The notes beneath the pieces are model-generated. The model saw only the letters and a program-made list of their open reading frames with translations, was not told the origin of the DNA and made no database searches. From Sipunculus nudus (lineage: Eukaryota; Annelida; Sipuncula; Golfingiida; Sipunculidae), in assembly GCA_026874595.1 (NCBI GenBank), contig CM049319.1:20881601-20945600 (forward strand): 64,000 bases of DNA. The letters are read 5' to 3'. Positions 1 to 64,000 of this stretch are shown here, piece after piece (positions within the stretch are counted from its first letter, which is position 1; the number at the start of each line of letters is the position of its first letter). The position numbers were made by a program, and so were the translations under genes.

Positions 1-1105
1 ATTTGAAAATACCAGCTGATCTAACTTTGGTCATTGACAGCGAATACTACCTGGAAGGGTGCTCCTGCCAATTATTGTTTGCATCTGTCATCTTTACACT
101 GTACCTGTCAAGTGCAACTTTGTGCAAAATGGAACTCCTCCATCTATTCAAAGGCTTGAATATGTCAAGCAAAGGAAGGGTGAGGCAGAACTTGCCCAAG
201 TTGACTGGTTGTCGCAATGTCATTCTCAGCTTGGACAGAATGACAGCTGTGTGAGCATTGTCACCTCTGGTGACATAGATGCTGTGCCCATTCATTTGTT
301 TGCCATCAGTAGGTTGTGGCCTAGGAGACAAGATGGAAAATTTTGTAACTCTGTCTTTGTACTGTTGCAGAAACCAAAGAGAATATGGGACATTTATAAC
401 ATCACCGGTATACTGGAGTTTCTTGAAAACCATCTGCAAGACCGCCAGATTGGTGTGAAAGTTGCAGTCACACTCTGTATGGGTGGAAATGATTTCCTGC
501 CCAAATTCTATGGGATATCCCATGAAAAAATGCTGCTCCAGGTGATACAGAATGACCATTTCAAAGAAAATTTGATCTGTACGAGTCGTGACAAAGTCAG
601 CCTTGATCCCGGTGTTTTCATAGACCTTATCAAACACTTATATTGCCCAAAAAGGAAACAGCCACAAGACATGGATTTTGATGAGGTGAGGAAATTAACT
701 ATTATGACACAAAATACAGGAGAGTATAGAAACCCACAGATGTGGCTTCCACCAATGAGCTGTCTCACTCAAGTTACCAAACTAGTGGAGCTTCAAATTG
801 AATACCTGGAGACTGTTGGCTGTCATGATGCTTCACTTCCCGATTTTCTAGGCAAAGGTTGTCTTAAGAAAACAAGTGCAGGAAAAATTGAATATGACTT
901 TGGGTCCGAGTCGTACAAAATTCTCAGCCAAGATCAACAAGAGCCAAGTTCAATAAATACAACACAAAAGACATTTTTAATTCCACAGGTGGTATCCAGT
1001 CAGGTCAAGAGAAAAGCTCCTGTCACTCCACAAAAGGGCACAAGAAGAAAAAGAATTTTGACATCTACACCAAAATATAAATTAAAACATGATGATAACT
1101 CATAA
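1..1105 (+). pseudogene. 3' end of transposon protein: XPG/FEN-like nuclease domain, frameshifted
   Basis: The 5' end lies outside the window. The reading frame from base 3 matches the nuclease domain of the complete copies (for example 52905-54002). At about base 73 one base is missing compared with the other three copies, so the frame jumps and resumes as an open frame from about 75 to the stop at 1103-1105. The resumed frame keeps the conserved acidic blocks GEAELAQ, SGDIDAVP and GGNDFLP, which match the XPG I-region and the following acidic motif of flap endonucleases. A basic tail (TPQKGTRRKR) follows and could bind DNA or act as a nuclear localisation signal. This copy should not make an intact nuclease unless the base is a sequencing error. 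Confidence 0.8.
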
Positions 1106-2390
1106 TTAGACTTTCATGATGATCAGATTGACCTTATGGGATCATTCAAGGTCAACTTTTATTGCATAAAAAGCTCATATTGTATATACCACTCCCTACT
1201 GCAGATAAACTATGCCAACAGCATTGAACAGACACAAGATTGAAAAGGGATACTATGATAAAGATGTTCAACATGCCCAATGACACTCCAGACAGAAGTA
1301 AACATATCAAAGCCAGAAAACAGTTTGCAATCGGCTGCATGGTTTCACAGAAGTGAAACGTAGCAGTAGAAGTAATTATAGATTTTTTTCCTAACACAAC
1401 AAATGAAATTAATCTTACAATCAATTTTGTCATAATATGTTGAATTTATTATTATTAGCTTGGGGGCTTATCATGATTGATATTAAAATGACACCTACTT
1501 ATCATATTCATGAATATATTAAGTACACTGTATGTAATGGGTGTACTGAAATTGTGACTGAAATGTCTTTTTCAATATGCACTCGCCTGGTTTGTATTTA
1601 GTTATCAGATTAAAAAAAAAACTGTAAAACAGATAAGTTGTGTTGTAAAAATATTTGTTTCTCAGGAATTTTCCCAGAAAAGGGTTTCCGCGTGCAATGT
1701 TCTATTCACAATTTTGCTGGCAGAAAACTATTGGAAGTTAAAAATCAGGTTATTAGATTACATTCTGTCTGTAAAAATTAAACTATGACCATTTAAATCT
1801 AAATAGTAATTCCTTATATTACTTCTAGAAATATGGTGATTTGAACCTAGTGAAAAGTTAGTAATGTCTGCAAATTAACTGTTCGTGATTGTGGCAATAT
1901 AAAAAAAACTTATTCTAAAGCCATAAGAATTTTAGTGCAGATGTTAAGAGGCCTATTTGGTTTGTGTGGTGCCTATGTGACAAAACAACCACCAAACAAA
2001 ATAGAACAAACGTGTTTCGTTTGACAGATCCCATTTGATAATATGAATTAAGCACAAAAGTGAGTTTATTATAGCATTACAGTTCATATTTACACTTTAA
2101 AACAAGAGAGTTATAAATACATAAGTACATGTATTTAATATTGATTTTGTGTTTTATCTGTATTTTATAAGAGGAATATACTGAAGGTTTGATTGCTGCC
2201 ACACAATTATATTTTAACAGTTTTGCTCTTTGCATGTATGTCAAATAAATAGGCCTGCTGTATTTTGCATCTTTATTATTACATTTTTTTTTTTGTTAAA
2301 AAATGCACTAATTTATATTTTGTACTCTTATTATTTTTTCTATTATTATTTTGCAACTAGAATTAAGCTATATTCTGTAGCATTATACTG
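1106..2390. other. AT-rich 3' region of transposon, non-coding
   Basis: Lies between the nuclease stop codon and the right terminal inverted repeat. It is AT-rich with homopolymer runs (T-run near 2284). Small open frames here, such as the minus-strand one at 1152-1433, have no recognisable protein character. An AATAAA at about 2246 could be a polyadenylation signal but is far from the stop codon. No gene is supported. Confidence 0.6.
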
Positions 2391-2556
2391 CACTGTGTAA
2401 ATATGATAGCAGCACGTAAATCTGCTGAACCCCACAGACCAGGGCAAACACTTTATCAGGGCAATTAATCAACCCCGGGCTCCATGCATGACAGTCTGCT
2501 GTAACCTGACCCCCAGCTCAAGTTGAGCTGGTATTCTGGAAAAATGTGCTGGACTG
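2391..2556. repeat. Right terminal inverted repeat of the first (truncated) inner transposon
   Basis: Reverse complement of the left terminus at 11844-12009, 166 bp, with a few mismatches. The outermost bases read inward as CAGTCCAGCACATTTGTCCA in intact copies. CACA follows at 2557-2560, the same tetranucleotide that flanks the complete copies. Confidence 0.85.
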
Positions 2557-2936
2557 CACATGCCCCGCTGATTATAACGGGCTATTATCTAAGTCTAAGC
2601 TGGCCGATGAGCGTGTCTCTGCCCAACAGGCTGCGGTCGCCCCGGGCTAGTGGTCGTGATACGGCTAATTAATTACGGGCTATTATCTAAGTCCAAGCTG
2701 GGCGATGAGCGTGTCATCTGCTCAACGGGCCGCGGTCGCCACGGGCCAGTGGTCGTGATACGGGGGCTCATTTGAAGGTCGGGACCAAAAAAAGGTGGTC
2801 GTTGGTCGTGATAGCGGGGTGGTCGTGTTAACGAAGTTTTTTTATATGATAATTTATATTAGACAATTCTGGGACCAAGAAAAGTGGTCGTGTTAGCGGA
2901 GTGGTCATGTTAACGGGGTGGTCGTCTTGCGGGAGT

Positions 2937-2941
<5 letters not shown>
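2557..2941. mobile_element. Right end of outer (host) transposon
   Basis: GC-richer DNA that begins with the CACA target duplicate and ends at a 26-bp terminus, the inverted counterpart of the one at 11326. The terminal zone carries several degenerate copies of a GTGGTCGTGTTAGCGG-like motif, which also occur inside the left end. It includes the 98-bp tandem repeat at 2577-2772. No open coding frame remains. Confidence 0.7.
2577..2772 (+). repeat. 98-bp tandem repeat, two copies
   Basis: Starts at 2577 and again at 2675 with ACGGGCTATTATCTAAGTC. Each copy ends in a GTGGTCGTGATACGG segment. Equivalent pairs are at 20241 and 55473; three copies occur at 37941. Confidence 0.85.

Positions 2942-3000
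<59 letters not shown>
2941..3000. repeat. TA microsatellite at outer-element border
   Basis: Perfect TA dinucleotide run directly after the outer terminus. Its counterparts at 20605, 38403 and 55837 differ in length. Confidence 0.9.
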
Positions 3001-3025
3001 AAACAGACTTAAATTAAGGAATGGT

Positions 3026-3232
3026 GTGACTGGAGTAGCCCTTGGAAGTTTTAAATCCTATCTCTCAGACCGTACACAATCCGTCCTGGTTGGGTTTGAG
3101 ACGTCAGATAGCGTACGTACCACTCAAATATGGAGTACCAATGATGTTTGTGTTGGGTTCAATTCATTTTACATTTATCCCATATTTGCTGGTGACGGAG
3201 AGGTTTTCCTGATGAAGCGGTTGTTCGATTAA
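3026..3232 (+). pseudogene. Non-LTR retrotransposon reverse transcriptase fragment
   Basis: The short frame contains GVALGSFKSYLSDRTQSVLVG, less its first residue, followed by TSDSVRTTQ. This closely resembles the stretch just before the GVPQGS motif in CR1/Jockey-type LINE reverse transcriptases, where the substrate-facing segment reads W-F-x-S-Y-L-x-x-R-x-Q. The similarity stops after TTQ: the expected GVPQGS is absent and the following residues look random. It is a fossil of about 30 codons with no start, no catalytic YADD box and no neighbouring RT sequence. The same fragment is present in all four units. Confidence 0.65.
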
Positions 3233-3568
3233 AGTATTGGTTCATTTAAGGCGGGACAATACAGATGCCCACGTAGATATTCAAACAAACATGTAAAACA
3301 ATATTTTTTGAATTTTGTGTGCAGGCCAATAACTTCCACTAGACCCATAAATGTATAGTAGGAACGATAATGGCATCAGTAGGTTTTCATTAGATTTACA
3401 CCGGCAAATATTCAATATACCTTGTATGATAAGGAGGAGAGATGAGGTGAGAAATAATAAACAAGGATGTGTGGTAAATATAACTTCTTAAAGGTAGTAA
3501 ACATTTCAGGTCCCGCTGGGAAATGGTACACGCGCGTATATGTACATATACGCGCGTATACGCGTATA

Positions 3569-3640
<72 letters not shown>

Positions 3641-3801
3641 CATATAGATGATAGCTCATGTTGTGTGTTCTGATTATATCACCAAAATAAAATGAATTGA
3701 ACCCAAAACAAACCCCTTTGGTACTCCATATTTCGGTGGTACGTACGCTATCTGACGTCTCAAACCTAACCAGGACGGATTTTGTACGGTCTGAAAGATG
3801 T
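3059..3801. repeat. Inverted repeat built from the RT fragment (112-bp arms)
   Basis: Bases 3059-3170 recur as reverse complement at 3690-3801 with scattered mismatches, separated by 519 bp that include a TA-rich tract. The right arm abuts the start of the giant palindrome. Both arms carry the CGTACGTACC/GGTACGTACG stretch. Confidence 0.8.
3529..3640. repeat. Alternating purine-pyrimidine tract (CGCGTATA then TA runs)
   Basis: Repeated GCGCGTATA blocks lead into two TA runs split by GATT. Equivalent tracts at about 21189, 38995 and 56404 vary in TA length. Such sequence can adopt Z-form or cruciform structures; no gene is present. Confidence 0.7.
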
Positions 3802-4264
3802 ATTTAGTTAATAATCATTTGTGTGGATCCATGATTCATTTACTCAAGTTAATCTGTTGTCTTATTAGATTAAGATTGAAGGTCCAAGGAGAATGATCTC
3901 TGTCTGCCTATATTTTAGTCTCCACAGTCGGGCGCCAATTGAAAAGTGTGAATTTTTTAATCAATGTACACATCAGTTCCCAAAAGTGACCTCCAATGGA
4001 GTAATGAGGCATAAGCCTTATTCCTTAGAATGAACCCAAACCTTAACCTGCATAATATTTTAGTAATTTATTACAATAAATATCTGACTTTTTATATTTT
4101 TTTACAATACTAAAACCCATTGATGACGTCCAAAGTCATTGTATACATGGTCACATGCTCCAACAACTACTTTAAAAAGCTCCAGATTAGTTGTTTAGTG
4201 TCATAAATATGCTAAAAAATGTTACTGTCAGTGTGAGGCTACCAACCTATAACAGTTGTCATGT

Positions 4265-4278
4265 CACGTGGCCACGTG
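4265..4278. promoter_or_regulatory. Double E-box palindrome CACGTGGCCACGTG
   Basis: A perfect 14-bp palindrome holding two CACGTG E-boxes of the bHLH type. It is conserved in the opposite arm at 10815-10828 and in every unit, although the surroundings have diverged. A binding role is inference only. Confidence 0.35.
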
Positions 4279-4384
4279 GTTCGTAAAAATCAGAAGATTG
4301 CAAAATATGCAATCTTTCAGGCTGATACGTCAAACCACTCCTGAGATATGAATGATATTTGCCAAGACATGAATGGAGGTAACG

Positions 4385-5015
4385 CAAAACGGGTGTAGTT
4401 GTCACCTCCAGTACTGTATTAAAAAAGAATCCAACAGCTATGGACATGAAAATTACCAGCCGATACGATACACTTACTTTGTTATGTGCATGGGTGAATA
4501 CTATGAAAGCGCGATTGTAGGTGGCGCCTAAGGTCTTCTGTACGACAGAGCTATTCAGGATGGATGTACATATCAAGCAACTCATGTGTTATATGTGTCT
4601 ACCAAACTAAATGCACGACTGGACCTCAGACAAAAACGATTGTAGGTTGCGCGATCAGTGTACGTGAAAAAAAAACTATTTTCAATTAATATGAAAATTT
4701 CGAACCACTCCTGATGAACGTTAATCGATGAATTCTTCAAAAAAATAATGTAGGTGGCGCCATCTATCTTGTGTTCGAGAAAGCCGTCACCACCCTGCAA
4801 ACTTTGAAATGTTCAGATATTTGTGATTTTCACCCAAAACAGACGCATGGATGAACGCAACGGATAAACGATTGTAGGAAGTGCTACCAGATAAATAAGA
4901 TCTTTGACATGCAAAATTTCAGGAAAACACATCAAACGGATTCTGATAAATGAAAACAGATGCATGCATGGATATCATGAAAAAAAACGGTTATATCAGG
5001 CGCCACCTAACTTCG
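4385..5015. repeat. Diverged tandem repeat, period about 120 bp
   Basis: A core resembling ATTGTAGGTGGCGCC recurs near 4394, 4516, 4641, 4749, 4873 and 4995, giving steps of 108-125 bp. Between cores, a second motif (AAATTTCxxxCCACTCCTGA-like) recurs less regularly. Monomers are strongly diverged. The mirrored array is in the right arm at about 10220-10770. It looks like an old satellite embedded in the duplicated segment. Confidence 0.6.
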
Positions 5016-5706
5016 TCACCGAAAAGGTACCCCTGTGACCCTATAAAGATTATTCCGTCCAGCGGTTACATAGATCTTCGTTAACGAACGCCGCTGAAAA
5101 CAAAGATGGAAGGGATTGATTTAAATAAGACAAATATTTCTCAGTTTTGTTCAGTGATGGAAAAGGTTTATATAAAATATTTTTGTACATGAGGAAATAT
5201 TAAAGGTTTTTCTTTTTACTTAACGAAAATGATACCGTAATCCATGGTAAACCGTTTCATGAAGATCAGTTTTGCTAAAGGAAGATCCACTGTAAATTAG
5301 TTTATTCTGAAGATGTACGGAGTATACTGTAATAATACCATTATCCCTCCCTCATCTGTAAAGTAGGTTTTTGTTTATTCTTTTTTCATTTTGTTAATTA
5401 GCATTTCAAAATAACACTAAACACATTTGATTTTCCCTGTGCTAAGGTTCATGAATTTACAAAATCGTCCAGTACAACAATGATAACGGCTGGTATCATA
5501 ATAAGGTTAGGACAACATTTCATTAAAACCGAAAATGATCACGGAGGCCCACGTCTATTCTTCCCTTTGTAAAATGAAGTAATTTGATCCTAGTGTTCTT
5601 GGCTGATAAGTGTTTATAAGATTTTTAGTTTTATTACTTATCCCATAATTTAGTTATAAAGCTAAGATTCCATCTAAACGTCGATTCGTTTTGTGAAGCA
5701 GGCATT

Positions 5707-5783
5707 CCGCATGCCGGATCCGTACGTATGGAATTCTACATTATTTGTTCAGTCAATATCGATTTTATCCGCATGCCGGATCC
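5707..5783 (+). repeat. Two direct copies of CCGCATGCCGGATCC, 62 bp apart
   Basis: Identical 15-mers at 5707-5721 and 5769-5783, each followed by a TATGGAAT or TTATGGAAT segment. A degenerate pair is found in the right arm near 9430-9490. They mark a short tandem duplication that predates the palindrome. Confidence 0.55.
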
Positions 5784-5903
5784 AAACATTATGGAATGTT
5801 AGTTAACTTTCACATATTTTCAGATCGCGCACTTAATGCCAGTCTAGACAGAGAGGAAAACACGAGAAGAGAGCGGGTTCATTTGTCATAGGATTAGCCT
5901 AGA

Positions 5904-5907
<4 letters not shown>

Positions 5908-5947
<40 letters not shown>

Positions 5948-6000
5948 ATATATATATACACATACATATACATATATATACATATATATATATATATATA
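5908..6000. repeat. Compound TC/TA microsatellite
   Basis: A (TC)n run changes into TA/CA repeats. Counterparts at 23559 and 41379 differ in length; the unit 4 counterpart at 59026 has lost the TC part because of a sequence switch between arms. Dipeptide-like open frames across it are artefacts of the repeat. Confidence 0.9.
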
Positions 6001-6348
6001 AGGAGACAGTATATACATGTATCATTACATGCGAAGTTAGGTATTATCCTTATTCAGATATTAAAAATATATGCAAAAACAGCTCCTCCACAAGTATAGA
6101 TGACCTTTTATTCATGTGTGCTGTGAATAAGTGGCAAGTGTCTCTCAACTAGCCTCTGTTACTCATATATTCCCTCATATCACAATGTGCTCTTTGTTGT
6201 TGTAATATAACATTACATGTGACATTTAAATATACATATCTGAGACACATGAAAAAATACATTATTACCCAAACGCCTTTCTCAGTTTGAATGTTCTGCA
6301 ATGTGAACACTTTAACGATATGCACTGTTAAAAAAAAATTTAGCGTTT

Positions 6349-7341
6349 TTATGGCCAGTCAAATCTTCTGTTGAGCAATGCGTATAATTTCTCATTGAAA
6401 GGATGATAGTAAGCTCTCATCTGCTTTAGAAGACTTTCATTGACAGTAGCATGCTTGACTCCTTTCAGTGCTCCCATACACTTTTCCTCGCCGTCCTTCC
6501 TATAGCAATAAAACCCCTTTTCCTCACTGTAAAATATCATACTTGAGTCAAACCTGCGAGGAATGTCCAGAAACTCTTCGACTTTCGCTAGTTCCACCAG
6601 CGGGTTTTTAATGAACAGGGCAGAATCTAATATCAGAAACTGATTCATGGGGAAATACTTAAAATAAGGCAGGAAACAAAGGTAGTAAATACCGAATTTG
6701 ATTATTTCCGTGTTGAGATTGAGCTGTGTCCGATTATCCTGGTAACATATAGCGTCTTCTATGGTTTTATTTCTCCAGTATGGGCGGGCCGCACGCCACA
6801 TTGAAAAATGTGATATGGCTCTTTGGACTGGATCCCTTAATATTAAAATTAGTTTAATATTTGGAGTTACCGCATGTAGTTTTTGCGCATTAGCATAGGA
6901 GCCATCCCCACAAAACCCTCCGGCAGCTGTCATTGTTATCTGGTCTTCTCGTGACAGAGGCATGAGAGACCGGTACCAGTCTATGCCTTTAGTCACTGCG
7001 TCTCGGTAGGTATGAAAGCCGATTGGTGCCTGTACAATGTTAGGATGGAGTCTTAGAAAGGTTTCCATAGTTTGAGTTCCTCCTTTCATTGCTCCTAAGA
7101 CATGTGCTTGAGGAAGACGTTTCATCAATGTAGATTTAGATGCATAATGTAATGACGTGTTTGGAGACGAGGAAATTTCTTCTTGAACAACTTTTTCTCC
7201 GCCTTTACGAGCCGATATAGCTTCTTTTATTCCTGTTGCACTTCTAACCAGTGATGGATACGTTTCTTCATACATAAATAGCCAGAGGACCAAACAAAAT
7301 ACGCTTACCAGAACACACAGTCTATACGGTCTCTGAACCAT
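6349..7341 (-). CDS. Golgi-type carbohydrate sulfotransferase, HS3ST-like (unit 1)
   Basis: An uninterrupted 330-codon frame, type II membrane topology: short N-terminal cytoplasmic stretch, hydrophobic segment at residues 7-23, then a lumenal domain. PAPS-binding motifs are GAMKGGTQT (83-91, 5'-phosphosulfate loop) and LILRDPVQRAIS (166-177, 3'-phosphate). A late GFYCYRKDGEEKC segment (277-288) supplies the paired cysteines and matches heparan-sulfate 3-O-sulfotransferases, as does the final FDWP. Four N-glycosylation sequons (61, 191, 203, 301). Length fits the family (about 300-400). Oddities: where vertebrate enzymes have a catalytic glutamate before H-F-F-D, this protein reads GFHTYRD, and the EKTP-like segment is replaced by FCGDGSYAN, so substrate or activity may differ. 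Start chosen at the first ATG before the membrane segment. Intronless; neighbours are only repeats. Confidence 0.82.
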   Translation of the reverse strand: MVQRPYRLCVLVSVFCLVLWLFMYEETYPSLVRSATGIKEAISARKGGEKVVQEEISSSPNTSLHYASKSTLMKRLPQAHVLGAMKGGTQTMETFLRLHPNIVQAPIGFHTYRDAVTKGIDWYRSLMPLSREDQITMTAAGGFCGDGSYANAQKLHAVTPNIKLILILRDPVQRAISHFSMWRAARPYWRNKTIEDAICYQDNRTQLNLNTEIIKFGIYYLCFLPYFKYFPMNQFLILDSALFIKNPLVELAKVEEFLDIPRRFDSSMIFYSEEKGFYCYRKDGEEKCMGALKGVKHATVNESLLKQMRAYYHPFNEKLYALLNRRFDWP

Positions 7342-7965
7342 TATGGCTGCCCTTTCGCAACGATGACCAAAGATGATATTGTCAGTCTTCGTACCAGGAA
7401 TATAGGAACATAATATGTATATACGTCAATACATATATCATATATAAGGTTTCGCTTGCTCTTGTTTCGATATATGATGCTACTAAAAAGAAACAGCACC
7501 CTCATGAATTTAGTGGTTTATAGCCAAGTTTAAGTTTGGCTCTTAAATCAATATCTTTATTTATTACAGCCATTCACGTGTAGACAACATTATACGATTT
7601 CTGTCTGCCTGTGTACATGTGTATCTGCAAGAGCGAGTACATAGTAATGACAGAGACCAGGAAATAGAATAAACGAATCTTTTTATAAGTTCACCCTACC
7701 TAGTGTACAATAATGCTCTACTATATTAGTAAAATTACGAAGTTATATGAGCATATCCGGAGCGCTTACATTCGTTTCACTCTGGTGCATCTTCGGGCGG
7801 GGATAGGGGAAGTGCTATCTGAGAATCCATAATTAAAAAAAGTGTGGACAGTATTTGCCTGAAAGTTCAATTTGACTGATGACTATCACTCAGGTACCCT
7901 TACGCCACGTAAGTAAAGAAAATTATGATGTTCTGTGATTGCAGCTTAAATTATAACAAACTACC

Positions 7966-8058
7966 CACAGACGAAGTGGGCGGGACTGTTGGAGGAGGAA
8001 TCCCCCTGCCCCGTGTGGACATTTATTAAAATACATACAATAAATTGTCATTTCTGTT
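7966..8058. other. Spacer at the centre of the palindrome, unit 1
   Basis: 93 bp between TTATAACAAACTACC (7951-7965) and its reverse complement (8059-8073). It is GC-richer in its first half (GAAGTGGGCGGGAC, then CCCCCTGCCCCG) and AT-rich in its second. It contains no coding signal. Confidence 0.8.
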
Positions 8059-8490
8059 GGTAGTTTGTTATAATATAAGCTCTAATCACAGAACATAATT
8101 ACTTGCTTTAATATACGAAGCTTAAGGGTAACTGAGTGATAGTCAACAGTCAAATTGAATTTTCTTGGAAATACTGTCGACATTTTTTTTTACCCATGAA
8201 TGCTCAGATCTCACTTACCCATCCCCCACTCGAAGTAATGGTACTTGACTACCTGATTGACAAACCAGATTTAAAAGAATGTAAGCGCTCCGGATATGCT
8301 AATTTTACTTCATAATTTTCGTACTACTAGAGTAGAGCGTTATTGTAAACTAGGTTGGGGGCGTATTAAAAGATACGTTTATTCTATGTCCTGGCCTCTG
8401 CCATTTCTATGTACTTGCGCTTGCAGATACATATACACACAGGCGGACAAACAGAAAGACAGAAAACGCCGTTATATTGTTCTATACACG

Positions 8491-8890
8491 TTACCAGGAG
8501 AACCGGACACAGCTTAATCTGAACACTGAAATAAGCAAACACGGTATTTACTACCTATGTTTCCTGCCTCATTTCAAGTATTTCCCCATTAATCATTTCC
8601 TGATATTGGATTCTGCTCTATTCGTTAAAAACCCGCTTGTAAACTAGCTTTAGTCGAAGAGTTTCTGGGTATTCTTCGCAGGATTGACTCTTGTCTGATA
8701 TTTTACAGTGAGGGAAAGGGGTTTTATTGCTACAGAAAGGACGGCGAGGAAAAGTGTATGGGAGCTCTGAAAGGGGTAAAACATGCTACTGTCCATGAGA
8801 GTCTTCTCAAGCAGATGAGAGCCTACTAACGTCCTTACAATTAGATATTATACGCATGCATTACTAAACAGAATATTTGACTGGCCCTAG
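8491..8890 (+). pseudogene. Broken 3' half of sulfotransferase in right arm, unit 1
   Basis: Matches the left-arm gene from about residue 201 (the NRTQLNLNTEI region) to the terminal FDWP. The first half, including both cofactor loops, is missing. Several in-frame stops and frameshifts are present, for example a TAG soon after the KNPLV segment and a stop in the region equal to residues 309-312. It cannot encode an enzyme. Confidence 0.85.
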
Positions 8891-9238
8891 AACCGCTACG
8901 TTGCCTTTTTTTTTCAACAGTGCATATCGTAAAAGTGTTCACATTGCAGAAACATTCAAACTGTGAAAGTCGTTTGGGTAATAATGTGTTATTTCATGTA
9001 TCTCAGATATGTATATTCAAATGTCACATGTAATGTTATATTACAAGAAGAAAGAGTACATGGTAATATAAGGGAATATATGAGTAACAGAGACTGGTTG
9101 AGAGACGCCATTTATTCTCAGCACAGATGAATAAAAAAGTTCATCTATAATTTGTGGAGGAGCTGTTTTTACCTATATTTTTAATATCTGAATAAATGAC
9201 TATACTTAACTCCGTATGTAATGAAATATGTATATACT

Positions 9239-9249
9239 CTCTCTCTCTT

Positions 9250-9283
<34 letters not shown>

Positions 9284-9286
9284 CAC
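9239..9286. repeat. TC/TA microsatellite in right arm, unit 1
   Basis: Counterpart of the left-arm tract at 5908; much longer in the later units (26888-26963, 44736-44817, 62313-62397). Confidence 0.85.
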
Positions 9287-11288
9287 TCTAGGCCTATCCT
9301 ATAACATATAAATCCGTTTTCTTTTCGCTTTTTCTCTCTCTCTCTGTCTAGACTGGTAATGTGTGTGCGATCCGAAAATATGTTAAAGTTAACTAAAATT
9401 CCATATGCACAGAACGTGGAACCGGCAGGCGGATATAATCGAAATTGAAAATAATGTAAGATCCCATATACACGGATCCGGCATGCGGAATGGTTGCTGC
9501 ACAAAACGAATCGACATGCTGGTGGATTCTTAGCTTTATAACCAAATTATTGGATTAATAAATAATACTAAAAATCTTAAAATAAAACACTAATCAGCCA
9601 AGCACACTGGATCAAATTACTTCATTATAGAAAGGCAAGAATAGATGAAGGCTTTCAAGGTCATTTTTGGGTTTTCAATTAAATGTTTTCCTGGCCTCAT
9701 AATACCAGCCGTTATCATTTTTGTACTGGAGGATTTTGTTAATTCAGGTACCTTAGCACAGGGAAAATCAAGGTGTTTACTGTTATTTTAAAATACTAAT
9801 AACAAAAATAAAAAAATAAACAAAAACCTACTTTACAGATGAGGGAGGGATAATGGTTATATTACAGTATACTCCGTACATCTTCAGAATAAACTAGTTT
9901 CCAGTGAATCTTCCTTTAGCAAAACGCCTCTAGTCACAAAAATGATCTTTATAAAACCGTTACCATGCATTATGGTATCATTTTCGATAGGTCAAAACAA
10001 AAACCTTTAAAATTTCCTCATGTACCAAAATATTTTATACTCACCTTTTTCATCAGTGAACAATACTGAATTAAATTAAATCTAATTAAAATCAATCCAT
10101 TTCATTTTTGTTTTCAGCGGCGTTCGTTAACGAAGATCTCCTCTTCAACCGCTGGACGGAATTTTCCAAAACTTTGTATCTTGATAGAGTCACATGGGAA
10201 CCTTTTCCTTGATGAAGATAGGTGGCGCCACATATAACATTTCTTTGCGTGATATCAATTCATGCGTCTGTTCTTATTTTTCAGAATCGGTTTGATGTCG
10301 GTTTGATGTCTTCCTGAAATTCTGCATGTCATGGATCTTATTTATCTGGTAGCGCCTCTAACAATCGTTTATGCGTTCCGTTCATCCGTGCGTCTGTTTT
10401 GGGTAAAAATCACATATATCTCAGGATCTTAAAGTTTGCAGTCTTTGACAGCTTCCTCATACACAAGTGGCGTCACCTACAATCATTTCTTGAAAAATTC
10501 ATCAATAAACACAAATCAGGAGTGGTTCGAAGTATCGGCCTGAAATTTTCATATCCATAGAACATGTTTTTTTTCTCAAGTACAGTTCCCGCATAACCTA
10601 CGATCGTGTTTGTCTGATGTCCAGTCGTGCATCTAGTTTGGTGAAACACACATAGCTTTAAGATACTTTTAATATACAATACTGAAGGCGCCAACTACAC
10701 CCGATTTGCGTTACCTCCATTCATGTCTTGGTAAATACCATTCATATCTCAGGAGTGGTTTGACGTATCAGCCTGAAAGATTGTATATTTTACAACCTTC
10801 TGATTTGTTCGAACCACGTGGCCACGTGACATGACAACTGTCATAGGCTGGAAGCCTTTGTTTAACAGAAACATTTTTTTAGAATATAATGACACGAACT
10901 AAACAACCAATCTGGAGCTTTTTAAAGAAGTTATTTAAGCATGTGTCCATGCATACAATGACTTTGACTTTCATCAATGGGTTTGAGTATTGTACAAAAA
11001 ATAAATAAAAAAATCAGATATTTATTGTTATGAATTACTAACATATTACACACGTTATGGTTTGGTTTCATTCTAAGGAATAAGGCTTATACCCCATTAC
11101 TCCATTGCAGCTCACTTTTGGGAACTGATATGTATATTGATTAAAACATTCACACTTTTCAATTTGCGCCTGACTGTGGAAACTTAAGTATAGGTAGACA
11201 GAGATCTTTTTCTTGGACCTTCAATCTTAATCTTATAAGACAACAGATTAACTTGAGTAAAAGAATCATGGATCAACACAAATTAACA

Positions 11289-11290
<2 letters not shown>

Positions 11291-11325
<35 letters not shown>
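11291..11325. repeat. TA microsatellite before outer transposon, unit 1
   Basis: Pure TA run ending directly at the outer element's terminus. It prevents recognition of a TA target duplication. Confidence 0.9.
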
Positions 11326-11328
<3 letters not shown>

Positions 11329-11620
11329 TAAAACCCCGCTAACGCGACCACCTGCGGGACCAGGCAAAGGGGTCTTGTTGGCGGGATGGTCGTGTTAGCG
11401 GGATACTTGTCTGCCAATATAAATGCAGGCGATAATGATGGTATATCAAGTAAATGTTAATATGCTGTCCCTGTTTAATTCAAAATTTAAAATATAAAGA
11501 AAAATAAATAACAAACATGATTCAGAAGTTTTATTCACATAGAAATAAATCACACAAATGAAACAAATAGATTGACTAAGCCATTAAACAAGTCAATGGG
11601 CATTGTATAAAATGTACAAT

Positions 11621-11843
11621 CTACACTCGTCCAAAATATGCCACCAGAGTTGACTGTGTCTTCAACCTGACAGTTCCTTTCAGTGCTTCAGTTTGCAGCT
11701 TTTCCTCAAGTTGACTCATGGACTGCCATAAATCAGGACAGGACTCCTGGCAGAATGCTTTCAGTATAGTTTGGCTAACAAGTTGGGCGGCAATATAAAC
11801 AAGCCTAACTATGGCTGGGCAAATGAAAGCGGGCTTTCCCACA
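11621..11843 (-). pseudogene. Possible C-terminal transposase remnant of outer element
   Basis: An open frame of about 74 codons on the minus strand runs from the inner-element insertion point toward the outer terminus. It ends in TQSTLVAYFGRV. Its composition looks protein-like, and a short T-x-x-x-F-F/Y-F ending is seen in some pogo/Tigger transposases. No DDE motif is present. The upstream part would have been across the insertion, but the sequence on the other side (2557-2941 type) is not coding. The frame is open in all three copies (29324, 47161). Identity is a guess. Confidence 0.3.
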
Positions 11844-12009
11844 CAGTCCAGCACATTTGTCCAGAATATCAGCTCAACTTGAGCTGGGGGTCAGGTTACA
11901 GCAGACTGCCATGCATGGACCCGGGGGTTGATTAATTGCCCTGATAAAGTGTTTGCCCCGGTCTGTGGGGTTCAGCAGATTAATGTGCTGCTATCATATT
12001 TACACAGTG
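11844..12009. repeat. Left terminal inverted repeat, inner transposon copy A
   Basis: 166 bp matching the reverse complement of 20055-20220. It begins CAGTCCAGCACATTTGTCCA. It includes a short internal palindrome AGCTCAACTTGAGCT. Confidence 0.85.
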
Positions 12010-12182
12010 CATGTGTACAGGATCTAGGAGCATGCTTGTTTCTTAGTGTTGCCCTGCTTGTTGCTGAATGGTTTTATATTTTCATGCTGGTTTTAACACT
12101 GTTTTGCATAAAATTGGGACATTTTGAGTGTTTGCTGAAGTATTATAATGGAGTTAGTTCTTCCCTGTGAAATGTGGACTTT

Positions 12183-12241
12183 ATGAGGAAATTCACTCAC
12201 TTTTCTCCTGCATGGGAAGAACTATTCAGCTGGAAAACATG
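12183..12241 (+). other. Candidate first exon, inner transposon copy A
   Basis: ATG at 12183 starts 19 codons containing SPAWEELFSW, ending at a strong donor (G|GTAAGT at 12241/12242). It is conserved in the other copies (29886-29944, 47722-47780). The two plausible acceptors, TTTTGTAG at 12440 and TTTTGCAG at 12746, do not restore an open frame in a simple way. The exon is therefore likely but its connection is unresolved. Confidence 0.4.
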
Positions 12242-12362
12242 GTAAGTTGTTTTTTATCATATCCCTTCTTTAAAAAATTCTCATTGAAATGTTCATGAGG
12301 CCACCTTAAAATTATTCTGGTTTGGGCTTACCCTCAATGACATTGTGTTTAATTTAAAGTTT

Positions 12363-12952
12363 AATGGGCCCTTTGTATTATAGTTTTAAACATTGATGTT
12401 AACCGTTCAAAATGTTAATAGGGCGTGCTTTATTTTGTAGCATAATATAATATGCAGATTACAACATTCAACAGATTTTTGAAAAACGACAAGCATTGGA
12501 TTCATCTTTCTGAATTTGTAGAATTCCTTAAGAAGGAACACAAGTCAACAGACAAAATAAAATTCATCAAATATTTTAATATTATTAGGGAATTCAAAAA
12601 GCACATCATAACAAAAGATGAAGGTAAGGAAGCAGTCAGTTTACAAATGACGTTGTGTTAAACGGGCCCTTTTTTTATAGTTATAGAGTGTTTAAACATT
12701 GATGTTAACCGTTCAAAGTGCTAATTGGGCGTGCTTTATTTTGCAGTGTGATACAATATGCAGATTACAACATTCAACATCTTTCTGGAAAATGACAAGC
12801 ATTGGATTTATCTTTCCGAATTTGTAGAATTCCTTAAGAAGGAACACAAGTCAACAGACAAAATAAAATTCATCAAATATTCTAATATTATAAGGGAATT
12901 CAAGAAGAACATCATAACAAATGTTGAAGGTAAAGAAGCAGTCAGCGTACAA
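12363..12952 (+). repeat. Direct duplication of intron end plus exon start (about 300 bp, two copies)
   Basis: Bases 12363-12647 resemble 12661-12952: both include GGGCCCTT, a polypyrimidine/acceptor segment and a frame starting MQITTFN. The first copy runs into a stop at 12659-12661, so only the second leads into the long frame. The duplication exists in copies A and B (30066-30654) but not in copy C. Confidence 0.8.
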
Positions 12953-14059
12953 GCCATCATACGATTTGTTTTCAAACATGCTGATGATTTTAGATGCTGT
13001 GAATTGCTTGCTGCAGACATAGAGAAAAAAGTTTTAAAAACTTCAAAGAGGGATTATAGTGGAACTGTGTTAGAACTATATCGTGAAATCGCTAACTGTC
13101 AGTTGAAAAACAATACAATTAATGAATACCTAAATTCAGTTGAAATAAATGAGACAAAACTGCATACCTTGATACCTGAACACAAAGGTCTTTTTTCTCA
13201 AACAGAATGGCGAAGAATCTGCATTTTTGAACACCATTTTAGTCAGTATCATGCCAAAAATGATAGCTGTTATGAAGAAAGTCGGTCAGACAAATGGAAA
13301 TATTTTCACTATATACAACAAACAAAAATTATTTCTCAACAAATGCTAATTCAATCGAAAAAGTTGTTGAGCCAACGATCCTTGCGAAAAGAGGCCACAA
13401 ACTTGGAACACGAGGTTGAGTTGATTGCTGAACAGAAACATTTGCCATGCATTCTTGATTTGCAAGTTACTGAATTTATTCAAGTTGAATTTCCTGACAA
13501 AGTGACAAAAATTGTTTCTGTGGACCCCACTTTGACAGATGGAGTAAATCAGATTGAAATTTATGCTGAGTTGGCCAAAGGGCACAATGGACAATGCAGA
13601 GATATTGCAGAACGAATTGCAGCATATTTGGCGAGAAAACATTGTGTTTGGTCCAATATTGTGTTCTTTCTACCTGGAACACTTGGGGTCTATCAGTGTG
13701 GAGCAAGACCAAACAGATTTCTCTTGCGTGATGAAGTCAAGCTAAAAAAGTTGTCAAATAACATCCATGCAGCATTCACATATCCTAAAGATTCCACATA
13801 TGACCTTGAGTTACCACAGGATGATAGTGAAAGTATCAAGTGCAAAACATGTTTTGCCAAGGACATGCCAAAACCTCTGAAGATATCAGAATTTCAAATT
13901 GAATGTGAATGGCTGTTGGATGTGCCACTGGAAGTACAGTTACTACTGGAATCATTCATCAACAAAGAAACTCTCTCAAAGGCAGATGACAAAGAGGCAT
14001 TTTTAAAAAAGAAATTAGCCCGTCTCTATGAAACACATGACATTTTACTTACACCTTGA
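12758..14059 (+). CDS. N-terminal transposon protein region, copy A (433 codons)
   Basis: Open from an ATG at 12758 to TGA at 14057-14059. It is rich in Lys, Glu and Asn with no recognised domain in its first 300 residues. A Cys pair (KCKTC) lies near residue 360. The last 40 residues are a charged helical segment (ADDKEAFLKKKLARLYETHD). The stop directly overlaps the next open frame, which starts with LNKHYLGILQQ. The two together read as one continuous protein, so the stop is probably an ancestral frameshift, not a natural end. The real start may be an upstream exon. Role: presumably the DNA-binding or N-terminal part of the transposase, by position only. Confidence 0.55.
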   Translation: MQITTFNIFLENDKHWIYLSEFVEFLKKEHKSTDKIKFIKYSNIIREFKKNIITNVEGKEAVSVQAIIRFVFKHADDFRCCELLAADIEKKVLKTSKRDYSGTVLELYREIANCQLKNNTINEYLNSVEINETKLHTLIPEHKGLFSQTEWRRICIFEHHFSQYHAKNDSCYEESRSDKWKYFHYIQQTKIISQQMLIQSKKLLSQRSLRKEATNLEHEVELIAEQKHLPCILDLQVTEFIQVEFPDKVTKIVSVDPTLTDGVNQIEIYAELAKGHNGQCRDIAERIAAYLARKHCVWSNIVFFLPGTLGVYQCGARPNRFLLRDEVKLKKLSNNIHAAFTYPKDSTYDLELPQDDSESIKCKTCFAKDMPKPLKISEFQIECEWLLDVPLEVQLLLESFINKETLSKADDKEAFLKKKLARLYETHDILLTP

Positions 14060-15630
14060 ATAAGCATTATTTAGGCATTCTTCAGCAAGCAAACACAGAG
14101 GAGCTCTCTCTACATTATCAGAGTGTTAAGTCTGTCTTTTCTGTCACAGTAAGTGCTGGAGCAACAAGCTGTTTGACAACAGCTGAGAATAAATTGAAAC
14201 AAAAGGCTAGTGATGACCTTTGTTACTACAATACATACCTAAGAAAGTACCCTTTGGAATACATGTCTGTTGGTGGATTTGGAACATTTGATGTTAGCCT
14301 AAGGGACTGCACCATAATTCTGATGTTGGACAATCTTGTACGACTAAAATATCACAGTGATCCAAACCCTGGACAAGGGCGTTCCAAGCAGTTATGTACC
14401 TTGCCCATCACACTACAAGGTCTACCTTGGGATGCTGCAGTGCTTGATTCGTGGCATGACTCGACAATTTGTGATGGTAGTGACAACTGTCGCTGCAAAA
14501 AACCTGTTTCATTGCAAAGCAGTGATATATCCCTCATCATGGATCTGACTACTGAGGAAGACAACTGTTTGAATCGTTTCCATATGCTTTGTACCTGGGG
14601 CTTCTCATCTTCCTGGCAGACTTCCAAGGTAGGCAATATATTTAAGTGAAAATACTTATTAGTCATTATTATTGCTGAACATCTCATTTAAACATACACA
14701 GAAACGGCAATTGTTGGTCTACCTTTCTGCCAGTTTGTATCAACACAGAAAATTATGGAGTACTAAGTACAATTTAGATTGAAACTTTATAATTCCTAGT
14801 ATCTAACAGTCAATAATAATGAAGTTATTCAATTTAATATTCTGTCTTTCAAAATAGCCACTTATTAACTATTGGTGACTTATTTGCACAAATCATCTTT
14901 TTTTCCAGATGACTTTGCAATCTTCCTCACAATGGATCCAAATGTCTCTGAGCCACCAGCCCTTGAGAGTTCCGAAAATGATATCTGCACAGATGAGGTA
15001 TAATAAATATATATTTAGTCATATGAAATGGAGTACAAATGGACATATACAAAATATAAAAAAATTAATATATCTGACTTATAGGCAGCTGAGCTAAATA
15101 CCTATAAATTTCATAAATCCAACTCACAATCTTTAAAAATATTATACATATCTATAAATTAAGTATACCTACAGGTTCATGATTGGGCATCTTGGCACTG
15201 GTTACAGGCTCTATTGTCCCAGTTATCAAGGACAAGTAAGCTATATTTACTTAGTGATCATGCAAGTTATTTTAATTCAGTGATCAAGCAATTTATAAAG
15301 CTTTAACTTAGAAAAAACTGTCCTCCATTTCAATGCAGTTTCTGGTGTCTCAACTTGGACCAAGTACATCCACCATTCAAGAAGAGATGGAGCTTGCATC
15401 TGAGGATGGCAATGCCGTTGACAGGGATGAGGACGAACTTAATGACATAATGCAAGATCATGATGCTGAGCAAAAAACAGAACATGTAGAGATGGAAGCA
15501 CCAGGAACAATCAGTCAATTTGAGAATGAATTTTGTCAATTACAGGATGATAGCATGTTAAGTGAGGAGGGGGATGATAACATATCACATCTTGAATTGT
15601 CAATGCATGATCTTAGTTTGAATGATGAAG
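14056..15630 (+). pseudogene. Middle part of transposon protein with introns, copy A
   Basis: An open frame at 14056-14628 ends at donor AAG|GTAGGC. Exons follow at 14909-14997 (acceptor TTTTTTTCCAG, donor GAG|GTATAA), 15175-15235 (acceptor CCTACAG, donor GTAAGC) and a last part ending at 15630. Coding frames of these exons (DDFAIFLTMDP, then VHDWASWHWLQALL, then EEMELASEDGNAV) are compatible with each other. They fit the first exon only in its other frame (LFESFPYALYLGLLIFLADFQ), implying a second frameshift between about 14556 and 14600. For the last exon an acceptor at 15381 (TTCAAG) keeps frame, while the stronger one at 15338 does not. The protein has LMLDNLVRLKYHSDPNPGQG, typical of a buried strand with acidic residue in transposase-like cores, but the family is not proven. 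Confidence 0.5.
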
Positions 15631-15673
15631 GTAAAACAGGTGAAACAACTAACTCAAGTGCAAAAAAGTGCAG
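15631..15673 (+). other. Candidate 43-bp mini-intron, copy A
   Basis: GTAAAACAGG starts it and AAGTGCAG ends it, with a branch-like CTAAC at about 15649. Removing it joins GAT GAA G to CT ATT CCA, giving NDEAIPNLFGF in one frame. The same 43 bp are in copies B (33332-33374) and C (50865-50907). Confidence 0.5.
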
Positions 15674-18600
15674 CTATTCCAAACTTGTTTGGCTTTGAAA
15701 AGTCCATTGCCCGAGCACTTTTATGCAGGCACCCTCCACCAGCAACAGGGCGAGATGATGACATATATGTTCTAAGAGATATACTGGATGACATTTTGAT
15801 CGAGACTGGCCGCTACAAAATAAACAAACAGGACAAAATCCTTGTTGGACCTGATCACAAATTGGGAACCAACCTGTTGAAATTTGTCAAGCAAGAAGAA
15901 AAGTATGAACAGTTTCTGCCTGATTTCCCACTTCTTCATTTGCGAAAATCAAGGATCACCACTTTGTTTAGCGCATACAAGGATGCTGGCATTATTCATA
16001 TGTTGAAATTCATGAGAGAAGATGACAGGGATGAATGGACAAAGCTTGTCTCGGCAACACATATTGATGTAGCAACAAGGAATGTGAAGCGCTTGTCTCA
16101 AGCTCTGCACCTGGCAGTCATTGTTCGATTTGCAACTACACTGGAGGGAGAAGAATTGGAAAAACTATGAGAATCATTTGCAAGTGATGATCCTAGTAGT
16201 GTGGCAGACCAATGGGGAGAGAGATTAGAAGATTTTGTTAAACGCAGCTCAGCACAGAATTTTACCTTGGCCTTACATTGTGACATAATGCGCCACTGCG
16301 ATGAGATACTGGCTATATCATTAGCTGAACGTTTAGGAGGGAAAGGTGGCTACACACTTTTGTTAGCTGCTGTGAAGTCCTCACTTGGCTTCTCATATCT
16401 CAATGGTGCAAGCTGTTATGCCCCTTTCTGCACCTTACTCCTCCATGAACATTACTCCAATGGCCCTTACCATCAACATATGAAAGAAACCTTGTTTGCC
16501 ACACCCATTGGGAACAGTTCATTCAATTTTGCTGGTGACACGAAAAGAGAAATGGACCACCAGGACGTGCTTAGGGGGTTCCGTTCAGGATCAACCCTTC
16601 AGTCGGTCACATGTAGGATGTCTCTTTTAGATCCATTGAATGAGATACATGTACAACAGCTGAAACACAGAGGGGAGAAACGTGCATCCTTCCAAAAGAC
16701 AGAAGATGATTTAGGTTGGCGTCTGACCCAAAATGATGTGAATCACATCGTCCCTACTGCATCCCTTATCTTGCGAAGGGGTGGTTTGTCAACAGTGCCT
16801 TGTCAGTCTGTCTTCAATGTCTACATACAAGAAAAGAAATGTTTGTCTAAATCAGTTTTAGACAATCCCACCAAAGCAGCTGGAACCTATCTCATAAAAA
16901 AGTTTCTGATGAAAGAAAAACTGTTCAATATCACAGAAGATGACCTGAATGACCTAGACGAAACTGAATGTCCTGCAACTTTGAGAAACAGGGTAAGGAA
17001 AAGCAAAAGCACAACAGTGAAAAGGTCAACTGACAAGGTAACAATTGTAGACAAAACAGATGAACAGAAAGCAGAGGAAAAGAGGCAACAAATAGTTAAA
17101 AGAGAGACAAAGAAGATGGACCACATAAGTTCTAAAATGAACACTTGTCAGGCTTTAGTGAAGCCAGACTGTACCAAACCTAAAGTAAAAAAGTCCACCA
17201 GTGTTGTCAAGGCTTTAAAGTCTTTGATAAGTGCTTGTACCATCAAGGCAAATGAAACCGACACAGGAAGTCTGATATTGACTGAACAAGAAAAAATACC
17301 AGCCATTGTGTCTGAATATTCAACGTACGGGACAGTCGAATTTGCTGGTGTAAAATTCAAGGCACATGCCGCATCTGGCACCCAGTATTTGAAATTTGTT
17401 GAGTCAGCAGTGATCAACTCCACAAGAAAACAACTTCCAAAACTGAAAACCTTAGTCTTGTGTGAGGAGAAATATAAATTTACTCCTGATGACTTCAAAG
17501 CTGCTACTAGAGAACAAAGAAAAACAAAGAGGTCAGCTTCGATTTCCCATCTGAAAACATCTGATAGTATTTTAAGTGATGAAGTCTTCAACAAAAAGGC
17601 CATCCTAGAAACAGCAGAAGGGAAGAGCCTGATCAGCACATACGTTGCTGCAAATGCCACAAATTTGAAAATACCAGCTGATCTAACTTTGGTCATTGAC
17701 AGCGAATACTACCTGGAAGGGTGCTCCTGCCAATTAGATGTTTGCATCTGTCATCTTTACACTGTACCTGTCAAGTGCAACTTTGTGCAAAATGGAACTC
17801 CTCCATCTATTCAAAGGCTTGAATATGTCAAGCAAAGGAAGGGTGAGGCAGAACTTGCCCAAGTTGACTGGTTGTCGCAATGTCATTCTCAGCTTGGACA
17901 GAATGACAGCTGTGTGAGCATTGTCACCTCTGGTGACATAGATGCTGTGCCCATTCATTTGTTTGCCATCAGTAGGTTGTGGCCTAGGAGACAAGATGGA
18001 AAATTTTGTAACTCTGTCTTTGTACTGTTGCAGAAACCAAAGAGAATATGGGACATTTATAACATCACCGGTATACTGGAGTTTCTTGAAAACTATCTGC
18101 AAGACCGCCAGATTGGTGTGAAAGTTGCAGTCACACTCTGTATGGGTGGAAATGATTTCCTGCCCAAATTCTATGGGATATCCCATGAAAAATGCTGCTC
18201 CAGGTGATACAGAATGACCATTTCAAAGAAAATTTGATCTGTACGAGTCGTGACAAAGTCAGCCTTGATCCCGGTGTTTTCATAGACCTTATCAAACACT
18301 TATATTGCCCAAAAAGGAAACAGCCACAAGACATGGATTTTGATGAGGTGAGGAAATTAACTATTATGACACAAAATACAGGAGAGTATAGAAACCCACA
18401 GATGTGGCTTCCACCAATGAGCTGTCTCACTCAAGTTACCAAACTAGTGGAGCTTCAAATTGAATACCTGGAGACTGTTGGCTGTCATGGTGCTTCACTT
18501 CCCGATTTTCTAGGCAAAGGTTGTCTTAAGAAAACAAGTGCAGGAAAAATTGAATATGACTTTGGGTCCGAGTCGTACAAAATTCTCAGCCAAGATCAAC

Positions 18601-18767
18601 AAGAGCCAAGTTCAATAAATACAACACAAAAGACATTTTTAATTCCACAGGTGGTATCCAGTCAGGTCAAGAGAAAAGCTCCTGTCACTCCACAAAAGGG
18701 CACAAGAAGAAAAAGAATTTTGACATCTACACCAAAATATAAATTAAAACATGATGATAACTCATAA
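15674..18767 (+). pseudogene. Large C-terminal transposon exon with XPG-like nuclease, copy A (two private lesions)
   Basis: Equivalent to the intact exons at 33375-36469 and 50908-54002. A nonsense change (AGA to TGA, 16168-16170) and a 1-bp loss in an A-run near 18190 split it into three frames. The upstream part holds the region ADQWGERLEDF through GFRSGSTLQSV, and the nuclease part starts near 17670. In the nuclease part the conserved acidic motifs are still readable on either side of the frameshift. Confidence 0.8.
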
Positions 18768-20054
18768 TTAGACTTTCATGATGATCAGATTGACCTTATG
18801 GGATCATTCACGGTCAACTTTTATTGCATAAAAAGCTCATATTGTATATACCACTCCCTACTGCAGATAAACTATGCCAACAGCATTGAACAGACACAAG
18901 ATTGAAAAGGGATACTATGATAAAGATGTTCAACATGCCCAATGACACTCCAGACAGAAGTAAACATATCAAAGCCAGAAAGCAGTTTGCAATCGGCTGC
19001 ATGGTTTCACAGAAGTGAAACGTAGCAGTAGAAGTAATTATAGATTTTTTTCCTAACACAACAAATGAAATTAATCTTACAATCAATTTTGTCATAATAT
19101 GTTGAATTTATTATTATTAGCTTGGGGGCTTATCATGATTGATATTAAAATGACACCTACTTATCATATTCATGAATATATTAAGTACACTGTATGTAAT
19201 GGGTGTACTGAAATTGTGACTGAAATGTCTTTTTCAATATGCACTCGCCTGGTTTGTATTTAGTTATCAGATTTAAAAAAAAAAACTGTAAAACAGATAA
19301 GTTGTGTTGTAAAAATATTTGTTTCTCAGGAATTTTCCCAGAAAAGGGTTTCCGCGTGCAATGTTCTATTCACAATTTTGCTGGCAGAAAACTATTGGAA
19401 GTTAAAAATCAGGTTATCAGATTACATTCTGTCTGTAAAAATAAAACTATGACCATTTAAATCTAAATAGTAATTCCTTATATTACTTCTAGAAATATGG
19501 TGATTTGAACCTAGTGAAAAGTTAGTAATGTCTGCAAATTAACTGTTCGTGATTGTGGCAACATAAAAAAAAACTTATTCTAAAGCCATAAGAATTTTAG
19601 TGCAGATGTTAAGAGGCCTATTTGGTTTGTGTGGTGCCTATGTGACAAAACAACCACCAAACAAAATAGAACAAACGTGTTTCGTTTGACAGATCCCATT
19701 TGATAATATGAATTAAGCACAAAAGTGAGTTTATTATAGCATTACAGTTCATATTTACACTTTAAAACAAGAGAGTTATAAATACATAAGTACATGTATT
19801 TAATATTGATTTTGTGTTTTATCTGTATTTTATAAGAGGAATATACTGAAGGTTTGATTGCTGCCACACAATTATATTTTAACAGTTTTGCTCTTTGCAT
19901 GTATGTCAAATAAATAGGCCTGCTGTATTTTGCATCTTTATTATTACATTTTTTTTTTGTTAAAAAATGCACTAATTTATATTTTGTACTCTTATTATTT
20001 TTTCTATTATTATTTTGCAACTAGAATTAAGCTATATTCTGTAGCATTATACTG
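18768..20054. other. AT-rich 3' region of copy A, non-coding
   Basis: Same sequence as 1106-2390 with minor substitutions. Nothing coding is supported; one small plus-strand frame at 19239-19460 is closed in unit 1 by single-base differences. Confidence 0.6.
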
Positions 20055-20220
20055 CACTGTGTAAATATGATAGCAGCACGTAAATCTGCTGAACCCCACA
20101 GACCAGGGCAAACACTTTATCAGGGCAATTAATCAACCCCGGGCTCCATGCATGACAGTCTGCTGTAACCTGAGCCCCAGCTCAAGTTGAGCTGGTATTT
20201 TGGACAAATGTGCTGGACTG
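20055..20220. repeat. Right terminal inverted repeat, inner transposon copy A
   Basis: Ends GCTGGACTG, followed by the CACA target duplicate at 20221-20224. Confidence 0.85.
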
Positions 20221-20240
20221 CACATGCCCCGCTGATTATA

Positions 20241-20436
20241 ACGGGCTATTATCTAAGTCTAAGCTGGCCGATGAGCGTGTCTCTGCCCAACAGGCTGCGG
20301 TCGCCCCGGGCTAGTGGTCGTGATACGGCTAATTAATTACGGGCTATTATCTAAGTCCAAGCTGGGCGATGAGCGTGTCATCTGCTCAACGGGCCGCGGT
20401 CGCCACGGGCCAGTGGTCGTGACACGGGGGCTCATT
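20241..20436 (+). repeat. 98-bp tandem repeat, two copies (outer element)
   Basis: Starts at 20241 and 20339; same units as at 2577. Confidence 0.8.
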
Positions 20437-20600
20437 TGAAGGTCGGGACCAAAAAAAGGTGGTCGTTGGTCGTGATAGCGGGGTGGTCGTGTTAACGAAG
20501 TTTTTTTATATGATAATTTATATTAGACAATTCTGGGACCAAGAAAAGTGGTCGTGTTAGCGGAGTGGTCATGTTAACGGGGTGGTCGTCTTGCGGGAGT

Positions 20601-20604
<4 letters not shown>

Positions 20605-20660
<56 letters not shown>
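20605..20660. repeat. TA microsatellite, unit 2
   Basis: Uninterrupted TA run between outer terminus and the RT fragment. Confidence 0.9.
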
Positions 20661-20665
<5 letters not shown>

Positions 20666-20685
20666 GACTTAAATTAAGGAATGGT

Positions 20686-20892
20686 GTGACTGGAGTAGCC
20701 CTTGGAAGTTTTAAATCCTATCTCTCAGACCGTACACAATCCGTCCTGGTTGGGTTTGAGACGTCAGATAGCGTACGTACCACTCAAATATGGAGTACCA
20801 ATGATGTTTGTGCTGGGTTCAATTCATTTTACATTTATCCCATATTTGCTGGTGACGGAGAGGTTTTCCTGATGAAGCGGTTGTTCGATTAA
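20686..20892 (+). pseudogene. Reverse transcriptase fragment, unit 2
   Basis: As at 3026, with one Val to Ala change in the non-homologous tail. Its inverted partner is at 21340-21451. Confidence 0.6.
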
Positions 20893-21231
20893 AGTATTGG
20901 TTCATTTAAGGCGGGACAATACAGATGCCCACGTAGATATTCAAACAAACATGTAAAACAATATTTTTTGAATTTTGTGTGCAGGCCAATAACTTCCACT
21001 AGACCCATAAATGTATAGTAGGAACGATAATGGCATCAGTAGGTTTTCATTAGATTTACACCAGCAAATATTCAATATACCTTGTATGATAAGGAGGAGA
21101 GATGAGGTGAGAAATAATAAACAAGGATGTGTGGTGAATATAACTTCTTAAAGGTAGTAAACATTTCAGGTCCCGCTGGGAAATGGTACACGCGCGTATA
21201 TGTACATATACGCGCGTATACGCGTATATTC

Positions 21232-21266
<35 letters not shown>

Positions 21267-23554
21267 GATTATATATATATATATATATAGCATATAGATG
21301 ATAGCTCATGTTGTGTGTTCTGATTATATCACCAAAATAAAATGAATTGAACCCAAAACAAACCCCTTTGGTACTCCATATTTCGGTGGTACGTACGCTA
21401 TCTGACGTCTCAAACCTAACCAGGACGGATTTTGTACGGTCTGAAAGATGTATTTAGTTAATAATCATTTGTGTGGGGACTATGATTCATTTACTCAAGT
21501 TAATCTGTTGTCTTATTAGATTAAGATTGAAGGTCCAAGGAGAATGATCTCTGTCTACCTATATTTTAGTCTCCACAGTCGGGCGCCAATTGAAAAGTGT
21601 GAATTTTTTAATCAATGTACACATCAGTTCCCAAAAGTGACCTCCAATGGAGTAATGAGGCATAAGCCTTATTCCTTAGAATGAACCCAAACCTTAACCT
21701 GCATAATATTTTAGTAATTTATTACAATAAATATCTGACTTTTTATATTTTTTTACAATACTAAAACCCATTGATGACGTCCAAAGTCATTGTATACATG
21801 GTCACATGCTCCAACAACTACTTTAAAAAGCTCCAGATTAGTTGTTTAGTGTCATAAATATGCTAAAAAATGTTACTGTCAGTGTGAGGCTACCAACCTA
21901 TAACAGTTGTCATGTCACGTGGCCACGTGGTTCGTAAAAATCAGAAGATTGCAAAATATGCAATCTTTCAGGCTGATACGTCAAACCACTCCTGAGATAT
22001 GAATGATATTTGCCAAGACATGAATGGAGGTAACGCAAAACGGGTGTAGTTGTCACCTCCAGTACTGTATTAAAAAAGTATCCAACAGCTATGGACATGA
22101 AATTACCAGCTGATACGATACACTTACTTTGTTATGTGCATGGGTAAATACTATGAAAGCGGGATTGTAGGTGGCGCCTAAGGTCTTCTGTACGACAGAG
22201 CTATTCAGGATGGATGTACATATCAAGCAACTCATGTGTTATATGTGTCTACCAAACTAAATGCACGACTGGACCTCAGACAAAAACGATTGTAGGTTGC
22301 GCGATCAGTGTACGTGAAAAAAAAACTATTTTCAATTAATATGAAAATTTCGAACCACTCCTGATGAACGTTAATCGATGAATTCTTCAAAAAAATTAAT
22401 GAAGGTGGCGCCATCTATCTTGTGTTCGAGAAAGCCGTCACCACCCTGCAAACTTTGAAATGTTCAGATATTTGTGATTTTCACCCAAAACAGACGCATG
22501 GATGAACGCAACGGATAAACGATTGTAGGAAGTGCTACCAGATAAATAAGATCTTTGACATGCAAAATTTCAGGAAAACACATCAAACGGATTCTGATAA
22601 ATGAAAATAGATGCATGCATGGATATCATGAAAAAAAACGGTTATATTAGGCGCCACCTAACTTCGTCACCGAAAAGGTACCCCTGTGACCCTATAAAGA
22701 TTATTCCGTCCAGCGGTTACATAGATCTTCGTTAACGAACGCCGCTGAAAACAAAGATGGAAGGGATTGATTTAAATAAGACAAATATTTCTCAGTTTTG
22801 TTCAGTGATGGAAAAGGTTTATATAAAATATTTTTGTACATGAGGAAATATTAAAGGTTTTTCTTTTTACTTAACGAAAATGATACCGTAATCCATGGTA
22901 AACCGTTTCATGAAGATCAGTTTTGCTAAAGGAAGATCCACTGTAAATTAGTTTATTCTGAAGATGTACGGAGTATACTGTAATAATACCATTATCCCTC
23001 TCTCATCTGTAAAGTAGGTTTTTGTTTATTCTTTTTTCATTTTGTTAATTTGCATTTCAAAATAACACTAAACACATTTGATTTTCCCTGTGCTAAGGTT
23101 CATGAATTTACAAAATCGTCCAGTACAACAATGATAACGGCTGGTATCATAATAAGGTTAGGACAACATTTCATTAAAACCGAAAATGATCACGGAGGCC
23201 CACGTCTATTCTTCCCTTTGTAAAATGAAGTAATTTGATCCTAGTGTTCTTGGCTGATAAGTGTTTATAAGATTTTTAGTTTTATTACTTATCCCATAAT
23301 TTAGTTATAAAGCTAAGATTCCATCTAAACGTCGATTCGTTTTGTGAAGCAGGCATTCCGCATGCCGGATCCGTACGTATGGAATTCTACATTATTTGTT
23401 CAGTCAATATCGATTTTATCCGCATGCCGGATCCAAACATTATGGAATGTTAGTTAACTTTCACATATTTTCAGATCGCGCACTTAATGCCAGTCTAGAC
23501 AGAGAGGAAAACACGAGAAGAGAGCGGGTTCATTTGTCATAGGATTAGCCTAGA

Positions 23555-23558
<4 letters not shown>

Positions 23559-23623
<65 letters not shown>

Positions 23624-23647
23624 CATATATATACATATATATATATA
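23559..23647. repeat. TC/TA microsatellite, unit 2 left arm
   Basis: Shorter TC part and longer CA/TA mix than in unit 1. Confidence 0.85.
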
Positions 23648-23995
23648 AGGAGACAGTATATACATGTATCATTACATGCGAAGTTAGGTATTATCCTTAT
23701 TCAGATATTAAAAATATATGCAAAAACAGCTCCTCCACAAGTATAGATGACCTTTTATTCATGTGTGCTGTGAATAAGTGGCAAGTGTCTCTCAACTAGC
23801 CTCTGTTACTCATATATTCCCTCATATCACAATGTGCTCTTTGTTGTTGTAATATAACATTACATGTGACATTTAAATATACATATCTGAGACACATGAA
23901 AAAATACATTATTACCCAAACGCCTTTCTCAGTTTGAATGTTCTGCAATGTGAACACTTTAACGATATGCACTGTTAAAAAAAAAATTAGCGTTT

Positions 23996-24988
23996 TTATG
24001 GCCAGTCAAATCTTCTGTTGAGCAATGCGTATAATTTCTCATTGAAAGGATGATAGTAAGCTCTCATCTGCTTTAGAAGACTTTCATTGACAGTAGCATG
24101 CTTGACTCCTTTCAGTGCTCCCATACACTTTTCCTCGCCGTCCTTCCTATAGCAATAAAACCCCTTTTCCTCACTGTAAAATATCATACTTGAGTCAAAC
24201 CTGCGAGGAATGTCCAGAAACTCTTCGACTTTCGCTAGTTCCACCAGCGGGTTTTTAACGAACAGGGCAGAATCTAATATCAGAAACTGATTCATGGGGA
24301 AATACTTAAAATAAGGCAGGAAACAAAGGTAGTAAATACCGAATTTGATTATTTCCGTGTTGAGATTGAGCTGTGTCCGATTATCCTGGTAACATATAGC
24401 GTCTTCTATGGTTTTATTTCTCCAGTATGGGCGGGCCGCACGCCACATTAAAAAATGTGATATGGCTCTTTGGACTAGATCCCTTAATATTAAAATTAGT
24501 TTAATATTTGGAGTTACCGCATGTAGTTTTTGCGCATTAGCATAGGAGCCATCCCCACAAAACCCTCCGGCAGCTGTCATTGTTATCTGGTCTTCTCGTG
24601 ACAGAGGCATGAGAGACCGGTACCAGTCTATGCCTTTAGTCACTGCGTCTCGGTAGGTATGAAAGCCGATTGGTGCCTGTACAATGTTAGGATGGAGTCT
24701 TAGAAAGGTTTCCATAGTTTGAGTTCCTCCTTTCATTGCTCCTAAGACATGTGCTTGAGGAAGACGTTTCATCAATGTAGATTTAGATGCATAATGTAAT
24801 GACGTGTTTGGAGACGAGGAAATTTCTTCTTGAACAACTTTTTCTCCGCCTTTACGAGCCGATATAGCTTCTTTTATTCCTGTTGCACTTCTAACCAGTG
24901 ATGGATACGTTTCTTCATACATAAATAGCCAGAGGACCAAACAAAATACGCTTACCAGAACACACAGTCTATACGGTCTCTGAACCAT
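23996..24988 (-). CDS. HS3ST-like sulfotransferase, unit 2 copy with altered cofactor motif
   Basis: 330 codons, open. Compared with the other three copies, the 3'-phosphate-binding motif reads RDLVQRAISHFL instead of RDPVQRAISHFS: Pro171 to Leu (CTA at about 24476) and Ser180 to Leu (about 24449). The arginine and the serine of RAIS that contact the 3'-phosphate in this family are kept. The proline is near-invariant in PAPS-dependent sulfotransferases as I know them, so activity may be reduced. Val replaces Ile at residue 244, as in units 3 and 4. All other motifs are unchanged. Confidence 0.8.
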   Translation of the reverse strand: MVQRPYRLCVLVSVFCLVLWLFMYEETYPSLVRSATGIKEAISARKGGEKVVQEEISSSPNTSLHYASKSTLMKRLPQAHVLGAMKGGTQTMETFLRLHPNIVQAPIGFHTYRDAVTKGIDWYRSLMPLSREDQITMTAAGGFCGDGSYANAQKLHAVTPNIKLILILRDLVQRAISHFLMWRAARPYWRNKTIEDAICYQDNRTQLNLNTEIIKFGIYYLCFLPYFKYFPMNQFLILDSALFVKNPLVELAKVEEFLDIPRRFDSSMIFYSEEKGFYCYRKDGEEKCMGALKGVKHATVNESLLKQMRAYYHPFNEKLYALLNRRFDWP

Positions 24989-25618
24989 TATGGCTGCCCT
25001 TTCGCAACGATGACCAAAGATGATATTGTCAGTCTTCGTACCAGGAATATAGGAACATAATATGTATATACGTCAATACATATATCATATATAAGGTTTC
25101 GCTTGCTCTTGTTTCGATATATGATGCTACTAAAAAGAAACAGCACCTTCATGAATTTAGTGGTTTATAGCCATTGTGAAGTTTAAGTTTGGCTCTTAAA
25201 TCAATATCTTTATTTATTACAGCCATTCACGTGTAGACAACATTATACGATTTCTGTCTGCCTGTGTACATGTGTATCTGCAAGAGCTAGTACATAGTAA
25301 TGACAGAGACCAGGAAATAGAATAAACGAATCTTTTAATAAGTTCACCCTACCTAGTGTACAATAATGCTCTACTATATTAGTAAAATTACGAAGTTATA
25401 TGAGCATATCCGGAGCGCTTACATTCGTTTCACTCTGGTGCATCTTCGGGCGGGGATAGGGGAAGTGCTATCTGAGAATCCATAATTAAAAAAAGTGTGG
25501 ACAGTATTTGCATGAAAGTTCAATTTGACTGATGACTATCACTCAGGTACCCTTACGCCACGTAAGTAAAGAAAATTATGATGTTCTGTGATTGCAGCTT
25601 AAATTATAACAAACTACC

Positions 25619-25711
25619 CACAGACGAAGTGGGCGGGACTGCTGGAGGAGGAATCCCCCTGCCCCGTGTGGACATTTATTAAAATACATACAATAAATTG
25701 TCATTTCTGTT
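25619..25711. other. Spacer at palindrome centre, unit 2
   Basis: 93 bp, as in unit 1 with one substitution (GGACTGCTGG in place of GGACTGTTGG). Confidence 0.8.
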
Positions 25712-26143
25712 GGTAGTTTGTTATAATATAAGCTCTAATCACAGAACATAATTACTTGCTTTAATATACGAAGCTTAAGGGTAACTGAGTGATAGTCAAC
25801 AGTCAAATTGAATTTTCTTGGAAATACTGTCGACATTTTTTTTTACCCATGAATGCTCAGATCTCACTTACCCATCCCCCACTCGAAGTAACGGTACTTG
25901 ACTACCTGATTGACAAACCAGATTTAAAAGAATGTAAGCGCTCCGGATATGCTAATTTTACTTCATAATTTTCGTACTACTAGAGTAGAGCGTTATTGTA
26001 AACTAGGTTGGGGGCGTATTAAAAGATACGTTTATTCTATGTCCTGGCCTCTGCCATTTCTATGTACTTGCGCTTGCAGATACATATACACACAGGCGGA
26101 CAAACAGAAAGACAGAAAACGCCGTTATATTGTTCTATACACG

Positions 26144-26543
26144 TTACCAGGAGAACCGGACACAGCTTAATCTGAACACTGAAATAAGCAAACACGGTAT
26201 TTACTACCTATGTTTCCTGCCTCATTTCAAGTATTTCCCCATTAATCATTTCCTGATATTGGATTCTGCTCTATTCGTTAAAAACCCGCTTGTAAACTAG
26301 CTTTAGTCGAAGAGTTTCTGGGTATTCTTCGCAGGATTGACTCTTGTCTGATATTTTACAGTGAGGGAAAGGGGTTTTATTGCTACAGAAAGGACGGCGA
26401 GGAAAAGTGTATGGGAGCTCTGAAAGGGGTAAAACATGCTACTGTCCATGAGAGTCTTCTCAAGCAGATGAGAGCCTACTAACGTCCTTACAATTAGATA
26501 TTATACGCATGCATTGCTAAACAGAATATTTGACTGGCCCTAG
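26144..26543 (+). pseudogene. Broken 3' half of sulfotransferase, unit 2 right arm
   Basis: Carries the same stops as the unit 1 remnant. Confidence 0.85.
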
Positions 26544-26887
26544 AACCGCTACGTTGCCTTTTTTTTCAACAGTGCATATCGTAAAAGTGTTAACATTGCA
26601 GAAAATTCAAACTGTGAAAGTCGTTTGGGTAATAATGTGTTATTTCATGTATCTCAGATATGTATATTCAAATGTCACATGTAATGTTATATTACAAGAA
26701 GAAAGAGTACATGGTAATATGAGGGAATATATGAGTAACAGAGACTGGTTGAGAGACGCCATTTATTCTCAGCACAGATGAATAAAAAAGTTCATCTATA
26801 ATTTGTGGAGGAGCTGTTTTTACCTATATTTTTAATATCTGAAAAATGACTATACTTAACTCCGTATGTAATGAAATATGTATATAC

Positions 26888-26896
26888 TCTCTCTCT

Positions 26897-26945
<49 letters not shown>

Positions 26946-26963
26946 TATATATATTTATATATA
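26888..26963. repeat. TC/TA microsatellite, unit 2 right arm
   Basis: Expanded relative to 9239-9286, with an AAATA interruption. Confidence 0.85.
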
Positions 26964-28973
26964 CACTCTAGGCCAATCCTATAACATATAAATCCGTTTT
27001 CTTTTCGCTTTTTCTCTCTCTCTCTGTCTAGACTGGTAATGTGTGTGCGATCCGAAAATATGTTAAAGTTAACTAAAATTCCATATGCACAGAACGTGGA
27101 ACCGGCAGGCGGATATAATCGAAATTGAAAATAATGTAAGATCCCATATACACGGATCCGGCATGCGGAATGGTTGCTGCACAAAACGAATCGACATGCT
27201 GGTGGATTCTTAGCTTTATAACCAAATTATTGGATTAATAAATAATACTAAAAATCTTAAAATAAAACACTAATCAGCCAAGCACACTGGATCAAATTAC
27301 TTCATTATAGAAAGGCAAGAATAGATGAAGGCTTTCAAGGTCATTTTTGGGTTTTCAATTAAATGTTTTCCTGGCCTCATAATACCAGCCGTTATCATTT
27401 TTGTACTGGAGGATTTTGTTAATTTAGGTACCTTAGCACAGGGAAAATCAAGGTGTTAACTGTTATTTTTAAATTCTAATAACAAAAATAAAAAAATAAA
27501 CAAGAACCTACTTTACAGATTAGGGAGGGATAATGGTTATATTACAGTATACTCCGTACATCTTCAGAATAAACTAGTTTCCAGTGAATCTTCCTTCAGC
27601 AAAACGCCTCTAGTCACAAAAATGATCTTTATAAAACCGTTACCATGCATTATGGTATCATTTTCGATAGGTCAAAACAAAAACCTTTAAAATTTCCTCA
27701 TGTACCAAAATATTTTATACTCACCTTTTTCATCAGTGAACAATACTGAATTAAATTAAATCTAATTAAAATCAATCCATTTCATTTTTGTTTTCAGCGG
27801 CGTTCGTTAACGAAGATCTCCTCTTCAACCGCTGGACGGAATTTTCCAAAACTTTGTATCTTGATAGAGTCACATGGGAACCTTTTCCTTGATGAAGATA
27901 GGTGGCGCCACATATAACATTTCTTTGCGTGATATCAATTCATGCGTCTGTTCTTATTTTTCAGAATCGGTTTGATGTCGGTTTGATGTCTTCCTGAAAT
28001 TCTGCATGTCATGGATCTTATTTATCTGGTAGCGCCTCTAACAATCGTTTATGCGTTCCGTTCATCCGTGCGTCTGTTTTGGGTAAAAATCACATATATC
28101 TCAGGATCTTAAAGTTTGCAGTCTTTGACAGCTTCCTCATACACAAGTGGCGTCACCTACAATCATTTCTTGAAAAATTCATCAATAAACACAAATCAGG
28201 AGTGGTTCGAAGTATCGGCCTGAAATTTTCATATCCATAGAACATGTTTTTTTTTCTCAAGTACAGTTCCCGCATAACCTACGATCGTGTTTGTCTGATG
28301 TCCAGTCGTGCATCTAGTTTGGTGAAACACACATAGCTTTAAGATACTTTTAATATACAATACTGAAGGCGCCAACTACACCCGTTTTGCGTTACCTCCA
28401 TTCATGTCTTGGTAAATACCATTCATATCTCAGGAGTGGTTTGACGTATCAGCCTGAAAGATTGTATATTTTACAACCTTCTGATTTGTCCGAACCACGT
28501 GGCCACGTGACATGACAACTGTCATAGGCTGGAAGCCTTTGTTTAACAGAAACATTTTTTTAGAATATAATGACACGAACTAAACAACCAATCTGGAGCT
28601 TTTTAAAGAAGTTATTTGAGCATGTGTCCATGCATACAATGACTTTGACTTTCATCAATGGGTTTGAGTATTGTACAAAAAATAAATAAAAAAATCAGAT
28701 ATTTATTGTTATGAATTACTAACATATTACACACGTTATGGTTTGGTTTCATTCTAAGGAATAAGGCTTATACCCCATTACTCCATTGCAGCTCACTTTT
28801 GGGAACTGATATGTATATTGATTAAAACATTCACACTTTTCAATTTGCGCCTGACTGTGGAAACTTAAGTATAGGTAGACAGAGATCTTTTTCTTGGACC
28901 TTCAATCTTAATCTTATAAGACAACAGATTAACTTGAGTAAAAGAATCATGGATCAACACAAATTAACATTTA

Positions 28974-29028
<55 letters not shown>
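28974..29028. repeat. TA microsatellite before outer transposon, unit 2
   Basis: Longer than the unit 1 tract at 11291. Confidence 0.9.
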
Positions 29029-29031
<3 letters not shown>

Positions 29032-29323
29032 TAAAACCCCGCTAACGCGACCACCTGCGGGACCAGGCAAAGGGGTCTTGTTGGCGGGATGGTCGTGTTA
29101 GCGGGATACTTGTCTGCCAATATAAATGCAGGCGATAATGATGGTATATCAAGTAAATGTTAATATGCTGTCCCTGTTTAATTCAAAATTTAAAATATAA
29201 AGAAAAATAAATAACAAACATGATTCAGAAGTTTTATTCACATAGAAATAAATCACACAAATGAAACAAATAGATTGACTTAGCCATTAAACAAGTCAAT
29301 GGGCATTGTATAAAATGTACAAT

Positions 29324-29546
29324 CTACACTCGTCCAAAATATGCCACTAGAGTTGACTGTGTCTTCAACCTGACAGTTCCTTTCAGTGCTTCAGTTTGCA
29401 GCTTTTCCTCAAGTTGACTCATGGACTGCCATAAATCAGGACAGGACTCCTGGCAGAATGCTTTCAGTATAGTTTGGCTAACAAGTTGGGCGGCAATATA
29501 AACAAGCCTAACTATGGCTGGGCAAATGAAAGCGGGCTTTCCCACA
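29324..29546 (-). pseudogene. Possible transposase remnant of outer element, second copy
   Basis: Open and identical in translation to the copy at 11621. Confidence 0.3.
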
Positions 29547-30065
29547 CAGTCCAGCACATTTGTCCAGAATATCAGCTCAACTTGAGCTGGGGGTCAGGTT
29601 ACAGCAGACTGCCATGCATGGACCCGGGGGTTGATTAATTGCCCTGATAAAGTGTTTGCCCCGGTCTGTGGGGTTCAGCAGATTAATGTGCTGCTATCAT
29701 ATTTACACAGTGCATGTGTACAGGATCTAGGAGCATGCTTGTTTCTTAGTGTTGCCCTGCTTGTTGCTGAATGGTTTTATATTTTCATGCTGGTTTTAAC
29801 ACTGTTTTACATAAAATTGGGACAATTTGAGTGTTTGCTGAAGTATTATAATGGAGTTAGTTCTTCCCTGTGAAATGTGGACTTTATGAGGAAATTCACT
29901 CACTTTTCTCCTGCATGGGAAGAACTATTCAGCTGGAAAACATGGTAAGTTGTTTTTTATCATATCCCTTCTTTAAAAAATTCTCATTGAAATGTTCATG
30001 AGGCCACCTTAAAATTATTCTGGTTTGGGCTTACCCTCAATGACATTGTGTTTAATTTAAAGTTT

Positions 30066-30654
30066 AATGGGCCCTTTGTATTATAGTTTTAAACATTGAT
30101 GTTAACCGTTCAAAATGTTAATAGGGCGTGCTTTATTTTGTAGCATAATATAATATGCAGATTACAACATTCAACAGATTTTTGAAAAACGACAAGCATT
30201 GGATTCATCTTTCTGAATTTGTAGAATTCCTTAAGAAGGAACACAAGTCAACAGACAAAATAAAATTCATCAAATATTCTAATATTATAAGGGAATTCAA
30301 GAAGAACATCATAACAAAAGATGAAGGTAAGGAAGCAGTCAGTTTACAAATGACGTTGTGTTAAACGGGCCCTTTTTTATAGTTATAGAGTGTTTAAACA
30401 TTGATGTTAACCGTTCAAAGTGCTAATTGGGCGTGCTTTATTTTGCAGTGTGATACAATATGCAGATTACAACATTCAACATCTTTCTGGAAAATGACAA
30501 GCATTGGATTTATCTTTCCGAATTTGTAGAATTCCTTAAGAAGGAACACAGGTCAACAGACAAAATAAAATTCATCAAATATTCTAATATTATAAGGGAA
30601 TTCAAGAAGAACATCATAACAAATGATGAAGGTAAAGAAGCAGTCAGCGTACAA
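30066..30654 (+). repeat. Direct duplication of intron end plus exon start, copy B
   Basis: Two copies starting about 298 bp apart. In copy B the first repeat carries some bases (ATTCTAATATTATAAGGG) that in copy A are seen only in the second repeat, suggesting exchange between repeats. Confidence 0.75.
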
Positions 30655-31760
30655 GCCATCATACGATTTGTTTTCAAACATGCTGATGATTTTAGATGCT
30701 GTGAATTGCTTGCTGCAGACATAGAGAAAAAAGTTTTAAAAACTTCAAAGAGGGATTATAGTGGAACTGTGTTAGAACTATATCGTGAAATCGCTAACTG
30801 TCAGTTGAAAAACAATACAATTAATGAATACCTAAATTCAGTTGAAATAAATGAGACAAAACTGCATACCTTGATACCTGAACACAAAGGTCTTTTTTCT
30901 CAAACAGAATGGCGAAGATTCTGCATTTTTGAACACCATTTTAGTCAGTATCATGCCAAAAATGATAGCTGTTATGAAGAAAGTCGGTCAGACAAATGGA
31001 AATATTTTCACTATATACAACAAACAAAAATTATTTCTCAACAAATGCTAATTCAATCGAAAAAGTTGTTGAGCCAACGATCCTTGCGAAAAGAGGCCAC
31101 AAACTTGGAACACGAGGTTGAGTTGATTGCTGAACAGAAACATTTGCCATGCATTCTTGATTTGCAAGTTACTGAATTTATTCAAGTTGAATTTCCTGAC
31201 AAAGTGACAAAAATTGTTTCTGTGGACCCCACTTTGACAGATGGAGTAAATCAGATTGAAATTTATGCTGAGTTGGCCAAGGGCACAATGGACAATGCAG
31301 AGATATTGCAGAACGAATTGCAGCATATTTGGCGAGAAAACATTGTGTTTGGTCCAATATTGTGTTCTTTCTACCTGGAACACTTGGGGTCTATCAGTGT
31401 GGAGCAAGACCAAACAGATTTCTCTTGCGTGATGAAGTCAAGCTAAAAAAGTTGTCAAATAACATCCATGCAGCATTCACATATCCTAAAGATTCCACAT
31501 ATGACCTTGAGTTACCACAGGATGATAGTGAAAGTATCAAGTGCAAAACATGTTTTGCCAAGGACATGCCAAAACCTCTGAAGATATCAGAATTTCAAAT
31601 TGAATGTGAATGGCTGTTGGATGTGCCACTGGAAGTACAGTTACTACTGGAATCATTCATCAACAAAGAAACTCTCTCAAAGGCAGATGACAAAGAGGCA
31701 TTTTTAAAAAAGAAATTAGCCCGTCTCTATGAAACACATGACATTTTACTTACACCTTGA
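30460..31760 (+). pseudogene. N-terminal transposon protein region, copy B, frameshifted
   Basis: Same protein as at 12758, but AAAGGG has become AAGGG at about 31279-31283. After GTCAAG-like LAK the frame changes to GTMDNAEILQ and stops at 31446. The original frame continues as an open stretch to 31760. This lesion is private to copy B. Confidence 0.75.
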
Positions 31761-33331
31761 ATAAGCATTATTTAGGCATTCTTCAGCAAGCAAACACAGA
31801 GGAGCTCTCTCTACATTATCAGAGTGTTAAGTCTGTCTTTTCTGTCACAGTAAGTGCTGGAGCAACAAGCTGTTTGACAACAGCTGAGAATAAATTGAAA
31901 CAAAAGGCTAGTGATGACCTTTGTTACTACAATACATACCTAAGAAAGTACCCTTTGGAATACATGTCTGTTGGTGGATTTGGAACATTTGATGTTAGCC
32001 TAAGGGACTGCACCATAATTCTGATGTTGGACAATCTTGTACGACTAAAATATCACAGTGATCCAAACCCTGGACAAGGGCGTTCCAAGCAGTTATGTAC
32101 CTTGCCCATCACACTACAAGGTCTACCTTGGGATGCTGCAGTGCTTGATTCGTGGCATGACTCGACAATTTGTGATGGTAGTGACAACTGTCGCTGCAAA
32201 AAACCTGTTTCATTGCAAAGCAGTGATATATCCCTCATCATGGATCTGACTACTGAGGAAGACAACTGTTTGAATCGTTTCCATATGCTTTGTACCTGGG
32301 GCTTCTCATCTTCCTGGCAGACTTCCAAGGTAGGCAATATATTTAAGTGAAAATACTTATTAGTCATTATTATTGCTGAACATCTCATTTAAACATACAC
32401 AGAAACGGCAATTGTTGGTCTACCTTTCTGCCAGTTTGTATCAACACAGAAAATTATGGAGTACTAAGTACAATTTAGATTGAAACTTTATAATTCCTAG
32501 TATCTAACAGTCAATAATAACGAAGTTATTCAATTTAATATTCTGTCTTTCAAAATAGCCACTTATTAACTATTGGTGACTTATTTGCACAAATCATCTT
32601 TTTTTCCAGATGACTTTGCAATCTTCCTCACAATGGATCCAAATGTCTCTGAGCCACCAGCCCTTGAGAGTTCCGAAAATGATATCTGCACAGATGAGGT
32701 ATAAGAAATATATATTTAGTCATATGAAATGGAGTACAAATGGACATATACAAAATATAAAAAAATTAATATATCTGACTTATAGGCAGCTGAGCTAAAT
32801 ACCTATAAATTTCATAAATCCAACTCACAATCTTTAAAAATATTATACATATCTATAAATTAAGTATACCTACAGGTTCATGATTGGGCATCTTGGCACT
32901 GGTTACAGGCTCTATTGTCCCAGTTATCAAGGACAAGTAAGCTATATTTACTTAGTGATCATGCAAGTTATTTTAATTCAGTGATCAAGCAATTTATAAA
33001 GCTTTAACTTAGAAAAAACTGTCCTCCATTTCAATGCAGTTTCTGGTGTCTCAACTTGGACCAAGTACATCCACCATTCAAGAAGAGATGGAGCTTGCAT
33101 CTGAGGATGGCAATGCCGTTGACAGGGATGAGGACGAACTTAATGACATAATGCAAGATCATGATGCTGAGCAAAAAACAGAACATGTAGAGATGGAAGC
33201 ACCAGGAACAATCAGTCAATTTGAGAATGAATTTTGTCAATTACAGGATGATAGCATGTTAAGTGAGGAGGGGGATGATAACATATCACATCTTGAATTG
33301 TCAATGCATGATCTTAGTTTGAATGATGAAG
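31757..33331 (+). pseudogene. Middle part of transposon protein with introns, copy B
   Basis: Exon borders are conserved: 31757-32329, 32610-32698, 32876-32936, and up to 33331. The two frame breaks described for copy A (at 31757 and between about 32257 and 32300) are identical here. Confidence 0.5.
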
Positions 33332-33374
33332 GTAAAACAGGTGAAACAACTAACTCAAGTGCAAAAAAGTGCAG

Positions 33375-36300
33375 CTATTCCAAACTTGTTTGGCTTTGAA
33401 AAGTCCATTGCCCCAGCACTTTTATGCAGGCACCCTCCACCAGCAACAGGGCGAGATGATGACATATATGTTCTAAGAGATATACTGGATGACATTTTGA
33501 TCGAGACTGGCCGCTACAAAATAAACAAACAGGACAAAATCCTTGTTGGACCTGATCACAAATTGGGAACCAACCTGTTGAAATTGGTCAAGCAAGAAGA
33601 AAAGTATGAACAGTTTCTGCCTGATTTCCCACTTCTTCATTTGCGAAAATCAAGGATCACCACTTTGTTTAGCGCATACAAGGATGCTGGCATTATTCAT
33701 ATGTTGAAATTCATGAGAGAAGATGACAGGGATGAATGGACAAAGCTTGTCTCGGCAACACATATTGATGTAGCAACAAGGAATGTGAAGCGCTTGTCTC
33801 AAGCTCTGCACCTGGCAGTCATTGTTCGATTTGCAACTACACTGGAGGGAGAAGAATTGGAAAAACTAAGAGAATCATTTGCAAGTGATGATCCTAGTAG
33901 TGTGGCAGACCAATGGGGAGAGAGATTAGAAGATTTTGTTAAACGCAGCTCAGCACAGAATTTTACCTTTGCCTTACATTGTGACATAATGCGCCACTGC
34001 GATGAGATACTGGCTATATCATTAGCTGAACGTTTAGGAGGGAAAGGTGGCTACACACTTTTGTTAGCTGCTGTGAAGTCCTCACTTGGCTTCTCATATC
34101 TCAATGGTGCAAGCTGTTATGCCCCTTTCTGCACCTTACTCCTCCATGAACATTACTCCAATGGCCCTTACCATCAACATATGAAAGAAACCTTGTTTGC
34201 CACACCCATTGGGAACAGTTCATTCAATTTTGCTGGTGACACGAAAAGAGAAATGGACCACCAGGACGTGCTTAGGGGGTTCCGTTCAGGATCAACCCTT
34301 CAGTCGGTCACATGTAGGATGTCTCTTTTAGATCCATTGAATGAGATACATGTACAACAGCTGAAACACAGAGGGGAGAAACGTGCATCCTTCCAAAAGA
34401 CAGAAGATGATTTAGGTTGGCGTCTGACCCAAAATGATGTGAATCACATCGTCCCTACTGCATCCCTTATCTTGCGAAGGGGTGGTTTGTCAACAGTGCC
34501 TTGTCAGTCTGTCTTCAATGTCTACATACAAGAAAAGAAATGTTTGTCTAAATCAGTTTTAGACAATCCCACCAAAGCAGCTGGAACCTATCTCATAAAA
34601 AAGTTTCTGATGAAAGAAAAACTGTTCAATATCACAGAAGATGACCTGAATGACCTAGACGAAACTGAATGTCCTGCAACTTTGAGAAACAGGGTAAGGA
34701 AAAGCAAAAGCACAACAGTGAAAAGGTCAACTGACAAGGTAACAATTGTAGACAAAACAGATGAACAGAAAGCAGAGGAAAAGAGGCAACAAATAGTTAA
34801 AAGAGAGACAAAGAAGATGGACCACATAAGTTCTAAAATGAACACTTGTCAGGCTTTAGTGAAGCCAGACTGTACCAAACCTAAAGTAAAAAAGTCCACC
34901 AGTGTTGTCAAGGCTTTAAAGTCTTTGATAAGTACTTGTACCATCAAGGCAAATGAAACCGACACAGGAAGTCTGATATTGACTGAACAAGAAAAAATAC
35001 CAGCCATTGTGTCTGAATATTCAACGTACGGGACAGTCGAATTTGCTGGTGTAAAATTCAAGGCACATGCCGCATCTGGCACCCAGTATTTGAAATTTGT
35101 TGAGTCAGCAGTGATCAACTCCACAAGAAAACAACTTCCAAAACTGAAAACCTTAGTCTTGTGTGAGGAGAAATATAAATTTACTCCTGATGACTTCAAA
35201 GCTGCTACTAGAGAACAAAGAAAAACAAAGAGGTCAGCTTCGATTTCCCATCTGAAAACATCTGATAGTATTTTAAGTGATGAAGTCTTCAACAAAAAGG
35301 CCATCCTAGAAACAGCAGAAGGGAAGAGCCTGATCAGCACATACGTTGCTGCAAATGCCACAAATTTGAAAATACCAGCTGATCTAACTTTGGTCATTGA
35401 CAGCGAATACTACCTGGAAGGGTGCTCCTGCCAATTAGATGTTTGCATCTGTCATCTTTACACTGTACCTGTCAAGTGCAACTTTGTGCAAAATGGAACT
35501 CCTCCATCTATTCAAAGGCTTGAATATGTCAAGCAAAGGAAGGGTGAGGCAGAACTTGCCCAAGTTGACTGGTTGTCGCAATGTCATTCTCAGCTTGGAC
35601 AGAATGACAGCTGTGTGAGCATTGTCACCTCTGGTGACATAGATGCTGTGCCCATTCATTTGTTTGCCATCAGTAGGTTGTGGCCTAGGAGACAAGATGG
35701 AAAATTTTGTAACTCTGTCTTTGTACTGTTGCAGAAACCAAAGAGAATATGGGACATTTATAACATCACCGGTATACTGGAGTTTCTTGAAAACTATCTG
35801 CAAGACCCCCAGATTGGTGTGAAAGTTGCAGTCACACTCTGTATGGGTGGAAATGATTTCCTGCCCAAATTCTATGGGATATCCCATGAAAAAATGCTGC
35901 TCCAGGTGATACAGAATGACCATTTCAAAGAAAATTTGATCTGTACGAGTCGTGACAAAGTCAGCCTTGATCCCGGTGTTTTCATAGACCTTATCAAACA
36001 CTTATATTGCCCAAAAAGGAAACAGCCACAAGACATGGATTTTGATGAGGTGAGGAAATTAACTATTATGACACAAAATACAGGAGAGTATAGAAACCCA
36101 CAGATGTGGCTTCCACCAATGAGCTGTCTCACTCAAGTTACCAAACTAGTGGAGCTTCAAATTGAATACCTGGAGACTGTTGGCTGTCATGATGCTTCAC
36201 TTCCCGATTTTCTAGGCAAAGGTTGTCTTAAGAAAACAAGTGCAGGAAAAATTGAATATGACTTTGGGTCCGAGTCGTACAAAATTCTCAGCCAAGATCA

Positions 36301-36469
36301 ACAAGAGCCAAGTTCAATAAATACAACACAAAAGACATTTTTAATTCCACAGGTGGTATCCAGTCAGGTCAAGAGAAAAGCTCCTGTCACTCCACAAAAG
36401 GGCACAAGAAGAAAAAGAATTTTGACATCTACACCAAAATATAAATTAAAACATGATGATAACTCTTAA
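33375..36469 (+). CDS. Large C-terminal transposon exon with XPG/FEN-like nuclease, copy B
   Basis: Open over about 1,031 codons. First third: ADQWGERLEDFVKRS, then GGKGGYTLLLAAVKSSLGF, then FNFAGDTKREMDHQDVLRGF, a conserved-looking region that may be the transposase C-terminal core but which I cannot assign. Middle: a Lys/Glu-rich linker (about 34690-34850). Last third from about 35370: the nuclease, with first aspartate in VIDSEYY, GEAELAQ, SGDIDAVP, and VTLCMGGNDFLP followed by GISHEKMLLQVI, matching the order of acidic clusters and helix-hairpin entry in FEN1/XPG. Tail basic. It ends at TAA 36467-36469, where this copy alone reads TCTTAA. Expression would require splicing and an uninterrupted 5' part, which is lacking. 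Confidence 0.65.
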
Positions 36470-37754
36470 TTAGACTTTCATGATGATCAGATTGACCTTA
36501 TGGGATCATTCAAGGTCAACTTTTATTGCATAAAAAGCTCATATTGTATATACCACTCCCTACTGCAGATAAACTATGCCAACAGCATTGAACAGACACA
36601 AGATTGAAAAGGGATACTATGATAAAGATGTTCAACATGCCCAATGACACTCCAGACAGAAGTAAACATATCAAAGCCAGAAAGCAGTTTGCAATCGGCT
36701 GCATGGTTTCACAGAAGTGAAACGTAGCAGTAGAAGTAATTATAGATTTTTTTCCTAACACAACAAATGAAATTAATCTTACAATCAATTTTGTCATAAT
36801 ATGTTGAATTTATTATTATTAGCTTGGGGGCTTATCATGATTGATATTAAAATGACACCTACTTATCATATTCATGAATATATTAAGTACACTGTATGTA
36901 ATGGGTGTACTGAAATTGTGACTGAAATGTCTTTTTCAATATGCACTCGCCTGGTTTGTATTTAGTTATCAGATTTAAAAAAAAACTGTAAAACAGATAA
37001 GTTGTGTTGTAAAAATATTTGTTTCTCAGGAATTTTCCCAGAAAAGGGTTTCCGCGTGCAATGTTCTATTCACAATTTTGCTGGCAGAAAACTATTGGAA
37101 GTTAAAAATCAGGTTATCAGATTACATTCTGTCTGTAAAAATAAAACTATGACCATTTAAATCTAAATAGTAATTCCTTATATTACTTCTAGAAATATGG
37201 TGATTTGAACCTAGTGAAAAGTTAGTAATGTCTGCAAATTAACTGTTCGTGATTGTGGCAATATAAAAAAAAACTTATTCTAAAGCCATAAGAATTTTAG
37301 TGCAGATGTTAAGAGGCCTATTTGGTTTGTGTGGTGCCTATGTGACAAAACAACCACCAAACAAAATAGAACAAACGTGTTTCGTTTGACAGATCCCATT
37401 TGATAATATGAATTAAGCACAAAAGTGAGTTTATTATAGCATTACAGTTCATATTTACACTTTAAAACAAGAGAGTTATAAATACATAAGTACATGTATT
37501 TAATATTGATTTTGTGTTTTATCTGTATTTTATAAGAGGAATATACTGAAGGTTTGATTGCTGCCACACAATTATATTTTAACAGTTTTGCTCTTTGCAT
37601 GTATGTCAAATAAATAGGCCTGCTGTATTTTGCATCTTTATTATTACATTTTTTTTTTGTTAAAAAATGCACTAATTTATATTTTGTACTCTTATTATTT
37701 TTTCTATTATTATTTTGCAACTAGAATTAAGCTATATTCTGTAGCATTATACTG
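36470..37754. other. AT-rich 3' region of copy B, non-coding
   Basis: Same as 1106-2390; nothing coding supported. Confidence 0.6.
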
Positions 37755-37940
37755 CACTGTGTAAATATGATAGCAGCACGTAAATCTGCTGAACCCCACA
37801 GACCAGGGCAAACACTTTATCAGGGCAATTAATCAACCCCGGGCTCCATGCATGACAGTCTGCTGTAACCTGACCCCCAGCTCAAGTTGAGCTGGTATTC
37901 TGGACAAATGTGCTGGACTGCACATGCCCCGCTGATTATA

Positions 37941-38234
37941 ACGGGCTATTATCTAAGTCTAGGCTGGCCGATGAGCGTGTCTCTGCCCAACAGGCTGCGG
38001 TCGCCCCGGGCTAGTGGTCGTGATACGGCTAATTAATTACGGGCTATTATCTAAGTCCAGGCTGGCCGATGAGCGTGTCTCTGCCCAACAGGCTGCGGTC
38101 GCCCCGGGCTAGTGGTCGTGATACGGCTAATTAATTACGGGCCATTATCTAAGTCCAAGCTGGGCGATGAGCGTGTCATCTGCTCAACGGGCCGCGGTCG
38201 CCACGGGCCAGTGGTCGTGATACGGGGGCTCATT
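37941..38234 (+). repeat. 98-bp tandem repeat, three copies
   Basis: Starts at 37941, 38039 and 38137. The first two copies are nearly identical, indicating a recent gain relative to the two-copy state in the other units. Confidence 0.85.
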
Positions 38235-38398
38235 TGAAGATCGGGACCAAAAAAAGGTGGTCGTTGGTCGTGATAGCGGGGTGGTCGTGTTAACGAAGTT
38301 TTTTTATATGATAATTTATATTAGACAATTCTGGGACCAAGAAAAGTGGTCGTGTTAGCGGAGTGGTCATGTTAACGGGGTGGTCGTCTTGCGGGAGT

Positions 38399-38402
<4 letters not shown>

Positions 38403-38464
<62 letters not shown>
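38403..38464. repeat. TA microsatellite, unit 3
   Basis: Pure TA run after the outer terminus. Confidence 0.9.
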
Positions 38465-38469
<5 letters not shown>

Positions 38470-38489
38470 GACTTAAATTAAGGAATGGT

Positions 38490-38696
38490 GTGACTGGAGT
38501 AGCCCTTGGAAGTTTTAAATCCTATCTCTCAGACCGTACACAATCCGTCCTGGTTGGGTTTGAGACGTCAGATAGCGTACGTACCACTCAAATATGGAGT
38601 ACCAATGATGTTTGTGTTGGGTTCAATTCATTTTACATTTATCCCATATTTGCTGGTGACGGAGAGGTTTTCCTGATGAAGCGGTTGTTCGATTAA
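38490..38696 (+). pseudogene. Reverse transcriptase fragment, unit 3
   Basis: Translation identical to that at 3026; inverted partner at 39160-39271. Confidence 0.6.
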
Positions 38697-39032
38697 AGTA
38701 TTGGTTCATTTAAGGCGGGACAATACAGATGCCCACGTAGATATTCAAACAAACATGTAAAACAATATTTTTTGAATTTTGTGTGCAGGCCAATAACTTC
38801 CACTAGACCCATAAATGTATAGTAGGAACGATAATGGCATCAGTAGGTTTTCATTAGATTTACACCAGCAAATATTCAATATACCTTGTATGATAAGGAG
38901 GAGAGATGAGGTGAGAAATAATAAACAAGGATGTGTGGTGAATATAACTTCTTAAAGGTAGTAAACATTTCAGGTCCCGCTGGGAAATGGTACACGCGCG
39001 TATATGTACATATACGCGCGTATACGCGTATA

Positions 39033-39090
<58 letters not shown>

Positions 39091-41375
39091 TTATATATAT
39101 ATATATATAGCATATAGATGATAGCTCATGTTGTGTGTTCTGATTATATCACCAAAATAAAATGAATTGAACCCAAAACAAACCCCTTTGGTACTCCATA
39201 TTTCGGTGGTACGTACGCTATCTGACGTCTCAAACCTAACCAGGACGGATTTTGTACGGTCTGAAAGATGTATTTAGTTAATAATCATTTGTGTGGATCC
39301 ATGATTCATTTACTCAAGTTAATCTGTTGTCTTATTAGATTAAGATTGAAGGTCCAAGGAGAATGATCTCTGTCTACCTATATTTTAGTCTCCACAGTCG
39401 GGCGCCAATTGAAAAGTGTGAATTTTTTAATCAATGTACACATCAGTTCCCAAAAGTGACCTCCAATGGAGTAATGAGGCATAAGCCTTATTCCTTAGAA
39501 TGAACCCAAACCTTAACCTGCATAATATTTTAGTAATTTATTACAATAAATATCTGACTTTTTATATTTTTTTACAATACTAAAACCCATTGATGACGTC
39601 CAAAGTCATTGTATACATGGTCACATGCTCCAACAACTACTTTAAAAAGCTCCAGATTAGTTGTTTAGTGTCATAAATATGCTAAAAAATGTTACTGTCA
39701 GTGTGAGGCTACCAACCTATAACAGTTGTCATGTCACGTGGCCACGTGGTTCGTAAAAATCAGAAGATTGCAAAATATGCAATCTTTCAGGCTGATACGT
39801 CAAACCACTCCTGAGATATGAATGATATTTGCCAAGACATGAATGGAGGTAACGCAAAACGGGTGTAGTTGTCACCTCCAGTACTGTATTAAAAAAGTAT
39901 CCAACAGCTATGGACATGAAAATTACCAGCCGATACGATACACTTACTTTGTTATGTGCATGGGTGAATACTATGAAAGCGCGATTGTAGGTGGCGCCTA
40001 AGGTCTTCTGTACGACAGAGCTATTCAGGATGGATGTACATATCAAGCAACTCATGTGTTATATGTGTCTACCAAACTAAATGCACGACTGGACCTCAGA
40101 CAAAAACGATTGTAGGTTGCGCGATCAGTGTACGTGAAAAAAAAAACTATTTTCAATTAATATGAAAATTTCGAACCACTCCTGATGAACGTTAATCGAT
40201 GAATTCTTCAAAAAAATTAATGTAGGTGGCGCCATCTATCTTGTGTTCGAGAAAGCCGTCACCACCCTGCAAACTTTGAAATGTTCAGATATTTGTGATT
40301 TTCACCCAAAACAGACGCATGGATGAACGCAACGGATAAACGATTGTAGGAAGTGCTACCAGATAAATAAGATCTTTGACATGCAAAATTTCAGGAAAAC
40401 ACATCAAACGGATTCTGATAAATGAAAACAGATGCATGCATGGATATCATGAAAAAAAAACGGTTATATTAGGCGCCACCTAACTTCGTCACCGAAAAGG
40501 TACCCCTGTGACCCTATAAAGATTATTCCGTCCAGCGGTTACATAGATCTTCGTTAACGAACGCCGCTGAAAACAAAGATGGAAGGGATTGATTTAAATA
40601 AGACAAATATTTCTCAGTTTTGTTCAGTGATGGAAAAGGTTTATATAAAATATTTTTGTACATGAGGAAATATTAAAGGTTTTTCTTTTTACTTAACGAA
40701 AATGATACCGTAATCCATGGTAAACCGTTTCATGAAGATCAGTTTTGCTAAAGGAAGATCCACTGTAAATTAGTTTATTCTGAAGATGTACGGAGTATAC
40801 TGTAATAATACCATTATCCCTCCCTCATCTGTAAAGTAGGTTTTTGTTTATTCTTTTTTCATTTTGTTAATTAGCATTTCAAAATAACACTAAACACATT
40901 TGATTTTCCCTGTGCTAAGGTTCATGAATTTACAAAATCGTCCAGTACAACAATGATAACGGCTGGTATCATAATCAGGTTAGGACAACATTTCATTAAA
41001 ACCGAAAATGATCACGGAGGCCCACGTCTATTCTTCCCTTTGTAAAATGAAGTAATTTGATCCTAGTGTTCTTGGTTGATAAGTGTTTATAAGATTTTTA
41101 GTTTTATTACTTATCCCATAATTTAGTTATAAAGCTAGATTCCATCTAAACGTCGATTCGTTTTGTGAAGCAGGCATTCCGCATGCCGGATGCGTACGTA
41201 TGGAATTCTACATTATTTGTTCAGTCAATATCGATTTTATCCGCATGCCGGATCCAAACATTATGGAATGTTAGTTAACTTTCACGTATTTTCAGATCGC
41301 GCACTTAATGCCAGTCTAGACAGAGAGGAAAACACGAGAAGAGAGCGGGTTCATTTGTCATAGGATTAGCCTAGA

Positions 41376-41378
<3 letters not shown>

Positions 41379-41435
<57 letters not shown>

Positions 41436-41494
41436 ATATATATATATATATATACATATACATATTCATATATATACATATATATATATATATA
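41379..41494. repeat. TC/TA microsatellite, unit 3 left arm
   Basis: About 25 TC repeats before the TA part. Confidence 0.85.
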
Positions 41495-41844
41495 AGGAGA
41501 CAGTATATACATGTATCATTACATGCGAAGTTAGGTATTATCCTTATTCAGATATTAAAAATATATGCAAAAACAGCTCCTCCACAAGTATAGATGACCT
41601 TTTATTCATGTGTGCTGTGAATAAGTGGCAAGTGTCTCTCAACTAGCCTCTGTTACTCATATATTCCCTCATATCACAATGTGCTCTTTGTTGTTGTAAT
41701 ATAACATTACATGTGACATTTAAATATACATATCTGAGACACATGAAAAAATACATTATTACCCAAACGCCTTTCTCAGTTTGAATGTTCTGCAATGTGA
41801 ACACTTTAACGATATGCACTGTTAAAAAAAAAAATTTAGCGTTT

Positions 41845-42837
41845 TTATGGCCAGTCAAATCTTCTGTTGAGCAATGCGTATAATTTCTCATTGAAAGGAT
41901 GATAGTAAGCTCTCATCTGCTTTAGAAGACTTTCATTGACAGTAGCATGTTTTACTCCTTTCAGTGCTCCCATACACTTTTCCTCGCCGTCCTTCCTATA
42001 GCAATAAAACCCCTTTTCCTCACTGTAAAATATCATACTTGAGTCAAACCTGCGAGGAATGTCCAGAAACTCTTCGACTTTCGCTAGTTCCACCAGCGGG
42101 TTTTTAACGAACAGGGCAGAATCTAATATCAGAAACTGATTCATGGGGAAATACTTAAAATAAGGCAGGAAACAAAGGTAGTAAATACCGAATTTGATTA
42201 TTTCCGTGTTGAGATTGAGGTGTGTCCGATTATCCTGGTAACATATAGCGTCTTCTATAGTTTTATTTCTCCAGTATGGGCGGGCCGCACGCCACATTGA
42301 AAAATGTGATATGGCTCTTTGGACTGGATCCCTTAATATTAAAATTAGTTTAATATTTGGAGTTACCGCATGTAGTTTTTGCGCATTAGCATAGGAGCCA
42401 TCCCCACAAAACCCTCCGGCAGCTGTCATTGTTATCTGGTCTTCTCGTGACAGAGGCATGAGAGACCGGTACCAGTCTATGCCTTTAGTCACTGCGTCTC
42501 GGTAGGTATGAAAGCCGATTGGTGCCTGTACAATGTTAGGATGGAGTCTTAGAAAGGTTTCCATAGTTTGAGTTCCTCCTTTCATTGCTCCTAAGACATG
42601 TGCTTGAGGAAGACGTTTCATCAATGTAGATTTAGATGCATAATGTAATGACGTGTTTGGAGACGAGGAAATTTCTTCTTGAACAACTTTTTCTCCGCCT
42701 TTACGAGCCGATATAGCTTCTTTTATTCCTGTTGCACTTCTAACCAGTGATGGATACGTTTCTTCATACATAAATAGCCAGAGGACCAAACAAAATACGC
42801 TTACCAGAACACACAGTCTATACGGTCTCTGAACCAT
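41845..42837 (-). CDS. HS3ST-like sulfotransferase, unit 3 copy
   Basis: 330 codons, open. Both PAPS-binding motifs are in the consensus form (RDPVQRAISHFS). Its private change is Gln206 to His in NRTHLNLN, next to the third glycosylation sequon, which stays intact. The GFHTYRD and FCGDGSYAN departures from the classical 3-O-sulfotransferase catalytic residues are present, so they are properties of the gene and not a lesion in one copy. Confidence 0.82.
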   Translation of the reverse strand: MVQRPYRLCVLVSVFCLVLWLFMYEETYPSLVRSATGIKEAISARKGGEKVVQEEISSSPNTSLHYASKSTLMKRLPQAHVLGAMKGGTQTMETFLRLHPNIVQAPIGFHTYRDAVTKGIDWYRSLMPLSREDQITMTAAGGFCGDGSYANAQKLHAVTPNIKLILILRDPVQRAISHFSMWRAARPYWRNKTIEDAICYQDNRTHLNLNTEIIKFGIYYLCFLPYFKYFPMNQFLILDSALFVKNPLVELAKVEEFLDIPRRFDSSMIFYSEEKGFYCYRKDGEEKCMGALKGVKHATVNESLLKQMRAYYHPFNEKLYALLNRRFDWP

Positions 42838-43467
42838 TATGGCTGCCCTTTCGCAACGATGACCAAAGATGATATTGTCAGTCTTCGTACCAGGAATATA
42901 GGAACATAATATGTATATACGTCAATACATATATCATATATAAGGTTTCGCTTGCTCTTGTTTCGATATATGATGCTACTAAAAAGAAACAGCACCTTCA
43001 TGAATTTAGTGGTTTATAGCCATTGTGAAGTTTAAGTTTGGCTCTTAAATCAATATCTTTATTTATTACAGCCATTCACGTGTAGACAACATTATTCGAT
43101 TTCTGTCTGCCTGTGTACATGTGTATCTGCAAGAGCTAGTACATAGTAATGACAGAGACCAGGAAATAGAATAAACGAATCTTTTAATAAGTTCACCCTA
43201 CCTAGTGTACAATAATGCCCTACTATATTAGTAAAATTACGAAGTTATATGAGCATATCCGGAGCGCTTACATTCGTTTCACTCTGGTGCATCTTCGGGC
43301 GGGGATAGGGGAAGTACTATCTGAGAATCCATAATTAAAAAAAGTGTGGACAGTATTTGCATGAAAGTTCAATTTGACTGTTGACTATCACTCAGGTACC
43401 CTTACGCCACGTAAGTAAAGAAAATTATGATGTTCTGTGATTACAGCTTAAATTATAACAAACTACC

Positions 43468-43560
43468 CACAGACGAAGTGGGCGGGACTGCTGGAGGAGG
43501 AATCCCCCTGCCCCGTGTGGACATTTATTAAAATACATACAATAAATTGTCATTTCTGTT
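43468..43560. other. Spacer at palindrome centre, unit 3
   Basis: 93 bp, as in unit 2. Confidence 0.8.
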
Positions 43561-43992
43561 GGTAGTTTGTTATAATATAAGCTCTAATCACAGAACATAA
43601 TTACTTGCTTTAATATACGAAGCTTAAGGGTAACTGAGTGATAGTCAACAGTCAAATTGAATTTTCTTGGAAATACTGTCGACATTTTTTTTTACCCATG
43701 AATGCTCAGATCTCACTTACCCATCCCCCACTCGAAGTAACGGTACTTGACTACCTGATTGACAAACCAGATTTAAAAGAATGTAAGCGCTCCGGATATG
43801 CTAACTTTACTTCATAATTTTCGTACTACTAGAGTAGAGCGTTATTGTAAACTAGGTTGGGGGCGTATTAAAAGATACGTTTATTCTATGTCCTGGCCTC
43901 TGCCATTTCTATGTACTTGCGCTTGCAGATACATATACACACAGGCGGACAAACAGAAAGACAGAAAACGCCGTTATATTGTTCTATACACG

Positions 43993-44391
43993 TTACCAGG
44001 AGAACCGGACACAGCTTAATCTGAACACTGAAATAAGCAAACACGGTATTTACTACCTATGTTTCCTGCCTCATTTCAAGTATTTCCCCATTAATCATTT
44101 CCTGATATTGGATTCTGCTCTATTCGTTAAAAACCCGCTTGTAAACTAGCTTTAGTCGAAGAGTTTCTGGGTATTCTTCGCAGGATTGACTCTTGTCTGA
44201 TATTTTACAGTGAGGGAAAGGGGTTTTATTGCTACAGAAAGGACGGCGAGGAAAAGTGTATGGGAGCTCTGAAAGGGGTAAAACATGCTATCTCCATGAG
44301 AGTCTTCTCAAGCAGATGAGAGCCTACTAACGTCCTTACAATTAGATATTATACGCATGCATTGCTAAACAGAATATTTGACTGGCCCTAG
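43993..44391 (+). pseudogene. Broken 3' half of sulfotransferase, unit 3 right arm
   Basis: Same remnant, with an extra small deletion near 44290 that is also in unit 4. Confidence 0.85.
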
Positions 44392-44735
44392 AACCGCTAC
44401 GTTGCCTTTTTTTTCAACAGTGCATATCGTAAAAGTGTTCACATTGCAGAAAATTCAAACTGTGAAAGTCGTTTGGGTAATAATGTGTTATTTCATGTAT
44501 CTCAGATATGTATATTCAAATGTCACATGTAATGTTATATTACAAGAAGAAAGAGTACATGGTAATATGAGGGAATATATGAGTAACAGAGACTGGTTGA
44601 GAGACGCCATTTATTCTCAGCACAGATGAATAAAAAAGTTCATCTATAATTTGTGGAGGAGCTGTTTTTACCTATATTTTTAATATCTGAATAATGACTA
44701 TACTTAACTCCGTATGTAATGAAATATGTATATAC

Positions 44736-44746
44736 TCTCTCTCTCT

Positions 44747-44817
<71 letters not shown>
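44736..44817. repeat. TC/TA microsatellite, unit 3 right arm
   Basis: Expanded TA run. Confidence 0.85.
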
Positions 44818-46823
44818 CACTCTAGGCCAATTCTATAACATATAAATCCGTTTTCTTTTCGCTTTTTCTCTCTCTCTCTGTCTAGACTGGTAATGTGTGT
44901 GCGATCCGAAAATATGTTAAAGTTAACTAAAATTCCATATGCACAGAACGTGGAACCGGCAGGCGGATATAATCGAAATTTAAAATAATGTAAGATCCCA
45001 TATACACGGATCCGGCATGCGGAATGGTTGCTGCACAAAACGAATCGACATGCTGGTGGATTCTTAGCTTTATAACCAAATTATTGGATTAATAAATAAT
45101 ACTAAAAATCTTAAAATAAAACACTAATCAGCCAAGCACACTGGATCAAATTACTTCATTATAGAAAGGCAAGAATAGATGAAGGCTTTCAAGGTCATTT
45201 TTGGGTTTTCAATGAAATGTTTTCCTGGCCTCATAATACCAGCCGTTATCATTTTTGTACTGGAGGATTTTGTTAATTTAGGTACCTTAGCACAGGGAAA
45301 ATCAAGGTGTTTACTGTTATTTTTAAAATTCTAATAACAAAAATAAAAAAATAAACAAGAACCTACTTTACAGATGAGGGAGGGATAATGGTTATATTAC
45401 AGTATACTCCGTACATCTTCAGAATAAACTAGTTTCCAGTGAATCTTCCTTCAGCAAAACGCCTCTAGTCACAAAAATGATCTTTATAAAACCGTTACCA
45501 TGCATTATGGTATCATTTTCGATAGGTCAAAACAAAAACCTTTAAAATTTCCTCATGTACCAAAATATTTTATACTCACCTTTTTCATCAGTGAACAATA
45601 CTGAATTAAATTAAATCTAATTAAAATCAATCCATTTCATTTTTGTTTTCAGCGGCGTTCGTTAACGAAGATCTCCTCTTCAACCGCTGGACGGAATTTT
45701 CCAAAACTTTGTATCTTGATAGAGTCACATGGGAACCTTTTCCTTGATGAAGATAGGTGGCGCCACATATAACATTTCTTTGCGTGATATCAATTCATGC
45801 GTCTGTTCTTATTTTTCAGAATCGGTTTGATGTCGGTTTGATGTCTTCCTGAAATTCTGCATGTCATAGATCTTATTTATCTGGTAGCGCCTCTAACAAT
45901 CGTTTATGCGTTCCGTTCATCCGTGCGTCTGTTTTGGGTAAAAATCACATATATCTCAGGATCTTAAAGTTTGCAGTCTTTGACAGCTTCCTCATACACA
46001 AGTGGCGTCACCTACAATCATTTCTTGAAAAATTCATCAATAAACACAAATCAGGAGTGGTTCGAAGTATCGGCCTGAAATTTTCATATCCATAGAACAT
46101 GTTTTTTTTTCTCAAGTACAGTTCCCGCATAACCTACGATCGTGTTTGTCTGATGTCCAGTCGTGCATCTAGTTTGGTGAAACACACATAGCTTTAAGAT
46201 ACTTTTAATATACAATACTGAAGGCGCCAACTACACCCGTTTTGCGTTACCTCCATTCATGTCTTGGTAAATACCATTCATATCTCAGGAGTGGTTTGAC
46301 GTATCAGCCTGAAAGATTGTATATTTTACAACCTTCTGATTTGTCCGAACCACGTGGCCACGTGACATGACAACTGTCATAGGCTGGAAGCCTTTGTTTA
46401 ACAGAAACATTTTTTTAGAATATAATGACACGAACTAAACAACCAATCTGGAGCTTTTTAAAGAAGTTATTTGAGCATGTGTCCATGCATACAATGACTT
46501 TGACTTTCATCAATGGGTTTGAGTATTGTACAAAAAATAAATAAAAAAATCAGATATTTATTGTTATGAATTACTAACATATTACACACGTTATGGTTTG
46601 GTTTCATTCTAAGGAATAAGGCTTATACCCCATTACTCCATTGCAGCTCACTTTTGGAAACTGATATGTATATTGATTAAAACATTCACACTTTTCAATT
46701 TGCGCCTGACTGTGGAAACTTAAGTATAGGTAGACAGAGATCTTTTTCTTGGACCTTCAATCTTAATCTTATAAGACAACAGATTAACTTGAGTAAAAGA
46801 ATCATGGATCAACACAAATTAAC

Positions 46824-46826
<3 letters not shown>

Positions 46827-46865
<39 letters not shown>
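46827..46865. repeat. TA microsatellite before outer transposon, unit 3
   Basis: TA run ending at CAGTAAAACC. Confidence 0.9.
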
Positions 46866-46868
<3 letters not shown>

Positions 46869-47160
46869 TAAAACCCCGCTAACGCGACCACCTGCGGGAC
46901 CAGGCAAAGGGGTCTTGTTGGCGGGATGGTCGTGTTAGCGGGATACTTGTCTGCCAATATAAATGCAGTCGATAATGATGGTATATCAAGTAAATGTTAA
47001 TATGCTGTCCCTGTTTAATTCAAAATTTAAAATATAAAGAAAAATAAATAACAAACATGATTCAGAAGTTTTATTCACATAGAAATAAATCACACAAATG
47101 AAACAAATAGATTGACTAAGCCATTAAACAAGTCAATGGGCATTGTATAAAATGTACAAT

Positions 47161-47383
47161 CTACACTCGTCCAAAATATGCCACCAGAGTTGACTGTGTC
47201 TTCAACCTGACAGTTCCTTTCAGTGCTTCAGTTTGCAGCTTTTCCTCAAGTTGACTCATGGACTGCCATAAATCAGGACAGGACTCCTGGCAGAATGCTT
47301 TCAGTATAGTTTGGCTAACAAGTTGGGCGGCAATATAAACAAGCCTAACTATGGCTGGGCAAATGAAAGCGGGCTTTCCCACA
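47161..47383 (-). pseudogene. Possible transposase remnant of outer element, third copy
   Basis: Open and the same in translation as the other two. Confidence 0.3.
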
Positions 47384-47990
47384 CAGTCCAGCACATTTGT
47401 CCAGAATATCAGCTCAACTTGAGCTGGGGGTCAGGTTACAGCAGACTGCCATGCATGGACCCGGGGGTTGATTAATTGCCCTGATAAAGTGTTTGCCCCG
47501 GTCTGTGGGGTTCAGCAGATTAATGTGCTGCTATCATATTTACACAGTGCATGTGTACAGGATCTAGGAGCATGCTTGTTTCTTAGTGTTGCCCTGCTTG
47601 TTGCTGAATGGTTTTATATTTTCATGCTGGTTTTAACACTGTTTTACATAAATTGGGACATTTTGAGTGTTTGCTGAAGTATTATAATGGAGTTAGTTCT
47701 TCCCTGTGAAATGTGGACTTTATGAGGAAATTCACTCACTTTTCTCCTGCATGGGAAGAACTATTCAGCTGGAAAACATGGTAAGTTGTTTTTTATCATA
47801 TCCCTTCTTTAAAAAATTCTCATTGAAATGTTCATGAGGCCACCTTAAAATTATTCTGGTTTGGGCTTACCCTCAATGACATTGTGTTTAATTTAAAGTT
47901 TAATGGGCCCTTTGTATTATAGTTTTAAACATTGATGTTAACCGTTCAAAATGTTAATAGGGCGTGCTTTATTTTGTAGCATAATATAAT

Positions 47991-49292
47991 ATGCAGATTA
48001 CAACATTCAACAGATTTTTGAAAAACGACAAGCATTGGATTCATCTTTCTGAATTTGTAGAATTCCTTAAGAAGGAACACAAGTCAACAGACAAAATAAA
48101 ATTCATCAAATATTCTAATATTATAAGGGAATTCAAGAAGAACATCATAACAAATGATGAAGGTAAAGAAGCAGTCAGCGTACAAGCCATCATACGATTT
48201 GTTTTCAAACATGCTGATGATTTTAGATGCTGTGAATTGCTTGCTGCAGACATAGAGAAAAAAGTTTTAAAAACTTCAAAGAGGGATTATAGTGGAACTG
48301 TGTTAGAACTATATCGTGAAATCGCTAACTGTCAGTTGAAAAACAATACAATTAATGAATACCTAAATTCAGTTGAAATAAATGAGACAAAACTGCATAC
48401 CTCGATACCTGAACACAAAGGTCTTTTTTCTCAAACAGAATGGCGAAGAATCTGCATTTTTGAACACCATTTTAGTCAGTATCATGCCAAAAATGATAGC
48501 TGTTATGAAGAAAGTCGGTCAGACAAATGGAAATATTTTCACTATATACAACAAACAAAAATTATTTCTCAACAAATGCTAATTCAATCGAAAAAGTTGT
48601 TGAGCCAACGATCCTTGCGAAAAGAGGCCACAAACTTGGAACACGAGGTTGAGTTGATTGCTGAACAGAAACATTTGCCATGCATTCTTGATTTGCAAGT
48701 TACTGAATTTATTCAAGTTGAATTTCCTGACAAAGTGACAAAAATTGTTTCTGTGGACCCCACTTTGACAGATGGAGTAAATCAGATTGAAATTTATGCT
48801 GAGTTGGCCAAAGGGCACATTGGACAATGCAGAGATATTGCAGAACGAATTGCAGCATATTTGGCGAGAAAACATTGTGTCTGGTCCAATATTGTGTTCT
48901 TTCTACCTGGAACACTTGGGGTCTATCAGTGTGGAGCAAGACCAAACAGATTTCTCTTGCGTGATGAAGTCAAGTTAAAAAAGTTGTCAAATAACATCCA
49001 TGCAGCATTCACATATCCTAAAGATTCCACATATGACCTTGAGTTACCACAGGATGATAGTGAAAGTATCAAGTGCAAAACATGTCTTGCCAAGGACATG
49101 CCAAAACCTCTGAAGATATCAGAATTTCAAATTGAATGTGAATGGCTGTTGGATGTGCCACTGGAAGTACAGTTACTACTGGAATCATTCATCAACAAAG
49201 AAACTCTCTCAAAGGCAGATGACAAAGAGGCATTTTTAAAAAAGAAATTAGCCCGTCTCTATGAAACACATGACATTTTACTTACACCTTGA
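47991..49292 (+). CDS. N-terminal transposon protein region, copy C (433 codons)
   Basis: Open, with the N-terminus of the first repeat of copies A/B (FNRFLKNDKHWIH) joined to the body of the second repeat (NIIREFKKNIITNDEG). Residue changes against copy A are few, for example Cys-Phe to Cys-Leu after KCKT and Asn to Ile in the LAKGH segment. It ends at the same TGA that overlaps the next frame. The acceptor TTTTGTAG ends at about 47979. Confidence 0.6.
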   Translation: MQITTFNRFLKNDKHWIHLSEFVEFLKKEHKSTDKIKFIKYSNIIREFKKNIITNDEGKEAVSVQAIIRFVFKHADDFRCCELLAADIEKKVLKTSKRDYSGTVLELYREIANCQLKNNTINEYLNSVEINETKLHTSIPEHKGLFSQTEWRRICIFEHHFSQYHAKNDSCYEESRSDKWKYFHYIQQTKIISQQMLIQSKKLLSQRSLRKEATNLEHEVELIAEQKHLPCILDLQVTEFIQVEFPDKVTKIVSVDPTLTDGVNQIEIYAELAKGHIGQCRDIAERIAAYLARKHCVWSNIVFFLPGTLGVYQCGARPNRFLLRDEVKLKKLSNNIHAAFTYPKDSTYDLELPQDDSESIKCKTCLAKDMPKPLKISEFQIECEWLLDVPLEVQLLLESFINKETLSKADDKEAFLKKKLARLYETHDILLTP

Positions 49293-50864
49293 ATAAGCAT
49301 TATTTAGGCATTCTTCAGCAAGCAAACACAGAGGAGCTCTCTCTACATTATCAGAGTGTTAAGTCTGTCTTTTCTGTCACAGTAAGTGCTGGAGCAGCAA
49401 GCTGTTTGACAACAGCTGAGAATAAATTGAAACAAAAGGCTAGTGATGACCTTTGTTACTACAATACATACCTAAGAAAGTACCCTTTGGAATACATGTC
49501 TGTTGGTGGATTTGGAACATTTGATGTTAGCCTAAGGGACTGCACCATAATTCTGATGTTGGACAATCTTGTACGACTAAAATATCACAGTGATCCAAAC
49601 CCTGGACAAGGGCGTTCCAAGCAGTTATGTACCTTGCCCATCACACTACAAGGTCTACCTAGGGATGCTGCAGTGCTTGATTCGTGGCATGACTCGACAA
49701 TTTGTGATGGTAGTGACAACTGTCGCTGCAAAAAACCTGTTTCATTGCAAAGCAGTGATATATCCCTCATCATGGATCTGACTACTGAGGAAGACAACTG
49801 TTTGAATCGTTTCCATATGCTTTGTACCTGGGGCTTCTCATCTTCCTGGCAGACTTCCAAGGTAGGCAATATATTTAAGTGAAAATACTTATTAGTCATT
49901 ATTATTGCTGAACATCTCATTTAAACATACACAGAAACGGCAATTGTTGGTCTACCTTTCTGCCAGTTTGTATCAACACAGAAAATTATGGAGTACTAAG
50001 TACAATTTAGATTGAAACTTTATAATTCCTAGTATCTAACAGTCAATAATAATGAAGTTATTCAATTTAATATTCTGTCTTTCAAAATAGCCACTTATTA
50101 ACTATTGGTGACTTATTTGCACAAATCATCTTTTTTTCCAGATGACTTTGCAATCTTCCTCACAATGGATCCAAATGTCTCTGAGCCACCAGCCCTTGAG
50201 AGTTCCGAAAATGATATCTGCACAGATGAGGTATAAGAAATATATATTTAGTCATATGAAATGGAGTACAAATGGACATATACAAAATATAAAAAAATTA
50301 ATATATCTGACTTATAGGCAGCTGAGCTAAATACCTATAAATTTCATAAATCCAACTCACAATCTTTAAAAATATTATACATATCTATAAATTAAGTATA
50401 CCTACAGGTTCATGATTGGGCATCTTGGCACTGGTTACAGGCTCTATTGTCCCAGTTATCAAGGACAAGTAAGCTATATTTACTTAGTGATCATGCAAGT
50501 TATTTTAATTCAGTGATCAAGCAATTTATAAAGCTTTAACTTAGAAAAAAACTGTCCTCCATTTCAATGCAGTTTCTGGTGTCTCAACTTGGACCAAGTA
50601 CATCCACCATTCAAGAAGAGATGGAGCTTGCATCTGAGGATGGCAATGCCGTTGACAGGGATGAGGACGAAATGTATGACATAATGCAAGATCATGATGC
50701 TGAGCAAAAAACAGAACATGTAGAGATGGAAGCACCAGGAACGATCAGTCAATTTGAGAATGAATTTTTTCAATTACAGGATGATAGCATGTTAAGTGAG
50801 GAGGGGGATGATAACATATCACATCTTGAATTGTCAATGCATGATCTTAGTTTGAATGATGAAG
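49289..50864 (+). pseudogene. Middle part of transposon protein with introns, copy C
   Basis: Exons 49289-49861, 50142-50230, 50408-50468 and up to 50864. All donors and acceptors are kept. The shared frame breaks are present at 49289 and between about 49789 and 49835. One substitution changes LPWDAA to LPRDAA. Confidence 0.5.
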
Positions 50865-50907
50865 GTAAAACAGGTGAAACAACTAACTCAAGTGCAAAAA
50901 AGTGCAG
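50865..50907 (+). other. Candidate 43-bp mini-intron, copy C
   Basis: Identical in length and ends to that at 15631. Confidence 0.5.
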
Positions 50908-53900
50908 CTATTCCAAACTTGTTTGGCTTTGAAAAGTCCATTGCCCCAGCACTTTTATGCAGGCACCCTCCACCAGCAACAGGGCGAGATGATGACAAAT
51001 ATGTTCTAAGAGATATACTGGATGACATTTTGATCGAGACTGGCCGCTACAAAATAAACAAACAGGACAAAATCCTTGTTGGACCTGATCACAAATTGGG
51101 AACCAACCTGTTGAAATTGGTCAAGCAAGAAGAAAAGTATGAACAGTTTCTGCCTGATTTCCCACTTCTTCATTTGCGAAAATCAAGGATCACCACTTTG
51201 TTTAGCGCATACAAGGATGCTGGCATTATTCATATGTTGAAATTCATGAGAGAAGATGACAGGGATGAATGGACAAAGCTTGTCTCGGCAACACATATTG
51301 ATGTAGCAACAAGGAATGTGAAGCGCTTGTCTCAAGCTCTGCACCTGGCAGTCATTGTTCGATTTGCAACTACACTGGAGGGAGAAGAATCGGAAAAACT
51401 AAGAGAATCATTTGCAAGTGATGATCCTAGTAGTGTGGCAGACCAATGGGGAGAGAGATTAGAAGATTTTGTTAAACGCAGCTCAGCACAGAATTTTACC
51501 TTTGCCTTACATTGTGACATAATGCGCCAATGCGATGAGATACTGGCTATATCATTAGCTGAACGTTTAGGAGGGAAAGGTGGCTACACACTTTTGTTAG
51601 CTGCTGTGAAGTCCTCACTTGGCTTCTCATATCTCAATGGTGCAAGCTGTTATGCCCCTTTCTGCACCTTACTCCTCCATGAACATTACTCCAATGGCCC
51701 TTACCATCAACATATGAAAGAAACCTTGTTTGCCACACCCATTGGGAACAGTTCATTCAATTTTGCTGGTGACACGAAAAGAGAAATGGACCACCAGGAC
51801 GTGCTTAGGGGGTTCCGTTCAGGATCAACCCTTCAGTCGGTCACATGTAGGATGTCTCTTTTAGATCCATTGAATGAGATACATGTACAACAGCTGAAAC
51901 ACAGAGGGGAGAAACGTGCATCCTTCCAAAAGACAGAAGATGATTTAGGTTGGCGTCTGACCCAAAATGATGTGAATCACATCGTCCCTACTGCATCCCT
52001 TATCTTGCGAAGGGGTGGATTGTCAACAGTGCCTTGTCAGTCTGTCTTCAATGTCTACATACAAGAAAAGAAATGTTTGTCTAAATCAGTTTTAGACAAT
52101 CCCACCAAAGCAGCTGGAACCTATCTCATAAAAAAGTTTTTGATGAAAGAAAAACTGTTCAATATCACAGAAGATGACCTGAATGACCTAGACGAAACTG
52201 AATGTCCTGCAACTTTGAGAAACAGGGTAAGGAAAAGCAAAAGCACAACAGTGAAAAGGTCAACTGACAAGGTAACAATTGTAGACAAAACAGATGAACA
52301 GAAAGCAGAGGAAAAGAGGCAACAAATAGTTAAAAGAGAGACAAAGAAGATGGACCACATAAGTTCTAAAATGAACACTTGTCAGGCTTTAGTGAAGCCA
52401 GACTGTACCAAACCTAAAGTAAAAAAGTCCACCAGTGTTGTCAAGGTTTTAAAGTCTTTGATAAGTGCTTGTACCATCAAGGCAAATGAAACCGACACAG
52501 GAAGTCTGATATTGACTGAACAAGAAAAAATACCAGCCATTGTGTCTGAATATTCAACGTACGGGACAGTCGAATTTGCTGGTGTAAAATTCAAGGCACA
52601 TGCCGCATCTGGCACCCAGTATTTGAAATTTGTTGAGTCAGCAGTGATCAACTCCACAAGAAAACAACTTCCAAAACTGAAAACCTTAGTCTTGTGTGAG
52701 GAGAAATATAAATTTACTCCTGATGACTTCAAAGCTGCTACTAGAGAACAAAGAAAAACAAAGAGGTCAGCTTCGATTTCCCATCTGAAAACATCTGATA
52801 GTATTTTAAGTGATGAAGTCTTCAACAAAAAGGCCATCCTAGAAACAGCAGAAGGGAAGAGCCTGATCAGCACATACGTTGCTGCAAATGCCACAAATTT
52901 GAAAATACCAGCTGATCTAACTTTGGTCATTGACAGCGAATACTACCTGGAAGGGTGCTCCTGCCAATTAGATGTTTGCATCTGTCATCTTTACACTGTA
53001 CCTGTCAAGTGCAACTTTGTGCAAAATGGAACTCCTCCATCTATTCAAAGGCTTGAATATGTCAAGCAAAGGAAGGGTGAGGCAGAACTTGCCCAAGTTG
53101 ACTGGTTGTCGCAATGTCATTCTCAGCTTGGACAGAATGACAGCTGTGTGAGCATTGTCACCTCTGGTGACATAGATGCTGTGCCCATTCATTTGTTTGC
53201 CATCAGTAGGTTGTGGCCTAGGAGACAAGATGGAAAATTTTGTAACTCTGTCTTTGTACTGTTGCAGAAACCAAAGAGAATATGGGACATTTATAACATC
53301 ACCGGTATACTGGAGTTTCTTGAAAACCATCTGCAAGACCGCCAGATTGGTGTGAAAGTTGCAGTCACACTCTGTATGGGTGGAAATGATTTCCTGCCCA
53401 AATTCTATGGGATATCCCATGAAAAAATGCTGCTCCAGGTGATACAGAATGACCATTTCAAAGAAAATTTGATCTGTACGAGTCGTGACAAAGTCAGCCT
53501 TGATCCCGGTGTTTTCATAGACCTTATCAAACACTTATATTGCCCAAAAAGGAAACAGCCACAAGACATGGATTTTGATGAGGTGAGGAAATTAACTATT
53601 ATGACACAAAATACAGGAGAGTATAGAAACCCACAGATGTGGCTTCCACCAATGAGCTGTCTCACTCAAGTTACCAAACTAGTGGAGCTTCAAATTGAAT
53701 ACCTGGAGACTGTTGGCTGTCATGATGCTTCACTTCCCTATTTTCTAGGCAAAGGTTGTCTTAAGAAAACAAGTGCAGGAAAAATTGAATATGACTTTGG
53801 GTCCGAGTCGTACAAAATTCTCAGCCAAGATCAACAAGAGCCAAGTTCAATAAATACAACACAAATGACATTTTTAATTCCACAGGTGGTATCCAGTCAG

Positions 53901-54002
53901 GTCAAGAGAAAAGCTCCTGTCACTCCACAAAAGGGCACAAGAAGAAAAAGAATTTTGACATCTACACCAAAATATAAATTAAAACATGATGATAACTCAT
54001 AA
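50908..54002 (+). CDS. Large C-terminal transposon exon with XPG/FEN-like nuclease, copy C
   Basis: Open over about 1,031 codons. Nuclease landmarks by position: first aspartate in VIDSEYY at 52932-52934; GEAE at 53076-53087; SGDIDAVP at 53163-53186; GGNDFLP at 53379-53399. These give the acidic residues expected for two-metal catalysis in the FEN1/XPG family. Such enzymes cut DNA at flaps or bubbles, so in a transposon it may process transposition intermediates; that role is inference. Private changes include Asp to Tyr in SLPYFLGKG and Lys to Met in NTTQMTF, both after the nuclease core. A basic tail with RKAPVTPQKGTRRKR ends the protein. Confidence 0.68.
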
Positions 54003-55286
54003 TTAGACTTTCATGATGATCAGATTGACCTTATGGGATCATTCAAGGTCAACTTTTATTGCATAAAAAGCTCATATTGTATATACCACTCCCTACTGCA
54101 GATAAACTATGCCAACAGCATTGAACAGACACAAGATTGAAAAGGGATACTATGATAAAGATGTTCAACATGCCCAATGACACTCCAGACAGAAGTAAAC
54201 ATATCAAAGCCAGAAAGCAGTTTGCAATCGGCTGCATGGTTTCACAGAAGTGAAACGTAGCAGTAGAAGTAATTATAGATTTTTTTCCTAACACAACAAA
54301 TGAAATTAATCTTACAATCAATTTTGTCATAATATGTTGAATTTATTATTATTAGCTTGGGGGCGTATCATGATTGATATTAAAATGACACCTACTTATC
54401 ATATTCATGAATATATTAAGTACACTGTATGTTATGGGTGTACTGAAATTGTGACTGAAATTTCTTTTTCAATATGCACTCGCCTGGTTTGTATTTAGTT
54501 ATCAGATTTAAAAAAAAACTGTAAAACAGATAAGTTGTGTTGTAAAAATATTTGTTTCTCAGGAATTTTCCCAGAAAAGGGTTTCCGCGTGCAATGTTCT
54601 ATTCACAATTTTGCTGGCAGAAAACTATTGGAAGTTAAAAATCAGGTTATCAGATTACATTCTGTCTGTAAAAATAAAACTATGACCATTTAAATCTAAA
54701 TAGTAATTCCTTATATTACTTCTAGAAATATGGTGATTTGAACCTAGTGAAAAGTTAGTAATGTCTGCAAATTAACTGTTCGTGATTGTGGCAATATAAA
54801 AAAAACTTATTCTAAAGCCATAAGAATTTTAGTGCAGATGTTAAGAGGCCTATTTGGTTTGTGTGGTGCCTATGTGACAAAACAACCACCATACAAAATA
54901 GAACAAACGTGTTTCGTTTGACAGATCCCATTTGATAATATGAATTAAGCACAAAAGTGAGTTTATTATAGCATTACAGTTCATATTTACACTTTAAAAC
55001 AAGAGAGTTATAAATACATAAGTACATGTATTTAATATTGATTTTGTGTTTTATCTGTATTTTATAAGAGGAATATACTGAAGGTTTGATTGCTGCCACA
55101 CAATTATATTTTAACAGTTTTGCTCTTTGCATGTATGTCAAATAAATAGGCCTGCTGTATTTTGCATCTTTATTTTTACATTTTTTTGTTGTTAAAAAAT
55201 GCACTAATTTATATTTTGTACTCTTATTATTTTTTCTATTATTATTTTGCAACTAGAATTAAGCTATATTCTGTAGCATTATACTG
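54003..55286. other. AT-rich 3' region of copy C, non-coding
   Basis: Same as 1106-2390; no supported gene. Confidence 0.6.
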
Positions 55287-55472
55287 CACTGTGTAAATAT
55301 GATAGCAGCACGTAAATCTGCTGAACCCCACAGACCAGGGCAAACACTTTATCAGGGCAATTAATCAACCCCGGGCTCCATGCATGACAGTCTGCTGTAA
55401 CCTGACCCCCAGCTCAAGTTGAGCTGGTATTCTGGACAAATGTGCTGGACTGCACATGCCCCGCTGATTATA

Positions 55473-55668
55473 ACGGGCTATTATCTAAGTCTAAGCTGGC
55501 CGATGAGCGTGTCTCTGCCCAACAGGCTGCGGTCGCCCCGGGCTAGTGGTCGTGATACGGCTAATTAATTACGGGCTATTATCTAAGTCCAAGCTGGGCG
55601 ATGAGCGTGTCATCTGCTCAACGGGCCGCGGTCGCCACGGGCCAGTGGTCGTGATACGGGGGCTCATT
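55473..55668 (+). repeat. 98-bp tandem repeat, two copies (third outer copy)
   Basis: Starts at 55473 and 55571. Confidence 0.8.
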
Positions 55669-55832
55669 TGAAGGTCGGAACCAAAAAAAGGTGGTCGTTG
55701 GTCGTGATAGCGGGGTGGTCGTGTTAACGAAGTTTTTTTATATGATAATTTATATTAGACAATTCTGGGACCAAGAAAAGTGGTCGTGTTAGCGGAGTGG
55801 TCATGTTAACGGGGTGGTCGTCTTGCGGGAGT

Positions 55833-55836
<4 letters not shown>

Positions 55837-55876
<40 letters not shown>
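55837..55876. repeat. TA microsatellite, unit 4
   Basis: Shortest of the four tracts at this position. Confidence 0.9.
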
Positions 55877-55877
<1 letters not shown>

Positions 55878-55899
55878 CAGACTTAAATTAAGGAATGGT

Positions 55900-56106
55900 G
55901 TGACTGAAGTAGCCCTTGGAAGTTTTAAATCCTATCTCTCAGACCGTACACAATCCGTCCTGGTTGGGTTTGAGACGTCAGATAGCGTACGTACCACTCA
56001 AATATGGAGTACCAATGATGTTTGTGTTGGGTTCAATTCATTTTACATTTATCCCATATTTGCTGGTGACGGTGAGGTTTTCCTGATGAAGCGGTTGTTC
56101 GATTAA
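55900..56106 (+). pseudogene. Reverse transcriptase fragment, unit 4
   Basis: Gly to Glu at the third codon (MTEVALG); inverted partner at 56574-56685. Confidence 0.6.
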
Positions 56107-56442
56107 AGTATTGGTTCATTTAAGGCGGGACAATACAGATGCCCACGTAGATATTCAAACAAACATGTAAAACAATATTTTTTGAATTTTGTGTGCAGGC
56201 CAATAACTTCCACTACACCCATAAATGTATAGTAGGAACGATAATGGCATCAGTAGGTTTTCATTAGATTTACACCAGCAAATATTCAATATACCTTGTA
56301 TGATAAGGAGGAGAGATGAGGTGAGAAATAATAAACAAGGATGTGTGGTGAATATAACTTCTTAAAGGTAGTAAACATTTCAGGTCCCGCTGGGAAATGG
56401 TACACGCGCGTATATGTACATATACGCGCGTATACGCGTATA

Positions 56443-56504
<62 letters not shown>

Positions 56505-58493
56505 TTATATATATATATATATAGCATATAGATGATAGCTCATGTTGTGTGTTCTGATTATATCACCAAAATAAAATGAATTGAACCCAAAACAAACCCC
56601 TTTGGTACTCCATATTTCGGTGGTACGTACGCTATCTGACGTCTCAAACCTAACCAGGACGGATTTTGTACGGTCTGAAAGATGTATTTAGTTAATAATC
56701 ATTTGTGTGGATCCATGATTCATTTACTCAAGTTAATCTGTTGTCTTATTAGATTAAGATTGAAGGTCCAAGGAGAATGATCTCTGTCTACCTATATTTT
56801 AGTCTCCACAGTCGGGCGCCAATTGAAAAGTGTGAATTTTTTAATCAATGTACACATCAGTTCCCAAAAGTGACCTCCAATGGAGTAATGAGGCATAAGC
56901 CTTATTCCTTAGAATGAACCCAAACCTTAACCTGCATAATATTTTAGTAATTTATTACAATAAATATCTGACTTTTTATATTTTTTTACGATACTAAAAC
57001 CCATTGATGACGTCCAAAGTCATTGTATACATGGTCACATGCTCCAACAACTACCTTAAAAAGCTCCAGATTAGTTGTTTAGTGTCATAAATATGCTAAA
57101 AAATGTTACTGTCAGTGTGAGGCTACCAACCTATAACAGTTGTCATGTCACGTGGCCACGTGGTTCGTAAAAATCAGAAGATTGCAAAATATGCAATCTT
57201 TCAGGCTGATACGTCAAACCACTCCTGAGATATGAATGATATTTGCCAAGACATGAATGGAGGTAACGCAAAACGGGTGTAGTTGTCACCTCCAGTACTG
57301 TATTAAAAAAGTATCCAACAGCTATGGACATGAAAATTACCAGCCGATACGATACACTTACTTTGTTATGTGCATGGGTGAATACTATGAAAGCGCGATT
57401 GTAGGTGGCGCCTAAGGTCTTCTGTACGACAGAGCTATTCAGGATGGATGTACATATCAAGCAACTCATGTGTTATATGTGTCTACCAAACTAAATGCAC
57501 GACTGGACCTCAGACAAAAACGATTGTAGGTTGCGCGATCAGTGTACGTGAAAAAAAAAACTATTTTCAATTAATATGAAAATTTCGAACCACTCCTGAT
57601 GAACGTTAATCGATGAATTCTTCAAAAAAATTAATGTAGGTGGCGCCATCTATCTTGTGTTCGAGAAAGCCGTCACCACCCTGCAAACTTTGAAATGTTC
57701 AGATATTTGTGATTTTCACCCAAAACAGACGCATGGATGAACGCAACGGATAAACGATTGTAGGAAGTGCTACCAGATAAATAAGATCTTTGACATGCAA
57801 AATTTCAGGAAAACACATCAAACGGATTCTGATAAATGAAAACAGATGCATGCATGGATATCATGAAAAAAAACGGTTATATTAGGCGCCACCTAACTTC
57901 GTCACCAAAAAGGTACCCCTGTGACCCTATAAAGATTATTCCGTCCAGCGGTTACATAGATCTTCGTTAACGAACGCCGCTGAAAACAAAGATGGAAGGG
58001 ATTGATTTAAATAAGACAAATATTTCTCAGTTTTGTTCAGTGATGGAAAAGGTTTATATAAAATATTTTTGTACATGAGGAAATATTAAAGGTTTTTCTT
58101 TTTACTTAAGGAAAATGATACCGTAATCCATGGTAAACCGTTTCATGAAGATCAGTTTTGCTAAAGGAAGATCCACTGTAAATTAGTTTATTCTGAAGAT
58201 GTACGGAGTATACTGTAATAATATCATTATCCCTCCCTCATCTGTAAAGTAGGTTTTTGTTTATTCTTTTTTCATTTTGTTAATTTGCATTTCAAAATAA
58301 CACTAAACACATTTGATTTTCCCTGTGCTAAGGTTCATGAATTAACAAAATCGTCCAGTACAACAATGATAACGGCTGGTATCATAATAAGGTTAGGACA
58401 ACATTTCATTAAAACCGAAAATGATCACGGAGGCCCACGTCTATTCTTCCCTTTATAAAATGAAGTAATTTGATCCTAGTGTTCTTGGCTGAT

Positions 58494-59023
58494 ATTATTT
58501 TTGTTATTAGTATTTTAAAAATAACAGTAAACACCTTGATTTTCCCTGTGCTAAGGTACCTGAATTAACAAAATCCTCCAGTACAAAAATGATAACGGCT
58601 GGTATTATGAGGCCAGGAAAACATTTAATTGAAAACCCAAAAATGACCTTGAAAGCCTTCATCTATTCTTGCCTTTCTATAATGAAGTAATTTGATCTAG
58701 TGTGCTTGGCTGATTAGTGTTTTATTTTAAGATTTTTAGTATTATTTACTAATCCCATATTTTGGTTATAAAGCTAAGAATCCACCAGCATGTCGATTCG
58801 TTTTGTGCAGCAACCATTCCGCATGCCGGATCCGTGTATATGGGATCTTACATTATTTTCAATTTCGATTATATCCGCCTGCCGGTTCCACGTTCTGTGC
58901 ATATGGAATTTTAGTTAACTTTAACATATTTTCGGATCGCACACACATTACCAGTCTAGACAGAGAGAGAGAGAAAAAGCGAAAAGAAAACGGATTTATA
59001 TGTTATAGGATTGGCCTAGAGTG

Positions 59024-59070
<47 letters not shown>
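58494..59070. repeat. Right-arm sequence transplanted into left arm (conversion or template switch)
   Basis: At GGCTGAT|ATTATTTTTG the left-arm sequence stops. The reverse complement of the right arm starts at a point homologous to about 58270, so the region with GATTTTCCCTGTGCTAAGG occurs twice (58314 and 58540). The patch carries right-arm-specific variants (CGCCTGCCGGTTCCACG, ACACACATTACCAG, GAGAAAAAGCGAAAAG) and lacks the TC run. It returns to left-arm sequence after a TA run at AAGGAGACAG. Confidence 0.85.
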
Positions 59071-59074
<4 letters not shown>

Positions 59075-59421
59075 AGACAGTATATACATGTATCATTACA
59101 TGCGAAGTTAGGTATTATCCTTATTCAGATATTAAAAATATATGCAAAAACAGCTCCTCCACAAGTATAGATGACCTTTTATTCATGTGTGCTGTGAATA
59201 AGTGGCAAGTGTCTCTCAACTAGCCTCTGTTACTTATATATTCCCTCATATCACAATGTGCTCTTTGTTGTTGTAATATAACATTACATGTGACATTTAA
59301 ATATACATATCTGAGACACATGAAAAAATACATTATTACCCAAACGCCTTTCTCAGTTTGAATGTTCTGCAATGTGAACACTTTAACGATATGCACTGTT
59401 AAAAAAAAAAAATTAGCGTTT

Positions 59422-60414
59422 TTATGGCCAGTCAAATCTTCTGTTGAGCAATGCGTATAATTTCTCATTGAAAGGATGATAGTAAGCTCTCATCTGCTTT
59501 AGAAGACTTTCATTGACAGTAGCATGCTTGACTCCTTTCAGTGCTCCCATACACTTTTCCTCGCCGTCCTTCCTATAGCAATAAAACCCCTTTTCCTCAC
59601 TGTAAAATATCATACTTGAGTCAAACCTGCGAGGAATGTCCAGAAACTCTTCGACTTTCGCTAGTTCCACCAGTGGGTTTTTAACGAACAGGGCAGAATC
59701 TAATATCAGAAACTGATTCATGGGGAAATACTTAAAATAAGGCAGGAAACAAAGGTAGTAAATACCGAATTTGATTATTTCCGTGTTGAGATTGAGCTGT
59801 GTCCGATTATCCTGGTAACATATAGCGTCTTCTATGGTTTTATTTCTCCAGTATGGGCGGGCCGCACGCCACATTGAAAAATGTGATATGGCTCTTTGGA
59901 CTGGATCCCTTAATATTAAAATTAGTTTAATATTTGGAGTTACCGCATGTAGTTTTTGCGCATTAGCATAGGAGCCATCCCCACAAAACCCTCCGGCAGC
60001 TGTCATTGTTATCTGGTCTTCTCGTGACAGAGGCATGAGAGACCGGTACCAGTCTATGCCTTTAGTCACTGCGTCTCGGTAGGTATGAAAGCCGATTGGT
60101 GCCTGTACAATGTTAGGATGGAGTCTTAGAAAGGTTTCCATAGTTTGAGTTCCTCCTTTCATTGCTCCTAAGACATGTGCTTGAGGAAGACGTTTCATCA
60201 ATGTAGATTTAGATGCATAATGTAATGACGTGTTTGGAGACGAGGAAATTTCTTCTTGAACAACTTTTTCTCCGCCTTTACGAGCCGATATAGCTTCTTT
60301 TATTCCTGTTGCACTTCTAACCAGTGATGGATACGTTTCTTCATACATAAATAGCCAGAGGACCAAACAAAATACGCTTACCAGAACACACAGTCTATAC
60401 GGTCTCTGAACCAT
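59422..60414 (-). CDS. HS3ST-like sulfotransferase, unit 4 copy
   Basis: 330 codons, open. It has the consensus residues at all positions that vary among copies except that residue 244 is Val. It therefore best represents the common form. The conversion patch of this arm ends about 350 bp before the stop codon on the plus-strand map and does not touch the gene. Confidence 0.82.
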   Translation of the reverse strand: MVQRPYRLCVLVSVFCLVLWLFMYEETYPSLVRSATGIKEAISARKGGEKVVQEEISSSPNTSLHYASKSTLMKRLPQAHVLGAMKGGTQTMETFLRLHPNIVQAPIGFHTYRDAVTKGIDWYRSLMPLSREDQITMTAAGGFCGDGSYANAQKLHAVTPNIKLILILRDPVQRAISHFSMWRAARPYWRNKTIEDAICYQDNRTQLNLNTEIIKFGIYYLCFLPYFKYFPMNQFLILDSALFVKNPLVELAKVEEFLDIPRRFDSSMIFYSEEKGFYCYRKDGEEKCMGALKGVKHATVNESLLKQMRAYYHPFNEKLYALLNRRFDWP

Positions 60415-61044
60415 TATGGCTGCCCTTTCGCAACGATGACCAAAGATGATATTGTCAGTCTTCGTACCAGGAATATAGGAACATAATATGTATATACGTC
60501 AATACATATATCATATATAAGGTTTCGCTTGCTCTTGTTTCGATATATGATGCTACTAAAAAGAAACAGCACCTTCATGAATTTAGTGGTTTATAGCCAT
60601 TGTGAAGTTTAAGTTTGGCTCTTAAATCAATATCTTTATTTATTACAGCCATTCACGTGTAGACAACATTATACGATTTCTGTCTGCCTGTGTACATGTG
60701 TATCTGCAAGAGCTAGTACATAGTAATGACAGAGACCAGGAAATAGAATAAACGAATCTTTTAATAAGTTCACCCTACCTAGTGTACAATAATGCTCTAC
60801 TATATTAGTAAAATTACGAAGTTATATGAGCATATCCGGAGCGCTTACATTCGTTTCACTCTGGTGCATCTTCGGGCGGGGATAGGGGAAGTGCTATCTG
60901 AGAATCCATAATTAAAAAAAGTGTGGACAGTATTTGCATGAAAGTTCAATTTGACTGATGACTATCACTCAGGTACCCTTACGCCACGTAAGTAAAGAAA
61001 ATTATGATGTTCTGTGATTGCAGCTTAAATTATAACAAACTACC

Positions 61045-61137
61045 CACAGACGAAGTGGGCGGGACTGCTGGAGGAGGAATCCCCCTGCCCCGTGTGGACA
61101 TTTATTAAAATACATACAATAAATTGTCATTTCTGTT
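61045..61137. other. Spacer at palindrome centre, unit 4
   Basis: 93 bp, as in units 2 and 3. Confidence 0.8.
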
Positions 61138-61569
61138 GGTAGTTTGTTATAATATAAGCTCTAATCACAGAACATAATTACTTGCTTTAATATACGAAGC
61201 TTAAGGGTAACTGAGTGATAGTCAACAGTCAAATTGAATTTTCTTGGAAATACTGTCGACATTTTTTTTTACCCATGAATGCTCAGATCTCACTTACCCA
61301 TCCCCCACTCGAAGTAACGGTACTTGACTACCTGATTGACAAACCAGATTTAAAAGAATGTAAGCGCTCCGGATATGCTAATTTTACTTCATAATTTTCG
61401 TACTACTAGAGTAGAGCGTTATTGTAAACTAGGTTGGGGGCGTATTAAAAGATACGTTTATTCTATGTCCTGGCCTCTGCCATTTCTATGTACTTGCGCT
61501 TGCAGATACATATACACACAGGCGGACAAACAGAAAGACAGAAAACGCCGTTATATTGTTCTATACACG

Positions 61570-61968
61570 TTACCAGGAGAACCGGACACAGCTTAATCTG
61601 AACACTGAAATAAGCAAACACGGTATTTACTACCTATGTTTCCTGCCTCATTTCAAGTATTTCCCCATTAATCATTTCCTGATATTGGATTCTGCTCTAT
61701 TCGTTAAAAACCCGCTTGTAAACTAGCTTTAGTCGAAGAGTTTCTGGGTATTCTTCGCAGGATTGACTCTTGTCTGATATTTTACAGTGAGGGAAAGGGG
61801 TTTTATTGCTACAGAAAGGACGGCGAGGAAAAGTGTATGGGAGCTCTGAAAGGGGTAAAACATGCTATCTCCATGAGAGTCTTCTCAAGCAGATGAGAGC
61901 CTACTAACGTCCTTACAATTAGATATTATACGCATGCATTGCTAAACAGAATATTTGACTGGCCCTAG
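61570..61968 (+). pseudogene. Broken 3' half of sulfotransferase, unit 4 right arm
   Basis: Same stops and the same extra deletion as in unit 3. Confidence 0.85.
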
Positions 61969-62312
61969 AACCGCTACGTTGCCTTTTTTTTCAACAGTGC
62001 ATATCGTAAAAGTGTTCACATTGCAGAAAATTCAAACTGTGAAAGTCGTTTGGGTAATAATGTGTTATTTCATGTATCTCAGATATGTATATTCAAATGT
62101 CACATGTAATGTTATATTACAAGAAGAAAGAGTACATGGTAATATGAGGGAATATATGAGTAACAGAGACTGGTTGAGAGACGCCATTTATTCTCAGCAC
62201 AGATGAATAAAAAAGTTCATCTATAATTTGTGGAGGAGCTGTTTTTACCTATATTTTTAATATCTGAATAATGACTATACTTAACTCCGTATGTAATGAA
62301 ATATGTATATAC

Positions 62313-62323
62313 TCTCTCTCTCT

Positions 62324-62396
<73 letters not shown>

Positions 62397-62397
62397 C
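62313..62397. repeat. TC/TA microsatellite, unit 4 right arm
   Basis: Nearly the same as the unit 3 tract at 44736. Confidence 0.85.
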
Positions 62398-64000
62398 ACT
62401 CTAGGCCAATTCTATAACATATAAATCCGTTTTCTTTTCGCTTTTTCTCTCTCTCTCTGTCTAGACTGGTAATGTGTGTGCGATCCGAAAATATGTTAAA
62501 GTTAACTAAAATTCCATATGCACAGAACGTGGAACCGGCAGGCGGATATAATCGAAATTTAAAATAATGTAAGATCCCATATACACGGATCCGGCATGCG
62601 GAATGGTTGCTGCACAAAACGAATCGACATGCTGGTGGATTCTTAGCTTTATAACCAAATTATTGGATTAATAAATAATACTAAAAATCTTAAAATAAAA
62701 CACTAATCAGCCAAGCACACTGGATCAAATTACTTCATTATAGAAAGGCAAGAATAGATGAAGGCTTTCAAGGTCATTTTTGGGTTTTCAATGAAATGTT
62801 TTCCTGGCCTCATAATACCAGCCGTTATCATTTTTGTCCTGGAGGATTTTGTTAATTTAGGTACCTTAGCACAGGGAAAATCAAGGTGTTTACTGTTATT
62901 TTTAAAATTCTAATAACAAAAATAAAAAAATAAACAAGAACCTACTTTACAGATGAGGGAGGGATAATGGTTATATTACAGTATACTCCGTACATCTTCA
63001 GAATAAACTAGTTTCCAGTGAATCTTCCTTCAGCAAAACGCCTCTAGTCACAAAAATGATCTTTATAAAACCGTTACCATGCATTATGGTATCATTTTCG
63101 ATAGGTCAAAACAAAAACCTTTAAAATTTCCTCATGTACCAAAATATTTTATACTCACCTTTTTCATCAGTGAACAATACTGAATTAAATTAAATCTAAT
63201 TAAAATCAATCCATTTCATTTTTGTTTTCAGCGGCGTTCGTTAACGAAGATCTCCTCTTCAACCGCTGGACGGAATTTTCCAAAACTTTGTATCTTGATA
63301 GAGTCACATGGGAACCTTTTCCTTGATGAAGATAGGTGGCGCCACATATAACATTTCTTTGCGTGATATCAATTCATGCGTCTGTTCTTATTTTTCAGAA
63401 TCGGTTTGATGTCGGTTTGATGTCTTCCTGAAATTCTGCATGTCATAGATCTTATTTATCTGGTAGCGCCTCTAACAATCGTTTATGCGTTCCGTTCATC
63501 CGTGCGTCTGTTTTGGGTAAAAATCACATATATCTCAGGATCTTAAAGTTTGCAGTCTTTGACAGCTTCCTCATACACAAGTGGCGTCACCTACAATCAT
63601 TTCTTGAAAAATTCATCAATAAACACAAATCAGGAGTGGTTCGAAGTATCGGCCTGAAATTTTCATATCCATAGAACATGTTTTTTTTTTCTCAAGTACA
63701 GTTCCCGCATAACCTACGATCGTGTTTGTCTGATGTCCAGTCGTGCATCTAGTTTGGTGAAACACACATAGCTTTAAGATACTTTTAATATACAATACTG
63801 AAGGCGCCAACTACACCCGTTTTGCGTTACCTCCATTCATGTCTTGGTAAATACCATTCATATCTCAGGAGTGGTTTGACGTATCAGCCTGAAAGATTGT
63901 ATATTTTACAACCTTCTGATTTGTCCGAACCACGTGGCCACGTGACATGACAACTGTCATAGGCTGGAAGCCTTTGTTTAACAGAAACATTTTTTTAGAA

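Follow-up and report, generated by a model that had tools for sequence, protein, structure and literature searches.

Probable recent tandem amplification of an HS3ST-like gene block with a passenger AcademX-like transposon in Sipunculus nudus

We describe a locus in Sipunculus nudus at which units of ~17.7 kb, each made of an ~8.4-kb DNA transposon and an ~9.4-kb gene block, are repeated in direct orientation. The array very probably arose through unequal crossing over in a recent tandem amplification, with the transposon carried along as a passenger. We regard it as a clear yet largely ordinary instance of recent tandem amplification. A preliminary description had proposed that an already complex locus was amplified recently, and near-identical units, set against inner inverted arms that are mostly 79-87% alike, support that proposal.

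The window (the whole 64,000-nt stretch that was analysed) contains ~3.6 direct-orientation units by self-BLAST. Direct matches occur at offsets of ~17.4-17.8 kb and multiples of these values. The 11 longest share 95.8-99.2% identity, which bears out the head-to-tail arrangement of near-identical units described earlier, and the three lowest are those that begin at a conversion tract in unit 4. Positions 1-20427 match 17663-38126 at 99.08% identity over 20,493 bp, far above chance expectation. The earlier claim that four units fill the window was right about tandem units and too high in their number. Within the one assembly analysed, the direct array spans about -5.2 to +86.6 kb in window coordinates and contains five transposons and six intact sulfotransferase ORFs. 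It had been expected to continue past both ends. To the right it does so for ~1.3 units, but to the left direct orientation ends at about -5.2 kb, beyond which the orientation is inverted. The name macrosatellite suits a direct array of large, near-identical units but is too strong for a gene cluster with five of them. Each unit does pair a transposon with a carbohydrate-sulfotransferase-like gene, as first reported. The transposon was also described as nested; instead, it sits between gene blocks and not within another transposon. No tRNA was detected in the window, and no Rfam match reached the gathering threshold. The features of the window are:

1..2556, + strand, transposon copy 1, right part (whole copy -4680..2556, 7237 bp)
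2557..11843, gene block 1 (strand not assigned)
3798..6751, inner inverted repeat, left arm, block 1
6352..7425, - strand, HS3ST-like sulfotransferase ORF, block 1 (358 open codons, stop to stop)
8485..11302, inner inverted repeat, right arm, block 1 (holds a gene 3'-part remnant with stops)
11840..11843, CACA target-site duplication (TSD), left of transposon copy 2
11844..20220, + strand, transposon copy 2 (AcademX-like), 8377 bp
11844-12011 and 20053-20220, inverted ends of transposon copy 2
20221..20224, CACA TSD, right of transposon copy 2
20221..29546, gene block 2
23999..25072, - strand, HS3ST-like ORF, block 2
29547..37920, + strand, transposon copy 3
33323..36466, + strand, ORF2 of transposon copy 3, open across 1048 codons
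37921..47383, gene block 3
37941..38225, 98-bp repeat in block 3, 2.9 copies
41848..42921, - strand, HS3ST-like ORF, block 3
43806..61851, segment of the youngest one-unit duplication (8 mismatches to its next copy rightward)
47384..55452, + strand, transposon copy 4 (single copy of a 306-bp internal duplication)
50856..53999, + strand, ORF2 of transposon copy 4, open across 1048 codons
55453..64000, gene block 4 (truncated by the window end; true end 64971)
58495..59023, gene-conversion tract, left arm of block 4
59425..60498, - strand, HS3ST-like ORF, block 4

A 112-nt inverted pair (3060-3171/3688-3799) was considered as a MITE and rejected; its translation looks like what we take to be a reverse-transcriptase fragment.

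The units can be told apart by small differences. Blocks 1-4 differ by 0.56-1.10%, and transposon divergence across the direct units ranges from 0.04% to 0.58%. The private indels and microsatellite lengths noted previously are present. Block 3 has 2.9 copies of a 98-bp repeat, of which blocks 1 and 2 have two; a 306-bp duplication is found in transposons 2 and 3 and is absent from transposon 4, which probably lost one copy; and (TA)n lengths vary between units. Transposon copy 1 is shortened by an ~1.1-kb internal deletion (12132 joined to 13265). These differences bear on the possibility that unmerged haplotypes or overlapping contigs inflated the copy number and that fewer units are real. 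We consider such an artefact unlikely. One would not expect private differences if haplotypes of a single unit had been duplicated in tandem register, the window is without any N, and the sequence carrying the array (C14) is chromosome-scale at 68 Mb. In favor of an artefact, the youngest unit is separated by few mismatches, and assembly errors could account for both the copy number and this unit. The left edge of the array points the same way. A scaffold gap of 500 Ns is found 13 kb to the left of the window. The two sequences of 13,471 bp that flank it are identical save for four adjacent bases at the centre and one alignment gap. Over 18,971 bp, the contig on the left matches the reverse complement of that on the right (3 mismatches, 6 gaps), and the array reverses at a near-perfect palindrome adjoining the scaffold gap. 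This palindrome is likely an assembly error; we found nothing direct in the literature on fold-back assembly artefacts. Because of the scaffold gap, the duplicated contig end and the fold-back, the left-side history is unreadable. Farther out, gene orientations suggest that the flanks at 20.72-20.79 and 21.01-21.07 Mb may form an old inverted duplication, but the left and right flanking sequences compared have only scattered repeats in common, on both strands.

The gene block had been called palindromic. Rather than a perfect palindrome, it contains an inverted duplication in which one gene is complete and the other is a remnant. Self-BLAST matches between the inner inverted arms include 4590-6746 against 8490-10654 at ~79-81%, and outer and inner pieces of the arms reach 86-88%. 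Values near 90% take in a 529-bp conversion tract that block 4 carries in its left arm. Compared with the right arms of five units in inverted orientation, the tract shows 98.1-99.05% identity; against left arms it reaches ~85% in units 1-3, and it is 100% identical to unit 5. It records gene conversion between arms and is carried by units 4 and 5. The arms are clearly diverged, as the preliminary description held, but because of this tract they are not solely old and diverged. Outside the tract they are ~79-87% alike, and conversion is therefore rare in the array.

We examined the gene that occupies each block. Its coding part lies within one exon. The Sulfotransferase domain (PF00685) scored 49.7 bits against a cutoff of 22, and the best PDB matches of the ORF were HS3ST5 and HS3ST1 (E = 4.9e-45 to 3bd9, with the domain spanning ~260 residues). 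The first ATG is codon 29, as computed on block 3, with matching residues there in block 1, and by eye a hydrophobic stretch follows the first Met near the N-terminus. Like HS3ST (PDB 3bd9, 3uan), the protein has a Sulfotransferase domain and retains the KGGT-loop lysine. Positions in 3-OST-3 were transferred through the HS3ST5 and HS3ST1 alignments. The equivalents of Lys162, His186 and Lys368 are retained in the HS3ST5 alignment. Unlike 3-OST-3, the ORF is missing the equivalent of catalytic Glu184, and those of Lys215, Arg166, Asp189 and Arg370 are not conserved either. APIGFHTYR replaces ASQEIHFFD, AAGGF replaces KSPAY, and KGV replaces KGR. The accessible part of PMC8341778 names Glu184 as the catalytic Glu of 3-OST-3 and states that mutation of this and the other listed residues leaves <1% activity. 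The gene is thus HS3ST-like yet without the catalytic glutamate. The equivalent of this residue is also not conserved in three paralogues from contigs C7 and C6. Our literature search found nothing direct on sulfotransferase expansion in bivalves.

The HS3ST ORF is intact in all seven full-length copies, which are at least 98% alike. Pooled pN/pS was 0.22 over 21 non-independent pairs with few changes, and we infer that selection acts on the gene. Palindromic amplicons with arm-to-arm gene conversion occur on sex chromosomes, and the inverted arms described here likewise bear a conversion tract. The locus might be an actively evolving ampliconic palindrome, with dosage selection on an HS3ST-like protein without the catalytic Glu. 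Unit gains, arm conversion and a new ~25-kb fold-back (if real; arms ~12.3 kb) would keep seven gene copies near-identical while the passenger transposon decays. We hold this to be improbable. Unlike palindromic amplicons, the inner arms are far from identical outside the tract.

One unit-length duplication is very young. Segment 43806-61851 differs from the next unit by 8 mismatches in ~18 kb, a count that sets aside small gaps and a collapsed 306-bp repeat with badly aligned ends; divergence on either side is 0.6-0.8%. Transposons 4 and 5 differ by 3 mismatches and 1 gap. Before unit position ~8.56 kb, block 4 has 4 mismatches to block 5, and from that position onward it has 1 mismatch to block 3. 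A single crossover shifted by one period would produce this pattern. Reinsertion of an extrachromosomal circle, or replication-based template switching, could be put in place of unequal crossing over. At the centre of the fold-back on the left edge, a short inverted sequence encloses a 4-bp asymmetric spacer, a trace that template switching may leave. However, the spread in transposon divergence indicates units of different ages rather than one equal-age burst, and the one-period step is visible in the segment above. We therefore rate these mechanisms as very unlikely.

The transposon is AcademX-like, a likeness drawn from its TSD, terminal inverted repeats (TIRs) and putative motifs. Its inverted ends are 168 bp long, with 159 of 168 bases complementary in copy 2, and CACA flanks both sides of all five transposons in the direct array. 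The stretches RKGEAE, TSGDID and GGNDFLP are invariant in an alignment of 4 sequences, two of them near-identical, and they resemble XPG-I motifs. The element thus resembles Academ/AcademX in its 4-bp TSD with an unoccupied site, its long TIRs, and a large ORF with what we presume are XPG/FEN motifs. Comparing the transposon ORFs with Pfam and PDB gave nothing usable: there was no XPG match in either, and neither XPG nor DDE domains had profile support. Four transposon ORFs scanned at E up to 1 had no superfamily-2 helicase match. ORF2 scanned as two halves at E up to 10 had none either, and its sole match was Cas_Csy4 (0.18, below cutoff). We took as chance this match, one to ribosomal eL28 (0.013) and two at ~2. 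The lack of a helicase match in these scans fits AcademX and separates the element from AcademH. The CACA duplication agrees with the 3-4-bp TSDs of AcademX rather than the 9-10-bp TSDs of AcademH, as given in the accessible part of PMC10045372. At 8.4 kb the element differs from curated bivalve Academ, for which the available text of PMC10294476 gives a mean length of 5,565 bp. We found no TIR in 9.9-kb stretches round three related elements, stretches that may miss the left end.

A natural empty site, TTTCC-CACA-TGCCC, lies at ~82.72 kb in the terminal block. Across both strands of the 224-kb region it occurs a single time, and its block is 1.9-2.8% diverged from the five occupied blocks. 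Because the five transposons have identical CACA flanks and neighbours, one insertion explains them all. The ORF1 frame is disrupted at one common place in all five copies, and ORF2 is open full length in three. Among the 50 ORF2-protein matches listed, those of at least 95% all fall within the array locus, and relatives elsewhere reach at most 62% identity among the matches listed. Among the TIR matches listed, all 15 of at least 95% are in the locus, and the only other is at 86% on contig C3. With the best candidates scored, the ORF2 and TIR searches found no near-identical transposon copy outside the locus. Among these best-scoring candidates the element differs from Academ in having near-identical copies at one locus only. 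Since ORF1 is broken alike in every copy and these searches turned up no near-identical copy at other loci, the transposon multiplied as a passenger. It is extremely improbable that a transposase or nuclease encoded by the element drove the movement or re-replication of the unit: the element does stand at the block junction in every unit but the terminal one, with ORF2 open in three copies, but a single insertion suffices, ORF1 is broken throughout, dispersed near-identical copies were not found among the matches listed, and the youngest duplication switches at ~43.8 kb, within the gene block rather than at a transposon end.

Tandem amplification with a passenger transposon could have proceeded as follows. 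An old inverted duplication round the HS3ST-like gene would have given the ~9.4-kb block with its diverged arms, and the block would then have been duplicated in tandem. One AcademX-like transposon would have entered one block-block junction, duplicating CACA. Unequal crossing over may then have raised the transposon-plus-block unit to five and left the terminal junction empty. The unit ancestral to units 4 and 5 would have undergone conversion from right arm to left arm, and one more unit-length crossover would have produced the youngest copy. The transposon would thus be the passenger and not the mover, and the gene ORF would be the part kept intact.

We compared the array to known systems. 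Like macrosatellites and tandemly arrayed gene clusters with concerted evolution, it has large near-identical tandem units that hold an ORF, and, as in concertedly evolving clusters, exchange is seen between units and between arms. Unlike macrosatellites, it has only five units and a terminal remnant, and its unit includes a DNA transposon and an inner inverted duplication. The locus is a clean natural record of tandem array growth, in which an empty site, a single insertion, passenger amplification, inter-arm conversion and a latest one-unit duplication are seen together. Here it is recombination, not transposition, that set the number of transposon copies, which repeat counts would misread. 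These results also indicate an expanded HS3ST-like family whose sampled members are without the usual catalytic residue.

Self-BLAST of the window revealed direct repeats at offsets of ~17.4-17.8 kb and multiples thereof on contig C14 (68 Mb) of the Sipunculus nudus assembly (G000; 1.43 Gb, 153 contigs). Each repeat unit combines a DNA transposon with a gene block, which carries two inverted arms and an HS3ST-like sulfotransferase gene. The main features are as follows, in window coordinates (negative values are left of the window start and values above 64,000 right of its end).

-4680 to 2556, transposon copy 1
3798 to 6751, left inverted arm of gene block 1
8485 to 11302, right inverted arm of gene block 1
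11844 to 20220, transposon copy 2
29547 to 37920, transposon copy 3
47384 to 55452, transposon copy 4
64972 to 73347, transposon copy 5

The mapped transposon ends therefore give a unit spacing of 16.5 to 17.9 kb. The direct array reaches its right limit at ~86.6 kb, and the gene region has a diverged relative (84-85% identity in DNA, 83% in protein) at 125.5-127.3 kb. Across 10 pairs each, aligned bases diverge by 0.39-1.31% among gene blocks and by 0.04-0.58% among transposons.

The youngest duplication step can be read from a single segment. The stretch 43806-61851 differs from its counterpart one period rightward by eight mismatches (45259, 48403, 48423, 50672, 55907, 56073, 59470 and 61097), leaving out 26 mismatches at 47920-48180 where two alignment pieces overlap across a 306-bp repeat. 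Seven small gaps and the absence of this repeat from transposon 4 are the further differences; in a separate multiple alignment, transposons 4 and 5 differ by 3 mismatches and 1 gap. The flanks diverge by 0.6-0.8% (18 mismatches in 41447-43805 and 4 in 61852-62500). Block 4 shows 4 mismatches to block 5 up to unit position ~8.56 kb, and 1 mismatch to block 3 beyond it. A single crossover offset by one unit would generate the low-divergence segment and its next-unit copy, and would account for the eight mismatches, the diverged flanks and the switch within block 4. The alternative for the eight-mismatch segment is an extra unit introduced by mis-assembly. Both the copy number and a palindrome to the left are provisional readings of the assembly sequence.

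Exchange also appears to have occurred within gene blocks. The two arms share ~79-81% identity over their main piece and 86-88% in parts; one full ORF spans the left arm and spacer, and the right arm holds a gene remnant with stops. The tract 58495-59023 in unit 4 matches the inverted right arms of the five units at 98.1-99.05%, but the left arms of units 1-3 at only ~85%, and it is 100% alike in unit 5. We read this tract as a putative arm-to-arm conversion that took place before units 4 and 5 separated. A dispersed gene-block copy (C7:66592195-66594835, 86% in the arm) adjoins a decayed sulfotransferase.

The transposon has inverted ends of 168 bp, 159 of them complementary in copy 2, beginning CAGTCCAGC. 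CACA lies just outside both ends of all five transposons in the direct array. The right-most, transposon-free junction (~82.72 kb) reads TTTCC-CACA-TGCCC, a sequence present a single time across both strands of the region. This natural empty site carries CACA once, and a 4-bp duplication is therefore demonstrated. Over ~0.8 kb, the empty-site block diverges from occupied blocks by 1.9-2.8% (five comparisons); occupied blocks diverge among themselves by 0.24-1.68%, all four values above 1% involving block 3, where a 98-bp repeat disturbs the alignment. Because the terminal block is the more diverged, absence of the element from the start is likelier there than a later loss. A reverse transcriptase fragment, LINE-like by eye, adjoins this site (L019:8071-8679 in the surrounding stretch; PF00078, E 8.7e-22).

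ORF1 is 30-49% identical to the ORF1 of a related family and is broken at one common place in 5/5 copies, with an extra break in copy 3. ORF2 is open across 1048 codons in 3/5 copies; copies 3 and 4 differ by 9 nonsynonymous and 3 synonymous changes, a ratio near 0.9 from small counts. Of 50 listed ORF2 protein matches, those beyond the locus reach at most 62% identity, the long ones among them 41-45%. In a search scoring the best candidates, the inverted end matches 15 times at this locus and once, at 86%, on C3. Some ORF2 stretches are invariant in 4 aligned sequences, two of them near-identical, and we take these to be XPG-like motifs. PMC10045372 gives duplications of 3-4 bp for AcademX and 9-10 bp for AcademH, and PMC10294476 describes Academ as nearly restricted to bivalves among the molluscs studied. 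We classify the element as AcademX-like, short of a proven member. A related transposon family (L029, L030 and L031) occurs on three chromosomes (97.5-98.9% alike) with two long ORFs of about 650-660 and 1,145-1,149 codons, the second interrupted in one element (L031). Transposons 2 and 3 contain a 306-bp tandem duplication (12385-12952 and 30088-30654; 90-92% matches).

The HS3ST-like ORF comprises 358 open codons in block 3, with the first ATG at codon 29 and a TAA stop. In the assembly it is open in 7/7 full-length copies at ≥98%, of which six belong to the direct array and one to the inverted part on the left; a partial 91% copy has two stops. Small counts underlie the pooled pN/pS of 0.22 (21 pairs, seven copies), the value of 0.20 without the terminal copy (15 pairs) and a dN/dS of 0.41 against the flanking 83% copy. 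For catalytic comparison, PMC8341778 supplied 3-OST-3 residues at which mutation reduces activity to below 1%, with numbering transferred via motif spacing and Gln255 outside the mapped set. In the HS3ST5 alignment, the equivalents of Glu184, Lys215, Arg166, Asp189 and Arg370 are substituted, and Lys162, His186 and Lys368 each have a conserved counterpart. The HS3ST1 alignment places gaps differently near the Glu, yet the stretch lacks any Glu, which is also absent from three paralogues at 46-49%. The predicted protein may use a different acceptor or be a pseudoenzyme. A large HS3ST-like family is found on C7, C15, C12, C10 and C6 (at least 117 matches, many in local clusters).

To the left, 500 Ns at -13536..-13037 (C14:20868064-20868563) presumably mark a scaffold join. 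The 13,471 bp on either side match directly apart from one gap and four neighbouring bases at the centre. Over 18,971 bp, reverse-complementing the left contig reproduces the right one with 3 mismatches and 6 gaps. Both contigs therefore cross one common fold-back centre, where two opposed copies of a ~0.96-kb segment flank a 4-bp spacer.

about -20203, fold-back centre in the left contig
about -6233, fold-back centre in the right contig

The contigs are probably unmerged overlaps of one place, one of them redundant. If the palindrome is a single real one, its arms extend ~12.3 kb outward per side; alternatively, it may be a read artefact. The 0.96-kb segment recurs at -40632..-39669 and holds a 263-codon ORF (L017:3738-4529, in the palindrome-centre stretch), for which a Pfam search gave no match at E 0.1 and which we take to resemble the end of a Penelope-type element, in the GIY-YIG region. 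Further left, unit pieces are mostly on the minus strand (~18 kb, vs ~9 kb plus) and extend to about -49.5 kb. A separate tandem repeat lies at -57043..-53161, its match offsets stepping by about 153 bp.

We conclude that the array is most likely the product of ordinary mechanisms, namely tandem duplication, unequal exchange and conversion, with an unusually legible history in which the transposon is a passenger.
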